This document shows positions 1-64,000 of a DNA stretch of 64,000 nucleotides, piece after piece. This DNA is from Methanotrichaceae archaeon (GTDB lineage: Archaea; Halobacteriota; Methanosarcinia; Methanotrichales; Methanotrichaceae), in assembly GCA_016927425.1 (NCBI GenBank), contig JAFGMR010000021.1:1-64000 (forward strand). Reading direction: 5' to 3'. Made by a program: the position numbers and the translations under genes. The notes under the pieces are model-generated. The model saw only the letters and a program-made list of their open reading frames with translations. It had not been told where the DNA came from and searched no databases. The stretch's first letter is position 1. Every line of letters starts with the position of its first letter.

Positions 1-625
1 GACATTCTCGTCATGCAGATTGAAACGAACCTTCACAAGCGGCAAGGAAATGCGATAAATAACTTTGAGATCGCACTTCCTCCTACCGATTCCGACATGG
101 TGGCCCAGGTGTTCAAAGACCCTTATCTGTTCGATTTTCTCGGCACGGCCGATCCGCGGAAGGAACGCGAGATCGAACAGGCGCTCGTGGACCACATCCA
201 GCGCTTCCTGCTGAAACTGGGCGCGGGATTTGCGTTTGTCGGCAGGCAGGTCCTGCTTGAGGTCGGGAATCGCGATTTCTATCTCGACATGCTGTTCTAT
301 CATCTCAAGCTGCGCCGCTTTGTCGTGGTGGAACTCAAGGCCGTGCCCTTCGATCCCGGTTTCGTCGGGCATATGAACCTGTATCTTTCGGCCGTGGACG
401 ATCTCTTGCGTCATCCGGACGACAAATCGACCATCGGGCTGTTGCTCTGCAAGAGCAAGGACCGTCTGGTGGTGGAGTCATGCCTTGCGCGGTTTTCAAA
501 AGCCCATCGGCGTGGCGGAATGGGAAACCCTGCTTGTGGAATCCCTGCCCAAGGAATTAAAAGGCTCTCTGCCCACTGTGGAGGAGATCGAAGTCGAGTT
601 GGCGCAAAGGGAGGATGAGACATGA
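1..625 (+). pseudogene. DUF1016 (YhcG-type) PD-(D/E)XK nuclease, C-terminal part, frameshifted
   Basis: The reading frame is open from the first base, so the N-terminal DUF1016 half lies outside the window. The visible part matches the C-terminal nuclease half of YhcG/DUF1016 proteins: an LPP-DSD segment, KDPYLFDFL, VGNRDFYLDMLFYHL and VVVELKAVPF, which hold the Asp and Glu-x-Lys of the PD-(D/E)XK core. The frame breaks near base 479. Removing C479 restores VVEYALRGF-QKPIGVAEWE and an in-frame stop at 623-625; left as it is, the frame runs into unrelated sequence ending at 618. Such genes often sit between hsdM and hsdS in type I restriction-modification loci, and an hsdS remnant follows here. 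The single-base change is either a real pseudogene lesion or an assembly indel. The family assignment is firm; the status is less so. Confidence 0.8.
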
Positions 626-730
626 ACAACGTTTGGTCCCGACCCGGCATTGCATCAAGATACGCGACCTCAACATCGGGGCGGCAATCACTGGCGGTGG
701 CCATCATGAATAATTCGGGGATGTGGGGGT
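626..730. other. Short degenerate spacer between DUF1016 and hsdS remnants
   Basis: About 100 bases separate the repaired DUF1016 stop (625) from the ATG of the hsdS remnant (731). An ATG overlapping the DUF1016 stop (ATGA, 622-625) opens a short frame that hits a stop near 757 and resembles nothing I recognise. This is probably non-coding or scrambled remnant sequence. Confidence 0.4.
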
Positions 731-962
731 ATGGGTTGGAGGAAAGTCCATCTCTCTGAGTTCTTGGATGATGGCAAAATCGAGATTCAGACTGGGTTTT
801 TTTAGGACGCAACTCAAAGCATTGGACTACACTTCTGAGGGAACGCCTGTAATCAACGCAAGAACTGTTGGGTACGAAGACCTCTGTCCAGCACCTCGTC
901 CAGCACTTGGGACATCAATTAGCAATTTGGCAAGAATCGGATATATTGCAATACGGCTATGA
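731..962 (+). pseudogene. Type I restriction-modification specificity subunit (HsdS), N-terminal fragment, frameshifted
   Basis: From ATG 731 the frame reads MGWRKVHLSEFLDDG and KIEIQTGFF, then a stop at 803-805 created by a T7 run (797-803). One frame over, it continues RTQLKALDYTSEGTPVINAR. Together they match the start of an HsdS target-recognition domain (typical pattern: TGPFGTQLK..DYTSEGTPVINVRNIG). Dropping one T of the run joins the two halves. Similarity fades after about base 890 and the frame stops at 962, so most of HsdS (usually near 400 residues) is missing. Like the DUF1016 remnant upstream, it marks the decayed edge of a type I restriction-modification locus. The frameshift may be an assembly indel, but the truncation is not. 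Confidence 0.65.
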
Positions 963-987
963 TAAAAAAAGGTAACGAGAGGGCGTA

Positions 988-1428
988 TCAGCTCATCTCG
1001 TGAAGCTTGTACAGTGGGGTGTTGTCAGGCTCTGCGATTGCCTGTCCAGGCGTCCAGTCGTCCCTGAGGAACTGATAGATCGCGTAATCGGTTGTGGCGA
1101 TCTTTCCATCCTTGCCAGGCCAGATGGCAGTCTCGGTGGGGAATGCCAGGTCGGCACCGGGGGTCCAATCGTCGCTCAAGAACTGGCCTGCATACCCTGT
1201 GGCGTTGGGGATCGTGCCATTGGTCCCATTGCCCCTCATGACGCCCTGTGCGTAATCAACAGGCGGGACGTAAGAAGGAGGCACCCAGTTATCGTCGAGA
1301 AACGCGGCGATGGATGGAGTGGTCGAAATGTTTGCCTGTGGGCTCAAGTAATTCGCATCCACCCCCATCACGGGAATGACCGTAAGGAGGGCTAGCATGG
1401 CAGCCAATGCAGCCAGGATTTGTCTCAT
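988..1428 (-). CDS. Small secreted protein with repeated F-L-x-D-D-W-x-P motifs
   Basis: A 146-residue protein with a clear signal peptide (MRQILAALAAMLALLTVIPV, cleavage likely near residue 22-25). The mature part holds three spaced copies of one motif: FLDDNWVPPSYVPP, FLSDDWTPGADL and FLRDDWTPGQAI, separated by about 35-50 residues, plus Asn-Gly-Thr type sequons. There is no membrane anchor and no cysteine pair. I do not recognise the family. The repeats suggest a modular extracellular or sheath-associated protein, which is inference. It lies alone on the minus strand, downstream of and convergent with the restriction-modification remnants. Confidence 0.65.
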   Translation of the reverse strand: MRQILAALAAMLALLTVIPVMGVDANYLSPQANISTTPSIAAFLDDNWVPPSYVPPVDYAQGVMRGNGTNGTIPNATGYAGQFLSDDWTPGADLAFPTETAIWPGKDGKIATTDYAIYQFLRDDWTPGQAIAEPDNTPLYKLHEMS

Positions 1429-1519
1429 GATGCTCCCACTAGATCCAGGTGAGGCATAAAGCTTTCTGTCGAGGGGCCTCCAACTGCAGGCCTTCGCTGA
1501 ATGGAGCTCGCTCCGACTC

Positions 1520-2437
1520 CTACCTTCGCGATGCCTGCATCTTCAGCTCGGCAGTTGTAGCGCTGGGGTTCTTATCGAGATAGCGGGCTACCTCCGGCAG
1601 GTGGACAAGGTCGCAGTCCTTGCAAGACCAGAAGCGTTTACCCCTCTTTGTCCTTACGTAGCGGCCGAGCTCCGGGTCGCGACAAGGGTATAGGGGGCAG
1701 AAGCAGTGGGTGCAGTCCTGCCCTGGGAGGTGGCATGGGTAGTAGGCGCAGTTCTCCTGTGAGGTGTCCTCGATGGGACGGTCGAGCACCTCCCTGAGCC
1801 GGCAAGGGTCGTCGGTAACGAGGCCGTCTGCTCCCAGCTTGAGCATCCATGCGGCCTCGCCAGCATCGTTGATGGTCCAGGGGTAGACCTCCAACCCCGC
1901 GTGATGGGCCCTTTTGAAGAGGTTTGCGTTAACAAGCCTTGGAAAGATGGCGTCAGCCCTAACATCCAGGGCCAGGGCCACCGGATCGAGGGGAAGGGAG
2001 GAGATGATTATCCCCGTCTTGAAGCGTCCTAGCTCCTTGATCTCCCAGAGGCTGGAATGGTAGAAGGATGTGACCATGGCAAGCCGATCCTGCAACGCCT
2101 CGGAGACGAGCGCCTCGAGCCCCACCTCCTTCATCTCGACGACGATCCCGATCCCGAGCTCCCCTGTGAGCACGACTGCCTCCTCGAGCGTTGCAACAGG
2201 CTCACCGCCGGCGCTGAGCGCTCGAAGCTCATCGAGGGAGAGATCCTCGACCTTGCCGGAGCTATCCGTCGTCCGGTCGACGGTGGGGTCGTGCATCAGT
2301 ACGAGCACCCCGTCCGAGGAGAGCCTTACATCCACCTCGGCCCAGCCCGCGCCGCAAGCAGCCGCGGCGCGAAGGCTGGCTAGTGTGTTCTCCGGAGATA
2401 GGAGGCGCGCTCCGCGATGCCCGATTAGACTGGCCAT
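1520..2437 (-). CDS. Glycerophosphodiester phosphodiesterase with C-terminal Cys-rich domain
   Basis: Residues 1-215 form a GDPD TIM barrel: HRGARLLSPENTLAS supplies the catalytic His and the ENT motif, EVDVRLSSDGVLVLMHD the metal-binding Glu-x-Asp and second His, VEMKE a further metal ligand, and the fold closes with YPWTIND and LVTDDP. Members hydrolyse glycerophosphodiesters to glycerol phosphate and an alcohol, here perhaps archaeal lipid head-group products. Residues about 225-285 form a separate Cys-rich module (CAYYPCHLPGQDC-THCFCPLYPC ... SCKDC) resembling the cysteine-rich small domain (PF04071) seen in archaea, likely a metal site. The total of 305 residues exceeds a lone GDPD because of this fusion. 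The ATG (2435-2437) lies about 25 bases from an AT-rich minus-strand TATA (2458-2466), so the mRNA may be leaderless. It is divergent from SepCysS. Confidence 0.85.
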   Translation of the reverse strand: MASLIGHRGARLLSPENTLASLRAAAACGAGWAEVDVRLSSDGVLVLMHDPTVDRTTDSSGKVEDLSLDELRALSAGGEPVATLEEAVVLTGELGIGIVVEMKEVGLEALVSEALQDRLAMVTSFYHSSLWEIKELGRFKTGIIISSLPLDPVALALDVRADAIFPRLVNANLFKRAHHAGLEVYPWTINDAGEAAWMLKLGADGLVTDDPCRLREVLDRPIEDTSQENCAYYPCHLPGQDCTHCFCPLYPCRDPELGRYVRTKRGKRFWSCKDCDLVHLPEVARYLDKNPSATTAELKMQASRR

Positions 2438-2538
2438 GCTACTACTCTCGCCCTCAATATTATATCACATTTTCCAAAATCGACAGTTTTGCAATGGGGC
2501 ATAAGGCTAATTAGAGATCTGGTCTCATCCTAAGCCCG

Positions 2539-3684
2539 ATGACACTGGATCACCTGGAGAGGCTCAAATGCCTGAAGAGGGGCATCTCGGGCATAAACCT
2601 GGACCCTCTGCAGCGCGGCGGGATCCTGACCCCCGAGGCCAGGGACGCCCTGATGGAATGGGGAGACGGCTACTCGGTCTGCGACTTCTGCAATGGGGAG
2701 ATCGACAGGATCAGGAACCCTCCCATCGAGGATTTCGTCCACGGCCTCTTGCCCGAGTTCCTGGGCATAGACGAGGTCAGGATCACACATGGGGCGAGGG
2801 AAGGGATGTACGCTGCCATGCACGCCCTCTGCAGGCCAGGCGATGTGGTGGTCGTCGATGGAAACGCGCATTATACAGCGATACTGGCGGCGGAGCGAGC
2901 AGGCCTTGAGGTCGAGTACGTGCCGGCAAGCGGGTCTCCCCACTATAAGGTAAATCCGGCTGGATACGCCGAGGCCTTCCAAAGGGTGAAGGATCGGGGA
3001 GGCAGGATCGGGATGGCCCTTCTAACCTATCCCGATGGCAACTACGGAAACATCGTCGATCCCCGAGAGGTATCGGCGTTCTGCCACGAGGAGGAGGTCC
3101 CCTTCTTGCTCAACGGCGCCTACTCGGTCGGAAGGATGCCTTTGAATGCCGGGGATCTAGGAGTGGATATCATTGTCGGAAGCGGCCATAAGTCGATGGC
3201 AAGCTCGGGGCCGATTGGCGTGCTTGGGGCGCGCGGAAGTTACGCAAAGCGCATCTTCGCAAAGTCCGCCCTGAAGAAGAACAAGGAGGTGGAGCTTCTG
3301 GGCTGCACTGTAAGGGGCGCAGGCTTGATCACCATGATGGCAAGCTTCCCCCATGTGGTGGAGCGAGTCGGCCGATGGGATGAGGAGGTCCGAAAGGCTC
3401 GGGCCCTCTGCTCGGCGTTTGAAGGGCTCGGCATCGTTCCCCAAGGAGACCGGCCCCATAGCCACGATCTTATCTTCTTCGAGGCTGAGGTGCTCTATGA
3501 GATATCCAAGAAGGCAAAGAAGGGTCGCTACTTCCTCTATCGCGACCTCAAGGCAAGGGGCATATGCGGAATAAAGGCCGGCCTGACAAGGCGCTTCAAG
3601 CTATCCACATACATGCTGAAAGATAACGAGATCGAGGCGGTAATCGATGCCTTCGCCGATATTATAGAGTCACACCAGGGCTGA
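2539..3684 (+). CDS. pscS: O-phosphoseryl-tRNA(Cys):Cys-tRNA synthase (SepCysS)
   Basis: This PLP enzyme converts O-phosphoseryl-tRNA(Cys), made by SepRS, into Cys-tRNA(Cys), the indirect route used by many methanogens. The 381-residue length fits the family. Visible signatures are [17 protein letters not shown] near the N-terminus, [17 protein letters not shown] with the conserved cysteines, [15 protein letters not shown] in the cofactor fold, [10 protein letters not shown], and the Schiff-base lysine in [14 protein letters not shown] further cysteine sits in ELLGCTVRG. The gene stands alone, divergent from the GDPD gene with about 100 bases between them, which must hold both promoters. The start at 2539 agrees with the family N-terminus. 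Its presence is one of the best indications that the host is a methanogenic archaeon. Confidence 0.93.
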
Positions 3685-3735
3685 TACGAGGCAAGGGTTA
3701 ATAGGCTTGGGAGACGGATAATATACGGGGTTATT

Positions 3736-4953
3736 ATGAGGTTATCCTTTGTACTGATGGCCATGCTGCTATCCATCCCGCTCATACCGGCCCAGGATGG
3801 GGGGATCGAGGCCACCACGGTGATAAGTCTGCCCGTGGACTCGGTCACCATCTATCCGGACGGCCTCGTTGCGGTGAGAAGGACAGGCAGCATGGAGTTG
3901 ACCGAAGGCCAGCATGACTTCGTGGTGGACGTCCCATCCTCCGCCTCGATGGATACCGTGCTCTTCCTTGTGACCAATGCCAGCGTGGAGCGCGTCATCT
4001 ACGACAAACCTCCGATCTACACGCTGAACGTGCTGGAGGGAGGGCGGCAACGCTTCTCCTTGAGCTATCTAATGGAGAATGCAGCAGCTTGGGTTCCTAG
4101 CTACTCGCTCCACCTGCTCGAGGACTCCATGGTGGTATCGGCGATGGCAATCGTTGCAAACGACTTCGACGAGAACCTGGAGGATGTCTTGCTGAAGCTG
4201 GTATCGGGCCCGCCACAGGAGAGGGAGGTTGGGTTGCGCTACGCCCTGGCCGAGGCAGCCCCTGAACCTGCCTACTACGATTCCGCTCCCAAAGCTGCAG
4301 CTCCTTACATCCCCGGGGCTGGAGGCGCCTCGGGCCAGCAAGAGACCCTATTCGTCTTCCAGATCGAGAACAGGACCGACCTTGAGATGAGAAAGCCGGT
4401 TGGCTTGCCCCTCTTCGAGGAGGTTGTGCCGCTCGAGAGGATGCTGATATGGGACGCCCCGGCAAGGCCAGAGGGACCTGCAAAGGAGGAGATCAGGGCG
4501 AACAACTCCATGGACGTCCCCTGGCCTGCGGGCGATGCGATGCTGTATCGGGAGGGCGACTACCTCACCGGGCTCCAGGTGCCATACACGCAGGTCGGCT
4601 CGAACGCCTCGCTCGACCTAGGGGCTACAGCCGACGTATCCGTCTCGAAGAAGCTCCTCGATTACAACATAAGCGAGGAGGTCAGAGAGGCAGGATGGAA
4701 CTCAAGCCAAGCCTTCAAGGTGACGACCGAGAACTGGACGTATCAACTGGAGCTCGAGAGCGCGGCAGATAAGGTTCTCCATGTGGAGGTAAGCGACTCT
4801 CGCCCCATGAAGTCGGAGCTCATCTATGTCTCGCGTCCCCCCGATGAGACTACAGCGACCGGTCTGAAGTGGGAGTTCTCCCTGGATCCTCGAAGCAAGC
4901 AACTGATCGAGTACACGTACCGCGTTGTGAAGACGGAGGCCTGGGGGGGCTAA
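3736..4953 (+). CDS. Secreted DUF4139-like protein
   Basis: A 405-residue protein with a signal peptide (MRLSFVLMAMLLSIPLIPAQ). The mature start VDSVTIYPDGLVAVRRTGSM followed by a G-H-D-F-V-V-D-V-P stretch matches the opening of the DUF4140/DUF4139 (mucoidy-inhibitor-like) family. The middle has the characteristic SYLMENAAAWVPSYSLHLLE and VANDFDENLEDVLLKLVSG segments, and the end LKWEFSLDPRSKQLIEYTYR matches the family C-terminus. It lacks the long coiled coil of bacterial members and is shorter. No membrane anchor is seen. The family is thought to act in the cell envelope; its molecular role is unknown. It is convergent with the Hsp20 gene, whose stop lies 18 bases away. Confidence 0.75.
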   Translation: MRLSFVLMAMLLSIPLIPAQDGGIEATTVISLPVDSVTIYPDGLVAVRRTGSMELTEGQHDFVVDVPSSASMDTVLFLVTNASVERVIYDKPPIYTLNVLEGGRQRFSLSYLMENAAAWVPSYSLHLLEDSMVVSAMAIVANDFDENLEDVLLKLVSGPPQEREVGLRYALAEAAPEPAYYDSAPKAAAPYIPGAGGASGQQETLFVFQIENRTDLEMRKPVGLPLFEEVVPLERMLIWDAPARPEGPAKEEIRANNSMDVPWPAGDAMLYREGDYLTGLQVPYTQVGSNASLDLGATADVSVSKKLLDYNISEEVREAGWNSSQAFKVTTENWTYQLELESAADKVLHVEVSDSRPMKSELIYVSRPPDETTATGLKWEFSLDPRSKQLIEYTYRVVKTEAWGG

Positions 4954-4971
4954 ATCCCCCCCTTCCCCCCC

Positions 4972-5307
4972 CTACTCCACGTCCACCCTCGTAGAGGGCG
5001 CAACAACGAGCTTGGGCAGATGAACCTCCAGGACGCCGTTTTCGAACCTGGCACGAACCTGTTCGGGCTTGACCTCCTCTGAGAGCTCGACCTTTCGGAA
5101 AAATCGCAGGCCCCTTTCCCGACGTGTGTACTTACCATCAGGCCTCCTCGCCGGCGCCTCCAGAAAAATCTCCTCCTCTGAGACCCTCAGGTCGATCTCC
5201 TCCTTGGCCACCCCGGGAAGGTCGATCAATGCAACGATCTCCTCATCATAGTCGAGAATGTCGACCTCTGCCTTCCTTTGACCCATTGCCATCTCCTTCA
5301 CCTCCAT
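4972..5307 (-). CDS. Hsp20/alpha-crystallin family small heat-shock protein (short form)
   Basis: A 111-residue chaperone made almost entirely of an alpha-crystallin domain: DEEIVALIDLPGVAKEEIDL (strands 2-3), a RRERGLRFFRKVELSEEV segment, and FENGVLEVHLPK, the family's G-x-L motif region. It has almost no N-terminal arm and a very short C-terminal tail ending VDVE, which lacks a clear I-x-I motif, so oligomerisation may differ from larger Hsp20s. Small heat-shock proteins bind unfolding proteins without ATP. A second, longer Hsp20 lies at 9115-9615. The start at 5307 is uncertain: internal ATGs at residues 6 and 8 are possible. Confidence 0.88.
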   Translation of the reverse strand: MEVKEMAMGQRKAEVDILDYDEEIVALIDLPGVAKEEIDLRVSEEEIFLEAPARRPDGKYTRRERGLRFFRKVELSEEVKPEQVRARFENGVLEVHLPKLVVAPSTRVDVE

Positions 5308-5726
5308 GAACCGGCGAACGATTTCTCCCTCATCCGCCTAGGACCTTCCAAAGGCCCCGAGTAAGGCGAGCATAGACTGCCGCTCTTGCCGTTACTGGGG
5401 CCTCCGCGGTCATGGTTCTCCTGCGGGGCGCGGACGATTTAACACTTGCCTCGCCACACGGGGCTGCGCCTTCGGGCGATATCTCTCCTTATTTCAACCG
5501 AGAATGAACGCCAATGAACGCTAATATTTCCTCTCTTTTGCGTGGATTTTCAGTTACACCGAGGGTTTATGTAGCGATTCCATCGAAGTTTCAGCGCGTA
5601 CAAGTTGACATTACGTCCATATGGAATGGTACTAACCTTTAAGCAATTGAGCAGTTGCCGGGCTATTCACCGACAGAGCGAAGATCTGATATGGGATCGA
5701 GGGCTTATTAAACTGGGGGATTGTAT
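5308..5726. other. Intergenic region between hsp20 and the radical SAM gene
   Basis: About 420 bases with no convincing gene. It must carry the hsp20 promoter (minus) and the radical SAM promoter (plus). A 10-base tandem repeat of AATGAACGC lies at 5503-5511 and 5513-5521. A GGGGGA ribosome-binding-like element (5715-5720) precedes the downstream start. I saw no tRNA-like fold or palindrome here. Confidence 0.5.
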
Positions 5727-6728
5727 TTGAAAGAAGCCATGTTCTATGAGCGGTTGGATGGGGACGTTGTAGCTTGCGGCCTTTGCCATCATTTTTGCAA
5801 GATTAAGCCGGGACACCGGGGCATATGCGGAGTTAGAGAGAACCAGGATGGGAGATTGCGGTCGCTGGTCTACGGAAGATTGATCGCCATGCATCTCGAC
5901 CCGATAGAGAAGAAGCCATTCTACCACTTCCTGCCGGGAAGCCAATCTTACTCCATAGCAACCGTCGGGTGCAACTTCCGCTGCAAGCACTGCCAGAACG
6001 CCGACATCTCCCAGATGCCTGCCGATGAGGGCAGGATCGAGGGCCAGGAGGTGGAAGCAAAGGAGGTGGTGGCAGAGGCCTTGGCGCTGCGCGCACGATC
6101 GATCGCCTACACCTATACCGAGCCCACTATCTTCATGGAGTACGCCCTCGACGTTGCTCGCCTTGCAAAGGAGCATGGCTTGAAGAACGTCTTCGTTAGC
6201 AACGGCTACATGAGCAGGGAGGCCCTGGAGGCGGCTGCCCCCTACCTCGATGCCGTCAACGTGGATCTAAAGGGAGACGATCGCTTCTATCGGGAGGTCT
6301 GTGGCGCAAGGGTCGAGCCGGTCATGGAGAACATACGGCTGATGAAGGAGCTCGGCATCTGGGTCGAGGTGACAACATTGGTCATCCCCGGCTACAATGA
6401 CTCGACGGCCCAGCTTCGAGAGATTGCCGAGTTTCTCGCCGGCGTCGATCGGGATATTCCCTGGCACATCTCCGCCTTCTATCCCACATATAGGCTGACC
6501 GATACTCGGCGGACGCGTGCAGAGGATCTGAGGATGGGCCTGGAGATCGGCCGCGCTGCAGGCCTCAGGTACACCTATGCCGGAAACATTCCCGGCGAGA
6601 GCGATCATACCTATTGCCCGGCCTGTGGGGAGCTCCTGGTGGAGAGATTGACCTTTCGCGTCATGAAGAGCGCCCTCGTTGATGGGAAATGTCCGGCCTG
6701 CGGCGAGCCAGTGGCCGGGATCTGGTGA
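5727..6728 (+). CDS. amrS: AmmeMemoRadiSam system radical SAM enzyme
   Basis: A 333-residue radical SAM protein of the AmmeMemoRadiSam family, known from its co-occurrence with AMMECR1 and Memo domain proteins; the reaction is not established. The N-terminus has Cys-rich CGLCHHFCKIKPGHRGICGV, then SIATVGCNFRCKHCQNADIS with the CxxxCxxC cluster motif that binds the 4Fe-4S cluster. The C-terminus has two CxxC pairs (CPACGELL, CPACGEPV) in a rubredoxin-like zinc knuckle. I prefer the TTG start at 5727, because it gives MKEAMFYERL, which matches the family N-terminus, and lies 6 bases after GGGGGA. ATG 5739 is the alternative. No Memo or AMMECR1 gene is in the window. Confidence 0.87.
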   Translation: MKEAMFYERLDGDVVACGLCHHFCKIKPGHRGICGVRENQDGRLRSLVYGRLIAMHLDPIEKKPFYHFLPGSQSYSIATVGCNFRCKHCQNADISQMPADEGRIEGQEVEAKEVVAEALALRARSIAYTYTEPTIFMEYALDVARLAKEHGLKNVFVSNGYMSREALEAAAPYLDAVNVDLKGDDRFYREVCGARVEPVMENIRLMKELGIWVEVTTLVIPGYNDSTAQLREIAEFLAGVDRDIPWHISAFYPTYRLTDTRRTRAEDLRMGLEIGRAAGLRYTYAGNIPGESDHTYCPACGELLVERLTFRVMKSALVDGKCPACGEPVAGIW

Positions 6729-6772
6729 CCTTCCCTATCCTTTAATATCCGATCGATGCGCCAATCGCACCT

Positions 6773-7987
6773 ATGTCATTCGCAAGCGTGGATGAGGCAC
6801 TTCTGGAGGTCCGCCAGGGACGTCCCCTCGTCGTCCTGGACGACGAATCGCGGGAGAACGAGGGCGACCTGGTCGTTGCTGCGGAGAAGGCAACGCCCGA
6901 TCTCATCAACTTCATGGCCAAGCATGCCCGAGGCTTGATCTGTGTTCCCCTCTCAGCATCCAGGGTGGCCGAGCTCGGCCTTCCCCTGATGACCCAGAAC
7001 AACACCGAATCGATGGGAACGGCCTTCACAGTCTCCGTGGACGCTCGAAGTGGGGTCACAACTGGGATCTCGGCGTATGATCGGGCGGCAACGATTGGCG
7101 TGCTGATCGATCCGCTCTCCGGACCTGCCGACCTCGTCTCGCCAGGCCACACCTTTCCGCTCCAGGCGATGGAAGGCGGGGTGCTTCGAAGGGCCGGCCA
7201 CACCGAGGCCGCGGTCGACCTCGCCCGGATGGCCGGCTTGCAACCGGCGGGCGTGATCTGCGAGATCATGGCCGAGGACGGGACGATGGCCCGCCTTCCA
7301 GTGCTGGAGGAGTTCGCGGAGCGCCACGCCCTCAAGATGGTCACCATCGAGAGCCTGATACGCTACCGCATGAGGCGGGAGCGCCAGATCAGGAAGGTCT
7401 CCGAGGTGGACATGCCAACCGAGTACGGCAACTTCCAGGCAGTGGGCTATGAGAGCCTCCTCGACGGTCAATGTCATATCGCCTTGATCGCCGGCGATCC
7501 CTCATCACCAGACGCACTCGTTCGTGTGCACTCCCAGTGCCTAACAGGCGACACGTTTCGCTCCAAGCGCTGCGACTGCGGCGAGCAACTCGCACGAGCG
7601 CTCCAGATGATAAGCAGCAACGGATGCGGCGTCCTCCTTTACATGCGCCAGGAGGGACGGGGGATCGGCCTTGCCAACAAGCTTAGAGCCTACCATCTCC
7701 AGGACCTTGGAAGCGACACGGTGGAGGCAAACGAGAGGCTGGGCTATCCTGCCGATCTTCGCGACTACGGCATAGGCGCTCAGATCCTCGTCGACCTCGG
7801 CGTAACAAAGATGAGGCTTCTCACAAACAATCCCAGAAAGATCATCGGCCTCGAGGGCTACGGGCTGGAGATAGCCGAGAGGGTCCCCCTGGAGATTGCG
7901 CCTACCCAGCAGAACAGAAAGTACCTGGAGACCAAGAGGGACAAGCTCAATCACATGCTGCTGTTGGGAGAGGATAGCTCTCCTTGA
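6773..7987 (+). CDS. ribBA: Bifunctional 3,4-dihydroxy-2-butanone-4-phosphate synthase / GTP cyclohydrolase II
   Basis: A 404-residue riboflavin enzyme with two full domains. Residues 1-200 are DHBP synthase: [18 protein letters not shown] has the acidic loop, [12 protein letters not shown] and [20 protein letters not shown] the catalytic core. Residues about 205-395 are GTP cyclohydrolase [22 protein letters not shown] gives the three zinc cysteines, [16 protein letters not shown] the catalytic loop, and [17 protein letters not shown] the C-terminal motif. It supplies both riboflavin precursors, which the cell also needs for F420/FMN-type cofactors. Fused RibBA is the common bacterial form; most archaea instead have a separate RibB and the unrelated GTP cyclohydrolase III (ArfA), so this gene may have been acquired from bacteria. 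A T7 tract at 8049-8055 may end its transcript. Confidence 0.93.
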
Positions 7988-8048
7988 GCCGTCCCCTGGC
8001 TTTGCGCCTCATCATGCCGGAATTATGACTGGCTCTTGTGATCTGGCA

Positions 8049-8055
8049 TTTTTTT
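8049..8055 (+). terminator. Oligo-T tract after ribBA
   Basis: A run of seven T on the plus strand about 60 bases after the ribBA stop and just before the convergent transporter gene. Archaeal RNA polymerase commonly terminates at such tracts without a hairpin. No strong stem precedes it. Confidence 0.45.
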
Positions 8056-8082
8056 GATACTGCCCGGCTGCGCCGATGAGGA

Positions 8083-9027
8083 TCACGCCAGCATTATGAC
8101 GAGGGGAAGCGTGACCAAGGAGATTATGAAGGTGATGATCACAAGGGCTGAAGCAAGTGCTCCGTCGCATCCATAGCGATCGGCGAAGAGGGCGACGATG
8201 GCTCCCGAGGGCATTGCTGCCAACATCATGAGGACCTCGATGTCCTCGACGGGCAGCACCTCATTGAGGCCGAAGAAAAGGGTCAACAAGGGATTTGCGA
8301 TCAGCTTCAGGGCTATTACCGCAAGCGAGCTGATCCCCAAGAGCCGCAGTGATATAGGCCTCAACATCAGGGCGATTGCCAGGGTCACGAGCAAGGTGAG
8401 GGAGTCCTCTATCACCTGGAGCAGCCGAATCAGGACATCGGCAAGCGGTCCTTCCAAAGATGGATGGATCCAGTTTACGATCAGCGCAAGGATCAGGGAG
8501 GCGGTTATGGGAGAGCTAATGATCTCCATCAGGTCCCCTCTTAAGCTTCCTCCTTCGCCCTTGCCGTAGTAGATGGCAATGGCCATCCCGAGGACGAATG
8601 CTGGAACTGCCGAGCCGAGCCCTGCCACAAGCGCCGCCTCTGAGAGCAGGCGTGGATCGTTGGGGAAGGTCTGTAGCACAAGGGCGTAGCCGAGTGTGGC
8701 GGCGTTTCCAAAGGACGAGACCAGAATGAAAGAGCCCATCTGCGGACGCGAGAGCTTCAGCAGGCGGCCGATCGCCCACGAAAGGACAAGCAGGATCAGC
8801 AAGGATGCGAGCATTGCCCCCAAGGCCAGGAGGTTGGCAGCGCCCATGCCCTGGCGTGATAGCTGCAGGAGGATCATGGCCGGGACGGCCACGTCGGTTA
8901 CAAGCCGGCTTAAAAGCGGACGATCGCCTACGGAGATGATCGCCCGCCGCCTTAATGCGAGCCCCAGGAGGACAAGGCCGCCGATGACTGCAAGCGACCT
9001 GATCACTGAGAACTCGATGGGTGACAT
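8083..9027 (-). CDS. AEC family (auxin efflux carrier-like) transporter
   Basis: A 314-residue polytopic membrane protein with about ten hydrophobic helices arranged as two halves of five. Recognisable family elements are the N-terminal SLAVIGGLVLLGLALRRRAI, PLLSRLVTDVAVPAMILLQL, the FGNAATLGYALV crossover helix, the matching second-half KLIANPLLTLFFGL, and LMMLAAMPSGAIVALFADRY. AEC proteins move small organic anions or related solutes; the substrate cannot be read from sequence. The gene is transcribed alone, 87 bases downstream of the Hsp20 gene on the same strand. That gap contains an inverted repeat (9057-9081) over a TATA-like stretch. Confidence 0.82.
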   Translation of the reverse strand: MSPIEFSVIRSLAVIGGLVLLGLALRRRAIISVGDRPLLSRLVTDVAVPAMILLQLSRQGMGAANLLALGAMLASLLILLVLSWAIGRLLKLSRPQMGSFILVSSFGNAATLGYALVLQTFPNDPRLLSEAALVAGLGSAVPAFVLGMAIAIYYGKGEGGSLRGDLMEIISSPITASLILALIVNWIHPSLEGPLADVLIRLLQVIEDSLTLLVTLAIALMLRPISLRLLGISSLAVIALKLIANPLLTLFFGLNEVLPVEDIEVLMMLAAMPSGAIVALFADRYGCDGALASALVIITFIISLVTLPLVIMLA

Positions 9028-9056
9028 GAACCCTACTTACTAAAAATATGATGATC

Positions 9057-9081
9057 GATATCCTCTAAATAGTGGGATATC
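9057..9081. promoter_or_regulatory. Inverted repeat in the AEC transporter promoter region
   Basis: GATATCC (9057-9063) and GGATATC (9075-9081) form a perfect 7-base inverted repeat around an AT-rich core (TCTAAATAGTG), 30-55 bases upstream of the transporter start. The layout suits a dimeric repressor operator overlapping the core promoter. This is inference from position and symmetry only. Confidence 0.35.
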
Positions 9082-9114
9082 TTCGAGAGACAGCCTCGCA
9101 TCATCCTTGTCGCA

Positions 9115-9615
9115 TCACTCGATCGTCACCCGCTTCCTGATCGTGACCTCCTCCTTTGGAAGCGTTATCTCGAGGACGCCGTCTTTCAGACTGGCCTTCG
9201 CCTCGTCTCCCTTGACCGCGACGGGAAGCTTGACAATCCTCTCGTAGCGAGTGCAGGTCCTCTCGCGGCGGTGGTACTGCTCGTCAGAGGTCTCGGTCTC
9301 ACGCACGGCTTTCACGCTCAGTTGGTCGTCGGCGATTGTGATCTCCACATCGCTTTTATCAACGCCGGGAAGGTCCATCGTCACAACCAGATCCTCGTCG
9401 CTCTCGACGATATCGGCAAGTGGCATCATGCTCTCCAATGAGAGGCCCTTTCCCGTGGTCGTCTCGAAATCCTCCATGATCTTGTTCATTCGGTGCTGGA
9501 TCTGCTTGTACTCCTCAGGGTATCTGTTTTCGAGCTCCACGCCTACGTCCTCCACGAACCGGTTCATCCGCTTCTGGAGGCGCTTGATCTCATCTACTGG
9601 TATCAGTCCGGCCAA
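9115..9615 (-). CDS. Hsp20/alpha-crystallin family small heat-shock protein (long form)
   Basis: A 166-residue small heat-shock protein. Residues 1-70 form a charged, likely helical N-terminal arm ([20 protein letters not shown]). The alpha-crystallin domain follows: [20 protein letters not shown], a variable [16 protein letters not shown] segment and [14 protein letters not shown] with the G-x-L motif. The C-terminal tail is IRKRVTIE. It shares only the family core with the shorter Hsp20 at 4972-5307, so the two are not a recent duplication. It acts as an ATP-independent holdase in the cytoplasm. Confidence 0.88.
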
Positions 9616-9658
9616 TTCAATCGCCCCACTTGACAGTCATTTGGACTTTGAAACCATA

Positions 9659-10156
9659 TCATCCTTGCGATAGATATCCGCTCTGGATCTCCACGACCTC
9701 GGCGCTGTCCCTCGCCCCTGCGTACTCAGAAAGCGGCTCGGCGTTCAGCTCCAGGAACACATGCCCCCAGGAGAACTTCGATAGGATCGCTCGTGCCTGT
9801 TCAGCCTCCCCCAGGATGTATAGCGCCGCTGCGAATGCCTCGACAGTCGTAAGCTTGAACGGACGGCCGAAGTTGACGGGATTTGCCGCGACGAGGAAGG
9901 GAAGCGCCCTTGATGGAGTATGCACCCTTGAGAAGACCTCCTCGGCCTTTGCCCAGCTGCAATCGAGGGCTGCAAGGCCGCGGCCTAAGTTGCGATCCTC
10001 CGGGGAGAGAGCCTTCTGGGAGACGGGGTTGAGCAGGAGGTGGCCCCTCAAGTTCCCCATCCTCCTCGTCAGGCGAGCAAGCCCCATCCTCCCCATCTTC
10101 TTTCCGGTGCATTTGCGCGGATCGCACTGGTCGGCGCAGAATATGAGCAGATCCAT
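9659..10156 (-). CDS. tsr3: Tsr3-type ribosomal RNA aminocarboxypropyltransferase (DUF367)
   Basis: A 165-residue member of the Tsr3/DUF367 family, which transfers the 3-amino-3-carboxypropyl group of SAM to a pseudouridine of small-subunit rRNA. The N-terminus [17 protein letters not shown] is the family signature, followed by [26 protein letters not shown] and [20 protein letters not shown], which line the SAM pocket. [20 protein letters not shown] is the conserved C-terminal segment. The length fits archaeal members, which lack the eukaryotic C-terminal extension. The gene is divergent from valS, with about 95 bases between the starts. Confidence 0.9.
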
Positions 10157-10250
10157 ATGCTCCGCGTATACACCGATAATCCTATTAACATTGTGTTCAA
10201 CTCCAGTCCAACCTCAATCCTTAGCGATTGAAATTTCAGGAGCTATCCCG

Positions 10251-12812
10251 ATGAGTGAGGTTTCCAAGGAGTACAACTTCAAAGAGGTCGAGGAGAGATG
10301 GGTGGGCGCGTGGGATCGGTCCATATACCACTTCGACTGGAACTCGAAGAGGCAGCAGTATATAATCGATACTCCGCCGCCCTATCCCACTGGGAACTTC
10401 CATATAGGGAACGCCTTGAACTGGTGCTATATCGACTTCGTGGCCCGCTACAAGAGGATGCGAGGCTATAATGTGATGTTCCCCCAGGGATGGGACTGCC
10501 ACGGCCTGCCAACCGAGGTCAAGGTCGAGGAGACCCATAAGATCACAAAGAACCAGGTGAGCAGGGAGGAGTTTCGCCGTCTCTGTGAGGAGATGACCGT
10601 CCTCGCAATAGAGAGGATGAGAAAGACCATCACGAGGATGGGGATATCGACCGACTGGTCTAACGAGTACATCACGATGTCGCCTGAGTACTACGTCAAG
10701 ACCCAGCAGTCCTTCGTCCAGATGTACAAGAAGGGTATGATCTACAGGGAGGACCATCCCGTCAACTGGTGCCCGCGTTGCGCAACAGCCATCGCCTTTG
10801 CCGAGGTGGAGTACGACTCGCGAACGACCAAGCTCAACTACATGTCGTTTGCCTCAAGCGATGGCCCGGTGAAGATCGCAACCACAAGGCCTGAACTCCT
10901 ATGCGCATGCGTGGCCGTTGCCGTGAACCCTGAGGACGAGAGATACGAAAACCTCGTCGGGGGGAGCCTGACAGTTCCCATCTTCGACTACGAGGTCCCG
11001 GTCATCGCCGACCCTGCGGTCGATCCATCCTTTGGAACAGGTGTTGTGATGATCTGCACCTTCGGCGACAAGCAGGATGTCCGCTGGTGGGTGGAGCATG
11101 ATCTTCCGCTTCGACAGGCCATTGGAAGGGACGGAAAACTGACCGATCTCGCCGGCAAGTATGCCGGGATCTCGATCAATGAAGCCAAGAGGGCGATTGT
11201 AGACGACATGACGAAGGAAGGGATCATCTCTCGATCGGAGGACCTCGAACAGAACGTGGGACTCTGTTGGAGGTGCAAGACCCCGATCGAGATCCTCTCC
11301 GAGAGGCAGTGGTTCGTGAGGATCGATCCTGAGACGATCATCAGGACGTCGGGAGAGATCAAGTGGGTCCCCGATTATATGGAGACCCGCCTTAAGAACT
11401 GGACGGGAACGATGGAGTGGGACTGGTGCATCTCTCGCCAGAGGATATTTGCTACCCCAATTCCTGTCTGGTACTGCAAAGAATGCGGGGAGGTGATGGT
11501 GGCAAGAGTTGAATGGCTGCCGCTCGATCCAAATGAGGCCTCCCCGCCAAAGCCATGCCAATGCGGATCTAGCGAGTTCCTGCCGGAGACCGACGTTTTG
11601 GATACGTGGATGGACAGCTCCATCTCCGCCCTCTCGGTCGCAGGCTGGCTCTCGAGAGAGGATCCGCGCCTTCCAACACAGCTTCGGCCCCAGGGGCACG
11701 ATATCATCAGGACATGGGCCTTCTACACAATACTGCGCTCCCAAGCCCTCTTAGGGGTGCGGCCTTGGGATACCATACTCGTAAACGGCATGGTTCTAGG
11801 TGAAGACGGCCACAAGATGTCCAAGTCGCTGAACAACTTCGTCGTTCCCGAGGAGGTCTTCGATAAGAACGGGGCAGATGCCCTTCGCCAGTGGGCGGCG
11901 GTAGGGGGGTCAGTTGGATCCGACATCATGTTCCAGTGGAAGGAGATCGTCGCAGCAAGCCGCTTCCAGCAGAAGCTCTGGTCGATATATCGGTTCGCCG
12001 CCCCATTTGCAAAGCCGAGCGATGCCGTTTTAGGGCAGGTAGATCGCTGGCTCATGAAAGAGCTCTCCATGCTCGTCGAAACGGCAACGGTGGCCATGGA
12101 GAAGTTCCAGTTCGACGAGGCCTTCCGCGCCATCCGTGCCTTTGCGTGGGATATATTGGCCGACAACTATATCGAGCTTATAAAGGCGCGGCTGTACGGT
12201 CCAGACGGCGCAGAGAAGGCTGCGGCTTCCGCTACCCTTTATGAGGCGCTCGTGACGCTGACAAGGCTGATGGCGCCATTTACGCCCTTCATCTCCGAGG
12301 AGATACATATGGGCCTGACTGGAGAGAGCGTCCATCTCCAGAGCTGGCCCGAGGCAACGGCCGAGCCTTCGATCGAGGGCGAGTCCATAAAGGAGATCGC
12401 AGCGTCCATTCGCAGGTACAAGTCCGATCGAGGAATGGCCTTGAACGCCCCCTTGAAGGGCATAGAGATCTACTCCGAGATCGAACTCGAGACGATGGAC
12501 CTTCGGGGCGTGGCCAACTCCCCCGTCGTTTTCCGAAAGGGGGCTCCAAACCTAGCAACAGCTCCTTCTGCGATCAAGCCCGTGATGAAGGCGATTGGGC
12601 CTGTGTTCAAGGATCGGTCGGCTGCAGTCATAAAGAGGCTTGCCGCGATGGATCCGACGGAGGTTGCGAGAGCTCTCGAAAGCGGACCAATCGAGCTTCC
12701 CGAGGGCGGAATCGAACCGGAAATGGTCGAGATCGCGAAAGAGACCCTCTCTGAGGGAGAGGCGGTGGACGTGATAATCGCTGGTGGCGCAACGGTCCTC
12801 GTCAGGAGATAA
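10251..12812 (+). CDS. valS: Valyl-tRNA synthetase (archaeal type)
   Basis: An 853-residue class Ia synthetase. The HIGH motif appears as HIGN within [20 protein letters not shown], followed by [23 protein letters not shown] lies in [17 protein letters not shown]. The CP1 editing domain carries [19 protein letters not shown] and [15 protein letters not shown]. Zinc-type cysteines are seen in [10 protein letters not shown] and [10 protein letters not shown], and a second ribbon in [24 protein letters not shown] and the DWSNEYITM segment identify ValRS rather than IleRS. The open frame extends upstream to 9630, but that part overlaps tsr3 on the other strand; ATG 10251, about ten bases after CAGGAG, is the proper start. 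The CYTH gene follows after 2 bases. Confidence 0.94.
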
Positions 12813-12814
12813 CG

Positions 12815-13345
12815 ATGGTGGGAGCGATCGAGGTGGAGGTGAAGGCGAAAGCCCCGGAGGGAGCGGAGGAGATGATAGCTTCGCTTGGGGCAATCTTCCT
12901 CGGGGTCGAGCATCATCACGACCTGTACTTCTCATCGCCAGAGAGGGATATGGCAAAAAGGGATGAGGCTCTGCGCCTGAGGATCAAGGAGTCTGGATCC
13001 TTCCTCACATTCAAGGGACCCCGCCTTGAGAGGGAGACGAAGTCTCGCCGGGAGATCACCCTCGAGGTGGACGATGCAATCGCGGCAGAGGAGATGCTTG
13101 AAGCGATCGGCTTTTCTAAAGCCGCTGAGGTGAGGAAGAGCAGGGCCAAGTACCGTCTCGGCCATGTAACAATCGCCCTCGACGATGTGGAGGGGCTGGG
13201 GAGCTTCATCGAGGTAGAGGCCTTGGGCGGCGAGGATTGGGCTATGGAGAAGGAAGAGGTCTTGGCCGTCCTGGGGCGGCTTGGAATCGTTGAGACGATT
13301 CCACAGTCCTACCTGGAACTCCTGGAAGCGGATATCGAGGTCTAG
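12815..13345 (+). CDS. CYTH domain protein, class IV adenylate cyclase-like (CyaB)
   Basis: A 176-residue CYTH (CyaB/thiamine triphosphatase) tunnel fold. The E-x-E-x-K signature is present at the N-terminus (IEVEVKAKAP), followed by HHDLYFSSPERDM, RLRIKESGSFLTFKGPRLER with the basic residues that line the tunnel, and FIEVEALGGED near the C-terminus. Members act on nucleotide or polyphosphate triphosphates; in archaea the substrate is usually unknown, so cyclase activity should not be assumed. It starts 2 bases after valS and ends 2 bases before the presenilin-like gene, so the three are probably one transcript. Confidence 0.87.
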   Translation: MVGAIEVEVKAKAPEGAEEMIASLGAIFLGVEHHHDLYFSSPERDMAKRDEALRLRIKESGSFLTFKGPRLERETKSRREITLEVDDAIAAEEMLEAIGFSKAAEVRKSRAKYRLGHVTIALDDVEGLGSFIEVEALGGEDWAMEKEEVLAVLGRLGIVETIPQSYLELLEADIEV

Positions 13346-13347
13346 AA

Positions 13348-14208
13348 GTGTCCTCTTCCACCTTGAAGCCGATGGCTGTCATGTTGCTCTTCTTGGTAGT
13401 GGTCCAGATCCTGGCCCTCGCAATGATGCCGGCGCTTCTCCAGGGGGAGGTCAGGGTCTTCGAGGACCCAGAGTCCGCTGCAAACCCCATCGGCTACCTC
13501 TTCCTCATCCTCATCTTCACTGCCTTTCTCCTCCTCGTAATAAGGCTTAATCGAGGCTGGGTTATAGGAGGCTTCATCTCGCTCGCGGTTGGATCAAGCA
13601 TATATTACGTCCTCGACCCGTTCATCCCGAGGATTGTAGCGCTCTTCATCGCCGTTTCGGTTATGGTCCTATTAAGGATATACCCCGAGTGGTATGTGGT
13701 GGATATCGTAGGCCTCGTCGTCAGCGCCGGGATCAGCGCCCTCTTCGGCATAAGCATGACCGTGCTTCCGGCGCTCATCCTACTCGCAGCGCTTGCTGCA
13801 TACGATTTCATCTCAGTCTACAAGACAAAGCACATGGTGGCCCTTGCCGAGAGCGCAATCAAGATACGCGCTCCCCTGCTCTTCATCGTCCCCCGCCGAA
13901 GGGATTATAGCTTTCGTCGGGAAGGGAACGCGGGGAACGAGGGCAAGGGCGCCTACTTCCTGGGGCTTGGAGATGCCATCATTCCGACCATACTGGTCAT
14001 ATCCGCCAACTGGTCGCTATCGTCCCCATCGATCGGCGCAGCAAGCCTAACGCTGACCGTTCCGGCGCTCAGTGCGATGATCGGCACCTACATCGGATTT
14101 GGCTTGCTGATGACGACATCGAGGGATCGACCACAGGCGGGCCTTCCCTTCCTCAACGGAGGTGCTATCGCGGGCTTTCTCCTCGGGTGGGCGGCGTTGG
14201 TCCTTTAA
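13348..14208 (+). CDS. Presenilin/signal peptide peptidase-like intramembrane aspartyl protease
   Basis: A 286-residue membrane protein with about nine hydrophobic helices, belonging to the archaeal A22 (presenilin homologue) family. The two catalytic aspartates are visible: YD at residue 153 (LAAYDFISVYKTKHM) and GLGD at residue 209 (FLGLGDAIIPTILV). The usual PAL segment of the next helix is replaced by LPFLNGGAIAGFLLG, typical of archaeal members. Such enzymes cut helices within the membrane, for example signal-peptide remnants. The window encodes many exported proteins, but a link to them is not shown. Start GTG 13348 is coupled to the CYTH stop. Confidence 0.88.
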   Translation: MSSSTLKPMAVMLLFLVVVQILALAMMPALLQGEVRVFEDPESAANPIGYLFLILIFTAFLLLVIRLNRGWVIGGFISLAVGSSIYYVLDPFIPRIVALFIAVSVMVLLRIYPEWYVVDIVGLVVSAGISALFGISMTVLPALILLAALAAYDFISVYKTKHMVALAESAIKIRAPLLFIVPRRRDYSFRREGNAGNEGKGAYFLGLGDAIIPTILVISANWSLSSPSIGAASLTLTVPALSAMIGTYIGFGLLMTTSRDRPQAGLPFLNGGAIAGFLLGWAALVL

Positions 14209-14283
14209 CCAGGGGGTATCACGATTAATACCGACAGGTTTTTTTCCCAGCGGCCGGAAATGAGCCCCTGGAGGATGGACTAG

Positions 14284-14478
14284 ATGGACGCTGATCAGGC
14301 CTTGTTGGAGCAATATGTGCCATTTTGCCCCAAATGCGGCAACGAGTGCGAGCAGAAGGAGTTGAGAAAGCCCCTTGACTCGGACAACTGGAAGAAGATC
14401 GTGGTGGAGACCATATACTACTGCAAAAGGTGCGATAACTACTGGAGCGAAGGGCTAATAGAGAAAGGGTATAAATGA
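14284..14478 (+). CDS. Small zinc-ribbon protein
   Basis: A 64-residue protein with two CxxC pairs (CPKCGNEC near residue 15-22 and YYCKRCDNYW near residue 47-54) that should hold one structural zinc. The remainder is charged and lacks membrane segments. The ATG of the downstream histone-deacetylase-like gene overlaps its TGA (ATGA, 14475-14478), so the two are translationally coupled. I do not recognise a named family; a role as a nucleic-acid or protein-binding ribbon is possible. Confidence 0.7.
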   Translation: MDADQALLEQYVPFCPKCGNECEQKELRKPLDSDNWKKIVVETIYYCKRCDNYWSEGLIEKGYK

Positions 14479-15596
14479 TCTATCTCTATTACACGAAGAT
14501 GTTCATGGGCTACAACTTCGGCCCGGAACATCCGATGCAGCCCGGCCGGCTCATGCTCACGCACCGGCTCATGGAGGAGATGGGCCTGCTCTATAGCTAT
14601 GACGTCGAGGTTCTGGAGCCATGGTACGCGAGCGAGAGGGATCTTGCGCTTGTTCATCGGCAGGACTACATCGATGCGGTGAAGGCCGAGGTCGCCAACT
14701 ACGCCTTCGGGCTTGGAACCGAAGATACGCCCGTCTTTCCCGGCATGTACGATGCCGCAAGGATCATGGCCGGAGGAAGCATCGAGGCTGCCGGGCGATT
14801 GCTCCACGAGGACTGCGGCGCATTCAACATCGCAGGGGGCTTGCATCATGCCTTTCCCGCCAAGGCCGCTGGCTTCTGCATCTTCAACGATCCCGCCCTT
14901 GCGATCGCCGTCTTGAAGCGGAAGTTCCAGAGGATCCTCTACATCGATATCGATGCCCATCACGCAGACGGCGTTCAGGCGATCTTCTACGATGACCCAA
15001 GCGTCCTCACTATATCCATCCACGAGTCGGGAAAGTATCTCTTTCCCGGGACGGGCTTCATCGAGGAGATCGGAAGCGGCCCTGGGCGGGGCTACTCGGC
15101 GAACATCCCCCTCCCCAAGCGGTCGCCCGATCGAGCCTTCCTCGATGCCTTCGACGAAATCGTCCCCGCCCTATTTCGTTGGTTCAGGCCAGAGATCGTG
15201 GTTGCCCAGCTGGGGGCGGATGCACACTATGCAGACCCCCTGACCAGCCTCAACCTGACCCTGGATGGCTACGTCGCGCTCGTGCAGAGGATTGCAGACC
15301 TCGCCCGTGAGCATTGCAATGGGCGCATCCTCGCTCTCGGCGGTGGAGGCTATAACATGGAGGTCGTTCCCCTGGCATGGACACTCGCCCTCCAGATACT
15401 GCTCGGGGATGAAGTCCAGGGAGATCTTCCTGCCTGGTGGGTGGAGTTCATCGAGCGGCGGACCGGAAGGCCTCCTCTCTCCCTGCCCGACAAGGGCCTT
15501 GGAAAGGGCGATTATTCAAAAGTCGAGGAGGAGCTCGAGGGGACCATATTCGGCCTGCAGAGCATACTCTCCGGGATCCATGGGAGCATATTCTAG
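14475..15596 (+). CDS. Histone deacetylase/AcuC-family deacylase
   Basis: A 373-residue arginase-fold zinc hydrolase. Family landmarks are EHPMQPGRLMLTHRLMEEM, LALVHRQDYIDAV, the tandem His in GGLHHAFPAKAAGFCIFND, the zinc ligands in YIDIDAHHADGVQAIFYDD, ISIHESGKYLFPGTG, and the second Asp ligand in QLGADAHYADPL. GGGGYNMEVVPLAWTLAL closes the fold. AcuC-like members remove acyl groups from lysines or polyamines. In an acetate-using methanogen, deacetylation of acetyl-CoA synthetase or of Alba is conceivable, which is inference only. Translation is coupled to the zinc-ribbon gene by an ATGA overlap. The trm1 start follows about 40 bases later. Confidence 0.9.
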   Translation: MIYLYYTKMFMGYNFGPEHPMQPGRLMLTHRLMEEMGLLYSYDVEVLEPWYASERDLALVHRQDYIDAVKAEVANYAFGLGTEDTPVFPGMYDAARIMAGGSIEAAGRLLHEDCGAFNIAGGLHHAFPAKAAGFCIFNDPALAIAVLKRKFQRILYIDIDAHHADGVQAIFYDDPSVLTISIHESGKYLFPGTGFIEEIGSGPGRGYSANIPLPKRSPDRAFLDAFDEIVPALFRWFRPEIVVAQLGADAHYADPLTSLNLTLDGYVALVQRIADLAREHCNGRILALGGGGYNMEVVPLAWTLALQILLGDEVQGDLPAWWVEFIERRTGRPPLSLPDKGLGKGDYSKVEEELEGTIFGLQSILSGIHGSIF

Positions 15597-15636
15597 TGTC
15601 GCCAAATCCGATAGGCGATCTCGGAGGCATCTCTTC

Positions 15637-16770
15637 GTGAACCTGATAACCGAAGGGGCGGTCGGCGTCGACGTGGGGGGGGTCTTCTACAATCCCCGCA
15701 TGAGGTTAAACAGGGATATCGGAGTTGCCATGGCGAGGGCTTTGGGGATAGTGGAGTATCTCGACGCCTTCTCGGCGAGCGGGCTGCGCGGCCTCCGGCT
15801 GATCCGGGAGGCAGGAGTCGAGGATATGACCTTCAACGACGTAAGCCCAACTGCTGCCCGGCTGATCGAGGAGAACCTCGCAAGAAACGGCCTCCAGGGG
15901 GAGGTCTGCTGCAAAAACGCAAACGTCCTCATGCACGAGAGGAGATTTCAGGCCGTCGACCTCGATCCCTTCGGCACGCCATCGCCGTTTCTCGCGGCTG
16001 CGTCGCGCTCTGCCGAGGAGTACCTCTTCGTCACGGCAACCGACACCGCCCCGCTCTGCGGAGCCCACCTGGCAAGCGGTATTCGCAAGTACATGGCCCG
16101 TCCGGTCAAGGCGGAGCATCACAGGGAGATGGGGGTAAGGATCCTCCTTGGCCTCGCCGCAAGGGAGCTTGCCCGGATGGATAAGGGAATGGAGCCGCTC
16201 CTCACCCATGCAACCGAGCATTACGTTCGCACCTATCTGAGGACGATTCCCGGAGCTCGCAATGCCGACATCTCCCTTGAGAAGATGGGATACCTCGAGC
16301 AGTGTCCCCGCTGCGGCGGCTGGTGGGCGCTTTCCGGCCTCGCATCGGAAGCGAAGGGGACCTGTAGCCGCTGTAAGGAGAGGACGCTTCTCGCAGGGCC
16401 TCTCTGGCTTGGGCCTCTGAAGAGGAACGAGGTCCTCGATCGAGCGATTCCTGGACTTCCGGAGAGCGCTTCAGCCATCCGCCTCATGAAGCTCTGTCGA
16501 GACGAGCTGGATTGCCCGATGTACCACGACCACCATCGCCTCTGCCGCCGTCTGGGAATCGCCCCAGTAAGGCTTGACCGTCTCGTCCTGGCCTTGCAAG
16601 ATAGCGGATTTAGGGCTTCACGCACTCACTTCAGCGGTACGGGTCTGAAGACCAACGCATCTAGGGAGGAGCTCGAGGATCTCCTGGTGGGGCTGGAATC
16701 CAAGGTAGGCGGCGATCTTCAGAAGGGCCAGGATCGGGTTGCATCGGGCGCTCGTTTACCCGAAACTTAA
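15637..16770 (+). CDS. trm1: tRNA (guanine26-N2)-dimethyltransferase
   Basis: A 377-residue Trm1, which forms N2,N2-dimethylguanosine at tRNA position 26. The N-terminus NLITEGAVGVDV then FYNPRMRLNRDIGVAMARAL is the family opening. SASGLRGLRLIREAG and FNDVSPTAARLIEENL bind SAM, and VDLDPFGTPSPFLAAASRSA holds the DPFG catalytic motif. TATDTAPLCGAHL and a zinc-ribbon-like CPRCGGWW...CSRC follow. The open frame extends back into the HDAC gene, so I choose GTG 15637: it sits 9 bases after GGAGG (15623-15627) and matches the family start. A gene-free stretch with RNA-like structure follows. Confidence 0.92.
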   Translation: MNLITEGAVGVDVGGVFYNPRMRLNRDIGVAMARALGIVEYLDAFSASGLRGLRLIREAGVEDMTFNDVSPTAARLIEENLARNGLQGEVCCKNANVLMHERRFQAVDLDPFGTPSPFLAAASRSAEEYLFVTATDTAPLCGAHLASGIRKYMARPVKAEHHREMGVRILLGLAARELARMDKGMEPLLTHATEHYVRTYLRTIPGARNADISLEKMGYLEQCPRCGGWWALSGLASEAKGTCSRCKERTLLAGPLWLGPLKRNEVLDRAIPGLPESASAIRLMKLCRDELDCPMYHDHHRLCRRLGIAPVRLDRLVLALQDSGFRASRTHFSGTGLKTNASREELEDLLVGLESKVGGDLQKGQDRVASGARLPET

Positions 16771-16774
16771 TAAA

Positions 16775-16980
16775 GGAGTAGCGTATATCATAATGATAGC
16801 TGCGATGTATGAAGGGGACCCAAGGGCATTGCAGTTTAGAGTTCATGTGGCACGAGGTGACGCTTATTACCCCCTTCATTGCTACTCCCTTTCGTCTCTC
16901 GTGCCATCCCTTCTACTTGCCTTTTGACTATAGTTCGAGCGTTTCTGTAAGGGTAATTCGCGAAGAGTGGTGCAAGTAGG
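16775..16980 (+). ncRNA. Candidate structured RNA with interleaved (pseudoknot-like) stems
   Basis: No convincing gene covers this stretch, but it holds several perfect complementarities. P1 pairs 16775-16782 (GGAGTAGC) with 16881-16888. P2 is a small hairpin at 16786-16798 (TATCA/TGATA). P3 pairs 16809-16817 (ATGAAGGGG) with 16871-16879. P4 pairs 16848-16856 (TGGCACGAG) with 16898-16906, crossing P1 and P3 as in a pseudoknot. P5 pairs 16913-16920 (CTACTTGC) with 16972-16979. I found no motifs of SRP RNA, RNase P RNA or tRNA. It could be a novel RNA, alternative conformers, or a 3' regulatory element of trm1. A 44-codon ATG frame (MWHEVTLITPF...) lies inside, without recognisable similarity. 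Strand is assumed. Confidence 0.4.
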
Positions 16981-17170
16981 CGACGCTAGCCCTGGCTGGC
17001 CTATCGGACCTCGGAGATTGCCAAGGCCCTCGGTGCGGCGGAGGCCAACCATGAGCATGGACTTTTTGAATGGCAGTTGTTCGAAAATTCCGTTGAGGTT
17101 GCAATATGACATGTTGCATCAAACTCGATACACCGCCTTTGCAACTGTTTCGCTAAATGCAGTCCTAAGC
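16981..17170. other. Gene-free stretch after the candidate RNA
   Basis: GC-rich sequence without a credible frame, ending in a short CCAT/ATGG stem (17049-17060) and five T at 17063-17067 that could terminate a plus-strand transcript. Nothing else was recognised before the AT-rich promoter region begins. Confidence 0.35.
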
Positions 17171-17233
17171 CCCATTTATATATGACAGCGGGACTTTAGG
17201 CCGTTTAGACAAAAAAGTTTAACTATGATAAGG

Positions 17234-17251
17234 TATAGTTGATCAACTATA
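17234..17251. promoter_or_regulatory. 18-base perfect palindrome, likely operator
   Basis: TATAGTTGATCAACTATA reads identically on both strands. A third half-site (AACTAT) lies 8 bases upstream at 17221-17226. It sits between the two TATA-like elements of the surface-protein gene, where a bound dimer would block or modulate transcription. Confidence 0.5.
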
Positions 17252-17381
17252 TCTGACTTAAATCAAAAAATATTGGGTGATCTGGTGGAACAGGACAACG
17301 GGATGAGAGGATCAAAATTCAATAAAATAATAGATATCCCTGAAAATCGATATATCCGGTCAAATTACTCCTATCAGGTCG

Positions 17382-17410
17382 ATGGGATCGAGAACGGATC
17401 TCGATCCCAT
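17382..17410 (+). promoter_or_regulatory. Perfect 12-bp hairpin in the mRNA leader
   Basis: ATGGGATCGAGA (17382-17393) pairs fully with TCTCGATCCCAT (17399-17410) around the 5-base loop ACGGA. It lies about 100 bases before the start codon of the 1822-residue protein. It is GC-balanced and very stable for a short stem; a protein-binding or RNA-stability element is plausible. Confidence 0.5.
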
Positions 17411-17513
17411 AAGACGTTGCTTTGCCATGAGATGCCATCCAAGGTGAATGGATATGACCCCCTTAATAGAAGATATGTCCTCTTAGAATCTCGATTCATA
17501 TCAATATTCGCAC

Positions 17514-20500
17514 ATGGACGTGGCTGAAGTGAGCCGCATTCGCATAAGCCTTTTGTCAGGACTTATATTGCTGCTCCTGATAACCGGGACGAGCGCTTCT
17601 CAAAGCTATCCGCTATCAAGGGATGATGCTGCAATTAGGTCCGCCGTGAACTACCTTTTATCCTGTCAGAATGAGGATGGGGGCTTCAATAATCGTCCAG
17701 ATATCACAACTAGCAACCTTATTGTAACGGCCAATACGGCAATGGCCTTGGCCCTGAGCGGTGATATTGGCCGCGCAACCAAGGGCGAGAAAACCCCCTT
17801 GGATTACCTCCTCGAAAACCCGCCCGACGAGAACACCAATGGCGGAAAGCTTGGTCGCTATGTTATGGGTTTGGTGGCTTCAGGTGGAGATCCTTACAAC
17901 GTTGGGGGAGTTGACTTCGTCGAAAGGCTCAAAGAATGTGCAAAGCCACCTTATGGAGAGGAGAACCTCTTCGCAGAGTCCTATATCCTCCTTGGCCTTG
18001 CGGCCGTGGGCGAGGAGAGGTCCTCAGAGGTCCAAGCCTTCGTCACATATTTGAAGAGCAAGCAGTACGACTCAAGTGGTTGGGGCTGGGGCGATGCGGG
18101 ACCCGATCTCGACACCACGGGGATCGCGGCTTGCGCTCTTTTAGCCGCTGGAGAGCCCCCAACCTCGGAATCGATTAGCAATGCGATCTCCTACATGAGG
18201 GGCAAGCAGAACGAAGATGGAGGATTCCCCTCCTCAGGGATGAGCGCCGACTCAAATGCGATCAGCGATGCTTGGGTTATGTTGGCCCTTAATGCCGCAG
18301 TGCAAGACCCAAGTGACTGGAAGAAGGTAACAAACACCCCTATATCGCATCTTCTCTCCTGCCAGCAAGAAGACGGTGTCTTCTGGTGGATGCCCGACTC
18401 ACAAGGAGCCGTTGGATATCTTGCAGAGGAGACCTCATACTCCATCATCGCCTTGATGGGTGAAAAACTGCCGATAAAGGCCCCCACGCCGGAGGCTGCC
18501 GAAGGCGCAGCCGTTACGATTCAAGTTTTAGGTGACGGCAGTCCCATATTCAGCGGAGGGGTAGAAGTTGGAACGGAAGGCTTTGTGAAGGACGGGTTCG
18601 AGATAAGGAACCCCACCGTCCTCGGAGCGCTACAGGAGACTGGCATCGGATATGCATTAGGCGACCCCTCTAATAGAGGATACCCATGCGTCTTTGATCT
18701 CGCTGGCTTTGGGATGGCGCTTTATTTCGTCGATGGGTCCTTGCAGATGGGCCCGGTAGGGGAGCACGACCTTAAAGGCGACGAGTGCATATTGGTTAGC
18801 GCCCCAGATACAGTCTTGCCACTGCGAATGGAGGCTCCGGGCGAGGTCATAACGGGAGACGGATTCACAATCGAGGTCTATTCAGAAGGCTTAGACGATG
18901 AAGGCAACATCGTCACGTCTCTGGTGGAGGGCGCCATCGTGACATTAGAATCAACTCACTTTTCTGCCATTTACGCAACGGATGCGGATGGCGTCACCCC
19001 AGAGATCAAACTTAGCGAGGCCGGGGAGTACGATGTCAAGGCCGAGAAAGGCGGCTTCATAAGCACATTTTATCTCAACTGCGGACATCATGTAATAAAC
19101 TGCCTTAGCGGGGAGCCCGTAGTTGCCACCATTCACGTTCTGGGAAATGGTGCCCCTCTGTTCAGCGGCAATGTCCAGGTCCAGACGGCAGATTTTAATA
19201 AGGATGAATTTGTCATCGAGAATCCCACTGCGATGGGAGCCCTCGATATGACTGGAATAGGCTATTCCTTATCGGAATGGGACTGGGGGCTCTTCGTCTC
19301 GGATGTGGCAGGGTATGGAGCTCCAAATTTCTACGTAAATGGTGCTCAGGCGCCGGTAGGCCTTGACCAGTACCGCCTGGGTGGTGGAGAGTGCATAGTC
19401 GTAAGCGCTCCTTGGTCTGCCTCGCCCCTGTACCTTAAGTCTCCCTCAGATGCTGTTGTGGGAGAACCCTTCAAGATTAAAGTCGAAAGCGAGGAATACG
19501 ATTCCAGCTGGAACCTTGTTAGAGCCCCTGTACAAGGGGCAACTGTCACCGTTGGCACTTCCGTTTATAGTACGGAGGCAGATGGATTCACTCCTGATAT
19601 CGAGTTGGATCAAGCAGGCGAATACGAGGTGAGGGCTGATAAGCCAGGCTACATCGGGACATTTTATCTGAACTGTGGACCGCATATCATAAGTTGCCAG
19701 AGGGCTGAGCATACAGATGTCACTATTCACGTCCTGGGCAATGGGGGCGAGCTATTCAGCAAAATGGTCTCGGTGAGCTCAGTCGGCTTTACTATGAATG
19801 GCTTTTCCATCGATAATCCGACTGCAATGGGGGCACTTGATCGTACCGGCGTCCTTTATTCCCTATCGCAATGGGACTGGGGCCTCTTCGTCTCCGACGT
19901 TGCGGGGTATGGATCACCTTCCTTTTACCTTGACGGCGAGCTTTCCCCCGTGGGATTGGATCAGAGCTATCTCAACGGAGAAGAATGGATAACCGTCAGC
20001 GCACCCTACACCGTATCACCGCTCTACCTTGATGCGCCCTCAGGTTGTCTGGTGGGTGAAGCATTCAATGTATTGGTGAAGACTGAGGTGTATGACGCAA
20101 ACTGGAACCTAATAATGGTCCCTGTCGCAGGTGCTAAAGTCATCATCGAGAACGATCCCAACTCTCCATATACCACCAACAGCCTCGGCATCGCTTCGAT
20201 CACTCTACATGATACAGGTAAGTACAATGTCAAAGTGGAGAAAGACGGCTACATAGGGACGTATTATCTAATCCCTGGAGGCTATCGAGTCATAGACTGC
20301 ACCGGCAAGAGCGGCATTCTGAGCGTGACCAAGACCGCTGATAGGAGCTCTGCACAACCCTCTGAGATAATTACTTACATTATTAGCATCAGCAACAATG
20401 ACACATCTGCGGTGACCGAAGTAAATGCCACCGACCTCCTTCTCATGGATTCAACCTTTATCTATTCCGATCCTTGGCCCGATGAGATAAAAGGGAATGA

Positions 20501-22982
20501 GATCAGATGGAGATTCCCCGAGATTCCCCCTGGGGGGCGCAAGAATATCACCCTGAATGTCAAGGTCTCTGAGACGATGGCATCAGGCTATGCTCTCGTA
20601 AACTGCGTGGAAGTTGCCGCACTCAATGCAACAAAGGTGCCGATACCACATGCCGTCGATTGTGATGAGGTGTTCATCGGCATCGCAACGCCCCTCGTGG
20701 TAACCAAGATCGTCGATAAGAGCTCGGCGAAAGGAGAAGATCAGCTAAAATACACGATCAAGATCTGCAACAATGACAATAGCCCCATGACAGATGTGGC
20801 AGTCAGGGATGTCTTCAGCAAACAAGTCAAGTTCATATCAGCAGTTCCATCTCCAATTCAGGAGCTTGAAGTGGAAGAGCGGTTCGAGGAGTTGGTTTGG
20901 AGCTTCTCCTCGATCCAACCTGGTCGGTGCGAGGAGATCGTCCTCGTGGTCGATCTACCCGCGGTGGAGGACTTCATCTTTGGAATGGAACAGCGAGTTG
21001 TAGGAGAAGGCTATGTGTTCGTTGCCAATGATTATTCTACAGCTCCACCTGATTACATCCTCACGAACGATGTCATAGCCAGCGCCATCAATGGATCGGG
21101 AAAGATGGTCAAGGCATTTGGCAACGCGTTTGTCAGGGTCTCCGAACACGGAACCGAGCTTAAGGCCAGAGAACATGGGAGCGGTAGATATGAGAGCGAG
21201 GATCTGGTGAATGTAGAGAGCGAGCATAAATCGATTGAGATTGCAAAGATCGCATCTGCAACCTATGGCAACTCCACATTCAACCTCTACAACAACCGCA
21301 CCTTGAACTACCTATCCAGATGGACGGAGGAATGGCGTGGAAAGAACCACATAACAGGAACATCAATACATGAATGTTACCGATATGCGAACTCGATTGA
21401 CCGTAATTCGTACATCAATCTCGATGATAAGAGCGCCTCCATAAAGGCCGACTCCCAGTTTGAAGGAATGTGCCACTTTGGGATACTGCAGAAGACTGGG
21501 TCGGGGAAGGGATCTGCGGGATTCGAATCCAACGAGGACTACGCGGGAAGCTTCAGGATATATCAGGTCGCCAATGGAACAAGCCTGAAGTACAATAAGT
21601 CTGCCTCAGGAGAGGGATTTGTTACAACAGATAGGCGGATAAATGATTGCCAACGGTCTTACGAATCGGGATCTGGGATCTACGAGTCAGACGAGCTGAT
21701 CGAGGCCCAGACCAAATACATTGCAAAGGATATAAACCTCAGCGCAAAGCAGACTAGCTTGGAGATAGGAGACGGCATTTTCATCAATAACACGATGAAG
21801 TGGGGGGAGGGCACCTGGTTCCGGGAAGTGCGTAAAAACAGCACTACCTTCATTGGGGAGGAGTTCTCGAGCCTCGATCGCCTCAATAAGCAGACGATCG
21901 CAAGAGGGTTTGGAGATCTCACAACAGACGCAGATTTCTCTGGAATGGCTAAATTTAGGGCGATATTCACAAACACAACCAAGGATTATTCCAACTCGAC
22001 ATCTCTCGAAGCCCCCATGGGACAGCTTCGAGATCCCACAATCGACCTCGAAGATGGATACTTGGGAGAATACACTATCCATCGCAGGGTGATGTTCTCA
22101 GGAGGGTACAAGTACGGTTGGCCACATATCCACGCTGAGAAGTCAGGAGAGATCATATACGGTTCGGACAAGGCCTTCGCCAGGTACAACATCTCACTGG
22201 AAAACGATGGCAACCGAGCTCTCGGTCCGATTGTTGCAATGGACCTATTCCCTCCAGGGGCGGTGTTCGTCAACTCATCCGAGAGCCCATCAACCCTTAT
22301 GCCAGATAGCCTGGGGTGGACCTTCGTCTCCCTCCCCATTGGAGGAAAGGTGACGATGGAACTATGGCTCGACGTCACAAATTGCCGAGTAGACGAACTT
22401 GTTAATCGGATTGAGGCATCGGGAAGCTATAACGGGAACGTGACAACGACAAGCGCCTTCTCTGCCATCGAGATCAACTGGCTGCAATTCGCACAGGCCA
22501 GCGAGTTGACTGCTACGAAGAATGGTGAGCTGGACCAAAACGACCCAAGGGTCATCGTCTTCACGCTGAAAATTCAAAACCTGGGCGAGAGAGAGATGGT
22601 GGCCAGGGTGACCGACAGCCTGCCAGAAGGGATGACTTTGCTAGACTCCTCCGTAAACCCTGCATCAATTGATGGCGATGTGATCACGTGGAACCTTATA
22701 GATATAGGTCCCTACGAGGCAAAGACCATAGTTTATAAGGCTGAGGCCGTTAGGAGCGGGGAATTCCTTAACCGGGCTTTGATCGAATCGTGGTCCTTGG
22801 ATGGGTCGCGTTTGTCACCAATCTACGCAAACGCCATCGTCGAGATCCCCACATTTGAGGGGGAGCATCCTGCAAAAGGATGGCAACCTCCCGACTGGGA
22901 TCTTCAGTACGATGAGTATTCGAACAACGTTACCTGCGAGGAGATCTGCAACCAGACAGAGATCGACTGGGGAGGAGGATAG
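17514..22982 (+). CDS. Giant secreted protein: alpha/alpha toroid plus three DUF4430-like modules and DUF11 repeats
   Basis: An 1822-residue exported protein. Signal peptide: residues 1-30 (hydrophobic SLLSGLILLLLITGTSA); GTG 17529 is an alternative start. Residues about 35-320 are terpene-cyclase/prenyltransferase-type toroid repeats (VNYLLSCQNEDGGFNN, YMRGKQNEDGGFPSSG, HLLSCQQEDGVFWWMPD). Three modules of about 200 residues begin near 333, 536 and 734 (VTIQVLGDG, ATIHVLGNG, VTIHVLGNG), each a DUF4430-like domain then an Ig-like domain ending YL.CG-H-I-C. DUF11-type Ig domains lie near 935-1150 (LSVTKTADRSSAQPSEIITY) and 1560-1780, flanking a Ser/Asn-rich beta region. No C-terminal anchor is seen. 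Toroid plus DUF4430 is the architecture of intrinsic factor and transcobalamin, and extracellular CobN-like proteins follow downstream. Cobalamin binding is inference. Confidence 0.78.
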   Translation: MDVAEVSRIRISLLSGLILLLLITGTSASQSYPLSRDDAAIRSAVNYLLSCQNEDGGFNNRPDITTSNLIVTANTAMALALSGDIGRATKGEKTPLDYLLENPPDENTNGGKLGRYVMGLVASGGDPYNVGGVDFVERLKECAKPPYGEENLFAESYILLGLAAVGEERSSEVQAFVTYLKSKQYDSSGWGWGDAGPDLDTTGIAACALLAAGEPPTSESISNAISYMRGKQNEDGGFPSSGMSADSNAISDAWVMLALNAAVQDPSDWKKVTNTPISHLLSCQQEDGVFWWMPDSQGAVGYLAEETSYSIIALMGEKLPIKAPTPEAAEGAAVTIQVLGDGSPIFSGGVEVGTEGFVKDGFEIRNPTVLGALQETGIGYALGDPSNRGYPCVFDLAGFGMALYFVDGSLQMGPVGEHDLKGDECILVSAPDTVLPLRMEAPGEVITGDGFTIEVYSEGLDDEGNIVTSLVEGAIVTLESTHFSAIYATDADGVTPEIKLSEAGEYDVKAEKGGFISTFYLNCGHHVINCLSGEPVVATIHVLGNGAPLFSGNVQVQTADFNKDEFVIENPTAMGALDMTGIGYSLSEWDWGLFVSDVAGYGAPNFYVNGAQAPVGLDQYRLGGGECIVVSAPWSASPLYLKSPSDAVVGEPFKIKVESEEYDSSWNLVRAPVQGATVTVGTSVYSTEADGFTPDIELDQAGEYEVRADKPGYIGTFYLNCGPHIISCQRAEHTDVTIHVLGNGGELFSKMVSVSSVGFTMNGFSIDNPTAMGALDRTGVLYSLSQWDWGLFVSDVAGYGSPSFYLDGELSPVGLDQSYLNGEEWITVSAPYTVSPLYLDAPSGCLVGEAFNVLVKTEVYDANWNLIMVPVAGAKVIIENDPNSPYTTNSLGIASITLHDTGKYNVKVEKDGYIGTYYLIPGGYRVIDCTGKSGILSVTKTADRSSAQPSEIITYIISISNNDTSAVTEVNATDLLLMDSTFIYSDPWPDEIKGNEIRWRFPEIPPGGRKNITLNVKVSETMASGYALVNCVEVAALNATKVPIPHAVDCDEVFIGIATPLVVTKIVDKSSAKGEDQLKYTIKICNNDNSPMTDVAVRDVFSKQVKFISAVPSPIQELEVEERFEELVWSFSSIQPGRCEEIVLVVDLPAVEDFIFGMEQRVVGEGYVFVANDYSTAPPDYILTNDVIASAINGSGKMVKAFGNAFVRVSEHGTELKAREHGSGRYESEDLVNVESEHKSIEIAKIASATYGNSTFNLYNNRTLNYLSRWTEEWRGKNHITGTSIHECYRYANSIDRNSYINLDDKSASIKADSQFEGMCHFGILQKTGSGKGSAGFESNEDYAGSFRIYQVANGTSLKYNKSASGEGFVTTDRRINDCQRSYESGSGIYESDELIEAQTKYIAKDINLSAKQTSLEIGDGIFINNTMKWGEGTWFREVRKNSTTFIGEEFSSLDRLNKQTIARGFGDLTTDADFSGMAKFRAIFTNTTKDYSNSTSLEAPMGQLRDPTIDLEDGYLGEYTIHRRVMFSGGYKYGWPHIHAEKSGEIIYGSDKAFARYNISLENDGNRALGPIVAMDLFPPGAVFVNSSESPSTLMPDSLGWTFVSLPIGGKVTMELWLDVTNCRVDELVNRIEASGSYNGNVTTTSAFSAIEINWLQFAQASELTATKNGELDQNDPRVIVFTLKIQNLGEREMVARVTDSLPEGMTLLDSSVNPASIDGDVITWNLIDIGPYEAKTIVYKAEAVRSGEFLNRALIESWSLDGSRLSPIYANAIVEIPTFEGEHPAKGWQPPDWDLQYDEYSNNVTCEEICNQTEIDWGGG
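18512..20300 (+). repeat. Three tandem ~600-base in-gene modules (DUF4430-like + Ig-like)
   Basis: Module starts near 18512, 19123 and 19717 give periods of about 610 and 594 bases. Copies two and three are the most alike: both carry a TAMGALD segment, WDWGLFVSDVAGYG and PVGLDQ, so they are probably the more recent duplication. Copy one is more diverged. Confidence 0.7.
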
Positions 22983-23053
22983 CTCGCATATCCTCCTCCG
23001 ATGGGGCGCCACGAAGAAATATACATCTTTCATATTTTGCGCTCCGAAAGGTT

Positions 23054-23069
23054 AAACTCAAATGAGTTT
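23054..23069. promoter_or_regulatory. Operator-like inverted repeat abutting the TATA box of the propeller/CobN operon
   Basis: AAACTCA and TGAGTTT form a perfect 7-base inverted repeat with a 2-base centre. It ends 3 bases before TATAAA (23073-23078), so it overlaps the place where TFB would contact DNA. The same 9-mer AAACTCAAA also appears at 32959-32967, upstream of the second CobN-like gene. Confidence 0.45.
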
Positions 23070-23072
23070 TCC

Positions 23073-23078
23073 TATAAA
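23073..23078 (+). promoter_or_regulatory. TATA box of the propeller/CobN operon
   Basis: TATAAA with a transcription start expected about 25 bases downstream (near 23100) gives a leader of roughly 45 bases before ATG 23146. No other promoter-like element lies in the four tightly packed genes that follow. Confidence 0.5.
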
Positions 23079-23145
23079 CAGATACATTTGATTTCATAAA
23101 TTCAAAGGGCTTGTGCAGGTCACGGTCCGGATGGGTGTAAAACAG

Positions 23146-24456
23146 ATGAGACACGTTATATGCTCGCTCGTTTCAATCTTGCTTATTATCTGCCTGGCAT
23201 GGGCGTCCGATTGGCCTTCGTTCCAGGGAGATCGGGCCAACTCCGGCCTTACTTGGGATGGCCCACCTGCATATCCGCAGGTTCTCTGGTCTGCCGATCT
23301 CAACCGCATCGATGTTACTCCGATCGTCTCTTCAAACCTAGTTTGCGTCCTCGCAGGAAATGGCACCCTCGTTGCCATGGATAAAAGGACGGGAGATGCG
23401 ACATGGAGTACTCAGATGGACGGCTGGGTATTTCAGACCTCGACGCCTGCCTGCTCCGGTGATAGGATCTACGCGGCCACGGATTCGGGGTATTTAGCTG
23501 CATTTGATGCAAAGACCGGAGAGGAGATCTGGTCCCATCATCTCACCGACAAGAGGTTCGAGGTTCCCATAACCTGCTCTGATGGCAGGGTCTACCTCGG
23601 CGAGGGCAGCGCCTATGGAACTGCAGCGAAGCGGTACTTCTGTTTCGATATAGATGGAAACGAGTGTTGGAAACTCACCAGAGATACGAGCGGCTACATG
23701 TGGTGCGGCGCTTCCATCGCCGGAGATCACCTGATCTTCGGCGATAACGACGGCCAGCTTTTGAGCGTTGACCGCAAGACAGGCCTCCTCGCAGACGTCC
23801 TGGATCTTTCCGACGCATCAAGGATCGATTTTGCCAGAACCGACGCTGGTCGCATCCGAGCTTCGGTCTCTTACAAGGACGGCTACGTATACACTACCTC
23901 TGAATGCACGGCCGAAGTAGGTTACGCCTGGAAGATCAGGCTCAATGAGACGACCGGGACCTTTGAGAACGGCGGCTGGAGCTCTCCAGTGGGGTTTAGC
24001 ACCTCAACTCCCGCAGTATTCGGAAGCAGGGTATACCTGGGCATTGGCGAGCACGGCCACCCTGGGGCTCTAGCCTGCATCAACGACTCCAATGGCGATC
24101 TTATCTGGTCCTATCCAGTCGAAGCCGGCGTGAAGTCCTCGCCGGCGATCTCTGCAGTGTACCCAAATCCCCGAATCATCTTCACTGCCGCAAAGGTAGA
24201 CGGCTCGGCCTATTGTGTCGAGGACGCCGGATCCGAGGCCCGCCTGCTATGGCATTTCGACCCGCCGGATGATGGCTACATCCTCGCCGGCGCTGCCGTC
24301 TCGGATGGGCGCGTCTACTTCGGAACCGAGAAGGGTCTCCTCTACTGCCTCTCAGCCGAAGCCCGGCTAGGCCAGTCCACAAATGCAACCTTCCAAACCG
24401 CAACTCAGCGACCGAGATCATCGGCGATGCAAACTAAAATGGACGGAGGTTCATAA
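23146..24456 (+). CDS. Secreted PQQ-type beta-propeller repeat protein 1
   Basis: A 436-residue exported protein: signal peptide MRHVICSLVSILLIICLAWA, then DWPSFQGDRANSGLTWDGP, the usual opening of archaeal PQQ-like propellers. Blade motifs recur about every 40 residues: LVAMDKRTGDATWSTQ, LAAFDAKTGEEIWSHH, LACINDSNGDLIWSYP, ending VYFGTEKGLLYCL. The repeats resemble those of PQQ dehydrogenases and BamB, but no cofactor or calcium site is evident; they more likely form a binding scaffold. ATG 23146 follows GGTG by 7 bases, matching the anti-Shine-Dalgarno; GTG 23113 and ATG 23131 are alternatives. First gene of an operon whose next start is 2 bases after its stop. Confidence 0.83.
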   Translation: MRHVICSLVSILLIICLAWASDWPSFQGDRANSGLTWDGPPAYPQVLWSADLNRIDVTPIVSSNLVCVLAGNGTLVAMDKRTGDATWSTQMDGWVFQTSTPACSGDRIYAATDSGYLAAFDAKTGEEIWSHHLTDKRFEVPITCSDGRVYLGEGSAYGTAAKRYFCFDIDGNECWKLTRDTSGYMWCGASIAGDHLIFGDNDGQLLSVDRKTGLLADVLDLSDASRIDFARTDAGRIRASVSYKDGYVYTTSECTAEVGYAWKIRLNETTGTFENGGWSSPVGFSTSTPAVFGSRVYLGIGEHGHPGALACINDSNGDLIWSYPVEAGVKSSPAISAVYPNPRIIFTAAKVDGSAYCVEDAGSEARLLWHFDPPDDGYILAGAAVSDGRVYFGTEKGLLYCLSAEARLGQSTNATFQTATQRPRSSAMQTKMDGGS

Positions 24457-24458
24457 CT

Positions 24459-25685
24459 ATGAGGATTAAGTTAGTAGTCGAATTTGCCACGATCATTCTG
24501 ATATCGATGGCCTTGATCGTGCCTGTGCTCTGCAATGATTTCTCAGATAGCAATCCACAGGAAGGCACGGAAGCTCGATGGCATCAGTTCCATCTCAACC
24601 CAGGACACACGGGCGCTTCTTCGTCGTCTGCGCCGAGGACCGGCGATACCGCCTGGATGAGGAACATAACGGCTCAGGCAGGATCTTCTGTAAGCGTTGC
24701 AGGTGGCAGTGTATTCGTAAACTGTGTGGACAAGATCGTCTCTTTGGACCAGTTCACTGGGGAGACACTCTGGAGCGCTTCATTCGAGCGCAACGACGAC
24801 GTCTGCTGCTCCTGGCACACGCCTATCTACCATGATGGCAAGGTCTTCTTCACAGGCATGGAGACCGTCTGTCTGAACGCAACCACTGGAGAAGAAGTTT
24901 GGAGCTTTGCCCCGCCCACGGGAAGGGGTGCGGTGGATGGAAGCCCGGCCGTCTTTGAGGGCAAGGTAATCGTCAGCGACTGGGACGGCCACCACTACTA
25001 CTGCCTTGAAGAGATGACCGGAGAGGAGATCTGGAGCTTTTCGGTCGAGGGAAGCGCCCAGTCCACGCCAGCCATCTCTGAAGGCAAAGCGGTCTTCGGT
25101 GGCTGGGAGTGGGGCCTAGGCGGGTATATATACTGCGCGGATCTGGAGGACGGCTCCGAGGTCTGGAACGTCACGACCGAGAACTCTCCATGCGGATCTG
25201 CAGCGATCCTTGAAGGGAATGTCTACATGACCACCTATAGCTTCGATGGCAACGGCGACCTTTTGGCTCTTTCCCTTCTCGATGGATCAATCCTCTGGAG
25301 AAGGGAGATCTCGCCTACCGACTCGACGCCAACCGTTGCCGGGGGCAAGGTCTACGTATGCGGCGGTTGCGAGGGCTTCAGCCATCCCAAGACATACTGC
25401 TTTGATTCCGCATCAGGCGATCTGATCTGGGAGACCGACGAGGCCGATAAGATCGGAGACTGGAGATGCTCTATGGCCTATGCCGATGGAATCGTCTTCG
25501 TAGGCAAGCCGGACTTCGAGGATTTCAGTGGAACCTTTGCCCTAGATGCCGGCACAGGCGAGGTTATCTGGAGCCAACCCGAAGGCGGATCCTCGCCAGC
25601 CGCAGCCGATGGAATGGTCTATTCAGTTGGCAAAGGATCGGTCTGCGCCTTTGGCGATGCGGCAACAGGGGGGGCGATCCTTTGA
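24459..25685 (+). CDS. Secreted PQQ-type beta-propeller repeat protein 2
   Basis: A 408-residue exported propeller. Signal peptide MRIKLVVEFATIILISMALI is followed by an acidic linker and WHQFHLNPGHTGASSSSAPR, equivalent to the WPSFQGD opening of its neighbour. Blades include KIVSLDQFTGETLWSASF, TVCLNATTGEEVWSFAPP, YCLEEMTGEEIWSFSVEG and FALDAGTGEVIWSQPEGG. Unusual for these propellers are several cysteines (DVCCSWH, CGGCEGF, WRCSMAY) that could form disulfides or bind metal. It starts 2 bases after the preceding stop, and its TGA overlaps the TTG start of the next gene, so translation is likely coupled. Confidence 0.83.
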   Translation: MRIKLVVEFATIILISMALIVPVLCNDFSDSNPQEGTEARWHQFHLNPGHTGASSSSAPRTGDTAWMRNITAQAGSSVSVAGGSVFVNCVDKIVSLDQFTGETLWSASFERNDDVCCSWHTPIYHDGKVFFTGMETVCLNATTGEEVWSFAPPTGRGAVDGSPAVFEGKVIVSDWDGHHYYCLEEMTGEEIWSFSVEGSAQSTPAISEGKAVFGGWEWGLGGYIYCADLEDGSEVWNVTTENSPCGSAAILEGNVYMTTYSFDGNGDLLALSLLDGSILWRREISPTDSTPTVAGGKVYVCGGCEGFSHPKTYCFDSASGDLIWETDEADKIGDWRCSMAYADGIVFVGKPDFEDFSGTFALDAGTGEVIWSQPEGGSSPAAADGMVYSVGKGSVCAFGDAATGGAIL

Positions 25686-27205
25686 TCCGAAGTCTCATCC
25701 TATCCCTGCTAATCGGCCTAATCCTCGCTGCCACGGTCTGCACAGCCCATGGAGATTATCTTACATTTCGCGGTGACGCCCAGAGAACCGGCAACGTGAG
25801 CGGGACGGGGCCGGGCAATCCCGACATCCTCTGGAGCGAAAAGGTGACGTCTAAGGGATACGTAGGCGGAGGCGCTTCGATTTGCGAGGGCAGGGCCTTC
25901 GTCTCTTCCTGGCCAGACATGAGCTACAAGGGCGAGCAAGGGATCGCATGTCTCAATGCAGAGGACGGATCGCTTATTTGGCTAAACCCAATCGGGGGGA
26001 AAGGCGGAGCTTCAACCCCTGCCGTTTATGATGGCCTCGTCTTTGCAGGCTCCTGGAAAGGCGATCTATATTGTCTGGATGCCGCGAGCGGTGATACGAT
26101 CTGGAACAGGACACTTGAAAGTGACCCCCAATGGTGGGGCCTAGCGTCTTCACCTCTTGTGATCGAGGACATGATATTCGTGACATCCTACTCAGATGGA
26201 GCTCTGCATGTCCTGGACTATGAAGGAAACGAGCTATGGAACCTCTCCACCGGTAAGATCGATCCTTACACATCGCCTGCGGGAGATGATGGCAAGGCAT
26301 ACTTTGCAGGAGGGGATCCTGCCCTCTATTGCGTGAACATATCTTCATTTGACCTCATCTGGAAGCACTCTACAGATGCTCCCATAACCTCAACTCCTGC
26401 TGTCTGGAACGGCAAGGCATACTTCGCAACGAGGGAGAATCTATATGCTGTCGACGCTGGCTCAGGCGAAGGGCTTTGGCGCAAATCCCTCAAGGGCACC
26501 ATATCATCACCAGCCCTCTCTTGCGACAGGGTCTACATCGGTACAGGCGATGACTCTCTAGATTGTTATAACGCCTCGGACGGATCGCTCATTTGGAGGG
26601 CCGAGGTCGAAAGTTCGGTCAAGTCCTCGCCCCTGGTCGTCGGGGATATGGTCTATTTCGGGACTCACAACGGTCTCGTCTACGCCTTGGACGCATCTGA
26701 TGGCAGAGAGATCTGGACCTACGATACAGGCGCCTACATGATGTCCTCGCCCTCGTTCTCAGAGGGCTTGCTCTTCATAGGCTCGGACGACGGTTGCCTT
26801 TACGCCTTCGGGGTGAAGCCTTCTGAGGTGATCTTCGAGGGCGAAGTCCTCCTCGAAGACGGCAGCTTCAACTTAACCGCAGAGAGCGGCGTAGCATACT
26901 CAATCGATGAGAGGAGCGCACTTGGAGCGCTTATAAAAGCTTCTGAGACTGGTGGGTTCGATCTCAGCGTAGACGACTCTATTTGGGACGATTACGGCCT
27001 TTTCGTGAGATCGATAGATGGAATCGAGGCAGGGGTCGGAGAGATCTGGATGTACTGGGTCAACTATCCGGACGAGCCCATGCCCTTGGGAGGCTCGGAC
27101 CGCTTCTTCTTGGAGGAAGGCGACGTCGTGACCTTTTACATTGGAGATAGGGGCAAAGGTCCATATGACTCACATAAGATCGTTATAACGACGAGATGGG
27201 GGTGA
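25682..27205 (+). CDS. Secreted PQQ-type beta-propeller with C-terminal DUF4430-like domain
   Basis: A 507-residue exported protein. The TTG start at 25682 overlaps the previous stop (TTGA) and gives a good signal peptide (LIRSLILSLLIGLILAATVC); a longer upstream frame from 25466 only overlaps the previous gene. Residues about 25-380 are a propeller (LTFRGDAQRTGNVS; LYCLDAASGDTIWNRT; YALDASDGREIWTYD; FIGSDDGCLYAFG). Residues about 385-505 form a DUF4430-like domain: SALGALIKASETGGFDLSV, YGLFVRSIDGIEAG, IWMYWVNYPDEPMP, LEEGDVVTFYIGDRG. In transcobalamin and intrinsic factor the equivalent domain covers one face of cobalamin. It is strikingly similar along its whole length to the first 530 residues of the next protein. 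Confidence 0.83.
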   Translation: MIRSLILSLLIGLILAATVCTAHGDYLTFRGDAQRTGNVSGTGPGNPDILWSEKVTSKGYVGGGASICEGRAFVSSWPDMSYKGEQGIACLNAEDGSLIWLNPIGGKGGASTPAVYDGLVFAGSWKGDLYCLDAASGDTIWNRTLESDPQWWGLASSPLVIEDMIFVTSYSDGALHVLDYEGNELWNLSTGKIDPYTSPAGDDGKAYFAGGDPALYCVNISSFDLIWKHSTDAPITSTPAVWNGKAYFATRENLYAVDAGSGEGLWRKSLKGTISSPALSCDRVYIGTGDDSLDCYNASDGSLIWRAEVESSVKSSPLVVGDMVYFGTHNGLVYALDASDGREIWTYDTGAYMMSSPSFSEGLLFIGSDDGCLYAFGVKPSEVIFEGEVLLEDGSFNLTAESGVAYSIDERSALGALIKASETGGFDLSVDDSIWDDYGLFVRSIDGIEAGVGEIWMYWVNYPDEPMPLGGSDRFFLEEGDVVTFYIGDRGKGPYDSHKIVITTRWG

Positions 27206-30200
27206 AGATAAGCTTGTACAATCATCAATGCAATAGCTCAAGCTTGAACAGGCTCATGTCATCTGGATTGAGCGGAAGTTTGGCCCTCTTATTACTTGTC
27301 TTCGCGACGATCGGCCCAGCTCTTGGAGACTTCACGACCTTTCATGGCGATCCACAAAGAAGCGGAAACGTGAGCGACGAGGGGCCAAGCTCTCCTAACC
27401 TTTTGTGGAAGAACAGCCTGTCCCCTTACAGCTCCATTGGTGGGGGATCCGTCGCTTCAGATGGCAAGGTTTACATCTCCAACTGGCAGGATATGAGCTT
27501 CAGAGGCGAACAGGGAATCGGCTGCCTTGCTGCGAAGAACGGCTCTATCATGTGGTTCAACCCGATAGGCGGCAAGGGTGGCGCCTCTACTCCTTCCATC
27601 TCAGAAGACCGGATCTATGCGGGCTCTGCTAAGGGCGATCTCTACTGCCTGGATGCATCCACCGGCGTGGTCATCTGGAATAGGACCATTGAAGAGAACC
27701 CTGAATGGTGGGGCCTTGCCTCCTCACCCTTGGTGATTGAGGACGAGATAATCGTGAACGCATTCTCAGAGGGTATTCTGCACGTCCTCGACCTTGAAGG
27801 AGTCGAGCTTTGGAGCATCTCCACCGGAAAGACCGATCATTTCACATCTCCAGCTGGATGCGACGGAAAGGTCTACTTCGCAGGAGGAGATCCTGCGCTT
27901 TATTGCCTCGATCTCTCAAATCGAAGTGTAACCTGGAAATACGAAACAGAAGGCCCAATAACCACAACTCCTGCCGTCGCCGATGGGCAGATCTTCTTTG
28001 CTACCAATGAACACATCCACGCCGTGGAGACAAACACCGGAGGCGAAGTATGGGCAGCTGAGATGAGAGGAACCATCTCCTCGCCCGCCATATCTCGTGG
28101 CCGGGTTTACATCGGAACAGATGATGGCACATTGAACTGCTACGACTTTTATAACGGCACACTCTACTGGAGCGCAAAAGTGAATGGCCCTGTCGTATCC
28201 TCGCCAGTGATCGCAGATGGTAGGGTCTACTTCGGGACGAACATCGATGATGGAACCGTCTACGCCTTGGATGCTGAGACCGGCGATCCAGCTTGGACCT
28301 ATCTCATTGGCGAGTACGTCATGTCCTCGCCTGCGGTCTTTGATGGCGTTCTATACATAGGCTCAGACGATGGCTGCCTTTATGCCTTTGGACCTGGGGC
28401 TTCTAAAACAGGAGTGACAGAAGCGCCTTCAGGCCTGATATGGGGAGGCACTGTTCTGCTTGAAGCTGGAGATATCAACGTCACCGGGGCCGATGGCATC
28501 GTTCACGCCGTCGCCAAGAAATCAGCTCTAGGAGCCCTTATCGAAGCCTCCGAGGCCGGGGGGTTTGAGCTCATCCTGGATGCCTCTATCTGGGACATTC
28601 GCGCCCCCATCATTAAGTCTGTAGGAGGCATAGATGCCAAGGACAACGAATCCTGGAGGTATTGGGTGAACTACCCAGACGAGCCCGTGCCTCTAGTCGG
28701 ACCAGACCAACTCCTGCTGGAAGACAGCGACAACGTCACTTTCTACCTGGGTGATCGACATACACTGCCTTTCGAATCGCCCAGGACGAATATAACCGCT
28801 AAGGTGCTATTAAAGAGGCCAGAGGTTCTCTTCGTAACCGCAGAGAACCTTGCTGTGATCAGGGAAGCTATGAAGGACGCTGTCCTGAACGTTACGTTGG
28901 CCTCCCTGGACCTTGCACCTTCGAACCTTTCTGGTTACGACCTGATATTTCTGGAGATGGTGGGAAGCGAGGGCGCAAGGAGACTGGCCCCTCTGCTAGA
29001 GGCACCAAAGGCGGCAGGCGTTCCCGTGATCTCGATCCACTCGGAAGGATACGACGTCCTTCTCTCCAATGTCGACATAGAAGAGCATCTCGAGATAGAG
29101 GACTACTGGAACTACGGCGGCATCGATAACATGGATGGGCTCTTCTCCTACCTGGGCGCAAGATTCTGCAGCCTGGACGTGCCGGTAATCGAGCCCATTC
29201 CAACGCCCAAGGCATACATCTGCCATCCGGACTCGCCGGACCTCTTCTTGAACACCACCTCTTATCTTCAGTGGTACCGGAATAACACCATACATGGATA
29301 CAACGAGAGCGCGCCGACCATAGGCATGATGAACCTGGCAGGCGATCCCGTGACCTCACCGCTACGAAGCAATATTGTCAGGGCCTTGGAGTCGAAGGGC
29401 GCAAACGTGATTGACATCGGCTTTGATAACACCTCCACGATAATGGAGCTATTCATCCAGAATAATTCGACCATCGTCGACGCTGTGATCCTCACGAAGC
29501 CCTTCAGGCTGAACTACGGAGATCCCGAGCAGGGGATCGAGGATCTCAAGGGGCTGAACGTTCCGATCCTCAACGCGATGAAGCTCTGGTACCAAACCCC
29601 GGAGGAATGGAGGAACAGCATTGGCCTTTACCCAACCGAGGTCTACTTCAAGCTCGCAATGCCCGAGATGGACGGGATCGTAGAGCCCATAGCAGTCGCA
29701 GGAAGGACCGAGGATGGGACATTCGAAGCTGTCTCAAGCCAAGTTGAATGGCTCGCAGATAGAGCCATAGCCTGGGCAGAGCTTGGCCAAAAGCCAAACT
29801 CTGAGAAGAAGGCGGCAATCATCTACTACAATCACGGCGGAGGAAAGGACAACCTGGGCGCGACATACATAAACGTTCCAAGGAGCCTCCAGGAGATCCT
29901 GGACGGCTTGAACGAGTCAGGCTACCTCGTCGAAGGGACAGTTCCAGACGAGCGGGATCTGGTCGACCTGATGGCCCATGAAGGGACGAACGTGGGCACC
30001 TGGGCTCCTGGGGAGCTGGAGGCCATGGTCAAAGCTGGAAACGCGACTCTCATCCCTGTTGACGATTATATGGAGTGGTTTGGTGAGATCGATCCAGCAA
30101 AGCAGCTAGAGGTGACGGAAAGGTGGGGTCCGCCTCCAGGAGAGATCATGGTCTACGAGAACGATACTGGAAAGTACTTCGTGATCCCCAAGCTCAGTTT

Positions 30201-32823
30201 TGGAAATATCATCCTTGCCCCCCAGCCGACGAGGGGGTGGCTCCAGAACAACACCGTGCTGTATCACAGAAAGGATATCCCGCCGCATCACCAGTACATC
30301 GCCTTCTACCTCTGGCTCAGGAAGGGTTTCGATGCTGACTTCATCGTCCACCTAGGAAAGCACGGAACCCAGGAATGGACACCAGGGAAGGAAAGCGGAA
30401 TATCAAGCGACGAATGCTGGCCCGGGATACTGATCCAGGATCTTCCAGTGATCTACCCATACATCGTCGACAACATCGCCGAGGGCTCTCAGGCCAAAAG
30501 GAGGGGCGATGCCGTGATGATAACTCATCTGACGCCGCCCATAGTGGCCTCTGGCCTTTACGGCAACTTCACCAACCTGGCGGAGACCGCCTTCAACTAC
30601 AACAACGTCGAGAACGCCACTGTGAAAGCGCTCTACAAAGAGGACATCATCGCCCAGTGCGAGGAGATGCACCTCGACGAGGATTTGGGTGTAAACCTGA
30701 GCGAGCTCTCATCCGATCCAGAGGCCTTCGACGATTTCATTGACGAGCTGGAGCACTACCTCTACGATCTGAAGACGGAGTTCATGCCCTACGGCCTTCA
30801 CACGTTCAGCTGGCCGATGGAGGGATTAGCCCTGGTGGAGATGGTAGAATCGATGCTTGGAGAGGACTACAAGAGAGAGGTCGCCTTGATGATATCCTAC
30901 GAGGATTATCCGAACCCATCGAGGCTGGATAAGGAACGAGAGCTGGATAACTGTTCTCAAGACCTTTTGGGCATAGTCCTGCACAACGGCACAAAGCCTG
31001 ATCTCGCCCAGGTGAAGATATTCTCCAACCTCACAGGCGCGGGCGATGAGGTTGTGCCATCGGAGAACCTGACAACGCTTCTGGAGCTAGGCCTCTCTTA
31101 TTCTGAAGGGCTCAATGCCTGTGCCGAGGAGATGCCTCGATTCATAGCAGCTTCCGAGTCCCAGTACACGCCGCCTTCGCCAGCAGACGATCCGATAAGA
31201 GATCCAAACGTCCTCCCAACCGGCAGGAACTTCCATTCGATAAGCCCCCGAATGGTCCCGACGTCTGCGGCCTGGGGGGCAGGCCAGTCCCTCGCAGAGA
31301 TGCTGATAGAGAAGTATCGGGAGGACAACAACGGAACCTACCCACAGAAGATGGCGATCATCCTCTGGGCCTGGGCTATGACAGATCATGGAATCGTTGA
31401 GTCGGAGATCCTTCACATGATCGGAGCAGAGCCAGTCTGGGACACTTATGGCGGTGTCTCTGATGTGGAGCTGGTGCCCCTTGAGGAGCTCGGAAGGCCC
31501 AGGATAGACGTGCTCGTCATCCCTTCAGGGCTCGATAGAGACCTCTTCCCTGAGAAGCTTAAGCTCATCGACAAGGCGATAAGGTTGGCTGCAAACGACA
31601 CCGATACCACCTATCCCAACTACGTCAGGCAAAACGCTCAGGAGATCAATGAGTCGCTGATTGCGACAGGGAACTACACCGAAGGGGATGCAGAGTACCT
31701 TTCCGCCTCCAGGATATTCCTAGAGGCTGCGGGAACCTACGGGCCAAACCTGGACAGCGCAGTTTCCGCAAGCGACACCTGGGAAGACGACGAAACGCTT
31801 GGCAACCTTTTCATCGACAGGATGTCCTACATATACGGAGATGATATCTGGGGAAGCGAGAGATCCTCGGGAGAGGTCTTCGACACCGATGTGCAAAGAG
31901 AGGTCTACGAGCTGAACCTGGCAGATGTCGATGCAGTCTCTCAACACACCAACTCCAACCTCTACGGCTTCATCGATAACGACGACGTCTTCCAGTACGT
32001 GGGAGGCCTTGGCATGGCCGTGAGAACCGTCACCGGAGAGACACCTCCTATGTACGTAACTGACGCTAGAGATCCAAACCATCAGTCGGTTGATTCTCTG
32101 CATGATGTCTTCCACAAAGAGCTTAGGACACGGTACTACAACCCCAAGTGGATCGAGGGGATGATGTCTCAGGGCTACTCCGGAGCAAGGGAGATGGACC
32201 GGTTCGTCGAGTATCTCTGGGGCTGGGAGACCACGGTCCCGGATCTGGTCTCCGAAAACACTTGGAACGAGGTCCATGACGTATACGTGAACGACAAGTA
32301 CGAGATGGGGCTTCAGGAGTTCTTCGACCAGAACAACCCTTACGCCTTCCAGGTGATCTCCGCAAGGATGCTGGAGACCTCCAGGAAGGAGAGGTGGTAT
32401 CCTCCCGAAGAGGTGAAGCGGGAGCTTGCAGAGAGGTTTGAAGAGTCAGAGATGGAGTACGGCGTCACATGTTGTCATCACACCTGCGGAAATTTGCTTC
32501 TCAGAGAGTACATGAATGGCGTGCTGAGCGGCGTTGAGCCCGAGAGGTCAAGCAGCTCTGGCAAGGGCGCTGTGTCCAGCGAACACGCCCGCACCAGGGA
32601 TTCCGGCGCCTCCAACCAGACGAGTTCCTCTGGGGTGGGAATGACAAGTGCAGAAAAGCCAGTCGAATCCGAGTCCATCCAGGGCGAGGTTTCAGGATTC
32701 GTTATGGAAGACTCGTTGGAGAAGAGCAGCATGCCTTCCGTATCAGGAGCTCCTCTGATCGGCGTCATCCTCGTCCTCTTCATCCTTCTGGTCATAGGGG
32801 TGGGGTTCAAAAGGGAAAGGTAG
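27196..32823 (+). CDS. Giant cell-surface CobN-like protein fused to PQQ-type propeller and DUF4430-like domain
   Basis: A 1875-residue exported, membrane-anchored protein. Signal peptide ends near residue 44 (GSLALLLLVFATIGPALG). Residues 47-400: propeller opening FTTFHGDPQRSGNVS; 415-530: DUF4430-like (SALGALIEASEAGGF; WRYWVNYPDEPVP). Residues about 540-1780 are homologous to the cobaltochelatase/Mg-chelatase large subunit CobN/ChlH, with KHGTQEWTPGKESG (His 1056), VIYPYIVDNIAEGSQAKRRG and LPTGRNFHS. A TCCHHTCGN motif at 1758-1766 precedes a Ser-rich stalk and a terminal helix APLIGVILVLFILLVIGVGF then KRER. CobN works in the cytoplasm with ATPase subunits; this form is extracellular, so ATP-driven metal insertion is unlikely. 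It overlaps the previous gene by 10 bases. TTG 27214, 8 bases after GGTGA, is an alternative start. Confidence 0.85.
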   Translation: MGVKISLYNHQCNSSSLNRLMSSGLSGSLALLLLVFATIGPALGDFTTFHGDPQRSGNVSDEGPSSPNLLWKNSLSPYSSIGGGSVASDGKVYISNWQDMSFRGEQGIGCLAAKNGSIMWFNPIGGKGGASTPSISEDRIYAGSAKGDLYCLDASTGVVIWNRTIEENPEWWGLASSPLVIEDEIIVNAFSEGILHVLDLEGVELWSISTGKTDHFTSPAGCDGKVYFAGGDPALYCLDLSNRSVTWKYETEGPITTTPAVADGQIFFATNEHIHAVETNTGGEVWAAEMRGTISSPAISRGRVYIGTDDGTLNCYDFYNGTLYWSAKVNGPVVSSPVIADGRVYFGTNIDDGTVYALDAETGDPAWTYLIGEYVMSSPAVFDGVLYIGSDDGCLYAFGPGASKTGVTEAPSGLIWGGTVLLEAGDINVTGADGIVHAVAKKSALGALIEASEAGGFELILDASIWDIRAPIIKSVGGIDAKDNESWRYWVNYPDEPVPLVGPDQLLLEDSDNVTFYLGDRHTLPFESPRTNITAKVLLKRPEVLFVTAENLAVIREAMKDAVLNVTLASLDLAPSNLSGYDLIFLEMVGSEGARRLAPLLEAPKAAGVPVISIHSEGYDVLLSNVDIEEHLEIEDYWNYGGIDNMDGLFSYLGARFCSLDVPVIEPIPTPKAYICHPDSPDLFLNTTSYLQWYRNNTIHGYNESAPTIGMMNLAGDPVTSPLRSNIVRALESKGANVIDIGFDNTSTIMELFIQNNSTIVDAVILTKPFRLNYGDPEQGIEDLKGLNVPILNAMKLWYQTPEEWRNSIGLYPTEVYFKLAMPEMDGIVEPIAVAGRTEDGTFEAVSSQVEWLADRAIAWAELGQKPNSEKKAAIIYYNHGGGKDNLGATYINVPRSLQEILDGLNESGYLVEGTVPDERDLVDLMAHEGTNVGTWAPGELEAMVKAGNATLIPVDDYMEWFGEIDPAKQLEVTERWGPPPGEIMVYENDTGKYFVIPKLSFGNIILAPQPTRGWLQNNTVLYHRKDIPPHHQYIAFYLWLRKGFDADFIVHLGKHGTQEWTPGKESGISSDECWPGILIQDLPVIYPYIVDNIAEGSQAKRRGDAVMITHLTPPIVASGLYGNFTNLAETAFNYNNVENATVKALYKEDIIAQCEEMHLDEDLGVNLSELSSDPEAFDDFIDELEHYLYDLKTEFMPYGLHTFSWPMEGLALVEMVESMLGEDYKREVALMISYEDYPNPSRLDKERELDNCSQDLLGIVLHNGTKPDLAQVKIFSNLTGAGDEVVPSENLTTLLELGLSYSEGLNACAEEMPRFIAASESQYTPPSPADDPIRDPNVLPTGRNFHSISPRMVPTSAAWGAGQSLAEMLIEKYREDNNGTYPQKMAIILWAWAMTDHGIVESEILHMIGAEPVWDTYGGVSDVELVPLEELGRPRIDVLVIPSGLDRDLFPEKLKLIDKAIRLAANDTDTTYPNYVRQNAQEINESLIATGNYTEGDAEYLSASRIFLEAAGTYGPNLDSAVSASDTWEDDETLGNLFIDRMSYIYGDDIWGSERSSGEVFDTDVQREVYELNLADVDAVSQHTNSNLYGFIDNDDVFQYVGGLGMAVRTVTGETPPMYVTDARDPNHQSVDSLHDVFHKELRTRYYNPKWIEGMMSQGYSGAREMDRFVEYLWGWETTVPDLVSENTWNEVHDVYVNDKYEMGLQEFFDQNNPYAFQVISARMLETSRKERWYPPEEVKRELAERFEESEMEYGVTCCHHTCGNLLLREYMNGVLSGVEPERSSSSGKGAVSSEHARTRDSGASNQTSSSGVGMTSAEKPVESESIQGEVSGFVMEDSLEKSSMPSVSGAPLIGVILVLFILLVIGVGFKRER

Positions 32824-32855
32824 CAGAGGCGACGCTAGAGCATTAATCCGCCTCT

Positions 32856-32879
32856 CCCTATGCAGAGGGAAGCATAGGG
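32856..32879. other. Perfect 8-bp hairpin between the two CobN-like genes
   Basis: CCCTATGC (32856-32863) and GCATAGGG (32872-32879) flank an 8-base loop, 33 bases after the first CobN-like stop. No T run follows, so it may be an mRNA-processing or 3'-end element rather than an intrinsic terminator. Confidence 0.4.
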
Positions 32880-32935
32880 TCAGAGATCGGAGGGCTCCGC
32901 CACTCCGAAATTTCTTACGCAATATCGTTCGCAAC

Positions 32936-32972
32936 TCTTAAATAACATAAATTTGCTCAAACTCAAACCTAC
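32936..32972 (+). promoter_or_regulatory. Promoter region of the second CobN-like gene
   Basis: AT-rich CTTAAATAACATAAATTT (about 32938-32955) is a likely TATA region about 35-50 bases before ATG 32988. AAACTCAAA (32959-32967) repeats the 9-mer found in the operator-like palindrome at 23054, which hints at shared control of the two transcripts. Confidence 0.4.
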
Positions 32973-32987
32973 TTGTCTGGTGATGAT

Positions 32988-35900
32988 ATGCCCTGGAGGA
33001 TCACAGATCAATCATTGATGCCCTTGTTGCTGTTGGCGGCTCTCTTGATCGGTGCGCCATTCGCCTCGCTGGCTGAGATGGACGGCTCTTCGGAGGAAAG
33101 CCCGGATACAAATTCGACCATAGTTCAAGAAGATGTGGGGATCGTGAACTACTCTGAGAACGGATCGGAGCCATCTCCTTATTTGTTAGGGGTTCTCAAT
33201 TTCAACAAAAGCAAAAAATTATTATTCGTCTTGGGGACCGATTTTAATGAGATCTCTCTTAAGAAGGCAGCATCCCATCCCTCGATAGCTTCAGAGTTGA
33301 ACGTTACCATATTCACCAGGAACGACACCCTGCCCGATGAAATGAGTTTCTCGGACTATGCGGTCGTCTTCATGGAGTCGCAGGATGAGGCCGTAGTGAA
33401 TGGATGGAATGCTAGCATAAATGATTCCAAGCTCATTGGAGTCAGGTTCATAGGATACAACCTCTCCTCAAACATCACCGCCCCCAACGTCGACCTTTCC
33501 TCGGCCAACTACACCGATATCGAGAGGTACTGGGTGCAGGGCGGAGACGGCAACATGGAGAATATGCTCAGGTTCGTGGGTCAGAAGTTCTGCGGTTCGT
33601 GGGCAGACGAAACCGTTTCTGAACCTCTGCTCCTGCGCTCGAAGATCGGCATAACATACATCACCAACTCGCAAACCAACATCTACTATCTAAACAAGGT
33701 CCTCTCAGAACGGGGCGTTATCAAAGATCTCTTCAACGTCACTGTGATGGACGGAATGGATGGCGAGGAGGTTGCAGCTAAGCTTTCGAACTTATCCGAT
33801 CAGGATGTCGTCATACTGCACATGATAGGATACATCGAGCTCTCAAAGTTCAAGGATATCCTCCTAAATGCCAAGGCCGCTGGCACACAGATCGGACTTA
33901 ACTCAACGAGCGATGCGTATGGAATTAGCACAATCGACCTGAGCGGTCCGCCTTATAATGAGATAAATAACTACATTTACAGAGATGGATATGCCAATAT
34001 GGAGAACTTTCTTCGCTTCATAGGGGCAAAAAATGAGGATGTCTACATCGAATATAAACTAGCCGCAGCCCCGTCAATTCCCGATCATGGGATCTACCAT
34101 CCAGATGCGTTTCCTAGGATCTTCAAGGACAGCGCCGAGTATCTTGAGTGGTATGCAGATAATGGGTATGATGAGACCGCACCTACGATCGGCATAATAG
34201 CTACCAATAATATTGTTAAGGATCCTCTCTTTGCCACCGCCGACGATGTTATAATCAGGAACCTTGAATCCAAAGGATGTAATGTCATCTACACCACCTA
34301 CAAGGTTTGCGCAGATGATGTTGACTATTTCACAAGAAATGGAAAAGTACTGGTGGATTGCATAATCTCTTTGAAGGGTTTCGGCCTCAATTATGGGGAT
34401 CAGGAAAAAGGTGTGGAATATTTAAAGAAGTACGACGTTCCCGTGCTAAAAGCGGTCCAAGATCCTTCCCAAACGCCTTCGCAGTTCAATGAGAGCGCCA
34501 GGGGATTGGGAATGATTATGATCTCCTTTCAGGTTATACAGCCTGAGATCGATGGATGTACCGATTATATATGGGTTTCAGGTTATGTCAAAGATCCAGC
34601 TACTGAGCAGGACTACTACGAACCCCTAATGCCGCAGGTGAATTGGCTATGCGACAGGGCGATCTCCTGGGCAAACCTCGGAAGATGCAATAATGCCGAC
34701 AAAAAGGTCAGCATCATATATTACAACCACGAAGGCGGCAAGAACGATATCGGCGCAAGCTATCTGGACATCTCCTCCAGCTTCACGCTGCTTCTCGAAC
34801 GGATGCGAACAGATGGCTATGATATCGGAAACGGCTCAATTCCAAACGGCAGCGAGCTCATAGACCTCTTCATAGAGAGCAGGAATGTGGGCACCTGGGC
34901 GCCCGGCGAGCTTGAAAAGGTTGTAAACTCGGGCAATGTCACACTCGTCTCTGTTGACGATTATTTATTCTGGTACAACACATTGCCAAATAGCACCCGT
35001 TCAGATGTCGAGGCAACGTGGGGCAAAGCTCCCGGCGACATCATGGTGTACGAAGGAAGCTTTGTGATCCCCACGGTGCAGTTCGGAAAGGTCAATTTCA
35101 TACCTCAGCCGAGCAAAGCCTGGCTCTCTGACGAATCGCTCATTTATCACAACAAGTCTATACCTCCAACACACCAGTATCTTGCAACATATTTCTGGAT
35201 CAACAACGTCTATGATGCAGATGCCATAATCCACTTCGGCACCCATGGAACACAGGAATGGTTCCCAGGAAAGGAGGTGGGTCTGAGCAGGTACGACTAT
35301 TCAGCCATCTTGGTGAACGATACGCCAGTGATATATCCCTACATAATGGACAATGTGGGCGAGGGCACCCAGGCCAAACGCCGCGGCAACGCTGTGATCA
35401 TAGACCACCTGACGCCGCCGATAATAGAGGCGGGGATCTATGGAGACCTGGCAGCGATGCACGAGAAGATTCACAATTACGGAGATGCCAAGGTTGCCAA
35501 CGATTCCGCGATGATGGCCCTATATCGCAACAGCATCATCGGGCTTTACGAGAATCTCTCGATGGAAAACGACCTTGGCGTAACTCCAGACGAGCTCAGG
35601 GCGTTGCAGGATGATGAATTTGGAAATTTCATTGGGAACAATGTCCATAACTATCTGCACAAACTTCAGTCCACGCTAATGCCCTATGGCGTCCACATCT
35701 TCGGCCTCGGTCCAAAGGATGAAAAACTGGTCAGTATGGTCAAATCAATGCTTCGAAGCGATTTCGTCTACCACATCTACGATGCAATCCCTCAGGATGA
35801 CGGAGATGAGGAAGATTGGAGAGATGCCGCGAATGCTTATGCAATCGAGCTCTTGAACGCAACGCTGCTAGATGGAAAGAACGTGTCCGCCGCCCAGCTC

Positions 35901-37673
35901 GATGTTCTCAACCTAACGAATGCCGATGAAAACATAACTGCCGATCTCCATCTGGCACTTGAATATTCCAATCAACTGGGCCAGACGACGCGTGAGATTG
36001 ACCAGACAATGCGTGCCCTCGATGCAGAATATATCGAACCGGGACCTGGAAACGATCCCATACGCAATCCCGAGGCGCTGCCGACCGGCAGGAACTTCTA
36101 TAGCTTCGACCAGAGAAAGTTCCCTGATGAGGAAACCACAATCATGGGAGAAATCCTCGCAAACCAGCTGATAGAGGATTATATCAATAACAATAACGGC
36201 ACATATCCGGAAAAAGTGTCTTATACCCTCTGGGCCATGGAGACGATGCGCCATCACGGGCTGATGGAAGCTCAAATACATGCACTGCTTGGCGCAAAAC
36301 CCATACGAAGCAATGGAGTGATCACCGACTTTGAAGTCGTCCCGCAGGAAGAGATGAACCACCCAAGGATAGACGTGATAATTCAATCTTCCGGACTGTA
36401 CAGGGATACGTTCCCGTACCAGCTTGAGCTGATCGATAAGGCTATCCGAACGGCAGCGGAGCTCAACGAGACCAATGAGACGAACTACGTCAGATGGAAC
36501 TCGATGAAGATGGAACATGCTCTCATTGCCAGCGGTTACAATAATAGCACAGCACATTATATATCTAGATCGAGGATATTCAGCGAAGCACCTGGAGCTT
36601 ATGGAAATGGAATGCCTGAAGCAATAGCTGCAAGCGATACGTGGGATAACGAATCCAAACTCGCTGACCTATTTATATCCCGAACGTCTCACATCTACGG
36701 AAAGGATATGTGGGGCGATTGCTACGAAGACGTTTTCACGATGAACCTGATGGATGTGGATGCGGCCATACATAGCGACTCTACAAACCTATTCGGGATT
36801 ATCGATGGCGATGACTATTACGGTTACCTTGGAGGGATCGAGCTTGCAGTACGGTCATTGACGGGGAAGGAACCAGCGATGTACATAGCCAGCTTGGAGA
36901 GCGTTGACAATCCCCAGATCATAACGCTCAACGAGGCCTTCAGAACTGAGCTGAGGTCGAGATACTTCAATCCAAGATGGATAACGGGGATGATGGAATG
37001 TGACTATGCTGGTGCAAGACAGTTCATGAAATTCGCCGAGTACATGTGGGGGTGGGAAGTGACGACGCCGGACATGGTCACAGACTCGGACTGGGATGAG
37101 ATCTACGACATCTACGTCAACGACAAGTACGATCTCGGCCTGGATGAGTTTCTCAAAACCGAGAATCCCTATCAATACCAGTCCATCACAGCGCGAATGA
37201 TAGAGGCCGCGAGGAAGGAACACTGGGGTGCGTCCGATGAGGTGCTCAAGAGCCTTGCGGAGGAATACACCGAGTCCGTGGCCGAGAATGACGTGACCTG
37301 CTGCCATCACACCTGCGGCAATCTGCTGCTAAAAGAATACATGAAGGGGATAATATCTGGCACGGAGCCTGAGAAGTCCAACCCAAGCAGCAGGAGCGGG
37401 AGTGGGTCCAGCAGCCACCCCTACGTTCAAGGCAAGACCACGTTTGGCACCTCCAACCAGACCCAGTTGGCCAGCGTAGGGACCTCGATCCCTGAAGATC
37501 CGGATCCAGTTGAGGAGAAGACCGAGTCGACGAGCGAAGACGTGAGTGGGTTTGTGATGGAGAATGCAAAGGAGAATGGCAGCATGCCATCAATATCGGG
37601 GGCTCCTCTTATCGGCATCGCCCTCGTGCTATTCATCCTTGTGGTCATAGGGGTGGGGTTCAAGAGGAGGTAG
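32988..37673 (+). CDS. Giant cell-surface CobN-like protein without propeller
   Basis: A 1561-residue exported protein, paralogous to the CobN part of the preceding gene. ATG 32988 is chosen because GGTGAT lies 3 bases upstream; TTG 32973 is also open. The signal peptide is LMPLLLLAALLIGAPFASLA, followed by an acidic, sequon-rich segment. The CobN/ChlH homology region includes TIGIIATNNIVKDPLFAT, SIIYYNHEGGKNDIGASYLD, HFGTHGTQEWFPGKEVG (His 753) and VIYPYIMDNVGEGTQAKRRG. TCCHHTCGN recurs at 1437-1445, then a Ser/Thr stalk and the anchor SGAPLIGIALVLFILVVIGV ending FKRR. Its N-terminal part replaces the propeller with two extra segments that resemble CobN N-terminal repeats. Function is unknown; context suggests corrinoid, tetrapyrrole or metal handling at the cell surface. 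Confidence 0.85.
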   Translation: MPWRITDQSLMPLLLLAALLIGAPFASLAEMDGSSEESPDTNSTIVQEDVGIVNYSENGSEPSPYLLGVLNFNKSKKLLFVLGTDFNEISLKKAASHPSIASELNVTIFTRNDTLPDEMSFSDYAVVFMESQDEAVVNGWNASINDSKLIGVRFIGYNLSSNITAPNVDLSSANYTDIERYWVQGGDGNMENMLRFVGQKFCGSWADETVSEPLLLRSKIGITYITNSQTNIYYLNKVLSERGVIKDLFNVTVMDGMDGEEVAAKLSNLSDQDVVILHMIGYIELSKFKDILLNAKAAGTQIGLNSTSDAYGISTIDLSGPPYNEINNYIYRDGYANMENFLRFIGAKNEDVYIEYKLAAAPSIPDHGIYHPDAFPRIFKDSAEYLEWYADNGYDETAPTIGIIATNNIVKDPLFATADDVIIRNLESKGCNVIYTTYKVCADDVDYFTRNGKVLVDCIISLKGFGLNYGDQEKGVEYLKKYDVPVLKAVQDPSQTPSQFNESARGLGMIMISFQVIQPEIDGCTDYIWVSGYVKDPATEQDYYEPLMPQVNWLCDRAISWANLGRCNNADKKVSIIYYNHEGGKNDIGASYLDISSSFTLLLERMRTDGYDIGNGSIPNGSELIDLFIESRNVGTWAPGELEKVVNSGNVTLVSVDDYLFWYNTLPNSTRSDVEATWGKAPGDIMVYEGSFVIPTVQFGKVNFIPQPSKAWLSDESLIYHNKSIPPTHQYLATYFWINNVYDADAIIHFGTHGTQEWFPGKEVGLSRYDYSAILVNDTPVIYPYIMDNVGEGTQAKRRGNAVIIDHLTPPIIEAGIYGDLAAMHEKIHNYGDAKVANDSAMMALYRNSIIGLYENLSMENDLGVTPDELRALQDDEFGNFIGNNVHNYLHKLQSTLMPYGVHIFGLGPKDEKLVSMVKSMLRSDFVYHIYDAIPQDDGDEEDWRDAANAYAIELLNATLLDGKNVSAAQLDVLNLTNADENITADLHLALEYSNQLGQTTREIDQTMRALDAEYIEPGPGNDPIRNPEALPTGRNFYSFDQRKFPDEETTIMGEILANQLIEDYINNNNGTYPEKVSYTLWAMETMRHHGLMEAQIHALLGAKPIRSNGVITDFEVVPQEEMNHPRIDVIIQSSGLYRDTFPYQLELIDKAIRTAAELNETNETNYVRWNSMKMEHALIASGYNNSTAHYISRSRIFSEAPGAYGNGMPEAIAASDTWDNESKLADLFISRTSHIYGKDMWGDCYEDVFTMNLMDVDAAIHSDSTNLFGIIDGDDYYGYLGGIELAVRSLTGKEPAMYIASLESVDNPQIITLNEAFRTELRSRYFNPRWITGMMECDYAGARQFMKFAEYMWGWEVTTPDMVTDSDWDEIYDIYVNDKYDLGLDEFLKTENPYQYQSITARMIEAARKEHWGASDEVLKSLAEEYTESVAENDVTCCHHTCGNLLLKEYMKGIISGTEPEKSNPSSRSGSGSSSHPYVQGKTTFGTSNQTQLASVGTSIPEDPDPVEEKTESTSEDVSGFVMENAKENGSMPSISGAPLIGIALVLFILVVIGVGFKRR

Positions 37674-37712
37674 AGAATGTCTCCTTCCAAAGCCCATTTC
37701 CCCTAACACCTC

Positions 37713-37718
37713 TTTTTT
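37713..37718 (+). terminator. Oligo-T tract after the CobN-like genes
   Basis: Six T on the plus strand about 40 bases after the stop. It is the only T run in the 197-base convergent gap before the TraB gene and is a reasonable archaeal termination signal. Confidence 0.45.
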
Positions 37719-37870
37719 GAATACCACCCTTTCACTGCGGCCCGACCACCTATCGCAGGGGCCTTCTCACTAGCTCACATAGGATTATGCAAGTCGAGAC
37801 TAATCAGCAAGCCCCGGCCGCATAATTCAGCAAAGGGCCAACGCATAGGGTCGCCCCTTCGATCGATCCA

Positions 37871-39100
37871 CTACAGTATCCCGCTTAGCATCTGGGTTGG
37901 ATCCATCAGCCCCAGCCTCTTCCATATGATGTAGATCCCAATGAACGTCCCAATCGTCGAGCCGATGTTGGCAAGGGCTGCCACCAGGATCACTCGGAAG
38001 AGCCGGTTTCCCCTCATCTCCTGGAAGGTCTCGCACTGGGCAAGGCGCTTCATATCGGCGACGGTCGGCGTCCTCTTCCAGGCCTCCACCATGCCTGCAA
38101 ACCAGCCTGCAGCAACCATGGGATTGATGGAGGTGAGCCATGCCACCATGAAAGCGGTCAGCACGGAGAGGGGATGGCCGCGGGCGATTATGACGCCGAG
38201 CGCGGCGAGGAATCCGTTTACGAGGAACCAGATGGCGAAGGCGAGAATCAGGTTCTGCTTGGAGACCCCTGATAGGAGAACAAGGCCGATTGTCCCAAAG
38301 ATCAGCAGCATCACAAGCGCCCCGAAGACCCTTGCAGCCGTGATCCTGCTCTTCTTCTTCTCCCGCAGGGCCTCGAGCTCCGGGATCTCGTCGGGATGGG
38401 CCAGATGTCTCGTAATACCCTCTCTATGGCCTGCGCCGACCACGGCAAGCACGCTTCCCTGGGATGAGAGCCCTATCAGGTTCCGGGCGATGTAGGCGTC
38501 CCTCTCGTCGACGAGGACCCCTGCTGCCCTTGGAGATATCTTTCGAAACTCGGCGATGATCTGGGAGACGACGTCCTCTTCTGTCACCTTGTCGATCTCG
38601 ATCTGATCGTCCCCCCACCCAAACGCTGCCGGAATCAGGCCGAAAGCCAGCTTGAGCTTCTCCACGATGCCCATGGAGGACCAGAACCGCTGAATGGTGA
38701 TCCCTATATCGCGATCCACCAAGGCTATCCTGAGGCCCAATCTGCGGCTGGTCTCGATCGCTGCGAGCATCTCCGCCCCGGGCTTGACCCCCATCTCTGT
38801 GCCTATCCTCTTCTGGATATAGGCGAGCAGCCACTGGACGAGCAACGTGTAGATTTTGCCGCCGCTCAAGAGCTCGCTGATCTTGATCTCCTCAGCATCC
38901 TCTTGCCCGGTGAGGGCCTTGTACCTCCCAGGACAGAGCTCGACTGCCACAATGTCCGGCCGCATCTCCTCGATCGCCCTCGTGACCTCGGCGACGCTCT
39001 TCTCGGATACGTGGGCAGTGCCCACTATCGCTATCCTGTTCACTCCATCATTCGTAGGCCTTGCCTGGATCTCCTCCAGGCCAACTAAATCGTCCTGCAT
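37871..39100 (-). CDS. TraB/PrgY family membrane protein
   Basis: A 409-residue protein. Residues 25-250 form the TraB domain: RIAIVGTAHVSEKSVAEVTR, VAVELCPGRYKALT, LRIALVDRDIGITIQRFW, ERDAYIARNLIGL and VLAVVGAGHREGITRHL. The conserved GTAH and GAGH histidines and the paired glutamates suggest a metalloprotease-like fold (the same class as Tiki). The C-terminal 150 residues hold several hydrophobic helices. PrgY of Enterococcus lowers pheromone activity, but archaeal members have unknown targets. ATG 39100 overlaps the TGA of the M50 gene (TGATG), indicating coupled translation; the longer frame from 39121 is less likely. Confidence 0.87.
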   Translation of the reverse strand: MQDDLVGLEEIQARPTNDGVNRIAIVGTAHVSEKSVAEVTRAIEEMRPDIVAVELCPGRYKALTGQEDAEEIKISELLSGGKIYTLLVQWLLAYIQKRIGTEMGVKPGAEMLAAIETSRRLGLRIALVDRDIGITIQRFWSSMGIVEKLKLAFGLIPAAFGWGDDQIEIDKVTEEDVVSQIIAEFRKISPRAAGVLVDERDAYIARNLIGLSSQGSVLAVVGAGHREGITRHLAHPDEIPELEALREKKKSRITAARVFGALVMLLIFGTIGLVLLSGVSKQNLILAFAIWFLVNGFLAALGVIIARGHPLSVLTAFMVAWLTSINPMVAAGWFAGMVEAWKRTPTVADMKRLAQCETFQEMRGNRLFRVILVAALANIGSTIGTFIGIYIIWKRLGLMDPTQMLSGIL

Positions 39101-40209
39101 CAGGTGCCTCTCTCCGAGCAAAGCTCGATGGCCCTGACCAGGTCCTCCCTGGATATAATCCCAACCAATCGATTGTCCTTCAGCACGGGAAGCCTTCTGA
39201 TGCTCTGGGCGGTCATCTTCTTCATGGCCGCCGAGGCCTCATCCTCTGGCCCGATTACATATATCGTTCTCGTCATAACCTGCTCCACTGTTGTAGATTC
39301 CCGTTGATCTTCGGGCACGCGCAACAGGTCGGTAATGGTCACGATGCCTGTGAGGACCGAGCCATCCACAACCGGGTAGCCCCGGTGTTTCTCTTGAAAC
39401 ATTATTTCCATCAGCTGGCGAAGCGTCATCTCGGAGCCCACCGTTCTGGGATCAAAGGACATGATATTCTTAACGCGTATCCCCTCCAGGCTGACGTCGA
39501 TCGTGGTTACCCTCTCCTCCTCAGAGGCTCCCATGTATATGAAGAGGCCCACTATGAGGACGAGGATGTTCAGCGAGAATAGGCCCAACATGGTCATCAT
39601 GAGGGCGAAGATCTTTCCAATGGCAGCTGCCCTCCTCGTTGCGGTTACATAGGGCATCCATGTGGCAAACCATGCCCGAAGGACGCGACCCCCGTCCATG
39701 GGAAAGGCTGGCAAGAGGTTGAATCCCATCAGTATGAGGTTGATCACTCCCAAGGTCCAAAGAAATATGGAGAAGGGATGCTCTTCCCCCATGAGGGGGG
39801 CGATCTGCGTGTAGAGTACGATGAGGATCAAGCCCAGGAGCCCGCTGACGAGGGGGCCAGCGACTGCCATCTGCAGCTCCATGCGCGGGTCGCGCGGGAT
39901 CTCCTCCATGGAGGCGACACCGCCGAAGAGGTAGAGGGTGATGCTGCGGATGGCAATGCCGTACCGCCTGGCGATGAAGGAGTGCCCCAGCTCGTGGAGG
40001 CCCACGCAGGCGAAGAGAAGTATGGCGAAGGCGAGCGAGTAGATCCACTTGGTGGGCTCGGGGACTGCCCCGAACCCATAGAGCTTGCCGAAGACGGGCT
40101 CGCTCACCTGCCCGAATATGTAAGCCACCCAGGGTATTATGAGCAAGAAGGTCAGGTGGAGGCGAACGGGTATGCCCGCGATCCTCCCGATCTGGAAGGC
40201 GAAGTTCAT
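39100..40209 (-). CDS. Site-2 protease family (M50) intramembrane metalloprotease with CBS pair
   Basis: A 369-residue membrane protein. The HExxH motif is HELGH (FACVGLHELGHSFIARRYGI); the third metal ligand lies in NLLPAFPMDGGRVLRAW. Five or six helices precede a C-terminal pair of CBS domains (IMSFDPRTVGSEMTLRQLME; VMTRTIYVIGPEDEASAAMK) that probably sense adenine nucleotides. Site-2 proteases cut transmembrane segments. A Thr-Val rich hinge separates the two halves. I place the start at ATG 40209 (MNFAFQIGRIAGIPV, the family N-terminus) rather than TTG 40230. It is first of a two-gene unit with the TraB protein. Confidence 0.9.
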   Translation of the reverse strand: MNFAFQIGRIAGIPVRLHLTFLLIIPWVAYIFGQVSEPVFGKLYGFGAVPEPTKWIYSLAFAILLFACVGLHELGHSFIARRYGIAIRSITLYLFGGVASMEEIPRDPRMELQMAVAGPLVSGLLGLILIVLYTQIAPLMGEEHPFSIFLWTLGVINLILMGFNLLPAFPMDGGRVLRAWFATWMPYVTATRRAAAIGKIFALMMTMLGLFSLNILVLIVGLFIYMGASEEERVTTIDVSLEGIRVKNIMSFDPRTVGSEMTLRQLMEIMFQEKHRGYPVVDGSVLTGIVTITDLLRVPEDQRESTTVEQVMTRTIYVIGPEDEASAAMKKMTAQSIRRLPVLKDNRLVGIISREDLVRAIELCSERGT

Positions 40210-40290
40210 GCCCAGGGATTGTCGGGGCAATTAATAGCTTTTATCACGAAACCGCCCCCACTATCGCATTGCATTTCACGATCCACCCAC

Positions 40291-40770
40291 TCATCCGCTC
40301 CTCGGCTCTCCGCCATTCGACCTGCCCTTGCTACCCATGATGAAGGCAAAGTCCCCGGTCCTATTGGTGTCCACGCCGTTTGGATAGCGCGAATAGGTGA
40401 ACGATGTCGCGTCCTCATCGCTCAGCCGATGTGTCCTGTCTACCTCCGCCCCGGAGGAGTCGAGGAGGATCACGGTTCCGTTATAGTCCATGGTCCATGT
40501 CGGGACACAAGTGGCGATGTAGTACCCATTCGATGCGATGACATTACCCTCGGGCAAGGGAATCGTTCCCTGCCAGGGCCCTTCCATTATGACCACAGCC
40601 CATCCACCGATGCTCACATTCTCCTGGCCGTTGTTGTAGAGCTCCACCCACTTCTCCCCATCTCCGGGGGGGTTGAGTTCCACCTCGTTGATCACAACAG
40701 CGGCAGTGCCCAAGCCCGCCGCTGCCAACAGGAAGAGGACGACAAAGCCCTCTGAATAGATAGATCTCAT
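40291..40770 (-). CDS. Secreted lamin-tail-domain (LTD) protein A
   Basis: A 159-residue exported protein: signal peptide then a lamin tail domain. Key segments are VVINEVELNPPGDGEKWVEL (the NE-N-P opening of LTDs), GWAVVIMEGPWQGTIPL, and a Ser-Phe-Thr-Tyr-Ser-Arg-Tyr-Pro-Asn-Gly-Val-Asp end (typical LTD YPDG-D closure). LTDs are small immunoglobulin-like domains used in extracellular nucleases and adhesins; no catalytic partner is present here. It is a tandem paralogue of the neighbouring 40795-41265 protein, on the same strand. Confidence 0.78.
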   Translation of the reverse strand: MRSIYSEGFVVLFLLAAAGLGTAAVVINEVELNPPGDGEKWVELYNNGQENVSIGGWAVVIMEGPWQGTIPLPEGNVIASNGYYIATCVPTWTMDYNGTVILLDSSGAEVDRTHRLSDEDATSFTYSRYPNGVDTNRTGDFAFIMGSKGRSNGGEPRSG

Positions 40771-40794
40771 GGTAATCAGCCTCTCGTATGATGC

Positions 40795-41265
40795 TTAACC
40801 TTGCCTCCCAAGCGTATTGGGATTGCCCATCGTGGCCATCATATAGCCCCAGTCGCCGGAGTTTTCGGTATCCCTGCCATCTGGGTACCTGCCCCATGTG
40901 AGGTCATTTCCGAGTAGGTCGCTCCGCGAGGGGGTCTCGTCCACCTTATTGCCATCTGAGTCGTAGAGTACGGCGAATCCGCTCTCCAGATGCGGCCATG
41001 TGCGCTCTCCGTGCATCACCAGGTACCCGTGTCCGCTAATGGTTGTGCCCGTGGGAATGGTCCTTGGGCCAAGCCAGCTGCCGTCGGTTATGGTCACCGT
41101 CCAACCGCTTACATCTGCAGGCATGTCATCTGTGTTGTAGAGCTCTACCCACATCGTGGTGTTATCTCGAGGATTCATCTCCATCTCGTTGATGACTACG
41201 TCGGCCAGGCCAGGGCAGGCCAGCACCCCCAATCCAATGATCAGGGCCAGATCGATAGATCTCAT
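40795..41265 (-). CDS. Secreted lamin-tail-domain (LTD) protein B
   Basis: A 156-residue exported protein with signal peptide MRSIDLALIIGLGVLACPGL and one lamin tail domain: VVINEMEMNPRDNTTMWVEL, SGWTVTITDGSWLGPRTIP and LTWGRYPDGRDTENSGDWGY. It aligns over its whole length with protein A (40291-40770), whose start is 24 bases downstream of its stop, so this is a tandem duplication. The upstream gene of the pair, it probably carries the promoter for both. Function unknown. Confidence 0.78.
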   Translation of the reverse strand: MRSIDLALIIGLGVLACPGLADVVINEMEMNPRDNTTMWVELYNTDDMPADVSGWTVTITDGSWLGPRTIPTGTTISGHGYLVMHGERTWPHLESGFAVLYDSDGNKVDETPSRSDLLGNDLTWGRYPDGRDTENSGDWGYMMATMGNPNTLGRQG

Positions 41266-41687
41266 GATCTCATCTCCGTTAGGTATAAGGGATCTCCTGA
41301 CCTCTCTTTCTCCCGATATATGAATATATCATCGAGTCAGTTCCTGGGTAGTGCATCTTTTGCTGGTTGGTATTTAGCGCAAATGGTCTCAGCACAGCCA
41401 TTGGTCTTCGGTTAAGACCGCCTCTGATTGAATTGGGTTTACAGACTTAATCGCAACATTGGTTCTCGACGTGGGAAATGAGTCAAGTGAAGTCGTTTTC
41501 CTCAAAACGACCCTACTACTATGAATCTCAAATTGTAAAATTCATAGTGTCATATATTTACATAATTCCCTTAACCGATGACCAATGAGCTGCAGTCAAG
41601 ACTATCGTGCAATGCTGAGATCTCCGATTTCCTGGATCGAAAGCATTAAACCTTTTTACTGCAGCCTTCAGGATCGGACCAAATTCC
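41266..41687. other. AT-rich intergenic stretch with two inverted repeats
   Basis: No gene is recognised in these 420 bases. Two perfect inverted repeats are present: GTCGTTTT/AAAACGAC (41492-41511, 4-base loop) and CTATGAAT/ATTCATAG (41519-41547, 13-base spacer). Base composition shifts here from GC-rich to AT-rich, at the left edge of what looks like an acquired segment. Confidence 0.5.
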
Positions 41688-41900
41688 ATGAAAATCTCGC
41701 GAATTCTCGCTCATCCCAAGTCTGGAAGCTTCAACCATGCTTTCGCTGAGGCGGCCAGGGAAACCCTGAAAAGCTGCGGCCACCGAGTCGCCTTCTATGA
41801 CCTTTACGGGAAACGATTTGATCCCAGATGTTTCAAGAGCGATCGCCCGCCGCGCCGAGCGGCAGGCGGTGCGTTTGTTAAAATGGAAACAAACCAATAG
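41688..41900 (+). pseudogene. NAD(P)H oxidoreductase (flavodoxin-like fold), N-terminal fragment
   Basis: The first 45 residues (ISRILAHPKSGSFNHAFAEA, then CGHRVAFYDLYGKRFDP) match the start of the NAD(P)H dehydrogenase (quinone)/KefF-like flavodoxin-fold family, with the FMN-phosphate loop HPKSGSFNHA. After about residue 46 similarity ends and the frame stops at 70 residues, where intact members have about 180-250. It is a truncated remnant just upstream of the nicotinamidase-methyltransferase gene. Confidence 0.6.
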
Positions 41901-42011
41901 CGTAGTGTTGCGAGAGCGGTGCGAGAAAAGAGCGATGAGTCCACATCCAAGGAGAAATCCGCGCCAGGGCTTCGGAGGATCAATTTCAATTCGTCAGGAG
42001 ATGTTGTACAT

Positions 42012-43679
42012 ATGACCTCATTAAAATTAAAAAAGGCTCTTTTGGTGGTTGACGTCCAAAATGATTTTTGTCCCGGTGGCGCTTTGGGCATTCACGATGG
42101 TCACAAGATCATCCCTATTCTTAACAAGTACATTAAGTTTTTTAATAAGGAAAATTTTCAAATTTTTGTGACGAGGGATTGGCATCCCAAAGTCACTAAA
42201 CATTTTAAACAATTTGGCGGGGTATGGCCCGAGCATTGTGTCGAGGGGAGTCCAGGAGCTCAGTTTCATCCTGACCTTGTGTTTCCGAAAGAAGGCTTGG
42301 TGATGTCCAAGGGCATGGATCCAGAAAAAGACAGCTATTCGGCCTTCCAAGCTACAGATTTAAGCGGAACGGTATTAGCGAATTTATTGAAAAATTCTGG
42401 AGTTACGGAGATCTATATCGGCGGGCTAGCTACGGATTATTGCGTTAAATATTCCGCGTTGGATGCACTTAAAGAAGGCCTGAAAGTCTTTATATTGACC
42501 GATGCCATCGCCGGCGTGAACTTGCAACCAGAGGATTCTAGTATCGCTTTGGATGAGATGGTTAGCCGTGGCGCTAAAGACACAATCTTCGAAAAGGTAA
42601 TGATGGTTTCATCACAACAATACTCGCCGACAATGACTACGGATTACAGCCAGATTTCAGATACGGCCCGTGCGGTGGATGCAGAGGTACTGCCCAGGAT
42701 GGCGTCTTACATCCGGCGTATATCGCCGCAGATCGCCGCCATGAGCACCGACGAGGTATTTGTGATCGCCGATTACGGCGCCGCAGACGGCGTGAATTCG
42801 AGCGAGTTGTTTGAAGCAGTCATCCGCCAGATTCATGGAGTGAATCCCACGCTGACCATTAAATTAGTCTATATTGATCTGGCGGATCCGGCGAATTTCG
42901 AGACGTTCTGGGCAACCTCGGCATTAGCGAAATTAAAGCACGTAGAGGCCCAATACATCCAGCGGTCTTTTTATGAACCATTTCCTGAGATAACAGGCAA
43001 ACTCTGGATCGGTTTTTCCTCCACTGCGCTGCACTGGCTGAATGCCAAAACGGTTGGACCTGATTATTTTCAGCATCCTCTCTGTATACAGCCCAACCAG
43101 TTGCCTGATTCGGAACGTAGAAAATTTGCGGAAAAATGGAAAGTGGATTGGCGGTCGTTTCTGCATGAATGCTCGACGTCGCTGGTTAAGGGGGGAGCTT
43201 TGTTCTTTGCCAACCTTGCCAATCTGGGGGACGACCGATGGCCGGCGTCGCCGGGATATAACAACCTCAGGGACATTTGCCAAGAGTTATGTGGGGAGAA
43301 AAAGCTTTCCGAAGCAGAGCTAAACGCTATTTTCATACCTGATTACTTTGCCACACCCCATGAAATGTCAAGTTTGATGGATGAAGATGACCTTAGGTGG
43401 TGTTTTGCCGTCAACGCCTGTGATCCCTTGATCGTCCCATGCGCCTATTTTACCAAGGCGCAGGATAAGCTGGACGACCCACAGGAACGGTCCACGCTTG
43501 CCGCTACCCTGGCCCATGTAGTCAGGGCCTGGAGTGAATCGTCGATGCGAATCGGACTTCACGCAGACAACAAAGACCTGATCGAAGACATTTATCGACG
43601 GCTGCGGGACAAGTTCTATGAAAAACCCGAGGGCTTGCCTTATCAATATAGCCTGCTCGAACTGATAAAAAAGACATGA
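42012..43679 (+). CDS. Fusion of nicotinamidase and SABATH-type carboxyl/N-methyltransferase
   Basis: A 555-residue protein with two complete enzymes. Residues 1-205: nicotinamidase (PncA family), with Asp14 (VVDVQNDFCPGGAL), metal ligands in TRDWHP (Asp56, His58), Lys100 (MSKGMD) and nucleophile Cys144 (GGLATDYCVKYSALDA). Residues about 210-555: a SABATH (PF03492) methyltransferase with FVIADYGAADGVNSSELF (residues 250-267, SAM motif) and FSSTALHWLN (335-344), the family hallmark. Nicotinamidase makes nicotinate; some plant SABATH enzymes methylate nicotinate, so the fusion may convert nicotinamide to methyl nicotinate or N-methylnicotinate. That is inference. ATG 42012 follows AGGAG. Base composition is AT-richer than neighbours, suggesting transfer. 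Confidence 0.85.
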   Translation: MTSLKLKKALLVVDVQNDFCPGGALGIHDGHKIIPILNKYIKFFNKENFQIFVTRDWHPKVTKHFKQFGGVWPEHCVEGSPGAQFHPDLVFPKEGLVMSKGMDPEKDSYSAFQATDLSGTVLANLLKNSGVTEIYIGGLATDYCVKYSALDALKEGLKVFILTDAIAGVNLQPEDSSIALDEMVSRGAKDTIFEKVMMVSSQQYSPTMTTDYSQISDTARAVDAEVLPRMASYIRRISPQIAAMSTDEVFVIADYGAADGVNSSELFEAVIRQIHGVNPTLTIKLVYIDLADPANFETFWATSALAKLKHVEAQYIQRSFYEPFPEITGKLWIGFSSTALHWLNAKTVGPDYFQHPLCIQPNQLPDSERRKFAEKWKVDWRSFLHECSTSLVKGGALFFANLANLGDDRWPASPGYNNLRDICQELCGEKKLSEAELNAIFIPDYFATPHEMSSLMDEDDLRWCFAVNACDPLIVPCAYFTKAQDKLDDPQERSTLAATLAHVVRAWSESSMRIGLHADNKDLIEDIYRRLRDKFYEKPEGLPYQYSLLELIKKT

Positions 43680-44109
43680 GGAGAAAGGTTGAAATTTGAT
43701 TGACCTTTCCCATTTTTATATACCTTGACATTGTCATATATTACTACCATCATTATAAATCGCTTTCGGGTAGATATTTCTTCGATGATGCGACTCTTGG
43801 TCGTGATTTTGAAATAGGTTGGAGTTTCCATAATCCGTCTGCAGCTTGCGATCTCATAAAAAGTCATTACGAGGGATTCTCTGGGAGAATCGATATCCAT
43901 TGATGCCGTATTCCAAGGCAGACCCAAATTCCAACCCATAACGAATTCACGACCGCCGAATTGACCATCTCGATATTACCAGCCAGATGAGGAGCCTCCT
44001 CCAATCAGGCAGACGATTTGTGTTGAGGTCTATACATACAAAAAATATTAATACTTATCACCACAAGGTTTATCGATGAACGCGGAGCTAGTTTCGCGAG
44101 GAGGCGCAA
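43680..44109. other. AT-rich gap with terminal-inverted-repeat-like arms
   Basis: Small frames on both strands resemble nothing I know. GGTTGGAGTTT (43817-43827) is matched, one base different, by the inverted AAATTCCAACC (43926-43936), enclosing about 120 bases. A 7-bp hairpin (GATTCTC/GAGAATC) lies inside at 43875-43891. This could be a MITE-like relic or a folded RNA. The ribosome-binding site GAGGAGG (44098-44104) of the next gene closes the gap. Confidence 0.4.
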
Positions 44110-44970
44110 ATGAAGAGAATTGCTCTGACCATGATGCTGATCATGGCCATGGGCCTGGTGTCCCAGGGATATCCCCTGGTTGGGGGAAACGGTGTCGTCA
44201 ACTGCACCGTCTTTGGGGCATTCAAGAGCATATTGCCGCTCGATCATGAGAACAAGAACGTGATCATGAACGTGGATATGGGGCTTGTGGGACTCGATGG
44301 CAATCCCGTCCTTGCCAATTACACCATGGTGGATGGGAACGACCGGATATACGGGGCGATAAGGGGCTACTGCCGCGACGTCCAGCCGGGCAGGCGTATC
44401 CTTGGATTCGTGGTGCCCCGGGAGGCGGTGATCAAGACGGTCCGCGTGGAACCCGTCGAGGGGGCCCCCTTCACGATCGAGTGGCCGGATCTGCCGGAGG
44501 CCAACGATGGAGATGTCTACCTGCGTTACTACGGAGCTGTGGAGAAGGGATTCCAGGTAGAGAAGGGATCGGTGACCTTGGATGTTGGACTGACCAACAA
44601 CCTTTCCTATCCCCTGCCGATCTCTCCGGAGAACTTCTCCCTCGAGGATCAGTGGGGTTGGAGGTATGTCGAAGCCACGGGATTCTCGCCTCATGTGCTA
44701 GGTCCAAACGAGAGCGGTCGTGAGTGGATTACCTTTGATCCGATATCCCCCTTGAGCAGGCCCGCCCGGCTTGAGTTCCGTTGCGCAACGGATAGGTCAC
44801 TTTGGATCCAGATAGGCGATACCGTCGATATGGTCGATGCCATCTCCGAATCATCGCGGTCGGGATGCTCCATCTGTGATGCTGCCGAGCCGGTCGATCC
44901 TAACTCCCCAAAGGGGCGAGTTGCCGCAACAAGGGAGCGCCTGGCCATGGTCAAGGGAAACATCAGCTGA
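44110..44970 (+). CDS. Secreted protein of unknown function
   Basis: A 286-residue exported protein: signal peptide MKRIALTMMLIMAMGLVSQG, then a beta-rich mature part. A strong GAGGAGG lies 6 bases before the ATG. The region KGSVTLDVGLTNNLSYPLPI followed by Pro-Glu-Asn-Phe-Ser-Leu resembles the beta-sandwich of DUF4352-like domains, but the match is loose. Six cysteines, with CSICDAAE near the C-terminus, could form disulfides. No anchor is seen. The HD-domain gene starts 7 bases after its stop, so they probably share a transcript, although one product is exported and the other cytoplasmic. Confidence 0.62.
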   Translation: MKRIALTMMLIMAMGLVSQGYPLVGGNGVVNCTVFGAFKSILPLDHENKNVIMNVDMGLVGLDGNPVLANYTMVDGNDRIYGAIRGYCRDVQPGRRILGFVVPREAVIKTVRVEPVEGAPFTIEWPDLPEANDGDVYLRYYGAVEKGFQVEKGSVTLDVGLTNNLSYPLPISPENFSLEDQWGWRYVEATGFSPHVLGPNESGREWITFDPISPLSRPARLEFRCATDRSLWIQIGDTVDMVDAISESSRSGCSICDAAEPVDPNSPKGRVAATRERLAMVKGNIS

Positions 44971-44976
44971 CCTTCC

Positions 44977-45753
44977 ATGGACTCCTTCCTCCTCGCCCGG
45001 CTGACCGAATGGCTTGATGGGTACATCAAGGGCTTCTATAGGGAGGATGGCCCGCTCCAGTCGAACATACTGCTCAAGGAGGATCACATCCATCGCGTAA
45101 GGGAGAACATGGCAACCCTTGCGGGCGACCTTGGCCTCGGCATGCCGGAGACTGCCTTGGGGGAGGCTGTCGCCCTCCTCCATGATGTTGGCCGCTTCCC
45201 CCAGATCGAGGCCTATGGCACCTATAACGATGCCGCATCTGTGGACCATGCGATCCTCGGGGTTCTGATCATTCGTCGCGAGGGGCTGCTCTCGTCGCTT
45301 CCAAAGGATGAGCGAAGGAGGATCTGCCAAGCAATTGCCCTACACAATAAGTACTCCCTTCCACCGCGTTTTGCAAAGAAAAGGCTCAACAGGATGATTC
45401 GGGATGCGGACAAGCTCGACATACTGAGGATCGTATCCGCCCATCATGTTGGGGACGGTCAGAACCCTGCACTGGACCTTGGACTGCCCCATCTTCCGGG
45501 GTATACCCCCAAACTGTTGCAGGACGTTATCGAGGGCAAGATGGCCCTTATGGTGGATGTAGCCTCCGTAAACGACCTCAAGCTGCTCTATTTGAGCTGG
45601 ATATGGGATATCAACTATCCCTCGACCATCGCGCGAATCGAAAAGGAGGGATATATGGAGACCATCATGGGGGAGCTTCCGATCACGGCAAAGATCGATT
45701 GCCTCCGTCATACCGTGCGCATGCGTTTGTCCTCATCGAGCCTCTCCCCCTGA
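44977..45753 (+). CDS. HD domain metal-dependent phosphohydrolase
   Basis: A 258-residue cytoplasmic protein with an HD fold: HIHRVRENMATLAGDL (first His), VALLHDVGRFPQIEAYGTY (HD motif), VDHAILGVLIIRREG and CQAIALHNKYSLPP (further His), and MIRDADKLDILRIVSAHH (final Asp). HD enzymes hydrolyse phosphomonoesters or nucleotides such as dNTPs or cyclic nucleotides; the substrate here is unknown. Length and motif spacing fit stand-alone HD proteins common in methanogens. Follows the secreted-protein gene at 44110 with a 6-base gap. Confidence 0.8.
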   Translation: MDSFLLARLTEWLDGYIKGFYREDGPLQSNILLKEDHIHRVRENMATLAGDLGLGMPETALGEAVALLHDVGRFPQIEAYGTYNDAASVDHAILGVLIIRREGLLSSLPKDERRRICQAIALHNKYSLPPRFAKKRLNRMIRDADKLDILRIVSAHHVGDGQNPALDLGLPHLPGYTPKLLQDVIEGKMALMVDVASVNDLKLLYLSWIWDINYPSTIARIEKEGYMETIMGELPITAKIDCLRHTVRMRLSSSSLSP

Positions 45754-45880
45754 CCCTTACGACACGTTCATGATCCAGGCGGGCTCATGCACAAAGGATG
45801 AATATACGATATTTAGCGGAGTTTTTTCATGCGAAACCGTCTTTAGGGGAAATGCGGAATAGACCTTTGAAGGGTGGGTT

Positions 45881-47017
45881 ATGTCGTACGCTCGAATAGC
45901 ATCAAACGCCTCGTTCGTCCTTTCGATCCTCATGCTCTCGGCAAGCGGCCTGGTTTACGTCCAGCCGGACGAGAGCATCCAGCAGGCAGTAGACCTGGCC
46001 TCCCCCGGGGAGGTCGTGCAGATCATGGCCGGCACTTACGAAGAGTGGATCACTTTGAACAAGTCGATAGTGCTTCGGGGGTCAAATGAGGGAGCAATGC
46101 CCATAATCGATGCGCAGGGCGGGGATATTGCCCTCTCGATCCTGGCCGATGGTGTGGAGGTACGCGGCCTTACAATCGCCAATGCACAGGTTGCGGGAAT
46201 CGCGATCTATTCAAGCGGTGTTGTGATCGGGGGAAACGAGGTCGTAGATTGCGCTGAGGGGATCTCTATCCAAGGTGGGGATAACATGATCGAGAGGAAC
46301 GTGGTTCGCGAAAACAGCCATGGAATTGTCCTCCACAACTCGGAGAACAACACCGTTCTTGCTAACGACCTCATCGAGAACCGAGCCCAACTTGGGGGCG
46401 ATTGCGGGATAGTGCTTCGCAGGTCAAACAACAACAGCATCTGGAAGAACAACATTTCATCGAGCGGTAACTGTGCCATATCGCTCGTATCGAGCGAGAA
46501 GAACTCCATTTTAGGCAACAACGTCAGCGGCAATGCCTGGTATGGGATCTACCTGACGGAGATGAGCAACGAAAACGATATCAGAGAGAACGCGGTTGCG
46601 GAGAACGGAAGGGGCGGGATATGCCTGGAGGACTCTAGGGAGAATGTCGTGCAGTCCAACATCGTTCGCGCAAACGGCAAGGGCATCATCCTCACATACG
46701 ACAGCTATCGAAATACGCTGCGCAATAACACTGTCGAGGAGAACGGCCGGGGGATCCACCTTGCCTTTCACAGCAACGACAACCTGATCGAGGGAAACGC
46801 GATCTTGCAGAACGAGTATGGCATATACCTGACCTTCTCCACGGCCCGCAATCTCATCGTAGGAAACCGGCTTGTGGAGAATGGCTACAACGCCTATGAC
46901 GAGGGGATCAGGAACCGCTGGGACGACGGGACAATTGGCAACTACTACAGCGACCTCGAGACGGTCTACAACATACCGGGAAGCGAGAGCGTCGACCGAC
47001 ATCCACAGAGGGCATAA
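45881..47017 (+). CDS. NosD-like right-handed beta-helix secreted protein
   Basis: A 378-residue exported protein. After a signal peptide (FVLSILMLSASGLVYV) comes SIQQAVDLASPGEVVQIMAG, the usual opening of NosD/PbH1 proteins, then about a dozen turns of 22-24 residues with N-x-I/V and G-I patterns (NTVLANDLIENRAQLGGDCG; GIYLTFSTARNLIVGNRLVE). NosD-like proteins are periplasmic or surface carbohydrate-binding or copper-handling helices; in archaea they are mostly surface proteins. The end GNYYSDLETVYNIPGSESVD is the common C-terminal NosD stretch. No anchor is present. A TPR gene follows after 4 bases. Confidence 0.82.
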   Translation: MSYARIASNASFVLSILMLSASGLVYVQPDESIQQAVDLASPGEVVQIMAGTYEEWITLNKSIVLRGSNEGAMPIIDAQGGDIALSILADGVEVRGLTIANAQVAGIAIYSSGVVIGGNEVVDCAEGISIQGGDNMIERNVVRENSHGIVLHNSENNTVLANDLIENRAQLGGDCGIVLRRSNNNSIWKNNISSSGNCAISLVSSEKNSILGNNVSGNAWYGIYLTEMSNENDIRENAVAENGRGGICLEDSRENVVQSNIVRANGKGIILTYDSYRNTLRNNTVEENGRGIHLAFHSNDNLIEGNAILQNEYGIYLTFSTARNLIVGNRLVENGYNAYDEGIRNRWDDGTIGNYYSDLETVYNIPGSESVDRHPQRA

Positions 47018-47021
47018 AGCC

Positions 47022-47456
47022 TTGTTCAAGGCATTGTTAAAATCCCTGTCCACACGATCCTGCCTAGCATGCTCCTGTGCTACTCGTGGCGATCTCGCCC
47101 TACGAGATGGCAGGCTCGATTCCGCCTATCGCTTCTACGACAGGGCGATTTGCGCCTCGCCTAACGCAAAGGCCTGGAGGCGAATGGGGGTTTTGATGGG
47201 CATTTGCGGGCAGTATCCCAAGGCCATCAAATGTCTAAGAAAGGCTGCCTCCCTCGGCGATTTCGAGGCAAAAAGGCTTATGGGATACAACCTATTTCGG
47301 CTGAGACGCTTCGAGGAGGCGCTCGCCTGCTTCGAAGCGCTCATACAGAACAACCCCGAGGATGGGCTCGCGTGGTACTGGCGCGGATTGACGCTTATGG
47401 AGGTGGGAAGGAGAGCGGAGGCGGAGGAATCGTTGAACCGGTCCTGCAGGGATTAG
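47022..47456 (+). CDS. Small TPR-repeat protein
   Basis: A 144-residue protein with three to four tetratricopeptide repeats: LALRDGRLDSAYRFYDRAIC, then WRRMGVLMGICGQYPKAIKC, AKRLMGYNLFRLRRFEEALA and LAWYWRGLTLMEVGRRAEAE. The longer frame from 46872 overlaps the NosD-like gene and is not real; TTG 47022, 9 bases after GAGGG, is the better start, and TTG 47034 is a second option. TPRs mediate protein-protein contact; the partner is unknown. It is probably co-transcribed with the NosD-like gene 4 bases upstream. Confidence 0.72.
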   Translation: MFKALLKSLSTRSCLACSCATRGDLALRDGRLDSAYRFYDRAICASPNAKAWRRMGVLMGICGQYPKAIKCLRKAASLGDFEAKRLMGYNLFRLRRFEEALACFEALIQNNPEDGLAWYWRGLTLMEVGRRAEAEESLNRSCRD

Positions 47457-47513
47457 GACCTCGATCGGGCAGGTGCGGAAATGCTTATCAGCATATCGCA
47501 TAAATATACATGT

Positions 47514-47918
47514 ATGAGGACGATCTGGTATATTGTTCTGGCCGTGTTTATAGTGGGAACCGGCTCATGCCAGCTTCCAAACCTGGTTGGGAACTGGACT
47601 TCAGCACCGCATGTATATTTCAGCGCAGAAGGGCTCGTCGAGCCGACTGGGGACTATGGCATCAACATGACAATCGTAGATCAAAGCGATCGGCACTTCA
47701 TGGGTTACATATCATACTGGCTCCCCAATGGGACCGAGGTGACGGAGGGCCTTGCCGGAGCTATCGGATTTGACAATACGACGATCTACATCGCCGAGTT
47801 CGACCGCGGCTACGATCTTGGACGGATGCTATCCAACGATGAGATGGAGCTTGTCTATATCGAAGACGGGAAAGATGGGATGGCGGAGGTCGATATGTTG
47901 ATCAGGATAAGGGATTAG
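47514..47918 (+). CDS. Small secreted or lipoprotein-like protein of methanogens
   Basis: A 134-residue exported protein. Signal peptide from ATG 47514 (MRTIWYIVLAVFIVGTGSC) ends with a lipobox-like G-T-G-S-C, so lipid attachment at the cysteine is possible. The mature part LPNLVGNWTSAPHVYFSAEG...GYISYWLPNGTEVTEG and DNTTIYIAEFDRGYDLGRML has the strand-turn pattern of a small beta-barrel (calycin-like). I believe similar proteins recur in Methanosarcinales, but I cannot name the family. Confidence 0.6.
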   Translation: MRTIWYIVLAVFIVGTGSCQLPNLVGNWTSAPHVYFSAEGLVEPTGDYGINMTIVDQSDRHFMGYISYWLPNGTEVTEGLAGAIGFDNTTIYIAEFDRGYDLGRMLSNDEMELVYIEDGKDGMAEVDMLIRIRD

Positions 47919-47992
47919 GAGGCACTCCTAATTGTGGCATGCCAATCATTGCGCCGGGGCGTCAGCCCCCTCGGATGATGGATTTCCCACCC

Positions 47993-49897
47993 TTACATAT
48001 TTTCTATCCTCACCACCTCAAGCTGCTCCGAGGGCTCGATCCCAAGTATCCTTCCATAGAAGTAAAGCTCCGCCTCTAAAGCCCTCTTGACGTTCTTTCC
48101 ATCCCTGAAGCCATGCCCCTCCCGGGGAAAGGAGAGATACGAAACCAAAATCCCCCTTGCCTTCATGGCCTCGTAGATCCCGATCGTCTGGTTTGGGGGG
48201 ACCACATGGTCTTCGAGCCCCTGGAAGAATATGGCAGGGCAGTCGATCCGATCGGCATGGTACAACGGGGAGCGCTCCTTACACATGTCTGAACCCTGGG
48301 GGCCTACCAACCATTCATTGTAATGGGACTCGAACTTGTGGGTCTCGCTTGCGATCCCAACGAGGTTGCTGATGCCGTAGTAGATGGCCCCAGCCCTGAA
48401 GGAGTCCCGAAAGGCCAGCAGGGATAGAGCCGTATATCCGCCGGCGCTTCCGCCGCGAATAATCAGGCGGCGGGCGTCTGCAAATCCCTCATTTGAGAGG
48501 TGGAGCGCTGCTCTCTCGCAGTCTTCCACATCGACTACCCCCCAGAGCCCCTTCAGCCTCTCCCTGTACTCCCTGCCGTAGCCCGTGCTCCCCCCGTAGT
48601 TGACGTCGACTGCGGCAAATCCCCGACTCGTCCAGAACTGGATCAGGAGGTTTAGCGTTGTCGAGGCAGCCGATGTCGGGCCGCTGTGACAGATTACGAG
48701 AAGGGGCGGCCTCTCTTCCTCAGGCGCGAGATGGTCACGGCTTTTTGGAGGATAGTAGAATGCATATGTAGGCCGCCCCTCGCTTCCCAGAAACTCGAAC
48801 GCAACCGGGCGGGAGATGTAGCCAGGATCGATCTCTTCCTCCCCCGAACGGCGAAGCATCTTGAAGCCTCCCTCCCCCAGGTGAACGACGGATGTGGCCT
48901 CCTTAGGAGATCCGCCTAGAAACGCAGCACCAAACGGACCTGCGCGCACCTGGGAGATCTCGGTGTATGGGCATTCGATTATATCGAGCCCATTCGATCC
49001 AAGGAAGGCCAGATGCCAGACCCCACCCCGCGCAAAGGAGCAGATGATTCTCCCATCGGGAAAGATCGCGTAGGTGGATTCACCAAGTGTCCACTGGGGA
49101 CGGCCGAAGTCAGCCTCCATAGCTGCGAGAGCCTCGTTAGAATGCCCATCCCATCGGTAGAGGTTCCACCAGCCGCTCGAATCGGATACGTTGTAAAGCT
49201 CGCCTTCTGGGGACCACTCGGGCTGAAGGACCGACTCCTCTACGCCTCCTGCAACCAGCATCGCCTTTCCGGGAGAGCCTTTTTCATCCAGCGGGGCGGA
49301 CCAGAGCTTCGTTCCCTCCCATGGCATCAGCGGATGGTTCCAGGAGATCCAGGCCAGACGGTCGCCTTTGGGGCCGATCCGCGGAGAGCTATAGAAGTCC
49401 TCTCCCGATTCGAGCGTCCGGAGGCCTCCGGATTCGAGATCGATCGCCACAAGGGAGTTCTTCACCTCCCCCTCGTTGGAGTGATCCTCTAAGATGCAGA
49501 TGACGCGATTGCGTCGGGCGTCGATCTGCAGGTCGCCATATCGCAACTTTCCTACAGGCGTGATAGGCCTCGTGCGGCCGCCGGGCTCGATCCTGTAGAG
49601 CCTCGAATCGGCCAGGTTGGAGAAGACGACCGCCCCCGAAGAGACAGCGTACGCCCCTCCGCCGTACTCATGGACAGCGCTTCTTACGTTGAACCGATTG
49701 CTTGAGACCTCCTCAGCCCCTCGTCCGCGGCTTCTTACAAGAACGCATCGTCCGCCTTCTGCAGGCCGTGACTCGATCCAGTAGGTGAACTCGCCATCGA
49801 TGGCCGTCCCCTGAAGCCGAAGGGAGTGACGGGAGACCATCTCCGCCGTGATTGGCGATCTCCAAGATCCATAGGGGGCAACGGTATGCTCATCCAT
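47993..49897 (-). CDS. S9 family peptidase (prolyl oligopeptidase/acylaminoacyl peptidase type)
   Basis: A 634-residue cytoplasmic serine peptidase. Residues 1-370 are a seven-bladed beta-propeller (RSAVHEYGGGAYAVSSGAVV; LVAIDLESGGLRTLESGEDF; WSPEGELYNVSDSSGWWNLY). Residues about 380-630 are the alpha/beta hydrolase: LLVICHSGPTSAASTTLNLL, YGRE, nucleophile Ser in RGGSAGGYTAL, Asp in FQGLEDHVVPPNQ and His in FPREGHGFRDG. Such enzymes cleave short peptides or acylated N-termini; the substrate is unknown. The frame opens at GTG 49906, inside a duplicated stretch derived from the adjacent aldehyde dehydrogenase 3' end; ATG 49897 is the likelier start. Confidence 0.88.
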   Translation of the reverse strand: MDEHTVAPYGSWRSPITAEMVSRHSLRLQGTAIDGEFTYWIESRPAEGGRCVLVRSRGRGAEEVSSNRFNVRSAVHEYGGGAYAVSSGAVVFSNLADSRLYRIEPGGRTRPITPVGKLRYGDLQIDARRNRVICILEDHSNEGEVKNSLVAIDLESGGLRTLESGEDFYSSPRIGPKGDRLAWISWNHPLMPWEGTKLWSAPLDEKGSPGKAMLVAGGVEESVLQPEWSPEGELYNVSDSSGWWNLYRWDGHSNEALAAMEADFGRPQWTLGESTYAIFPDGRIICSFARGGVWHLAFLGSNGLDIIECPYTEISQVRAGPFGAAFLGGSPKEATSVVHLGEGGFKMLRRSGEEEIDPGYISRPVAFEFLGSEGRPTYAFYYPPKSRDHLAPEEERPPLLVICHSGPTSAASTTLNLLIQFWTSRGFAAVDVNYGGSTGYGREYRERLKGLWGVVDVEDCERAALHLSNEGFADARRLIIRGGSAGGYTALSLLAFRDSFRAGAIYYGISNLVGIASETHKFESHYNEWLVGPQGSDMCKERSPLYHADRIDCPAIFFQGLEDHVVPPNQTIGIYEAMKARGILVSYLSFPREGHGFRDGKNVKRALEAELYFYGRILGIEPSEQLEVVRIENM

Positions 49898-50009
49898 GGC
49901 CTTCACAACCCCGGCCCGAATGTGCTTGTCCAGAATATTTCATATTCCATGCCTATATCTACCGCTATCATGGCCTTCACAACCCCAGCCGGATGTGCTT
50001 GACCTCCAG
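49895..50009. repeat. Direct repeat of the aldehyde dehydrogenase 3' end, about 74 bases apart
   Basis: Copy one starts at 49895 (CATGGCCTTCACAACCCCGG) and copy two at 49969 (CATGGCCTTCACAACCCCAG); each continues to about 38 bases with a few mismatches and one gap. Copy two holds the last codons and stop of the ALDH gene; copy one supplies the first codons of the S9 peptidase frame. A local tandem duplication seems to have created the intergenic gap and the peptidase N-terminus. Confidence 0.7.
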
Positions 50010-51470
50010 ATACTCATCTATCCCGCTCGACGAGAGCTCCCGGCCAAGGCCGCTCTCCTTCCATCCACCGAAGGGGGTATGCAGGTCGACAGGGCTTACG
50101 GTGTTCACGCAGACGCTTCCAGCCTCCAGCCTCTCAGCCGCCCGCAGGCCAAAGAGGAGATCTTGTGTGTAGATGTAGGCGGCAAGGCCATAGCGGCTGT
50201 CGTTTGCAAAGGAGATCGCCTCATCGATGGAAGCGACGCGCATTATAGGGGCTACCGGTCCGAACGTCTCCTCCTGCATCACCCTCATGCTATGGTCTAC
50301 ATGGTCGAGGACTGTTGGGAGGAAGAAGTAGCCCAACTCGTACTCCTCTCCCTCGGGAGGCCGCCCGCCGCAGAGGATCTCCGCCCCCTTAAGAACGGCG
50401 TCTGCGATATGCTCCTTCGTCCTTTCGAGCTGATCTTGCGAGAAGAGGGGGCCCATATCGACGTCGGGCTTCTGGCCGTCTCCCACAACGAGAGCCTTCG
50501 CCCCTCTGACTAGAAGGGGGATGAATCGATCCGCCACCTCCTCAGCCACGTATATGCGATTGACGCTGATGCATAGCTGCCCGGCGTTTGCAAATGCCCT
50601 TCTCGCGCAGGACAGGGCCGCGCTCTCGATATCGGCATCCGGGCAGACGATGAAAGGAGCGCTTCCCCCAAGCTCCAAAGATAACCGTTTGATCCGAGTT
50701 GCCGCGTGCTCCATGATCCATCTGCCAGTCTCGGTCTCTCCGGTCAAGGAGATCTTCCGGGAGATCGGGTTCTCCACGAGCTCTGCCCCTACCACGCTCC
50801 CCGGTCCGTGGACCACGTTGAGCACGCCTGGAGGAAGTCCGCCCTCGTGGACGGCAAGGGAGAAAGCCGTGGCCGCAAGGGGAGCCTTGCTCGGGGGCTT
50901 GACGACCATCGTGCATCCGGCAGCAAGCGCTGGCCCAACCTTCCAGGAGGTGAGGTCTACCGGGTAGTTCCATGGCGTTATCGCAACCGCAACGCCTATC
51001 GGCTCCCTTACGACGAGGCTTCGCCCTTTCTCGGACTGGATCCATTGGCCGAATACCCGTCGCCCCTCCTCGGCGTAGTAATCGAGGACTCTGGCAGCAG
51101 CCTCCACCTCCCGGCGTGAATCCTTCAAGGGCTTTCCCACTTCGAGAGTAAGCATCCGAGCAATCTCATCCGCCCTTCTGAGGACATTCTCCGCTCCTGA
51201 ATGGAGCAATCGGCCCCGCATCTCAGGAGAGCTCTCCTTCCACGCGGGAAGGGCTCTTTGGGCCGCTTCGAGTGCCAGACCCGCGTCCCTCGAATCTCCC
51301 ACGCTCACCACCCCAACAGGATCCTGGTTTGCAGGATTGCGTATGATCGCCGTTTGGCCGGAGAGCGAATGTACCGATTGGCCGTCTATGAGCATCCTGG
51401 ATCTATGCATATCCATCTCCATCTCCATCGCATCAAAATACATGCCATCTCCCAGTCCTCTGGGCGCCAA
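49977..51470 (-). CDS. Aldehyde dehydrogenase family protein
   Basis: A 497-residue NAD(P)-dependent aldehyde dehydrogenase. Landmarks are AITPWNYPVDLTSWKVGPAL, KPPSKAPLAATAFSLA, SLTGETETGRWIMEHAA (cofactor loop), the catalytic Glu in LSLELGGSAPFIV and the catalytic Cys in FANAGQLCISVNRIYVA, ending VSPVDLHTPFGGWKESGLGR. It resembles the succinate-semialdehyde/lactaldehyde dehydrogenase group, but the substrate is uncertain. The first 25 residues before RSRMLIDG look non-homologous, so an internal ATG may be the true start. It is divergent from glgP. Its 3' end is duplicated next to the S9 gene. Confidence 0.87.
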   Translation of the reverse strand: MAPRGLGDGMYFDAMEMEMDMHRSRMLIDGQSVHSLSGQTAIIRNPANQDPVGVVSVGDSRDAGLALEAAQRALPAWKESSPEMRGRLLHSGAENVLRRADEIARMLTLEVGKPLKDSRREVEAAARVLDYYAEEGRRVFGQWIQSEKGRSLVVREPIGVAVAITPWNYPVDLTSWKVGPALAAGCTMVVKPPSKAPLAATAFSLAVHEGGLPPGVLNVVHGPGSVVGAELVENPISRKISLTGETETGRWIMEHAATRIKRLSLELGGSAPFIVCPDADIESAALSCARRAFANAGQLCISVNRIYVAEEVADRFIPLLVRGAKALVVGDGQKPDVDMGPLFSQDQLERTKEHIADAVLKGAEILCGGRPPEGEEYELGYFFLPTVLDHVDHSMRVMQEETFGPVAPIMRVASIDEAISFANDSRYGLAAYIYTQDLLFGLRAAERLEAGSVCVNTVSPVDLHTPFGGWKESGLGRELSSSGIDEYLEVKHIRLGL

Positions 51471-51669
51471 TCAGGGACTTGCTATCCTGTCTGTTCAACG
51501 GCTGGGCATGATATGGCGTTAGATAGGTCTGTGCATGGATTATAAGTTATGCTTACTCGATACCATCCTTCCGTCTTGGGCACAAAGAGCCCGACTTTCG
51601 CTGTGAGGCGGCGAAAGACATATCTCCTCTGGATGCGAGAATGGTAGGCGGCCTGGAGAGGATCCAAAG

Positions 51670-53865
51670 ATGTACGGGGTAAAATCGAAATTTCCAAATC
51701 TTCCGGAGGAGATCTCCGGCCTCGGAGAGCTCGCCTACAACCTATGGTGGAGTTGGCACCCGCAGGGAAGGGAGCTCTTCAAGTCGCTCAGTCGCACGGG
51801 TTGGTATCTGAGCGGTCACAATCCGGTAAGGATGCTCCACCAGCTGAGCGAAGAGGCCCTCGATGCTGCCTCCAAGGATCCCCACTTTCTAAGGCATTAC
51901 AAGGCAGTGATGATTCGTTTCCAGAACCAGATGGATCCAAAGACCGGTTGGTTCTGCAACAACGTTGCCGACCCCGGGGTAGGGACGCTGGCCTACTTCT
52001 CAGCCGAGTATGGCCTCCATCATGCCCTCCCCTTCTATGCTGGTGGCTTGGGATTTCTCGCAGGCGACTTCCTGAAGGAGTGCAGCGATCTTGGCGTTCC
52101 AGTGGTCGGGGTGGGCTTCATGTATCCGCAGGGATACCTCCGCCAGAGGATAACCCCGGATGGATGGCAGGCCGGCGCATGCGAGCTGGTGGACAGGGAG
52201 AACGCCCCCATTCGGCGGCTGCTGGACGATAAGGGTGAGCCGGTGGTGGTGAACGTCTCCATCGGAAAGGAGACGGTATATTTGGAGGTGTGGAAGGTCG
52301 AGGTGGGCCGCACATCCCTTTACCTGATCGACACATGCACCGAACACAACACTCCTGAGAATAGCTGCGTGACCGATCGCCTCTACGCGGGAGATCCAGA
52401 ATCTCGATTAAGGCAGGAAATGGTGCTTGGAATTGGTGGGATCAGGGCGCTCAGCACGCTTGGAATCAAGTATTCGGTGCTCCATCTCAACGAGGGCCAT
52501 CCCGCTTTCGCCGTGCTCGAGAGGGCGCGAGATATGATGGCTGGGGGGCTGTCCGCCAAGGAGGCATTCGAGCAAGTTAGGAGGACGACGGTCTTCACCA
52601 CCCATACCCCTGTCCCGGCTGGGCACGATATCTTCCCTCATTCGCTGATGAAGAGATACTTCAGCCACTATCTGCCCTCTGTTGGGATAGAGATGGAGGC
52701 CTTCCTAGAACTGGGGCAGAACCCGGCCAATCCCGGGGGCTTCAACATGACGGCCTTTGCCATGCGTTGCTCTGCCCACCACAATTGCGTGAGCAAGAGG
52801 CATCTAGAGGTTACCCGGAAGATGTGGAGACACCTCTGGCCAGATCTTTCCGAGGATAAGATCCCTCTCGACTATGTAACGAACGGGGTCCATGTGCCCA
52901 CATGGATAGATCGCCGTCTGGGGGATGTTATATTCACAAAGTATCTGGGTCGTGATTGGCTCGATGAGCACGACAATCCCGCCGTCTGGGGAATGATCGA
53001 TGATATTCCCGATCAGGTCCTCTGGAGGCATCACTGCGCCATGAAGAGGATGCTGATCAATAAGATAAGGGACAGGGCAAGGCATCTCTGGCTCGATCGC
53101 GAGAGGGCCGATCCCAGCCTTTTGATGTCTTCAGGCTTGCTTCTAGATCCATCCGCTCTCACGCTCGGCTTTGCGAGGAGGTTTGCTTCCTATAAGAGGC
53201 CGACGTTGATTTTGAGCGATATAGAACGGCTGAAGAGGATGGTCAACGATACCTGGAGGCCGGTCCAGATAATATTTGCAGGGAAGGCCCATCCGGACGA
53301 CCAGCAGAGCAAGATGATCCTCCAGAGGGTCTTCAACGCCGCGAGGGAGCCGGCCTTCGGTGGGCGAATAGCATTCGTGGAGGACTACGATGAGCAAGTC
53401 GCCCAGTACCTGGTACATGGCGTCGACGTCTGGTTGAACAACCCTCGCCCGCCAATGGAAGCGAGCGGCACAAGCGGCATGAAGGCGACGTTGAATGGTG
53501 TCCCTCATCTGAGCATACTCGACGGTTGGTGGATAGAGGGTTACAACGGCAGCAACGGATGGGCCTTCAACGGCGCCTTAGGGGGCGAGAGCGATCTTTT
53601 GGACGCAAAGGCCATCTACGATATGATCGAGGGTGAGGTGATTCCCCTATATTATGATGTTGACGAGGAGGGGATCCCCCATGGCTGGGTCAATGTGATG
53701 AAGGAGGCGATGAAGATGACCGGCCCAAACTTCTCTGCCCGTCGGATGGTCAAGGAGTACACCGAGAAGTTCTACAGGGCGGCCATCTCCGCGGCCGTGA
53801 GCCGGCCAACAGGGGAGCGAGGGTGGAGCAGGGAGCTTGGCCTTGATCCCTTCCGGGGAATTTAG
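51670..53865 (+). CDS. glgP: Alpha-glucan phosphorylase (GT35)
   Basis: A 731-residue phosphorylase that releases glucose-1-phosphate from glycogen or maltodextrin. The N-terminus LGELAYNLWWSWHPQGRELF is typical of the compact archaeal/bacterial GlgP type. YFSAEYGLHHALPFYAGGLG, VLHLNEGHPAFAVLERARD, THTPVPAGHDIFPHSLM, LGFARRFASYKRPTLILSD and MEASGTSGMKATLNGVPHLS (with the PLP lysine) are conserved. It ends shortly after GWAFNG. Archaeal TATA-like TTATAAGTT near 51540 and GGAGAGG 10-15 bases before the ATG fit expression as a single gene. Glycogen is a storage polymer in methanogens; no synthase is nearby. Confidence 0.92.
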   Translation: MYGVKSKFPNLPEEISGLGELAYNLWWSWHPQGRELFKSLSRTGWYLSGHNPVRMLHQLSEEALDAASKDPHFLRHYKAVMIRFQNQMDPKTGWFCNNVADPGVGTLAYFSAEYGLHHALPFYAGGLGFLAGDFLKECSDLGVPVVGVGFMYPQGYLRQRITPDGWQAGACELVDRENAPIRRLLDDKGEPVVVNVSIGKETVYLEVWKVEVGRTSLYLIDTCTEHNTPENSCVTDRLYAGDPESRLRQEMVLGIGGIRALSTLGIKYSVLHLNEGHPAFAVLERARDMMAGGLSAKEAFEQVRRTTVFTTHTPVPAGHDIFPHSLMKRYFSHYLPSVGIEMEAFLELGQNPANPGGFNMTAFAMRCSAHHNCVSKRHLEVTRKMWRHLWPDLSEDKIPLDYVTNGVHVPTWIDRRLGDVIFTKYLGRDWLDEHDNPAVWGMIDDIPDQVLWRHHCAMKRMLINKIRDRARHLWLDRERADPSLLMSSGLLLDPSALTLGFARRFASYKRPTLILSDIERLKRMVNDTWRPVQIIFAGKAHPDDQQSKMILQRVFNAAREPAFGGRIAFVEDYDEQVAQYLVHGVDVWLNNPRPPMEASGTSGMKATLNGVPHLSILDGWWIEGYNGSNGWAFNGALGGESDLLDAKAIYDMIEGEVIPLYYDVDEEGIPHGWVNVMKEAMKMTGPNFSARRMVKEYTEKFYRAAISAAVSRPTGERGWSRELGLDPFRGI

Positions 53866-54167
53866 GCAACTCCCCATTTTCTCCACTTCTGCCATCAATT
53901 TCATCCTTGTTTTACATAATTATGGGGAAATGAATCATCTCTTCAATAATTTTCTCCCATGTATCAATATTCTATCGCAACATTGATATGGAATGGAGAT
54001 ATGCTCAGCTTTCATATCGGCGGATGGGTGCAATAAATGGCGGTGCGATGGATGCATCTTCGCTCGTCGTATCCCTTTCGGCTGTGCCTCAATAATTATG
54101 CAAAGGCCATAAATATGCACTCTCCGCAAGGGATGTCACAGTGCCGCTTCGTGTATGGAGGGAGGGA
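53866..54167 (+). promoter_or_regulatory. Intergenic region with promoter of the giant beta-helix gene
   Basis: About 300 bases with no gene. TATA-like ATAAATA lies at 54109-54115 with AAAGGCC upstream as a possible BRE; transcription would start near 54138, giving a leader of about 30 bases. Overlapping GGAGG motifs (54157-54164) precede ATG 54168. I saw no tRNA-like fold or long inverted repeat. Confidence 0.5.
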
Positions 54168-57100
54168 ATGACCAAGATTAGCATGTGCTTTGCGCTATAT
54201 GTCTTCATTATCGTATCTTCTTTGATCCAGGTGTCCACGGCCGCCTCGTTCAGTTGTGTTTCTGGAGGTTCTGAGGGCTTCGTATCGATGGATGCCCACT
54301 ACGACCTAAGCAATCCCACGGCGATGACGGAGAGCCTGGCAATTGGAAGGGGTGAGATCCTTTCGACCGGTCGGGTCGAGGGCCTTGGAGAGAATTCCAT
54401 CGACAGGACGGCAGTGAATGGGCTCTCCGCTCTCGAAGGCAGCATATCGACCAATGGCGCTCTCGCCTCTTCTTCCAGCGTATATGCCTCGTCGAGGCGT
54501 CTCGGCTATGCTCAGGCCGTGAGCGCCCTTGGAATGGCAGAGGCGAGCGTGATCGGCGAGGACGAATCGGGCTGGGCGAGCCAGAGATCGGCTGTGCTAC
54601 AAGGCGCTCTTGCCGCGTCTCAGGCGGTCTCGGTTGGTGAAGGCGGCGTTGCTTCATCCCAGTCCTACAGCTCTGCAGGATCGCTCTGTTATGCCACCGG
54701 CGAGGCGAGGGTGGGCAATGAGAGGGTCCGCACAACATCGGGGACGAATGGGCAAGGCATTATCGCAGGATCCATATCCTCTGCAGCACTCGATAGCGCA
54801 AGCGCTGCAGGTTCCTTCTTGGCAAGGGGCATCGACTCCAAGGTATACTCGGCTGCAGAGGCGATCTTCGACGAGAGTTCCTCATACTCCTACCTCTCCT
54901 CCAACCAATCGCTGAAGTCTAGCGCAACATCCATTGCCGGCGATGTTGTGCGATCGGACCAGTCCCTCGCGGCATCCGGCGATGTGCTCGTCTACGCAAG
55001 ATCGTCCATCGGCGGTGAGGACGACGGCTTCCTCGCAGAGTCAAGCGAGGCCAATGGCGAAATATCTGCATATTCCGGAGCTGTCTCGTTCGATCTCGAC
55101 GGCGATATCGTGGAGGACGTCTCGGCACTGGTGCCCACTCCCGGATCATGGATATGGGAGAGCTATGGAGGCATGCTCAAATCCAATCCCTTCGTCCTTC
55201 GCGACGCGGATGGGGGAAACCATGTATTCGTAAGGGGTGAAGACGATGGCCTCTGGGACCGCCGGGATGACGACTGGTATGGATTCGGCGGCCGGATACT
55301 CTCGGACCCCTTCGCCCTTCTGGACGATCTGGGCAGGGTGCATGTCCTCGTGAGGGGCGAAGACGATGGCCTCTGGGACTACGTCACAGGGATCTCCTGG
55401 ATTCCGCTTGGCGGCAGCATCCTGGGGAACGCAGGGGCAGCGCTCGAACCCGATGGATCGCATCTGATGATAGTGGTTCGAGGAATCGACGATGGCGTCT
55501 GGCTAAACGAGCTCGATGCGATCAGCCTCGGTGGCGAGTGGTCGGCGCTCGGAGGGATGACGGAGTCCAGCCCGAGGGTCATATTCGACTCCGAAGGGGT
55601 CATGCATACCTTCGTTCGCGGACTGGATGGAGGCCTCTGGGACAACCAGGGAATCGCAAGCGTCGATGGCTACGATTTCGGCTGGGCTGGACTCGGCGGC
55701 TCCATCACCTCCGATGTCTGGCCCCTCGTCAATCCATTCAATCCCGATATGGTCTACTCCTACGTTCGAGCCTCCGATGGCTCCCTCTGGGCCTACGAGC
55801 TCGATGTCACAACGGAAATCGGCCAATGGCATGGCCTTGGCGGGATGATATCAGGACCCGCGGGAGATAGCCTCTATCAGGGTAATCCAGTTGCCGTAGT
55901 CGACTCGGATGGCTTCAATCATGTCTTCGTCAGGGGAAGCGACGGCGGCTTGTGGGACAACGTGGACGAGCAGTGGTACTCCCTTGGCGGCACGCTGTCG
56001 AGCGATCCGGGGGCTGCGAGGGACGCAGACGGCCGCATACGTGTAGCTGTTGCAGGGTCTGGCCTCTGGATCAACACCCTTGGCATAGACCAGCCCTCCA
56101 CCGCCATTGTGGCACCTTTCGCAGGTGACTTCCAGACGATCCAGGCGGCGATAGACGCCATCGGGGATGGAGGCCTCGTCAAGGTTCTAAGCGGGACATA
56201 CTTCGAGAACGTCGAGGCGAACAAGGCCCAGGATCTTCGAGGCGTGGATACCGGCGACGGCCGGCCTGTCGTCGACGCCTTCCAGAGGGGAAATGCGATC
56301 AACGTGACCGCAGATGGGTTAAGCCTCAACGGATTTGTGGCCACCAACGCCTCGTTGGCGGCCATATTCGCTACGTCTAACGGTAACAACATCACCGGAA
56401 ACGATGCCTTCGCGAGCATGTTTGGCATACTGCTCGCCAATTCTGAGAACAATACGCTTAGAGATAACAACGCAAGCTTAAACCAGCTCTCCGGGATCGA
56501 GATATTCGGCTCCGACAACAACACAATCGAGGACAATCTGGCGCTGGCAAACGGCGCAAACGGCATAGAGGTCGTGGATTCCACTGGATGTAATATTACT
56601 GGGAACACCGCCTCGGGGAATCAGGGCGCAGGGATAGGGGTCTGGGACTCGAACGAGAGCAGTATCGTCGAGAACGAGCTCTCCAGAAATGCTGGCCAGG
56701 GGCTCTTCCTCGAGAACTCATCGAACACGTCGATCCTTGTAAACGAGATTGTCGAAAACGGGTGGTGCGGCATCCTCTCTAGAAACTCATCCTATCTGAA
56801 CATAAGCGAGAACAGCGTCTTGGATAACACCGGAAGCGGGATCGCTCTCGTGAACTCGTCGCAGAGCATCATTCACGGGAACAACGTGAGCAACAACACG
56901 TTAAACGGAATTGAGCTCTCTGATTCCGTTGAATGTAATATAAGGGGGAACGCCGTCTTAGAGAATCTGGGGGTAGGAATAGGGGTCTGGGACTCGATTG
57001 GGAGTTTCATCGCCGAGAACAACATCTCCGCAAATGCTGGCCAGGGGCTCTATCTCAATAACTCTTCAGCCTCCTCGATCCTCGAAAACGATATCGTCGA

Positions 57101-59933
57101 GAATGGCTGGTCAGGAATCGAGGTTAGGGACTCCTTCCAACTGAACATTAGCTGGAACTACGCCGTCGATAACGGCGGAAGCGGGATTGCGCTTGTAGGC
57201 TCATGGGGAGACATCTTCGAGAACAACGCAAGCGGCAATGCATTCAACGGATTTGAGCTCGTCGACTCCATTGGCTGTAACCTGACCGGAAACGCCGCTT
57301 TCGAGAACGAGGGCGCAGGGATCGGGATGTGGAACTCATTCGTCTGCCAGATCCTCAATAACGACCTCTCCAGAAATGCCGGTCCGGGCCTCTTCATGGA
57401 GGATGCAACGAACTCGACGATATCAGGAAACGAGATCTCCGAGAACGGCTGGTCCGGAATAGAGGCCCATAACTCCACAGATCTTGTCATAAGGGAGAAC
57501 AACGTCGTCTTCAACAACGGAAACGGGATCGATCTCGACCGATCGCCAAATAGCATTATCGTCGGGAACAACGCAAGCAACAACACCATAAACGGAATTG
57601 AGCTTGTCGACTCCGAGAGAGGCAACCTTTCCAGAAATGCCGTCATAGGGAATGAGGGAACAGGCATCGCGATATCGAACTCGAGCAGAACGTTGATCGG
57701 CGAAAACGAGATTGAGTGGAATCTGCAAGACGGCCTATACGCCGAAGGCTCGGCTTTCCTCAGAATCGTGGATAACATTGCATCGGACAACGGCTGGGGC
57801 GGGATGTACCTCCTCGACTCGAACGATAGCGTAATCGATGGCAATCTGATCAACAGAAACGGCGATGATGGGCTCTACCTCGGCGGCTGTTATGACGCTA
57901 TCATCCGCCGGAATGCAATGATAGACAATGCCGGGGCCGGCCTCAACCTCGACGGATCTCCGAATGCGACAGTCCTGAACAACGGCATGTCCGGAAACGA
58001 TGGAATGGGCGTAACTCTCTCGGAAGCGCATAACGCCACGATTCGGGATAACAACGTCACAGGCAACGACTGGAGAGGGATCTCTCTTAGCCGCTCGGAC
58101 AACTGCACAATCGATAGCAACCATGTATACTCAAGCAATGGAAACGGCATCTTCATTTATAGATCGAATAACAGCACGATACTCGGAAACGAGGTCTTAT
58201 CGAGCATCTGGACCGGGATTGCGCTCTCCCTCTCCGGGAATGCAACCGTCAAGGAGAACAACGCAAGCGACAACGACGGAAATGGAATAAGCCTCTGGCA
58301 ATCCAATGGGAGCAACGTAAGCTCAAACGAGATGCACCAAAACGACGGAGTTGGGCTCTTGCTTGATAGCACCTTCGATGCGCAGATCTATGGAAATGAT
58401 GCCAGCGGCAACTACCAGGGATTGAGGCTTATAGGCGATGATAACGTCCTCAGGGATAACAACTTCCAGGATAATACCTACAACTTCGGCGCCTACGGCA
58501 GAAATGATATCGATATCAGCAATACGGTAAATGGAAGGCCTATATACTACCTCGTAAACGCATCTGACGTAGCTCTCGACGAGGCCTCCAACGCGGGAGT
58601 GATCTACTGCCTGGACTGCAACAACATCACCTTGAAGAACCTGACGACAAACGAGAACGAGTACGGAATATACCTCGATAACACAAGCGACTCATGGATT
58701 GAGAACAACACGCTCTCCGACGACATATACGGCCTGTATCTCGCGGGCGCGAACAACTCGATCATGAACAACACGGCATTTGATCATACCTATGGCCTCC
58801 ATCTGGAGGGCGACAATAACACGATGAGGAATAACCTCCTATTCGATAACGACTACAACTTCGGAGGCTATGGCAATAACGACATAGACCGGAGCAACAC
58901 CGTCGACGGATTGAGCGTTTACTATATGGTTGGCGAGTCCAATATTATCATCGATAACGTAACCGATGTAGGCGTGGTCTACTGCCTGAATTGCGAGAAC
59001 GTGACTGTGAGGAACCTGACGCTGAGCAAGAACGAGTACGGCATATGCCTGGAGAACACGAGCAGCTCAATTGTCGAGAACAATAGCGCTAACGTGAACT
59101 TCTATGGAATCCTGCTGAACGGCTCAAGGAACGTAACCGTCGAGGATAATGCCATCATCGAAAACCAGGATGGGATCTACCTCGAGGAATCTTCAAATAA
59201 CACCATAGCGCGCAACAACGCAAGCTCAAACGATGGATGCGGCATACATCTCGATCGATCGAACGCAAACGAGATCGCAGAGAACGTTCTCCTCAATAAC
59301 ACCGATGGAGTCACCCTCCAGGAGTCGCTGAACAACCTACTGACCTTCAACAATGTAAGCTTCAACAGCCGCTATGGAATGCTGCTCAACCAGTCCGATT
59401 CAAACGAGATCGGACGAAATGTCGTAAGCTCCAATCTCCAGGGAGTAGGGCTCAACGGCTCCCACAACAACAGCATCTACGAAAACATTGCATCCACCAA
59501 CGCCGGATCTGGGATCTCGCTCAACTACTCGGACAACAACACCGTAAGGGAGAACGTCATGACCGCAAACTCCTACGGAGTATCATTATTGCAGGCCGAC
59601 AACAACACGATCAAGAGAAACGAGATAGGCCAGAGCGAAGTGCTGGGGCTTCTCCTCCTCAGGTCCGATGGGGATCGGATATATCTCAACGACTTCCTGA
59701 ACAACAACAAGAGCTGTGAGATAACTGACTCGGATAGCAGCATGAACTCGACTCTGATCGGTTACAGATATGAGGGATATAACTTCAACGGCTATCTTGG
59801 GAACTACTGGAGCGGTTATAATGGCACAGATGGGAATGGCGATGGGATCGGCGATCAGCCATATGACCTGGATCCATCGAGCGACGACAATCCATTGATG
59901 AAGAAATCCCAGAACTACACAGAGATCGTCTGA
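54168..59933 (+). CDS. Giant secreted protein: PLL-like 7-bladed propeller plus long beta-helix
   Basis: A 1921-residue exported protein (ATG 54168 follows GGAGG; the frame also opens at GTG 54141). After the signal peptide, residues about 35-310 are Ser/Ala-rich repeats (SRRLGYAQAVSALGMAEASV). Residues about 325-640 hold seven blades of a W..LGG...DP...G..HVFVRG.DGGLW type (NHVFVRGEDDGLWD, HVLVRGEDDGLWD, HTFVRGLDGGLWD), like PLL fucose-binding lectins. Residues about 648-1895 are a NosD/PbH1 beta-helix opening FQTIQAAIDAIGDGGLVKVL, with more than forty 23-residue turns rich in N-N-T/S sequons, ending NYWSGYNGTDGNGDGIGDQP. No C-terminal anchor. Probably a surface adhesin or sheath component with a sugar-binding head; no enzyme motif is visible. 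Confidence 0.8.
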   Translation: MTKISMCFALYVFIIVSSLIQVSTAASFSCVSGGSEGFVSMDAHYDLSNPTAMTESLAIGRGEILSTGRVEGLGENSIDRTAVNGLSALEGSISTNGALASSSSVYASSRRLGYAQAVSALGMAEASVIGEDESGWASQRSAVLQGALAASQAVSVGEGGVASSQSYSSAGSLCYATGEARVGNERVRTTSGTNGQGIIAGSISSAALDSASAAGSFLARGIDSKVYSAAEAIFDESSSYSYLSSNQSLKSSATSIAGDVVRSDQSLAASGDVLVYARSSIGGEDDGFLAESSEANGEISAYSGAVSFDLDGDIVEDVSALVPTPGSWIWESYGGMLKSNPFVLRDADGGNHVFVRGEDDGLWDRRDDDWYGFGGRILSDPFALLDDLGRVHVLVRGEDDGLWDYVTGISWIPLGGSILGNAGAALEPDGSHLMIVVRGIDDGVWLNELDAISLGGEWSALGGMTESSPRVIFDSEGVMHTFVRGLDGGLWDNQGIASVDGYDFGWAGLGGSITSDVWPLVNPFNPDMVYSYVRASDGSLWAYELDVTTEIGQWHGLGGMISGPAGDSLYQGNPVAVVDSDGFNHVFVRGSDGGLWDNVDEQWYSLGGTLSSDPGAARDADGRIRVAVAGSGLWINTLGIDQPSTAIVAPFAGDFQTIQAAIDAIGDGGLVKVLSGTYFENVEANKAQDLRGVDTGDGRPVVDAFQRGNAINVTADGLSLNGFVATNASLAAIFATSNGNNITGNDAFASMFGILLANSENNTLRDNNASLNQLSGIEIFGSDNNTIEDNLALANGANGIEVVDSTGCNITGNTASGNQGAGIGVWDSNESSIVENELSRNAGQGLFLENSSNTSILVNEIVENGWCGILSRNSSYLNISENSVLDNTGSGIALVNSSQSIIHGNNVSNNTLNGIELSDSVECNIRGNAVLENLGVGIGVWDSIGSFIAENNISANAGQGLYLNNSSASSILENDIVENGWSGIEVRDSFQLNISWNYAVDNGGSGIALVGSWGDIFENNASGNAFNGFELVDSIGCNLTGNAAFENEGAGIGMWNSFVCQILNNDLSRNAGPGLFMEDATNSTISGNEISENGWSGIEAHNSTDLVIRENNVVFNNGNGIDLDRSPNSIIVGNNASNNTINGIELVDSERGNLSRNAVIGNEGTGIAISNSSRTLIGENEIEWNLQDGLYAEGSAFLRIVDNIASDNGWGGMYLLDSNDSVIDGNLINRNGDDGLYLGGCYDAIIRRNAMIDNAGAGLNLDGSPNATVLNNGMSGNDGMGVTLSEAHNATIRDNNVTGNDWRGISLSRSDNCTIDSNHVYSSNGNGIFIYRSNNSTILGNEVLSSIWTGIALSLSGNATVKENNASDNDGNGISLWQSNGSNVSSNEMHQNDGVGLLLDSTFDAQIYGNDASGNYQGLRLIGDDNVLRDNNFQDNTYNFGAYGRNDIDISNTVNGRPIYYLVNASDVALDEASNAGVIYCLDCNNITLKNLTTNENEYGIYLDNTSDSWIENNTLSDDIYGLYLAGANNSIMNNTAFDHTYGLHLEGDNNTMRNNLLFDNDYNFGGYGNNDIDRSNTVDGLSVYYMVGESNIIIDNVTDVGVVYCLNCENVTVRNLTLSKNEYGICLENTSSSIVENNSANVNFYGILLNGSRNVTVEDNAIIENQDGIYLEESSNNTIARNNASSNDGCGIHLDRSNANEIAENVLLNNTDGVTLQESLNNLLTFNNVSFNSRYGMLLNQSDSNEIGRNVVSSNLQGVGLNGSHNNSIYENIASTNAGSGISLNYSDNNTVRENVMTANSYGVSLLQADNNTIKRNEIGQSEVLGLLLLRSDGDRIYLNDFLNNNKSCEITDSDSSMNSTLIGYRYEGYNFNGYLGNYWSGYNGTDGNGDGIGDQPYDLDPSSDDNPLMKKSQNYTEIV
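56380..59700 (+). repeat. Beta-helix (PbH1) internal repeat tract
   Basis: Turns of 22-24 residues (about 69 bases) repeat for more than 3 kb. Higher-order copies are visible: blocks beginning with variants of VEDN/NISGN and GVGIGVWDS recur near 56610, 56970 and 57310, each about 340 bases apart, and a longer NYNFG-YG-NDID unit occurs at about 58480 and 58850. The tract grew by duplication and may vary between strains. Confidence 0.6.
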
Positions 59934-60177
59934 TTTCAAATGCATATATCGCGCGATTCAATGCGGAGAGAGATATGATACGTCCCAACGGAAGCGATCC
60001 CATTGGCATAGGCTCGGCCGACATGATGGGGGGGCCTGCTGCTACAGATCGGTCTTGGGACGTTCATATCACATTTTATATAATTTATTATACTATGGTG
60101 GCGCTGGATGGCTGCCCGGATCTCGGGCCGCCCAACCGGCTTCTCCCGAACTCAAGCGCCCATGGAGGCTGTATCTT
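59934..60177 (+). promoter_or_regulatory. Promoter and leader of the giant Gly-rich surface gene
   Basis: The 240-base gap holds a strong TATA-like TTTATATAAT at 60075-60084, giving transcription near 60105 and a leader of about 70 bases. GGAGG (60164-60168) lies 9 bases before ATG 60178. A short frame at 59975-60184 is not convincing. Confidence 0.5.
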
Positions 60178-63100
60178 ATGCTGAATAAAGCGTGGCTCTA
60201 TATCTGTATCTTATGCGTTCTATCGATCTGTGAAACACAGGGAGTCGAGGTTGGCTTCTCGGTCTCCGATGGCGCTGAGTCAGTCGGCCTTTACACATCG
60301 TATACGGCTAGCGATTCCGTCTCGGTGAGCGAGGATGCGACAGGATCGTTCTATCGCCCCGGCATCTCCGACAGAAGGCAGGCATCCGGCAGCGGCGATC
60401 TTTTAGCAACCCAAGCGGTCTCCGGAAGCGGCGGATATACCATCATAAACGACGTGTATGCGATTCAGGCATCGATGCTGGCAGTCACAAGCTCGATTAC
60501 GACTACACCTACAACGCTCTCATTGGCGCAGCAGGCCTTCGTCCGCGATGCAGATGCTGCGGGATTCGATGTTGCCGCAACAAGTGGGATTGAGAAAGTA
60601 GAGCAATCATCCTCGCTGCTGGGGGGATCCATGGCATCAACCCAGGGCCTTCAGCTGGGCTGGTATATTCGCGGCGAACAGGATACTTTAATCGAGGGGT
60701 CCTACGGATGCTCAACTGCCCTCGCCCATGACGGATGGACGAACCTGGCCTCGGCCGCGCTTGGCATGACCGATGGCCGTCTGATGACCGAGATGGTGGC
60801 AATTGAAGAGACGCGCCCATACGACCCGAACCAGGATCCTGCAGTCGTTCTGAACGACTGGGCATTCGCATCCCAGGTATCGACTGCATCCGGCGACCAT
60901 ATATGGGCAAGTACATCGGCCAGGGATCAGCTTGGAAACGCGGTCGAAACCAACCTTGACGGCACCAGGGGATTCTTCAGCACAGCCCAGGAGGCCGAGG
61001 CTGCCGCAGGTGCAAACCTCTATCAGCATTCCGAGATGGTCGTTGACGAAGGATCGACAGGATCGACCTCCATTGGAGTTGGAGGATATAACGCCCATAT
61101 AAAGACCGACATGACAAGCGGTTGTATGACGACCGAACAATGGGCCTATGCAGATGCAAGCGCCCTTGTTCTCGAGAGATCCGGCCTTGTTGGTGTTGAG
61201 AAGGGTTCGTCCGAATCGAGCACTGGCGATGCTGATGGCAACAGGATCGACGCCCTAACCCAGGCGACGATGGACGACGGAAACTTCTGGATCAATCAGA
61301 GGGTGTGGTCCGACCCGACCGGCTCCGGCTCGAGGCGCTGGATCGATGCCGAAAGCGCGCTTACCGGATTATCCAAGATAACCGCAGTGGATTCCGATGG
61401 AGATTCGGTCGAGGCTCAGGTCACGGGAACGATGGATCGAGGCCTGTTCTCGACTTCTCAGGAGGGAGCTGCAGCTGCCGGCAAGGCGACAGCTAAGCTA
61501 GAGGCAAGCGCAAGCGAGAGCCTCGAGGGAGAGGCCGGAATCGTTGCACGCGATGCTGACGGAAACAGCGTCGAGTCGAAGTTCTCAGCCGAGATGAACA
61601 AAGGCCTCTTCTCGAACTCGCTTGTAGGGGAGGCGGACGGAAGCGCCTCTGCAGCCCACCAGGGGCAGGCCGATAGCGCTACAACTGGATCGACGAGCGT
61701 ATCGGTCGTAGACTCGGACGGAGACTCGGTAGATGCCGACGTCTCGGCTAAGATGGACGAAGGGCTATTCTCGACATACCAGGAGGGAGATGCATCCGCT
61801 GGCAAGGCCACGGCCGAGCTCCAGGCAAACGGAACCGAGAGCCTCGAGGGCGAGGCGGGAATCGTTGCACGCGATGCTGACGGGAACGAGGCAGGGACCG
61901 AGTTCGACTCGATCATGGACGGGGGCCTCTTCTCGAATGTGATAGCAGGAGAGGCGGATGGATCTGCTGAGGTTGGGCACTGGGCGTATGCCGAGAGGGC
62001 GACCTCAGGCGATGCAAGATCTTATGCGATATATGCAGATGGGAATGCAGAGACGATCCTTTCGGCGGACCAGTCCTTGGGCGAGTTCTCGATGACGATG
62101 GGAGGACGCGGCGAGGACGATGCATCGGGCCATGAGGCATCCGCCTACATGGTCGACCTGGTTGCATCGGGCGATGAGATCGAGGCGGATTCAAAGGGGC
62201 AGAAAGCAGGCGAGGATAGCGATATCGAGACCGACCTATTCAAGAATACGGCTTTGGACGCAAACGTGAGCGGCGATATATGGGCCGTTGCTGACGACGA
62301 CGGAACCGAGGCCCATCAGGTGATCGAGGCTCGCGGGAGGATCGAGAGCCAGGTACGGTCGAGCCGCGGAGCGGTTGATGCGGCGGACCTGAGCTATAAC
62401 AGCGTAGGCGTTGACACGCACCTCCTCGCCGAGACCGATGCAAGCGGCCCGTACTCGGATCGGTGGACCATATTCTATCTAGACAAGCAGGTCGGAACGG
62501 AGACCATCCAGTCGAGCATCGATGAAGCATACGACCATCCGACAAACTACGATACGATCGATATAGCGGCAGGCGTGTATTACGAGAACGTAGTTGATGC
62601 GGACAAGTCTCTTCATTTCATAGGAGATGGATCCGATAAGACGATCGTCGACGGAAGTGCAGCAGGACGGGTCTTTGCCATAGGAACGCTCCGAGACGAC
62701 ATATTCGTCGACATGTTCGGGATGGGGATTCGAAACGGATACGTCAGGGGTGCCGATGGTACAGGCGCAGCCGGTGCTGATGGCGCCGGCGAGGATGCCT
62801 TCGGCGGCGGTATATGGAACGGAGCTGACCTCACACTGGCCGAGGTTAGCGTTACCGGAAACGCGGTCCGCGGAGGAGACGGCTTCGGAGGCGATATCGC
62901 AGGTTTCGCGGGCGAGACGGTTACGGGCGGAGACGGCGTCGGCGGCCAAGCCATAGGCGGCGGAATTTACAGCCAGGGTTGCCTGACGCTTATTGAGACC
63001 ATCGTCTCCGACAATCAAGCCGTCGGAGGAGACGGCTTCGGAGGAGATGCACGCGGCGGAGACGGAGCCGCGGGCATTGACAGCCACGTCGCTCCCGTCA

Positions 63101-64000
63101 ACGGCGGCGGATCAGGCGGCGGCTTCGAGTATAAGAAGGCAGGCGACGGAAGCAATGGTGGAGCCGGAAGCGCGGGAAGCGCAGGCGGCGATGGAATAGG
63201 CGGAAAGGGAATCGGCGGACAAGGCCTAGGCGGCGGAGTCTATAGCGCAAATGGTGCTCTCAAGATATCGGACAGCCTGATCTCCGAGAACTCCGTAGAG
63301 GGAGGAGACGGCGTCGGCGGCCAGGGCATCGGCGGCGCAGGCGGCAATGGCGGCGCAGGTAGCGCAGGTGGCAACGGCGGAGATGCCAGTGTCTGGGGCA
63401 TATTCTTCGGCATGGGCGTTGGCGGCGATGGCGGGGCGGGCGGCGCAGGCGCCGCAGGCCTAACCGGAGGCGACGGCATCGGCGGAGAGGGCAGGGGCGG
63501 CCTTGCATGCGGAGGCGGCATATTCAGCGATGGAATCCTTCTCGAGATCGATTCCAGCCAGGTGCTCGAAAACGCCGCCGAAGGGGGCGACGCAACCGGA
63601 GGACGCGGCCAGGGCGGAATTGGCGGCGCAGGCGGCAATGGAAATGACGCTGGAGACGGCGGAGATGGAAAGGCAAGCCCGGCAGTCGGACTGTTCGTAA
63701 GCGCTGCCGTGGGCGAAGGAGGCGATGGCGGAGCCGGCGGTGCGGGTGGCGCGGGTGGTGCCGGAGGCGACGGCAGAGGCGGTGAAGCCGTTGGCGGCAA
63801 CGTCGAGGGCGGAGGGATCTGCAGCCTTGATGATTCATTCCAGATGGACGGCACCACCATCTCAGGCAACGATGCCACGGGCGGGGATGCCACGGGCGGA
63901 GCAGGCTTTGGCGGCATAGGCGGTGACGGCGGCGCCTCCGGAGATTCTGGCGATGGCGGGAAAGGGACCGCGCTTTCGATCGGCTTTGGAATCGGTTTCA
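60178..64000 (+). CDS. Giant secreted Gly-rich beta-helix surface protein, C-terminus beyond window
   Basis: The frame is open from ATG 60178 to the window end: 1274 residues seen, no stop. Signal peptide residues 1-22 (NKAWLYICILCVLSICETQG). Residues about 25-750 are acidic Ser/Ala/Gly repeats with two near copies of ESLEGEAGIVARDADGN and repeated DGGLFSNV/DEGLFSTYQEG elements. Residues about 765-850 start a helix (TETIQSSIDEAYDHPTNYDT, YYENVVDADKSLHFIGDGS). From about 860 on, a Gly/Ala/Asp-rich tract (GGDGVGGQAIGGGIYS; GGAGGNGGAGSAGGNGGDAS) alternates with NosD-like turns. The N-terminal half resembles the Ser-rich part of the preceding giant protein. The dense Gly tract explains the proline-rich minus-strand frames, which are shadows. 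Function: probably surface adhesion. Confidence 0.75.
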   Translation, partial: MLNKAWLYICILCVLSICETQGVEVGFSVSDGAESVGLYTSYTASDSVSVSEDATGSFYRPGISDRRQASGSGDLLATQAVSGSGGYTIINDVYAIQASMLAVTSSITTTPTTLSLAQQAFVRDADAAGFDVAATSGIEKVEQSSSLLGGSMASTQGLQLGWYIRGEQDTLIEGSYGCSTALAHDGWTNLASAALGMTDGRLMTEMVAIEETRPYDPNQDPAVVLNDWAFASQVSTASGDHIWASTSARDQLGNAVETNLDGTRGFFSTAQEAEAAAGANLYQHSEMVVDEGSTGSTSIGVGGYNAHIKTDMTSGCMTTEQWAYADASALVLERSGLVGVEKGSSESSTGDADGNRIDALTQATMDDGNFWINQRVWSDPTGSGSRRWIDAESALTGLSKITAVDSDGDSVEAQVTGTMDRGLFSTSQEGAAAAGKATAKLEASASESLEGEAGIVARDADGNSVESKFSAEMNKGLFSNSLVGEADGSASAAHQGQADSATTGSTSVSVVDSDGDSVDADVSAKMDEGLFSTYQEGDASAGKATAELQANGTESLEGEAGIVARDADGNEAGTEFDSIMDGGLFSNVIAGEADGSAEVGHWAYAERATSGDARSYAIYADGNAETILSADQSLGEFSMTMGGRGEDDASGHEASAYMVDLVASGDEIEADSKGQKAGEDSDIETDLFKNTALDANVSGDIWAVADDDGTEAHQVIEARGRIESQVRSSRGAVDAADLSYNSVGVDTHLLAETDASGPYSDRWTIFYLDKQVGTETIQSSIDEAYDHPTNYDTIDIAAGVYYENVVDADKSLHFIGDGSDKTIVDGSAAGRVFAIGTLRDDIFVDMFGMGIRNGYVRGADGTGAAGADGAGEDAFGGGIWNGADLTLAEVSVTGNAVRGGDGFGGDIAGFAGETVTGGDGVGGQAIGGGIYSQGCLTLIETIVSDNQAVGGDGFGGDARGGDGAAGIDSHVAPVNGGGSGGGFEYKKAGDGSNGGAGSAGSAGGDGIGGKGIGGQGLGGGVYSANGALKISDSLISENSVEGGDGVGGQGIGGAGGNGGAGSAGGNGGDASVWGIFFGMGVGGDGGAGGAGAAGLTGGDGIGGEGRGGLACGGGIFSDGILLEIDSSQVLENAAEGGDATGGRGQGGIGGAGGNGNDAGDGGDGKASPAVGLFVSAAVGEGGDGGAGGAGGAGGAGGDGRGGEAVGGNVEGGGICSLDDSFQMDGTTISGNDATGGDATGGAGFGGIGGDGGASGDSGDGGKGTALSIGFGIGF

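Follow-up and report, generated by a model that had tools for sequence, protein, structure and literature searches.

Exported CobN-like chelatase proteins of a methanogenic archaeon lie in a conserved locus with a possible role in metal or tetrapyrrole acquisition

The class I chelatase HmuS of Bacteroidota is a membrane-anchored, anaerobic heme de-chelatase that has been shown experimentally to work without an ATPase (PMC12583661), and its turnover requires the superfamily histidine of the HxGxHG motif (PMC12583661). The products of the accompanying genes hmuU and hmuV have been assigned to the TonB receptor (PMC12583661). For methanogens there are published expression data: the CobN-like "BtuS" of Methanosarcina barkeri changes with the iron and sulfur source, FeS2 or Fe(II)/Cys against sulfide (PMC10846266), and in Methanothermobacter marburgensis CobN1, which we do not assign to the surface class described here, reaches high levels together with NikR1 only under nickel limitation (PMC12350162). 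Here we compare with these systems a six-gene locus of a Methanotrichaceae archaeon, found in the 64,000-nucleotide stretch of DNA that we analysed (the window).

Layout and domain content of the locus

Six consecutive open reading frames on the plus strand, spanning 17514-37673, follow one another head-to-tail with all frames intact and with spacings, in order, of +131, +3, -3, -9 and +150 bp (Table 1). The original prediction of six exported proteins, two of them with CobN-like bodies, some of the genes overlapping, is borne out by the frames, by an N-terminal hydrophobic signal segment in every one of the six proteins and by full-length matches of genes 5 and 6 to CobN/Mg-chelatase (PF02514; 1102 and 1127 bits). 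The C-terminal anchors that it described as shared are near-identical transmembrane helices confined to genes 5 and 6, being absent from the other four proteins. We took TTG 25682, which overlaps the stop of gene 3, as the start of gene 4, and rejected a longer listed frame from 25466. Elsewhere in the window lie a protein of 1930 aa containing some ten NosD/beta-helix stretches (54141-59933) and a smaller NosD-like protein (45881-47017).

Table 1. Positions of the six genes, their main domains and motifs, and the upstream candidate regulatory element in the window.
Feature	Coordinates	Strand	Description
Candidate operator/promoter	17219..17251	+	AT-rich, repeated AACTAT/ATAGTT half-sites; 18-bp perfect palindrome TATAGTTGATCAACTATA at 17234-17251
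Gene 1	17514..22982	+	1822 aa; exported alpha/alpha toroid, three DUF4430-like repeats, DUF11 repeats; Pfam SQHop_cyclase_C/Prenyltrans, DUF11
Gene 1 toroid domain	17601..18500	+	Profile matches to squalene-hopene cyclase and prenyltransferase structures
Gene 1 DUF4430-like repeats	18516..20045 (18516-18860, 19107-19445, 19704-20045)	+	Pattern GAL...V[DN]G...GD/GE in common with DUF4430 of genes 4 and 5
Gene 2	23113..24456	+	447 aa; exported PQQ-type beta-propeller; PQQ_2 128.6 bits
Gene 3	24459..25685	+	408 aa; exported PQQ-type beta-propeller; PQQ_2 134 bits
Gene 4	25682..27205	+	507 aa; exported propeller with C-terminal DUF4430; PQQ_2 148 bits
Gene 5	27196..32823	+	1875 aa; exported propeller-DUF4430-CobN with C-terminal TM anchor; CobN-Mg_chel 1102 bits, residues 636-1740 = 29101-32415
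Gene 5 HxGxHG (HLGKHG)	30349..30366	+	Superfamily catalytic motif; aligned with HmuS His-538
Gene 5 CCHHTC	32470..32487	+	Between chelatase body and anchor
Gene 6	32973..37673	+	1566 aa; exported CobN with C-terminal TM anchor; CobN-Mg_chel 1127 bits = 33969-37244
Gene 6 HxGxHG (HFGTHG)	35232..35249	+	Aligned with HmuS His-538
Gene 6 CCHHTC	37299..37316	+	

The remaining parts named in the original prediction, a toroid, DUF4430 domains and PQQ propellers, were likewise recovered. The toroid of gene 1 is clear from profiles, scoring 40 bits as a prenyltransferase/squalene cyclase in Pfam, and PQQ_2 propellers are present in genes 2-5. When whole proteins were scanned, DUF4430 stayed below threshold (20.7 and 17.5 bits); taken alone, the gene 4 domain reached 24.8 bits against a cut-off of 23.8, and 12 of the 17 domains scanned from the window and its relatives matched. 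The three repeats that follow the toroid in gene 1 are recognised from alignment only. Their AF2 model, with a pLDDT of 30-40 in this region, was unusable and gave no Foldseek matches (E > 0.9), and a PDB profile search with DUF4430 returned nothing meaningful, the repeats matching no solved structure. Orthologs of the gene 1 toroid occur in nine of 41 related genomes, all nine of which also encode a surface CobN. Since proteins combining a toroid with DUF4430 adjoin ECF (vitamin-type) transporters in Streptomyces and Latilactobacillus, a capture role for the toroid/DUF4430 proteins is plausible by analogy. The original prediction of a surface capture or storage device therefore stands as regards surface location and the plausibility of capture; storage is unsupported.

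The 18-bp palindrome upstream of gene 1 has no second copy, at up to three mismatches, in the window or anywhere in the genome of 2.3 Mb. AT-rich dyads of the AACTTGCTCAAATTAAGTT type occur at the equivalent place in relatives, and in one related genome (G020) three copies of such a motif precede a Peripla_BP_2/FecCD cluster, where the operator match is weak (two mismatches). As a shared regulatory signal, these elements are suggestive only.

Surface CobN proteins and their partner genes

HmuS (9d26) is the closest solved structure for both CobN proteins in a PDB profile search (E 5e-157 for gene 5 and 3e-139 for gene 6). The catalytic His-538 of HmuS, in HFG(T/A)HG, is kept in both, as it is throughout the superfamily. 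However, the HmuS motif LSLDHxxEFMGG, which carries the second catalytic histidine (His-1209), is replaced by NDDVFQYVGG in gene 5 and GDDYYGYLGG in gene 6, so that both present a CobN-type DDxF/Y where HmuS has LDH. The His-254-Gly-Arg of the HmuS heme site, which acts with Met-79, is also absent, KPFRLN and KGFGLN standing at that column. Because both motifs are missing, we ruled out true HmuS membership and regard genes 5 and 6 as relatives of HmuS, whose chemistry may differ from it. Total methionine counts are 45-46 per window CobN against 56-68 in two HmuS proteins, the latter whole-protein counts including a methionine-rich insertion. The NCBIfam label for both window proteins is CobN, yet both score under the CobN equivalog cut-offs.

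A tree of 38 rows, obtained by a quick search, rooted at its midpoint and with composition warnings for many of the rows, places all exported CobN proteins, HmuS included, and all ATPase-linked cytoplasmic CobN/BchH proteins on opposite sides of a branch supported by SH-aLRT 100, with a single change between exported and cytoplasmic labels. Genes 5 and 6 belong to different surface subclades, and HmuS forms a separate branch. An ordinary cytoplasmic CobN is encoded in the same genome on contig C61, beside ChlI/D and BtuFCD, whereas no ATPase gene lies within the window CobN cluster; the BtuFCD and chelatase ATPase genes sought near the locus are thus present in the genome, but with the cytoplasmic protein. 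A 1788-aa, highly repetitive exported protein adjoins that cytoplasmic cluster (L014:453-5819).

Almost all archaeal surface CobN proteins examined, as well as that of Trichlorobacter, carry CC[HD]HTC in the stretch that links the chelatase body to the anchor, and this motif would make a natural soft-metal or thiol site; Runella reads CGHTTC at this position. Among the sequences compared, the motif is absent from Bacteroides HmuS, from Azospirillum and Diaphorobacter and from the cytoplasmic CobN proteins. Some surface paralogs in relatives lack HxGxHG and carry LDH at the second site (L005:2943-7190, L029:9859-14238, L030:1963-6480 and L045:13661-17956). These are possibly non-catalytic or of changed chemistry, so some surface CobN proteins may only bind.

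In relatives, the surface CobN genes adjoin genes for DUF2162 (PF09930), ExbB (PF01618) and DUF2149 (PF09919), hereafter the cassette. Several genomes of the same family (at loci L016, L022, L025 and L026) show the order toroid/DUF4430, propeller, propeller, propeller-DUF4430-CobN, DUF2162, ExbB, DUF2149. As the original prediction would require, gene order is thus conserved in relatives, whose toroid, propeller and CobN genes cluster together with the cassette, and because of this conservation the six-gene set is, from comparative sequence analysis, a real conserved system beyond chance. In another genome (G010), homologs of genes 1-3 (toroid, DUF4430 and propeller genes) lie beside the cassette, with CobN on a different contig. 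In the genome of the window, the cassette lies outside the window, split from the CobN cluster, and the only DUF2162 and only ExbB found are together with DUF2149 on contig C23 (L013:1676-3346). Subtilase-like surface proteins recurrently adjoin surface CobN clusters in several loci (for example L004:16072-21864 and L047:1-4611). Among extra neighbours recurring across genera we found no dedicated transporter.

Counting as surface CobN any frame over 1400 aa (with one truncated case, G027), surface CobN and cassette are both present in 30 of 41 related genomes and both absent from the other 11 (Fisher 3e-10, relatedness ignored), five of which still keep a cytoplasmic CobN. Moreover, joint presence and absence alternate inside five genera (g2, g13, g15, g17 and g18). 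Across 295 genomes of the phylum, a CCHHTC(G) DNA pattern occurs in 72, DUF2162 exceeds its cut-off in 81 and 70 have both, p-values for this set again ignoring relatedness; the reversed pattern, used as a control, occurs in 0 of the 295. ExbB exceeds its cut-off in 91 of these genomes, 80 of them shared with DUF2162. By this co-occurrence, the surface CobN class pairs with DUF2162-ExbB-DUF2149 instead of an ATPase. The premise of the original prediction that CobN needs a cytoplasmic ATPase fits the cytoplasmic class, as on contig C61, and is unsupported for the surface class, whose relative HmuS works without one (PMC12583661). Neither the cassette nor the kinship with HmuS figured in the original prediction. 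DUF2162 itself is marked by an invariant PCPxCL in its alignment, reminiscent of redox or metal-permease cysteines. AF2 models of three DUF2162 homologs (pLDDT 54) were unusable and gave no Foldseek matches (E > 0.9), a PDB profile search returned nothing meaningful, and we dropped an equation of HmuT with DUF2162 (hhalign probability 0.1, from shallow alignments).

A candidate envelope machine and its possible substrates

The ExbB homologs keep the GLxGTL and the downstream Thr of the canonical channel, and the DUF2149 transmembrane segment NLFDxAMVF aligns with the segment of ExbD bearing the proton-carrying Asp; both the Asp and the Thr serve in the ExbBD proton channel. In Trichlorobacter lovleyi, a single plasmid cluster (L053:4002-11278) contains DUF2162-ExbB-DUF2149-CobN together with a separate, complete ExbB-ExbD-TonB, and therefore the cassette need not serve TonB. 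An outer membrane is not known from methanogens of this order. Taken together, these two points make it most likely that the ExbB/DUF2149 motor serves the surface chelatase, and the archaeal data suggest another or additional role for HmuU/V beyond the TonB receptor.

These comparisons lead us to lean towards an envelope machine that would acquire metal or tetrapyrrole from metallo-tetrapyrroles outside the cell, using proton-motive force rather than ATP. In this model, gene 1 and the propeller/DUF4430 proteins would bind and present the tetrapyrrole, and the two anchored CobN bodies would clamp it and extract or exchange its metal via the HxGxHG histidine. The CCHHTC cluster near the membrane could receive the metal or supply thiols. 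The cassette, with DUF2149 as its ExbD-like member, would couple proton flow to a conformational change of CobN or to product release, DUF2162 perhaps serving as the membrane passage for metal, electrons or product. Several points weigh against this model: its support comes from sequence rather than biochemistry, both window CobN proteins miss His1209 and His254-Gly-Arg of HmuS, some relatives' paralogs have lost HxGxHG, cobalt is chemically difficult to remove from a corrin, in this genome the cassette and the CobN genes are not neighbours, and the published expression signals from M. marburgensis and M. barkeri are mixed.

The system might instead scavenge corrinoids without removing the metal, the transcobalamin-like toroid/DUF4430 parts making the capture, CobN acting as a scaffold for binding and transfer and the ExbB cassette pushing the intact corrinoid to an importer. 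The ECF transporters beside toroid/DUF4430 proteins in Gram-positives, the corrinoid genes beside the T. lovleyi cassette, the loss of the catalytic histidine in some surface paralogs and the dyads resembling the gene 1 operator upstream of Peripla_BP_2/FecCD in G020 all point this way. We nevertheless consider it unlikely: HxGxHG is intact in both window proteins, their nearest characterised relative is a de-chelatase, the operon has no importer and the operator match is weak. More improbable is a true archaeal HmuS system taking iron from heme to feed FeoB. HmuS is indeed the top solved structure, the cassette order is the same as in hmuSTUV, feoB and a DtxR-type regulator adjoin the CobN gene in G010 and "BtuS" of M. 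barkeri responds to the iron and sulfur source (PMC10846266), but the absence of the two HmuS motifs and the separate branch of HmuS in the tree argue otherwise. A genuine cobalto- or nickel-chelatase inserting metal outside the cell, as the DDxF/Y motif and the NCBIfam name might suggest, is very hard to credit given that there is no ATPase partner outside the cell, that a cytoplasmic CobN is encoded separately in this genome, together with ChlI/D, and that both window proteins fall under the CobN equivalog cut-offs.

As to the substrate of the proposed envelope machine, the tetrapyrrole or metal role put forward in the original prediction stands, with corrinoid as one of three candidates. 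Corrinoid/cobalt is our leading guess, falling just short of what we would call probable, and is ranked first because toroid/DUF4430 parts are present; its genomic contexts are the ECF transporters next to such proteins in Gram-positives and the setting of the T. lovleyi cassette beside corrinoid genes. F430/nickel is a possible but distinctly less likely guess, in line with nickel limitation in M. marburgensis (PMC12350162) and with a Runella plasmid (L051:3839-9552) on which CobN-ExbB-DUF2149 and a NicO/DsbD_2-like membrane protein lie between hypF and hypCDE, an arrangement that from gene context is a nickel version of the cassette. Heme/iron or another substrate, with feoB and the DtxR-type regulator of G010, and HmuS itself, as context, seems slightly less likely still.

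A broader and more tentative reading, which we hold to be somewhat less likely than not, is that class I chelatases come in two energisation types, one cytoplasmic and driven by ATP through AAA+ partners, the other extracytoplasmic and driven by protons through ExbB/DUF2149. Since neither an outer membrane nor TonB is known from archaea, the archaeal motor could on this reading serve only the surface chelatase, and HmuU/HmuV would by extension serve HmuS and not (only) HmuR; the methanogen machine, fused to transcobalamin-like parts, would take the metal out of corrinoids or F430 that other cells have shed. The tie of the surface CobN proteins to a proton-channel cassette in place of an ATPase points to a hitherto undescribed route by which microbes would obtain scarce metals or tetrapyrroles from the environment. 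The proposed machine would explain the large archaeal "CobN" group whose function the HmuS authors describe as unclear (PMC12583661), supply, in the cassette, the partners that had been taken to be absent (PMC10846266) and give a role to ExbB-type proton channels in archaea without TonB. It also predicts that methanogens in metal-poor sediments and digesters draw nickel, cobalt or iron from tetrapyrroles, and yields a specific prediction for gut Bacteroidota as to the protein that HmuU/HmuV energise.

Comparison with described systems

The closest parallel is hmuSTUV (PMC12583661, PMC10434189), which has in common with the archaeal system an exported, membrane-anchored class I chelatase body without an ATPase, the HxGxHG histidine, ExbB and DUF2149 partners and a small multi-TM protein adjoining CobN. 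The archaeal system differs in having no outer membrane, HmuY or TonB receptor, in CobN proteins that lack His254-Gly-Arg and His1209 and carry CCHHTC, in a T-position gene encoding DUF2162, to which HmuT has no detectable similarity, and in its added toroid, DUF4430 and propeller parts. The CobN cluster of T. lovleyi pSZ77 (PMC3403914) matches in its DUF2162-ExbB-DUF2149-CobN set, HxGxHG, CC[HD]HTC and C-terminal anchor, but adjoins TonB receptors and corrinoid biosynthesis genes and has no toroid, DUF4430 or propeller. "BtuS" of M. barkeri likewise belongs to the methanogen CobN-like chelatases, which its authors likened to Bacteroides iron-from-heme proteins; they describe the rest of the operon as lacking (PMC10846266), whereas we find the cassette to be widespread in Methanosarcinales.

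Cytoplasmic CobN(ST) and ChlH(ID) share the protein body and the superfamily histidine, yet they are cytoplasmic, work with AAA+ ATPase partners and fall on the other side of the tree from the exported window proteins. In its putative pairing of a toroid with a DUF4430-type domain, gene 1 would resemble transcobalamin and intrinsic factor in fold; by sequence, however, its toroid finds its matches among squalene cyclases and prenyltransferases and not in transcobalamin, and gene 1 carries three DUF4430-like repeats and DUF11. The system to which the locus belongs is best described as a surface CobN machine of archaea that is related to hmuSTUV and has added putative capture domains, and for which the proposed proton-driven mode would be new.
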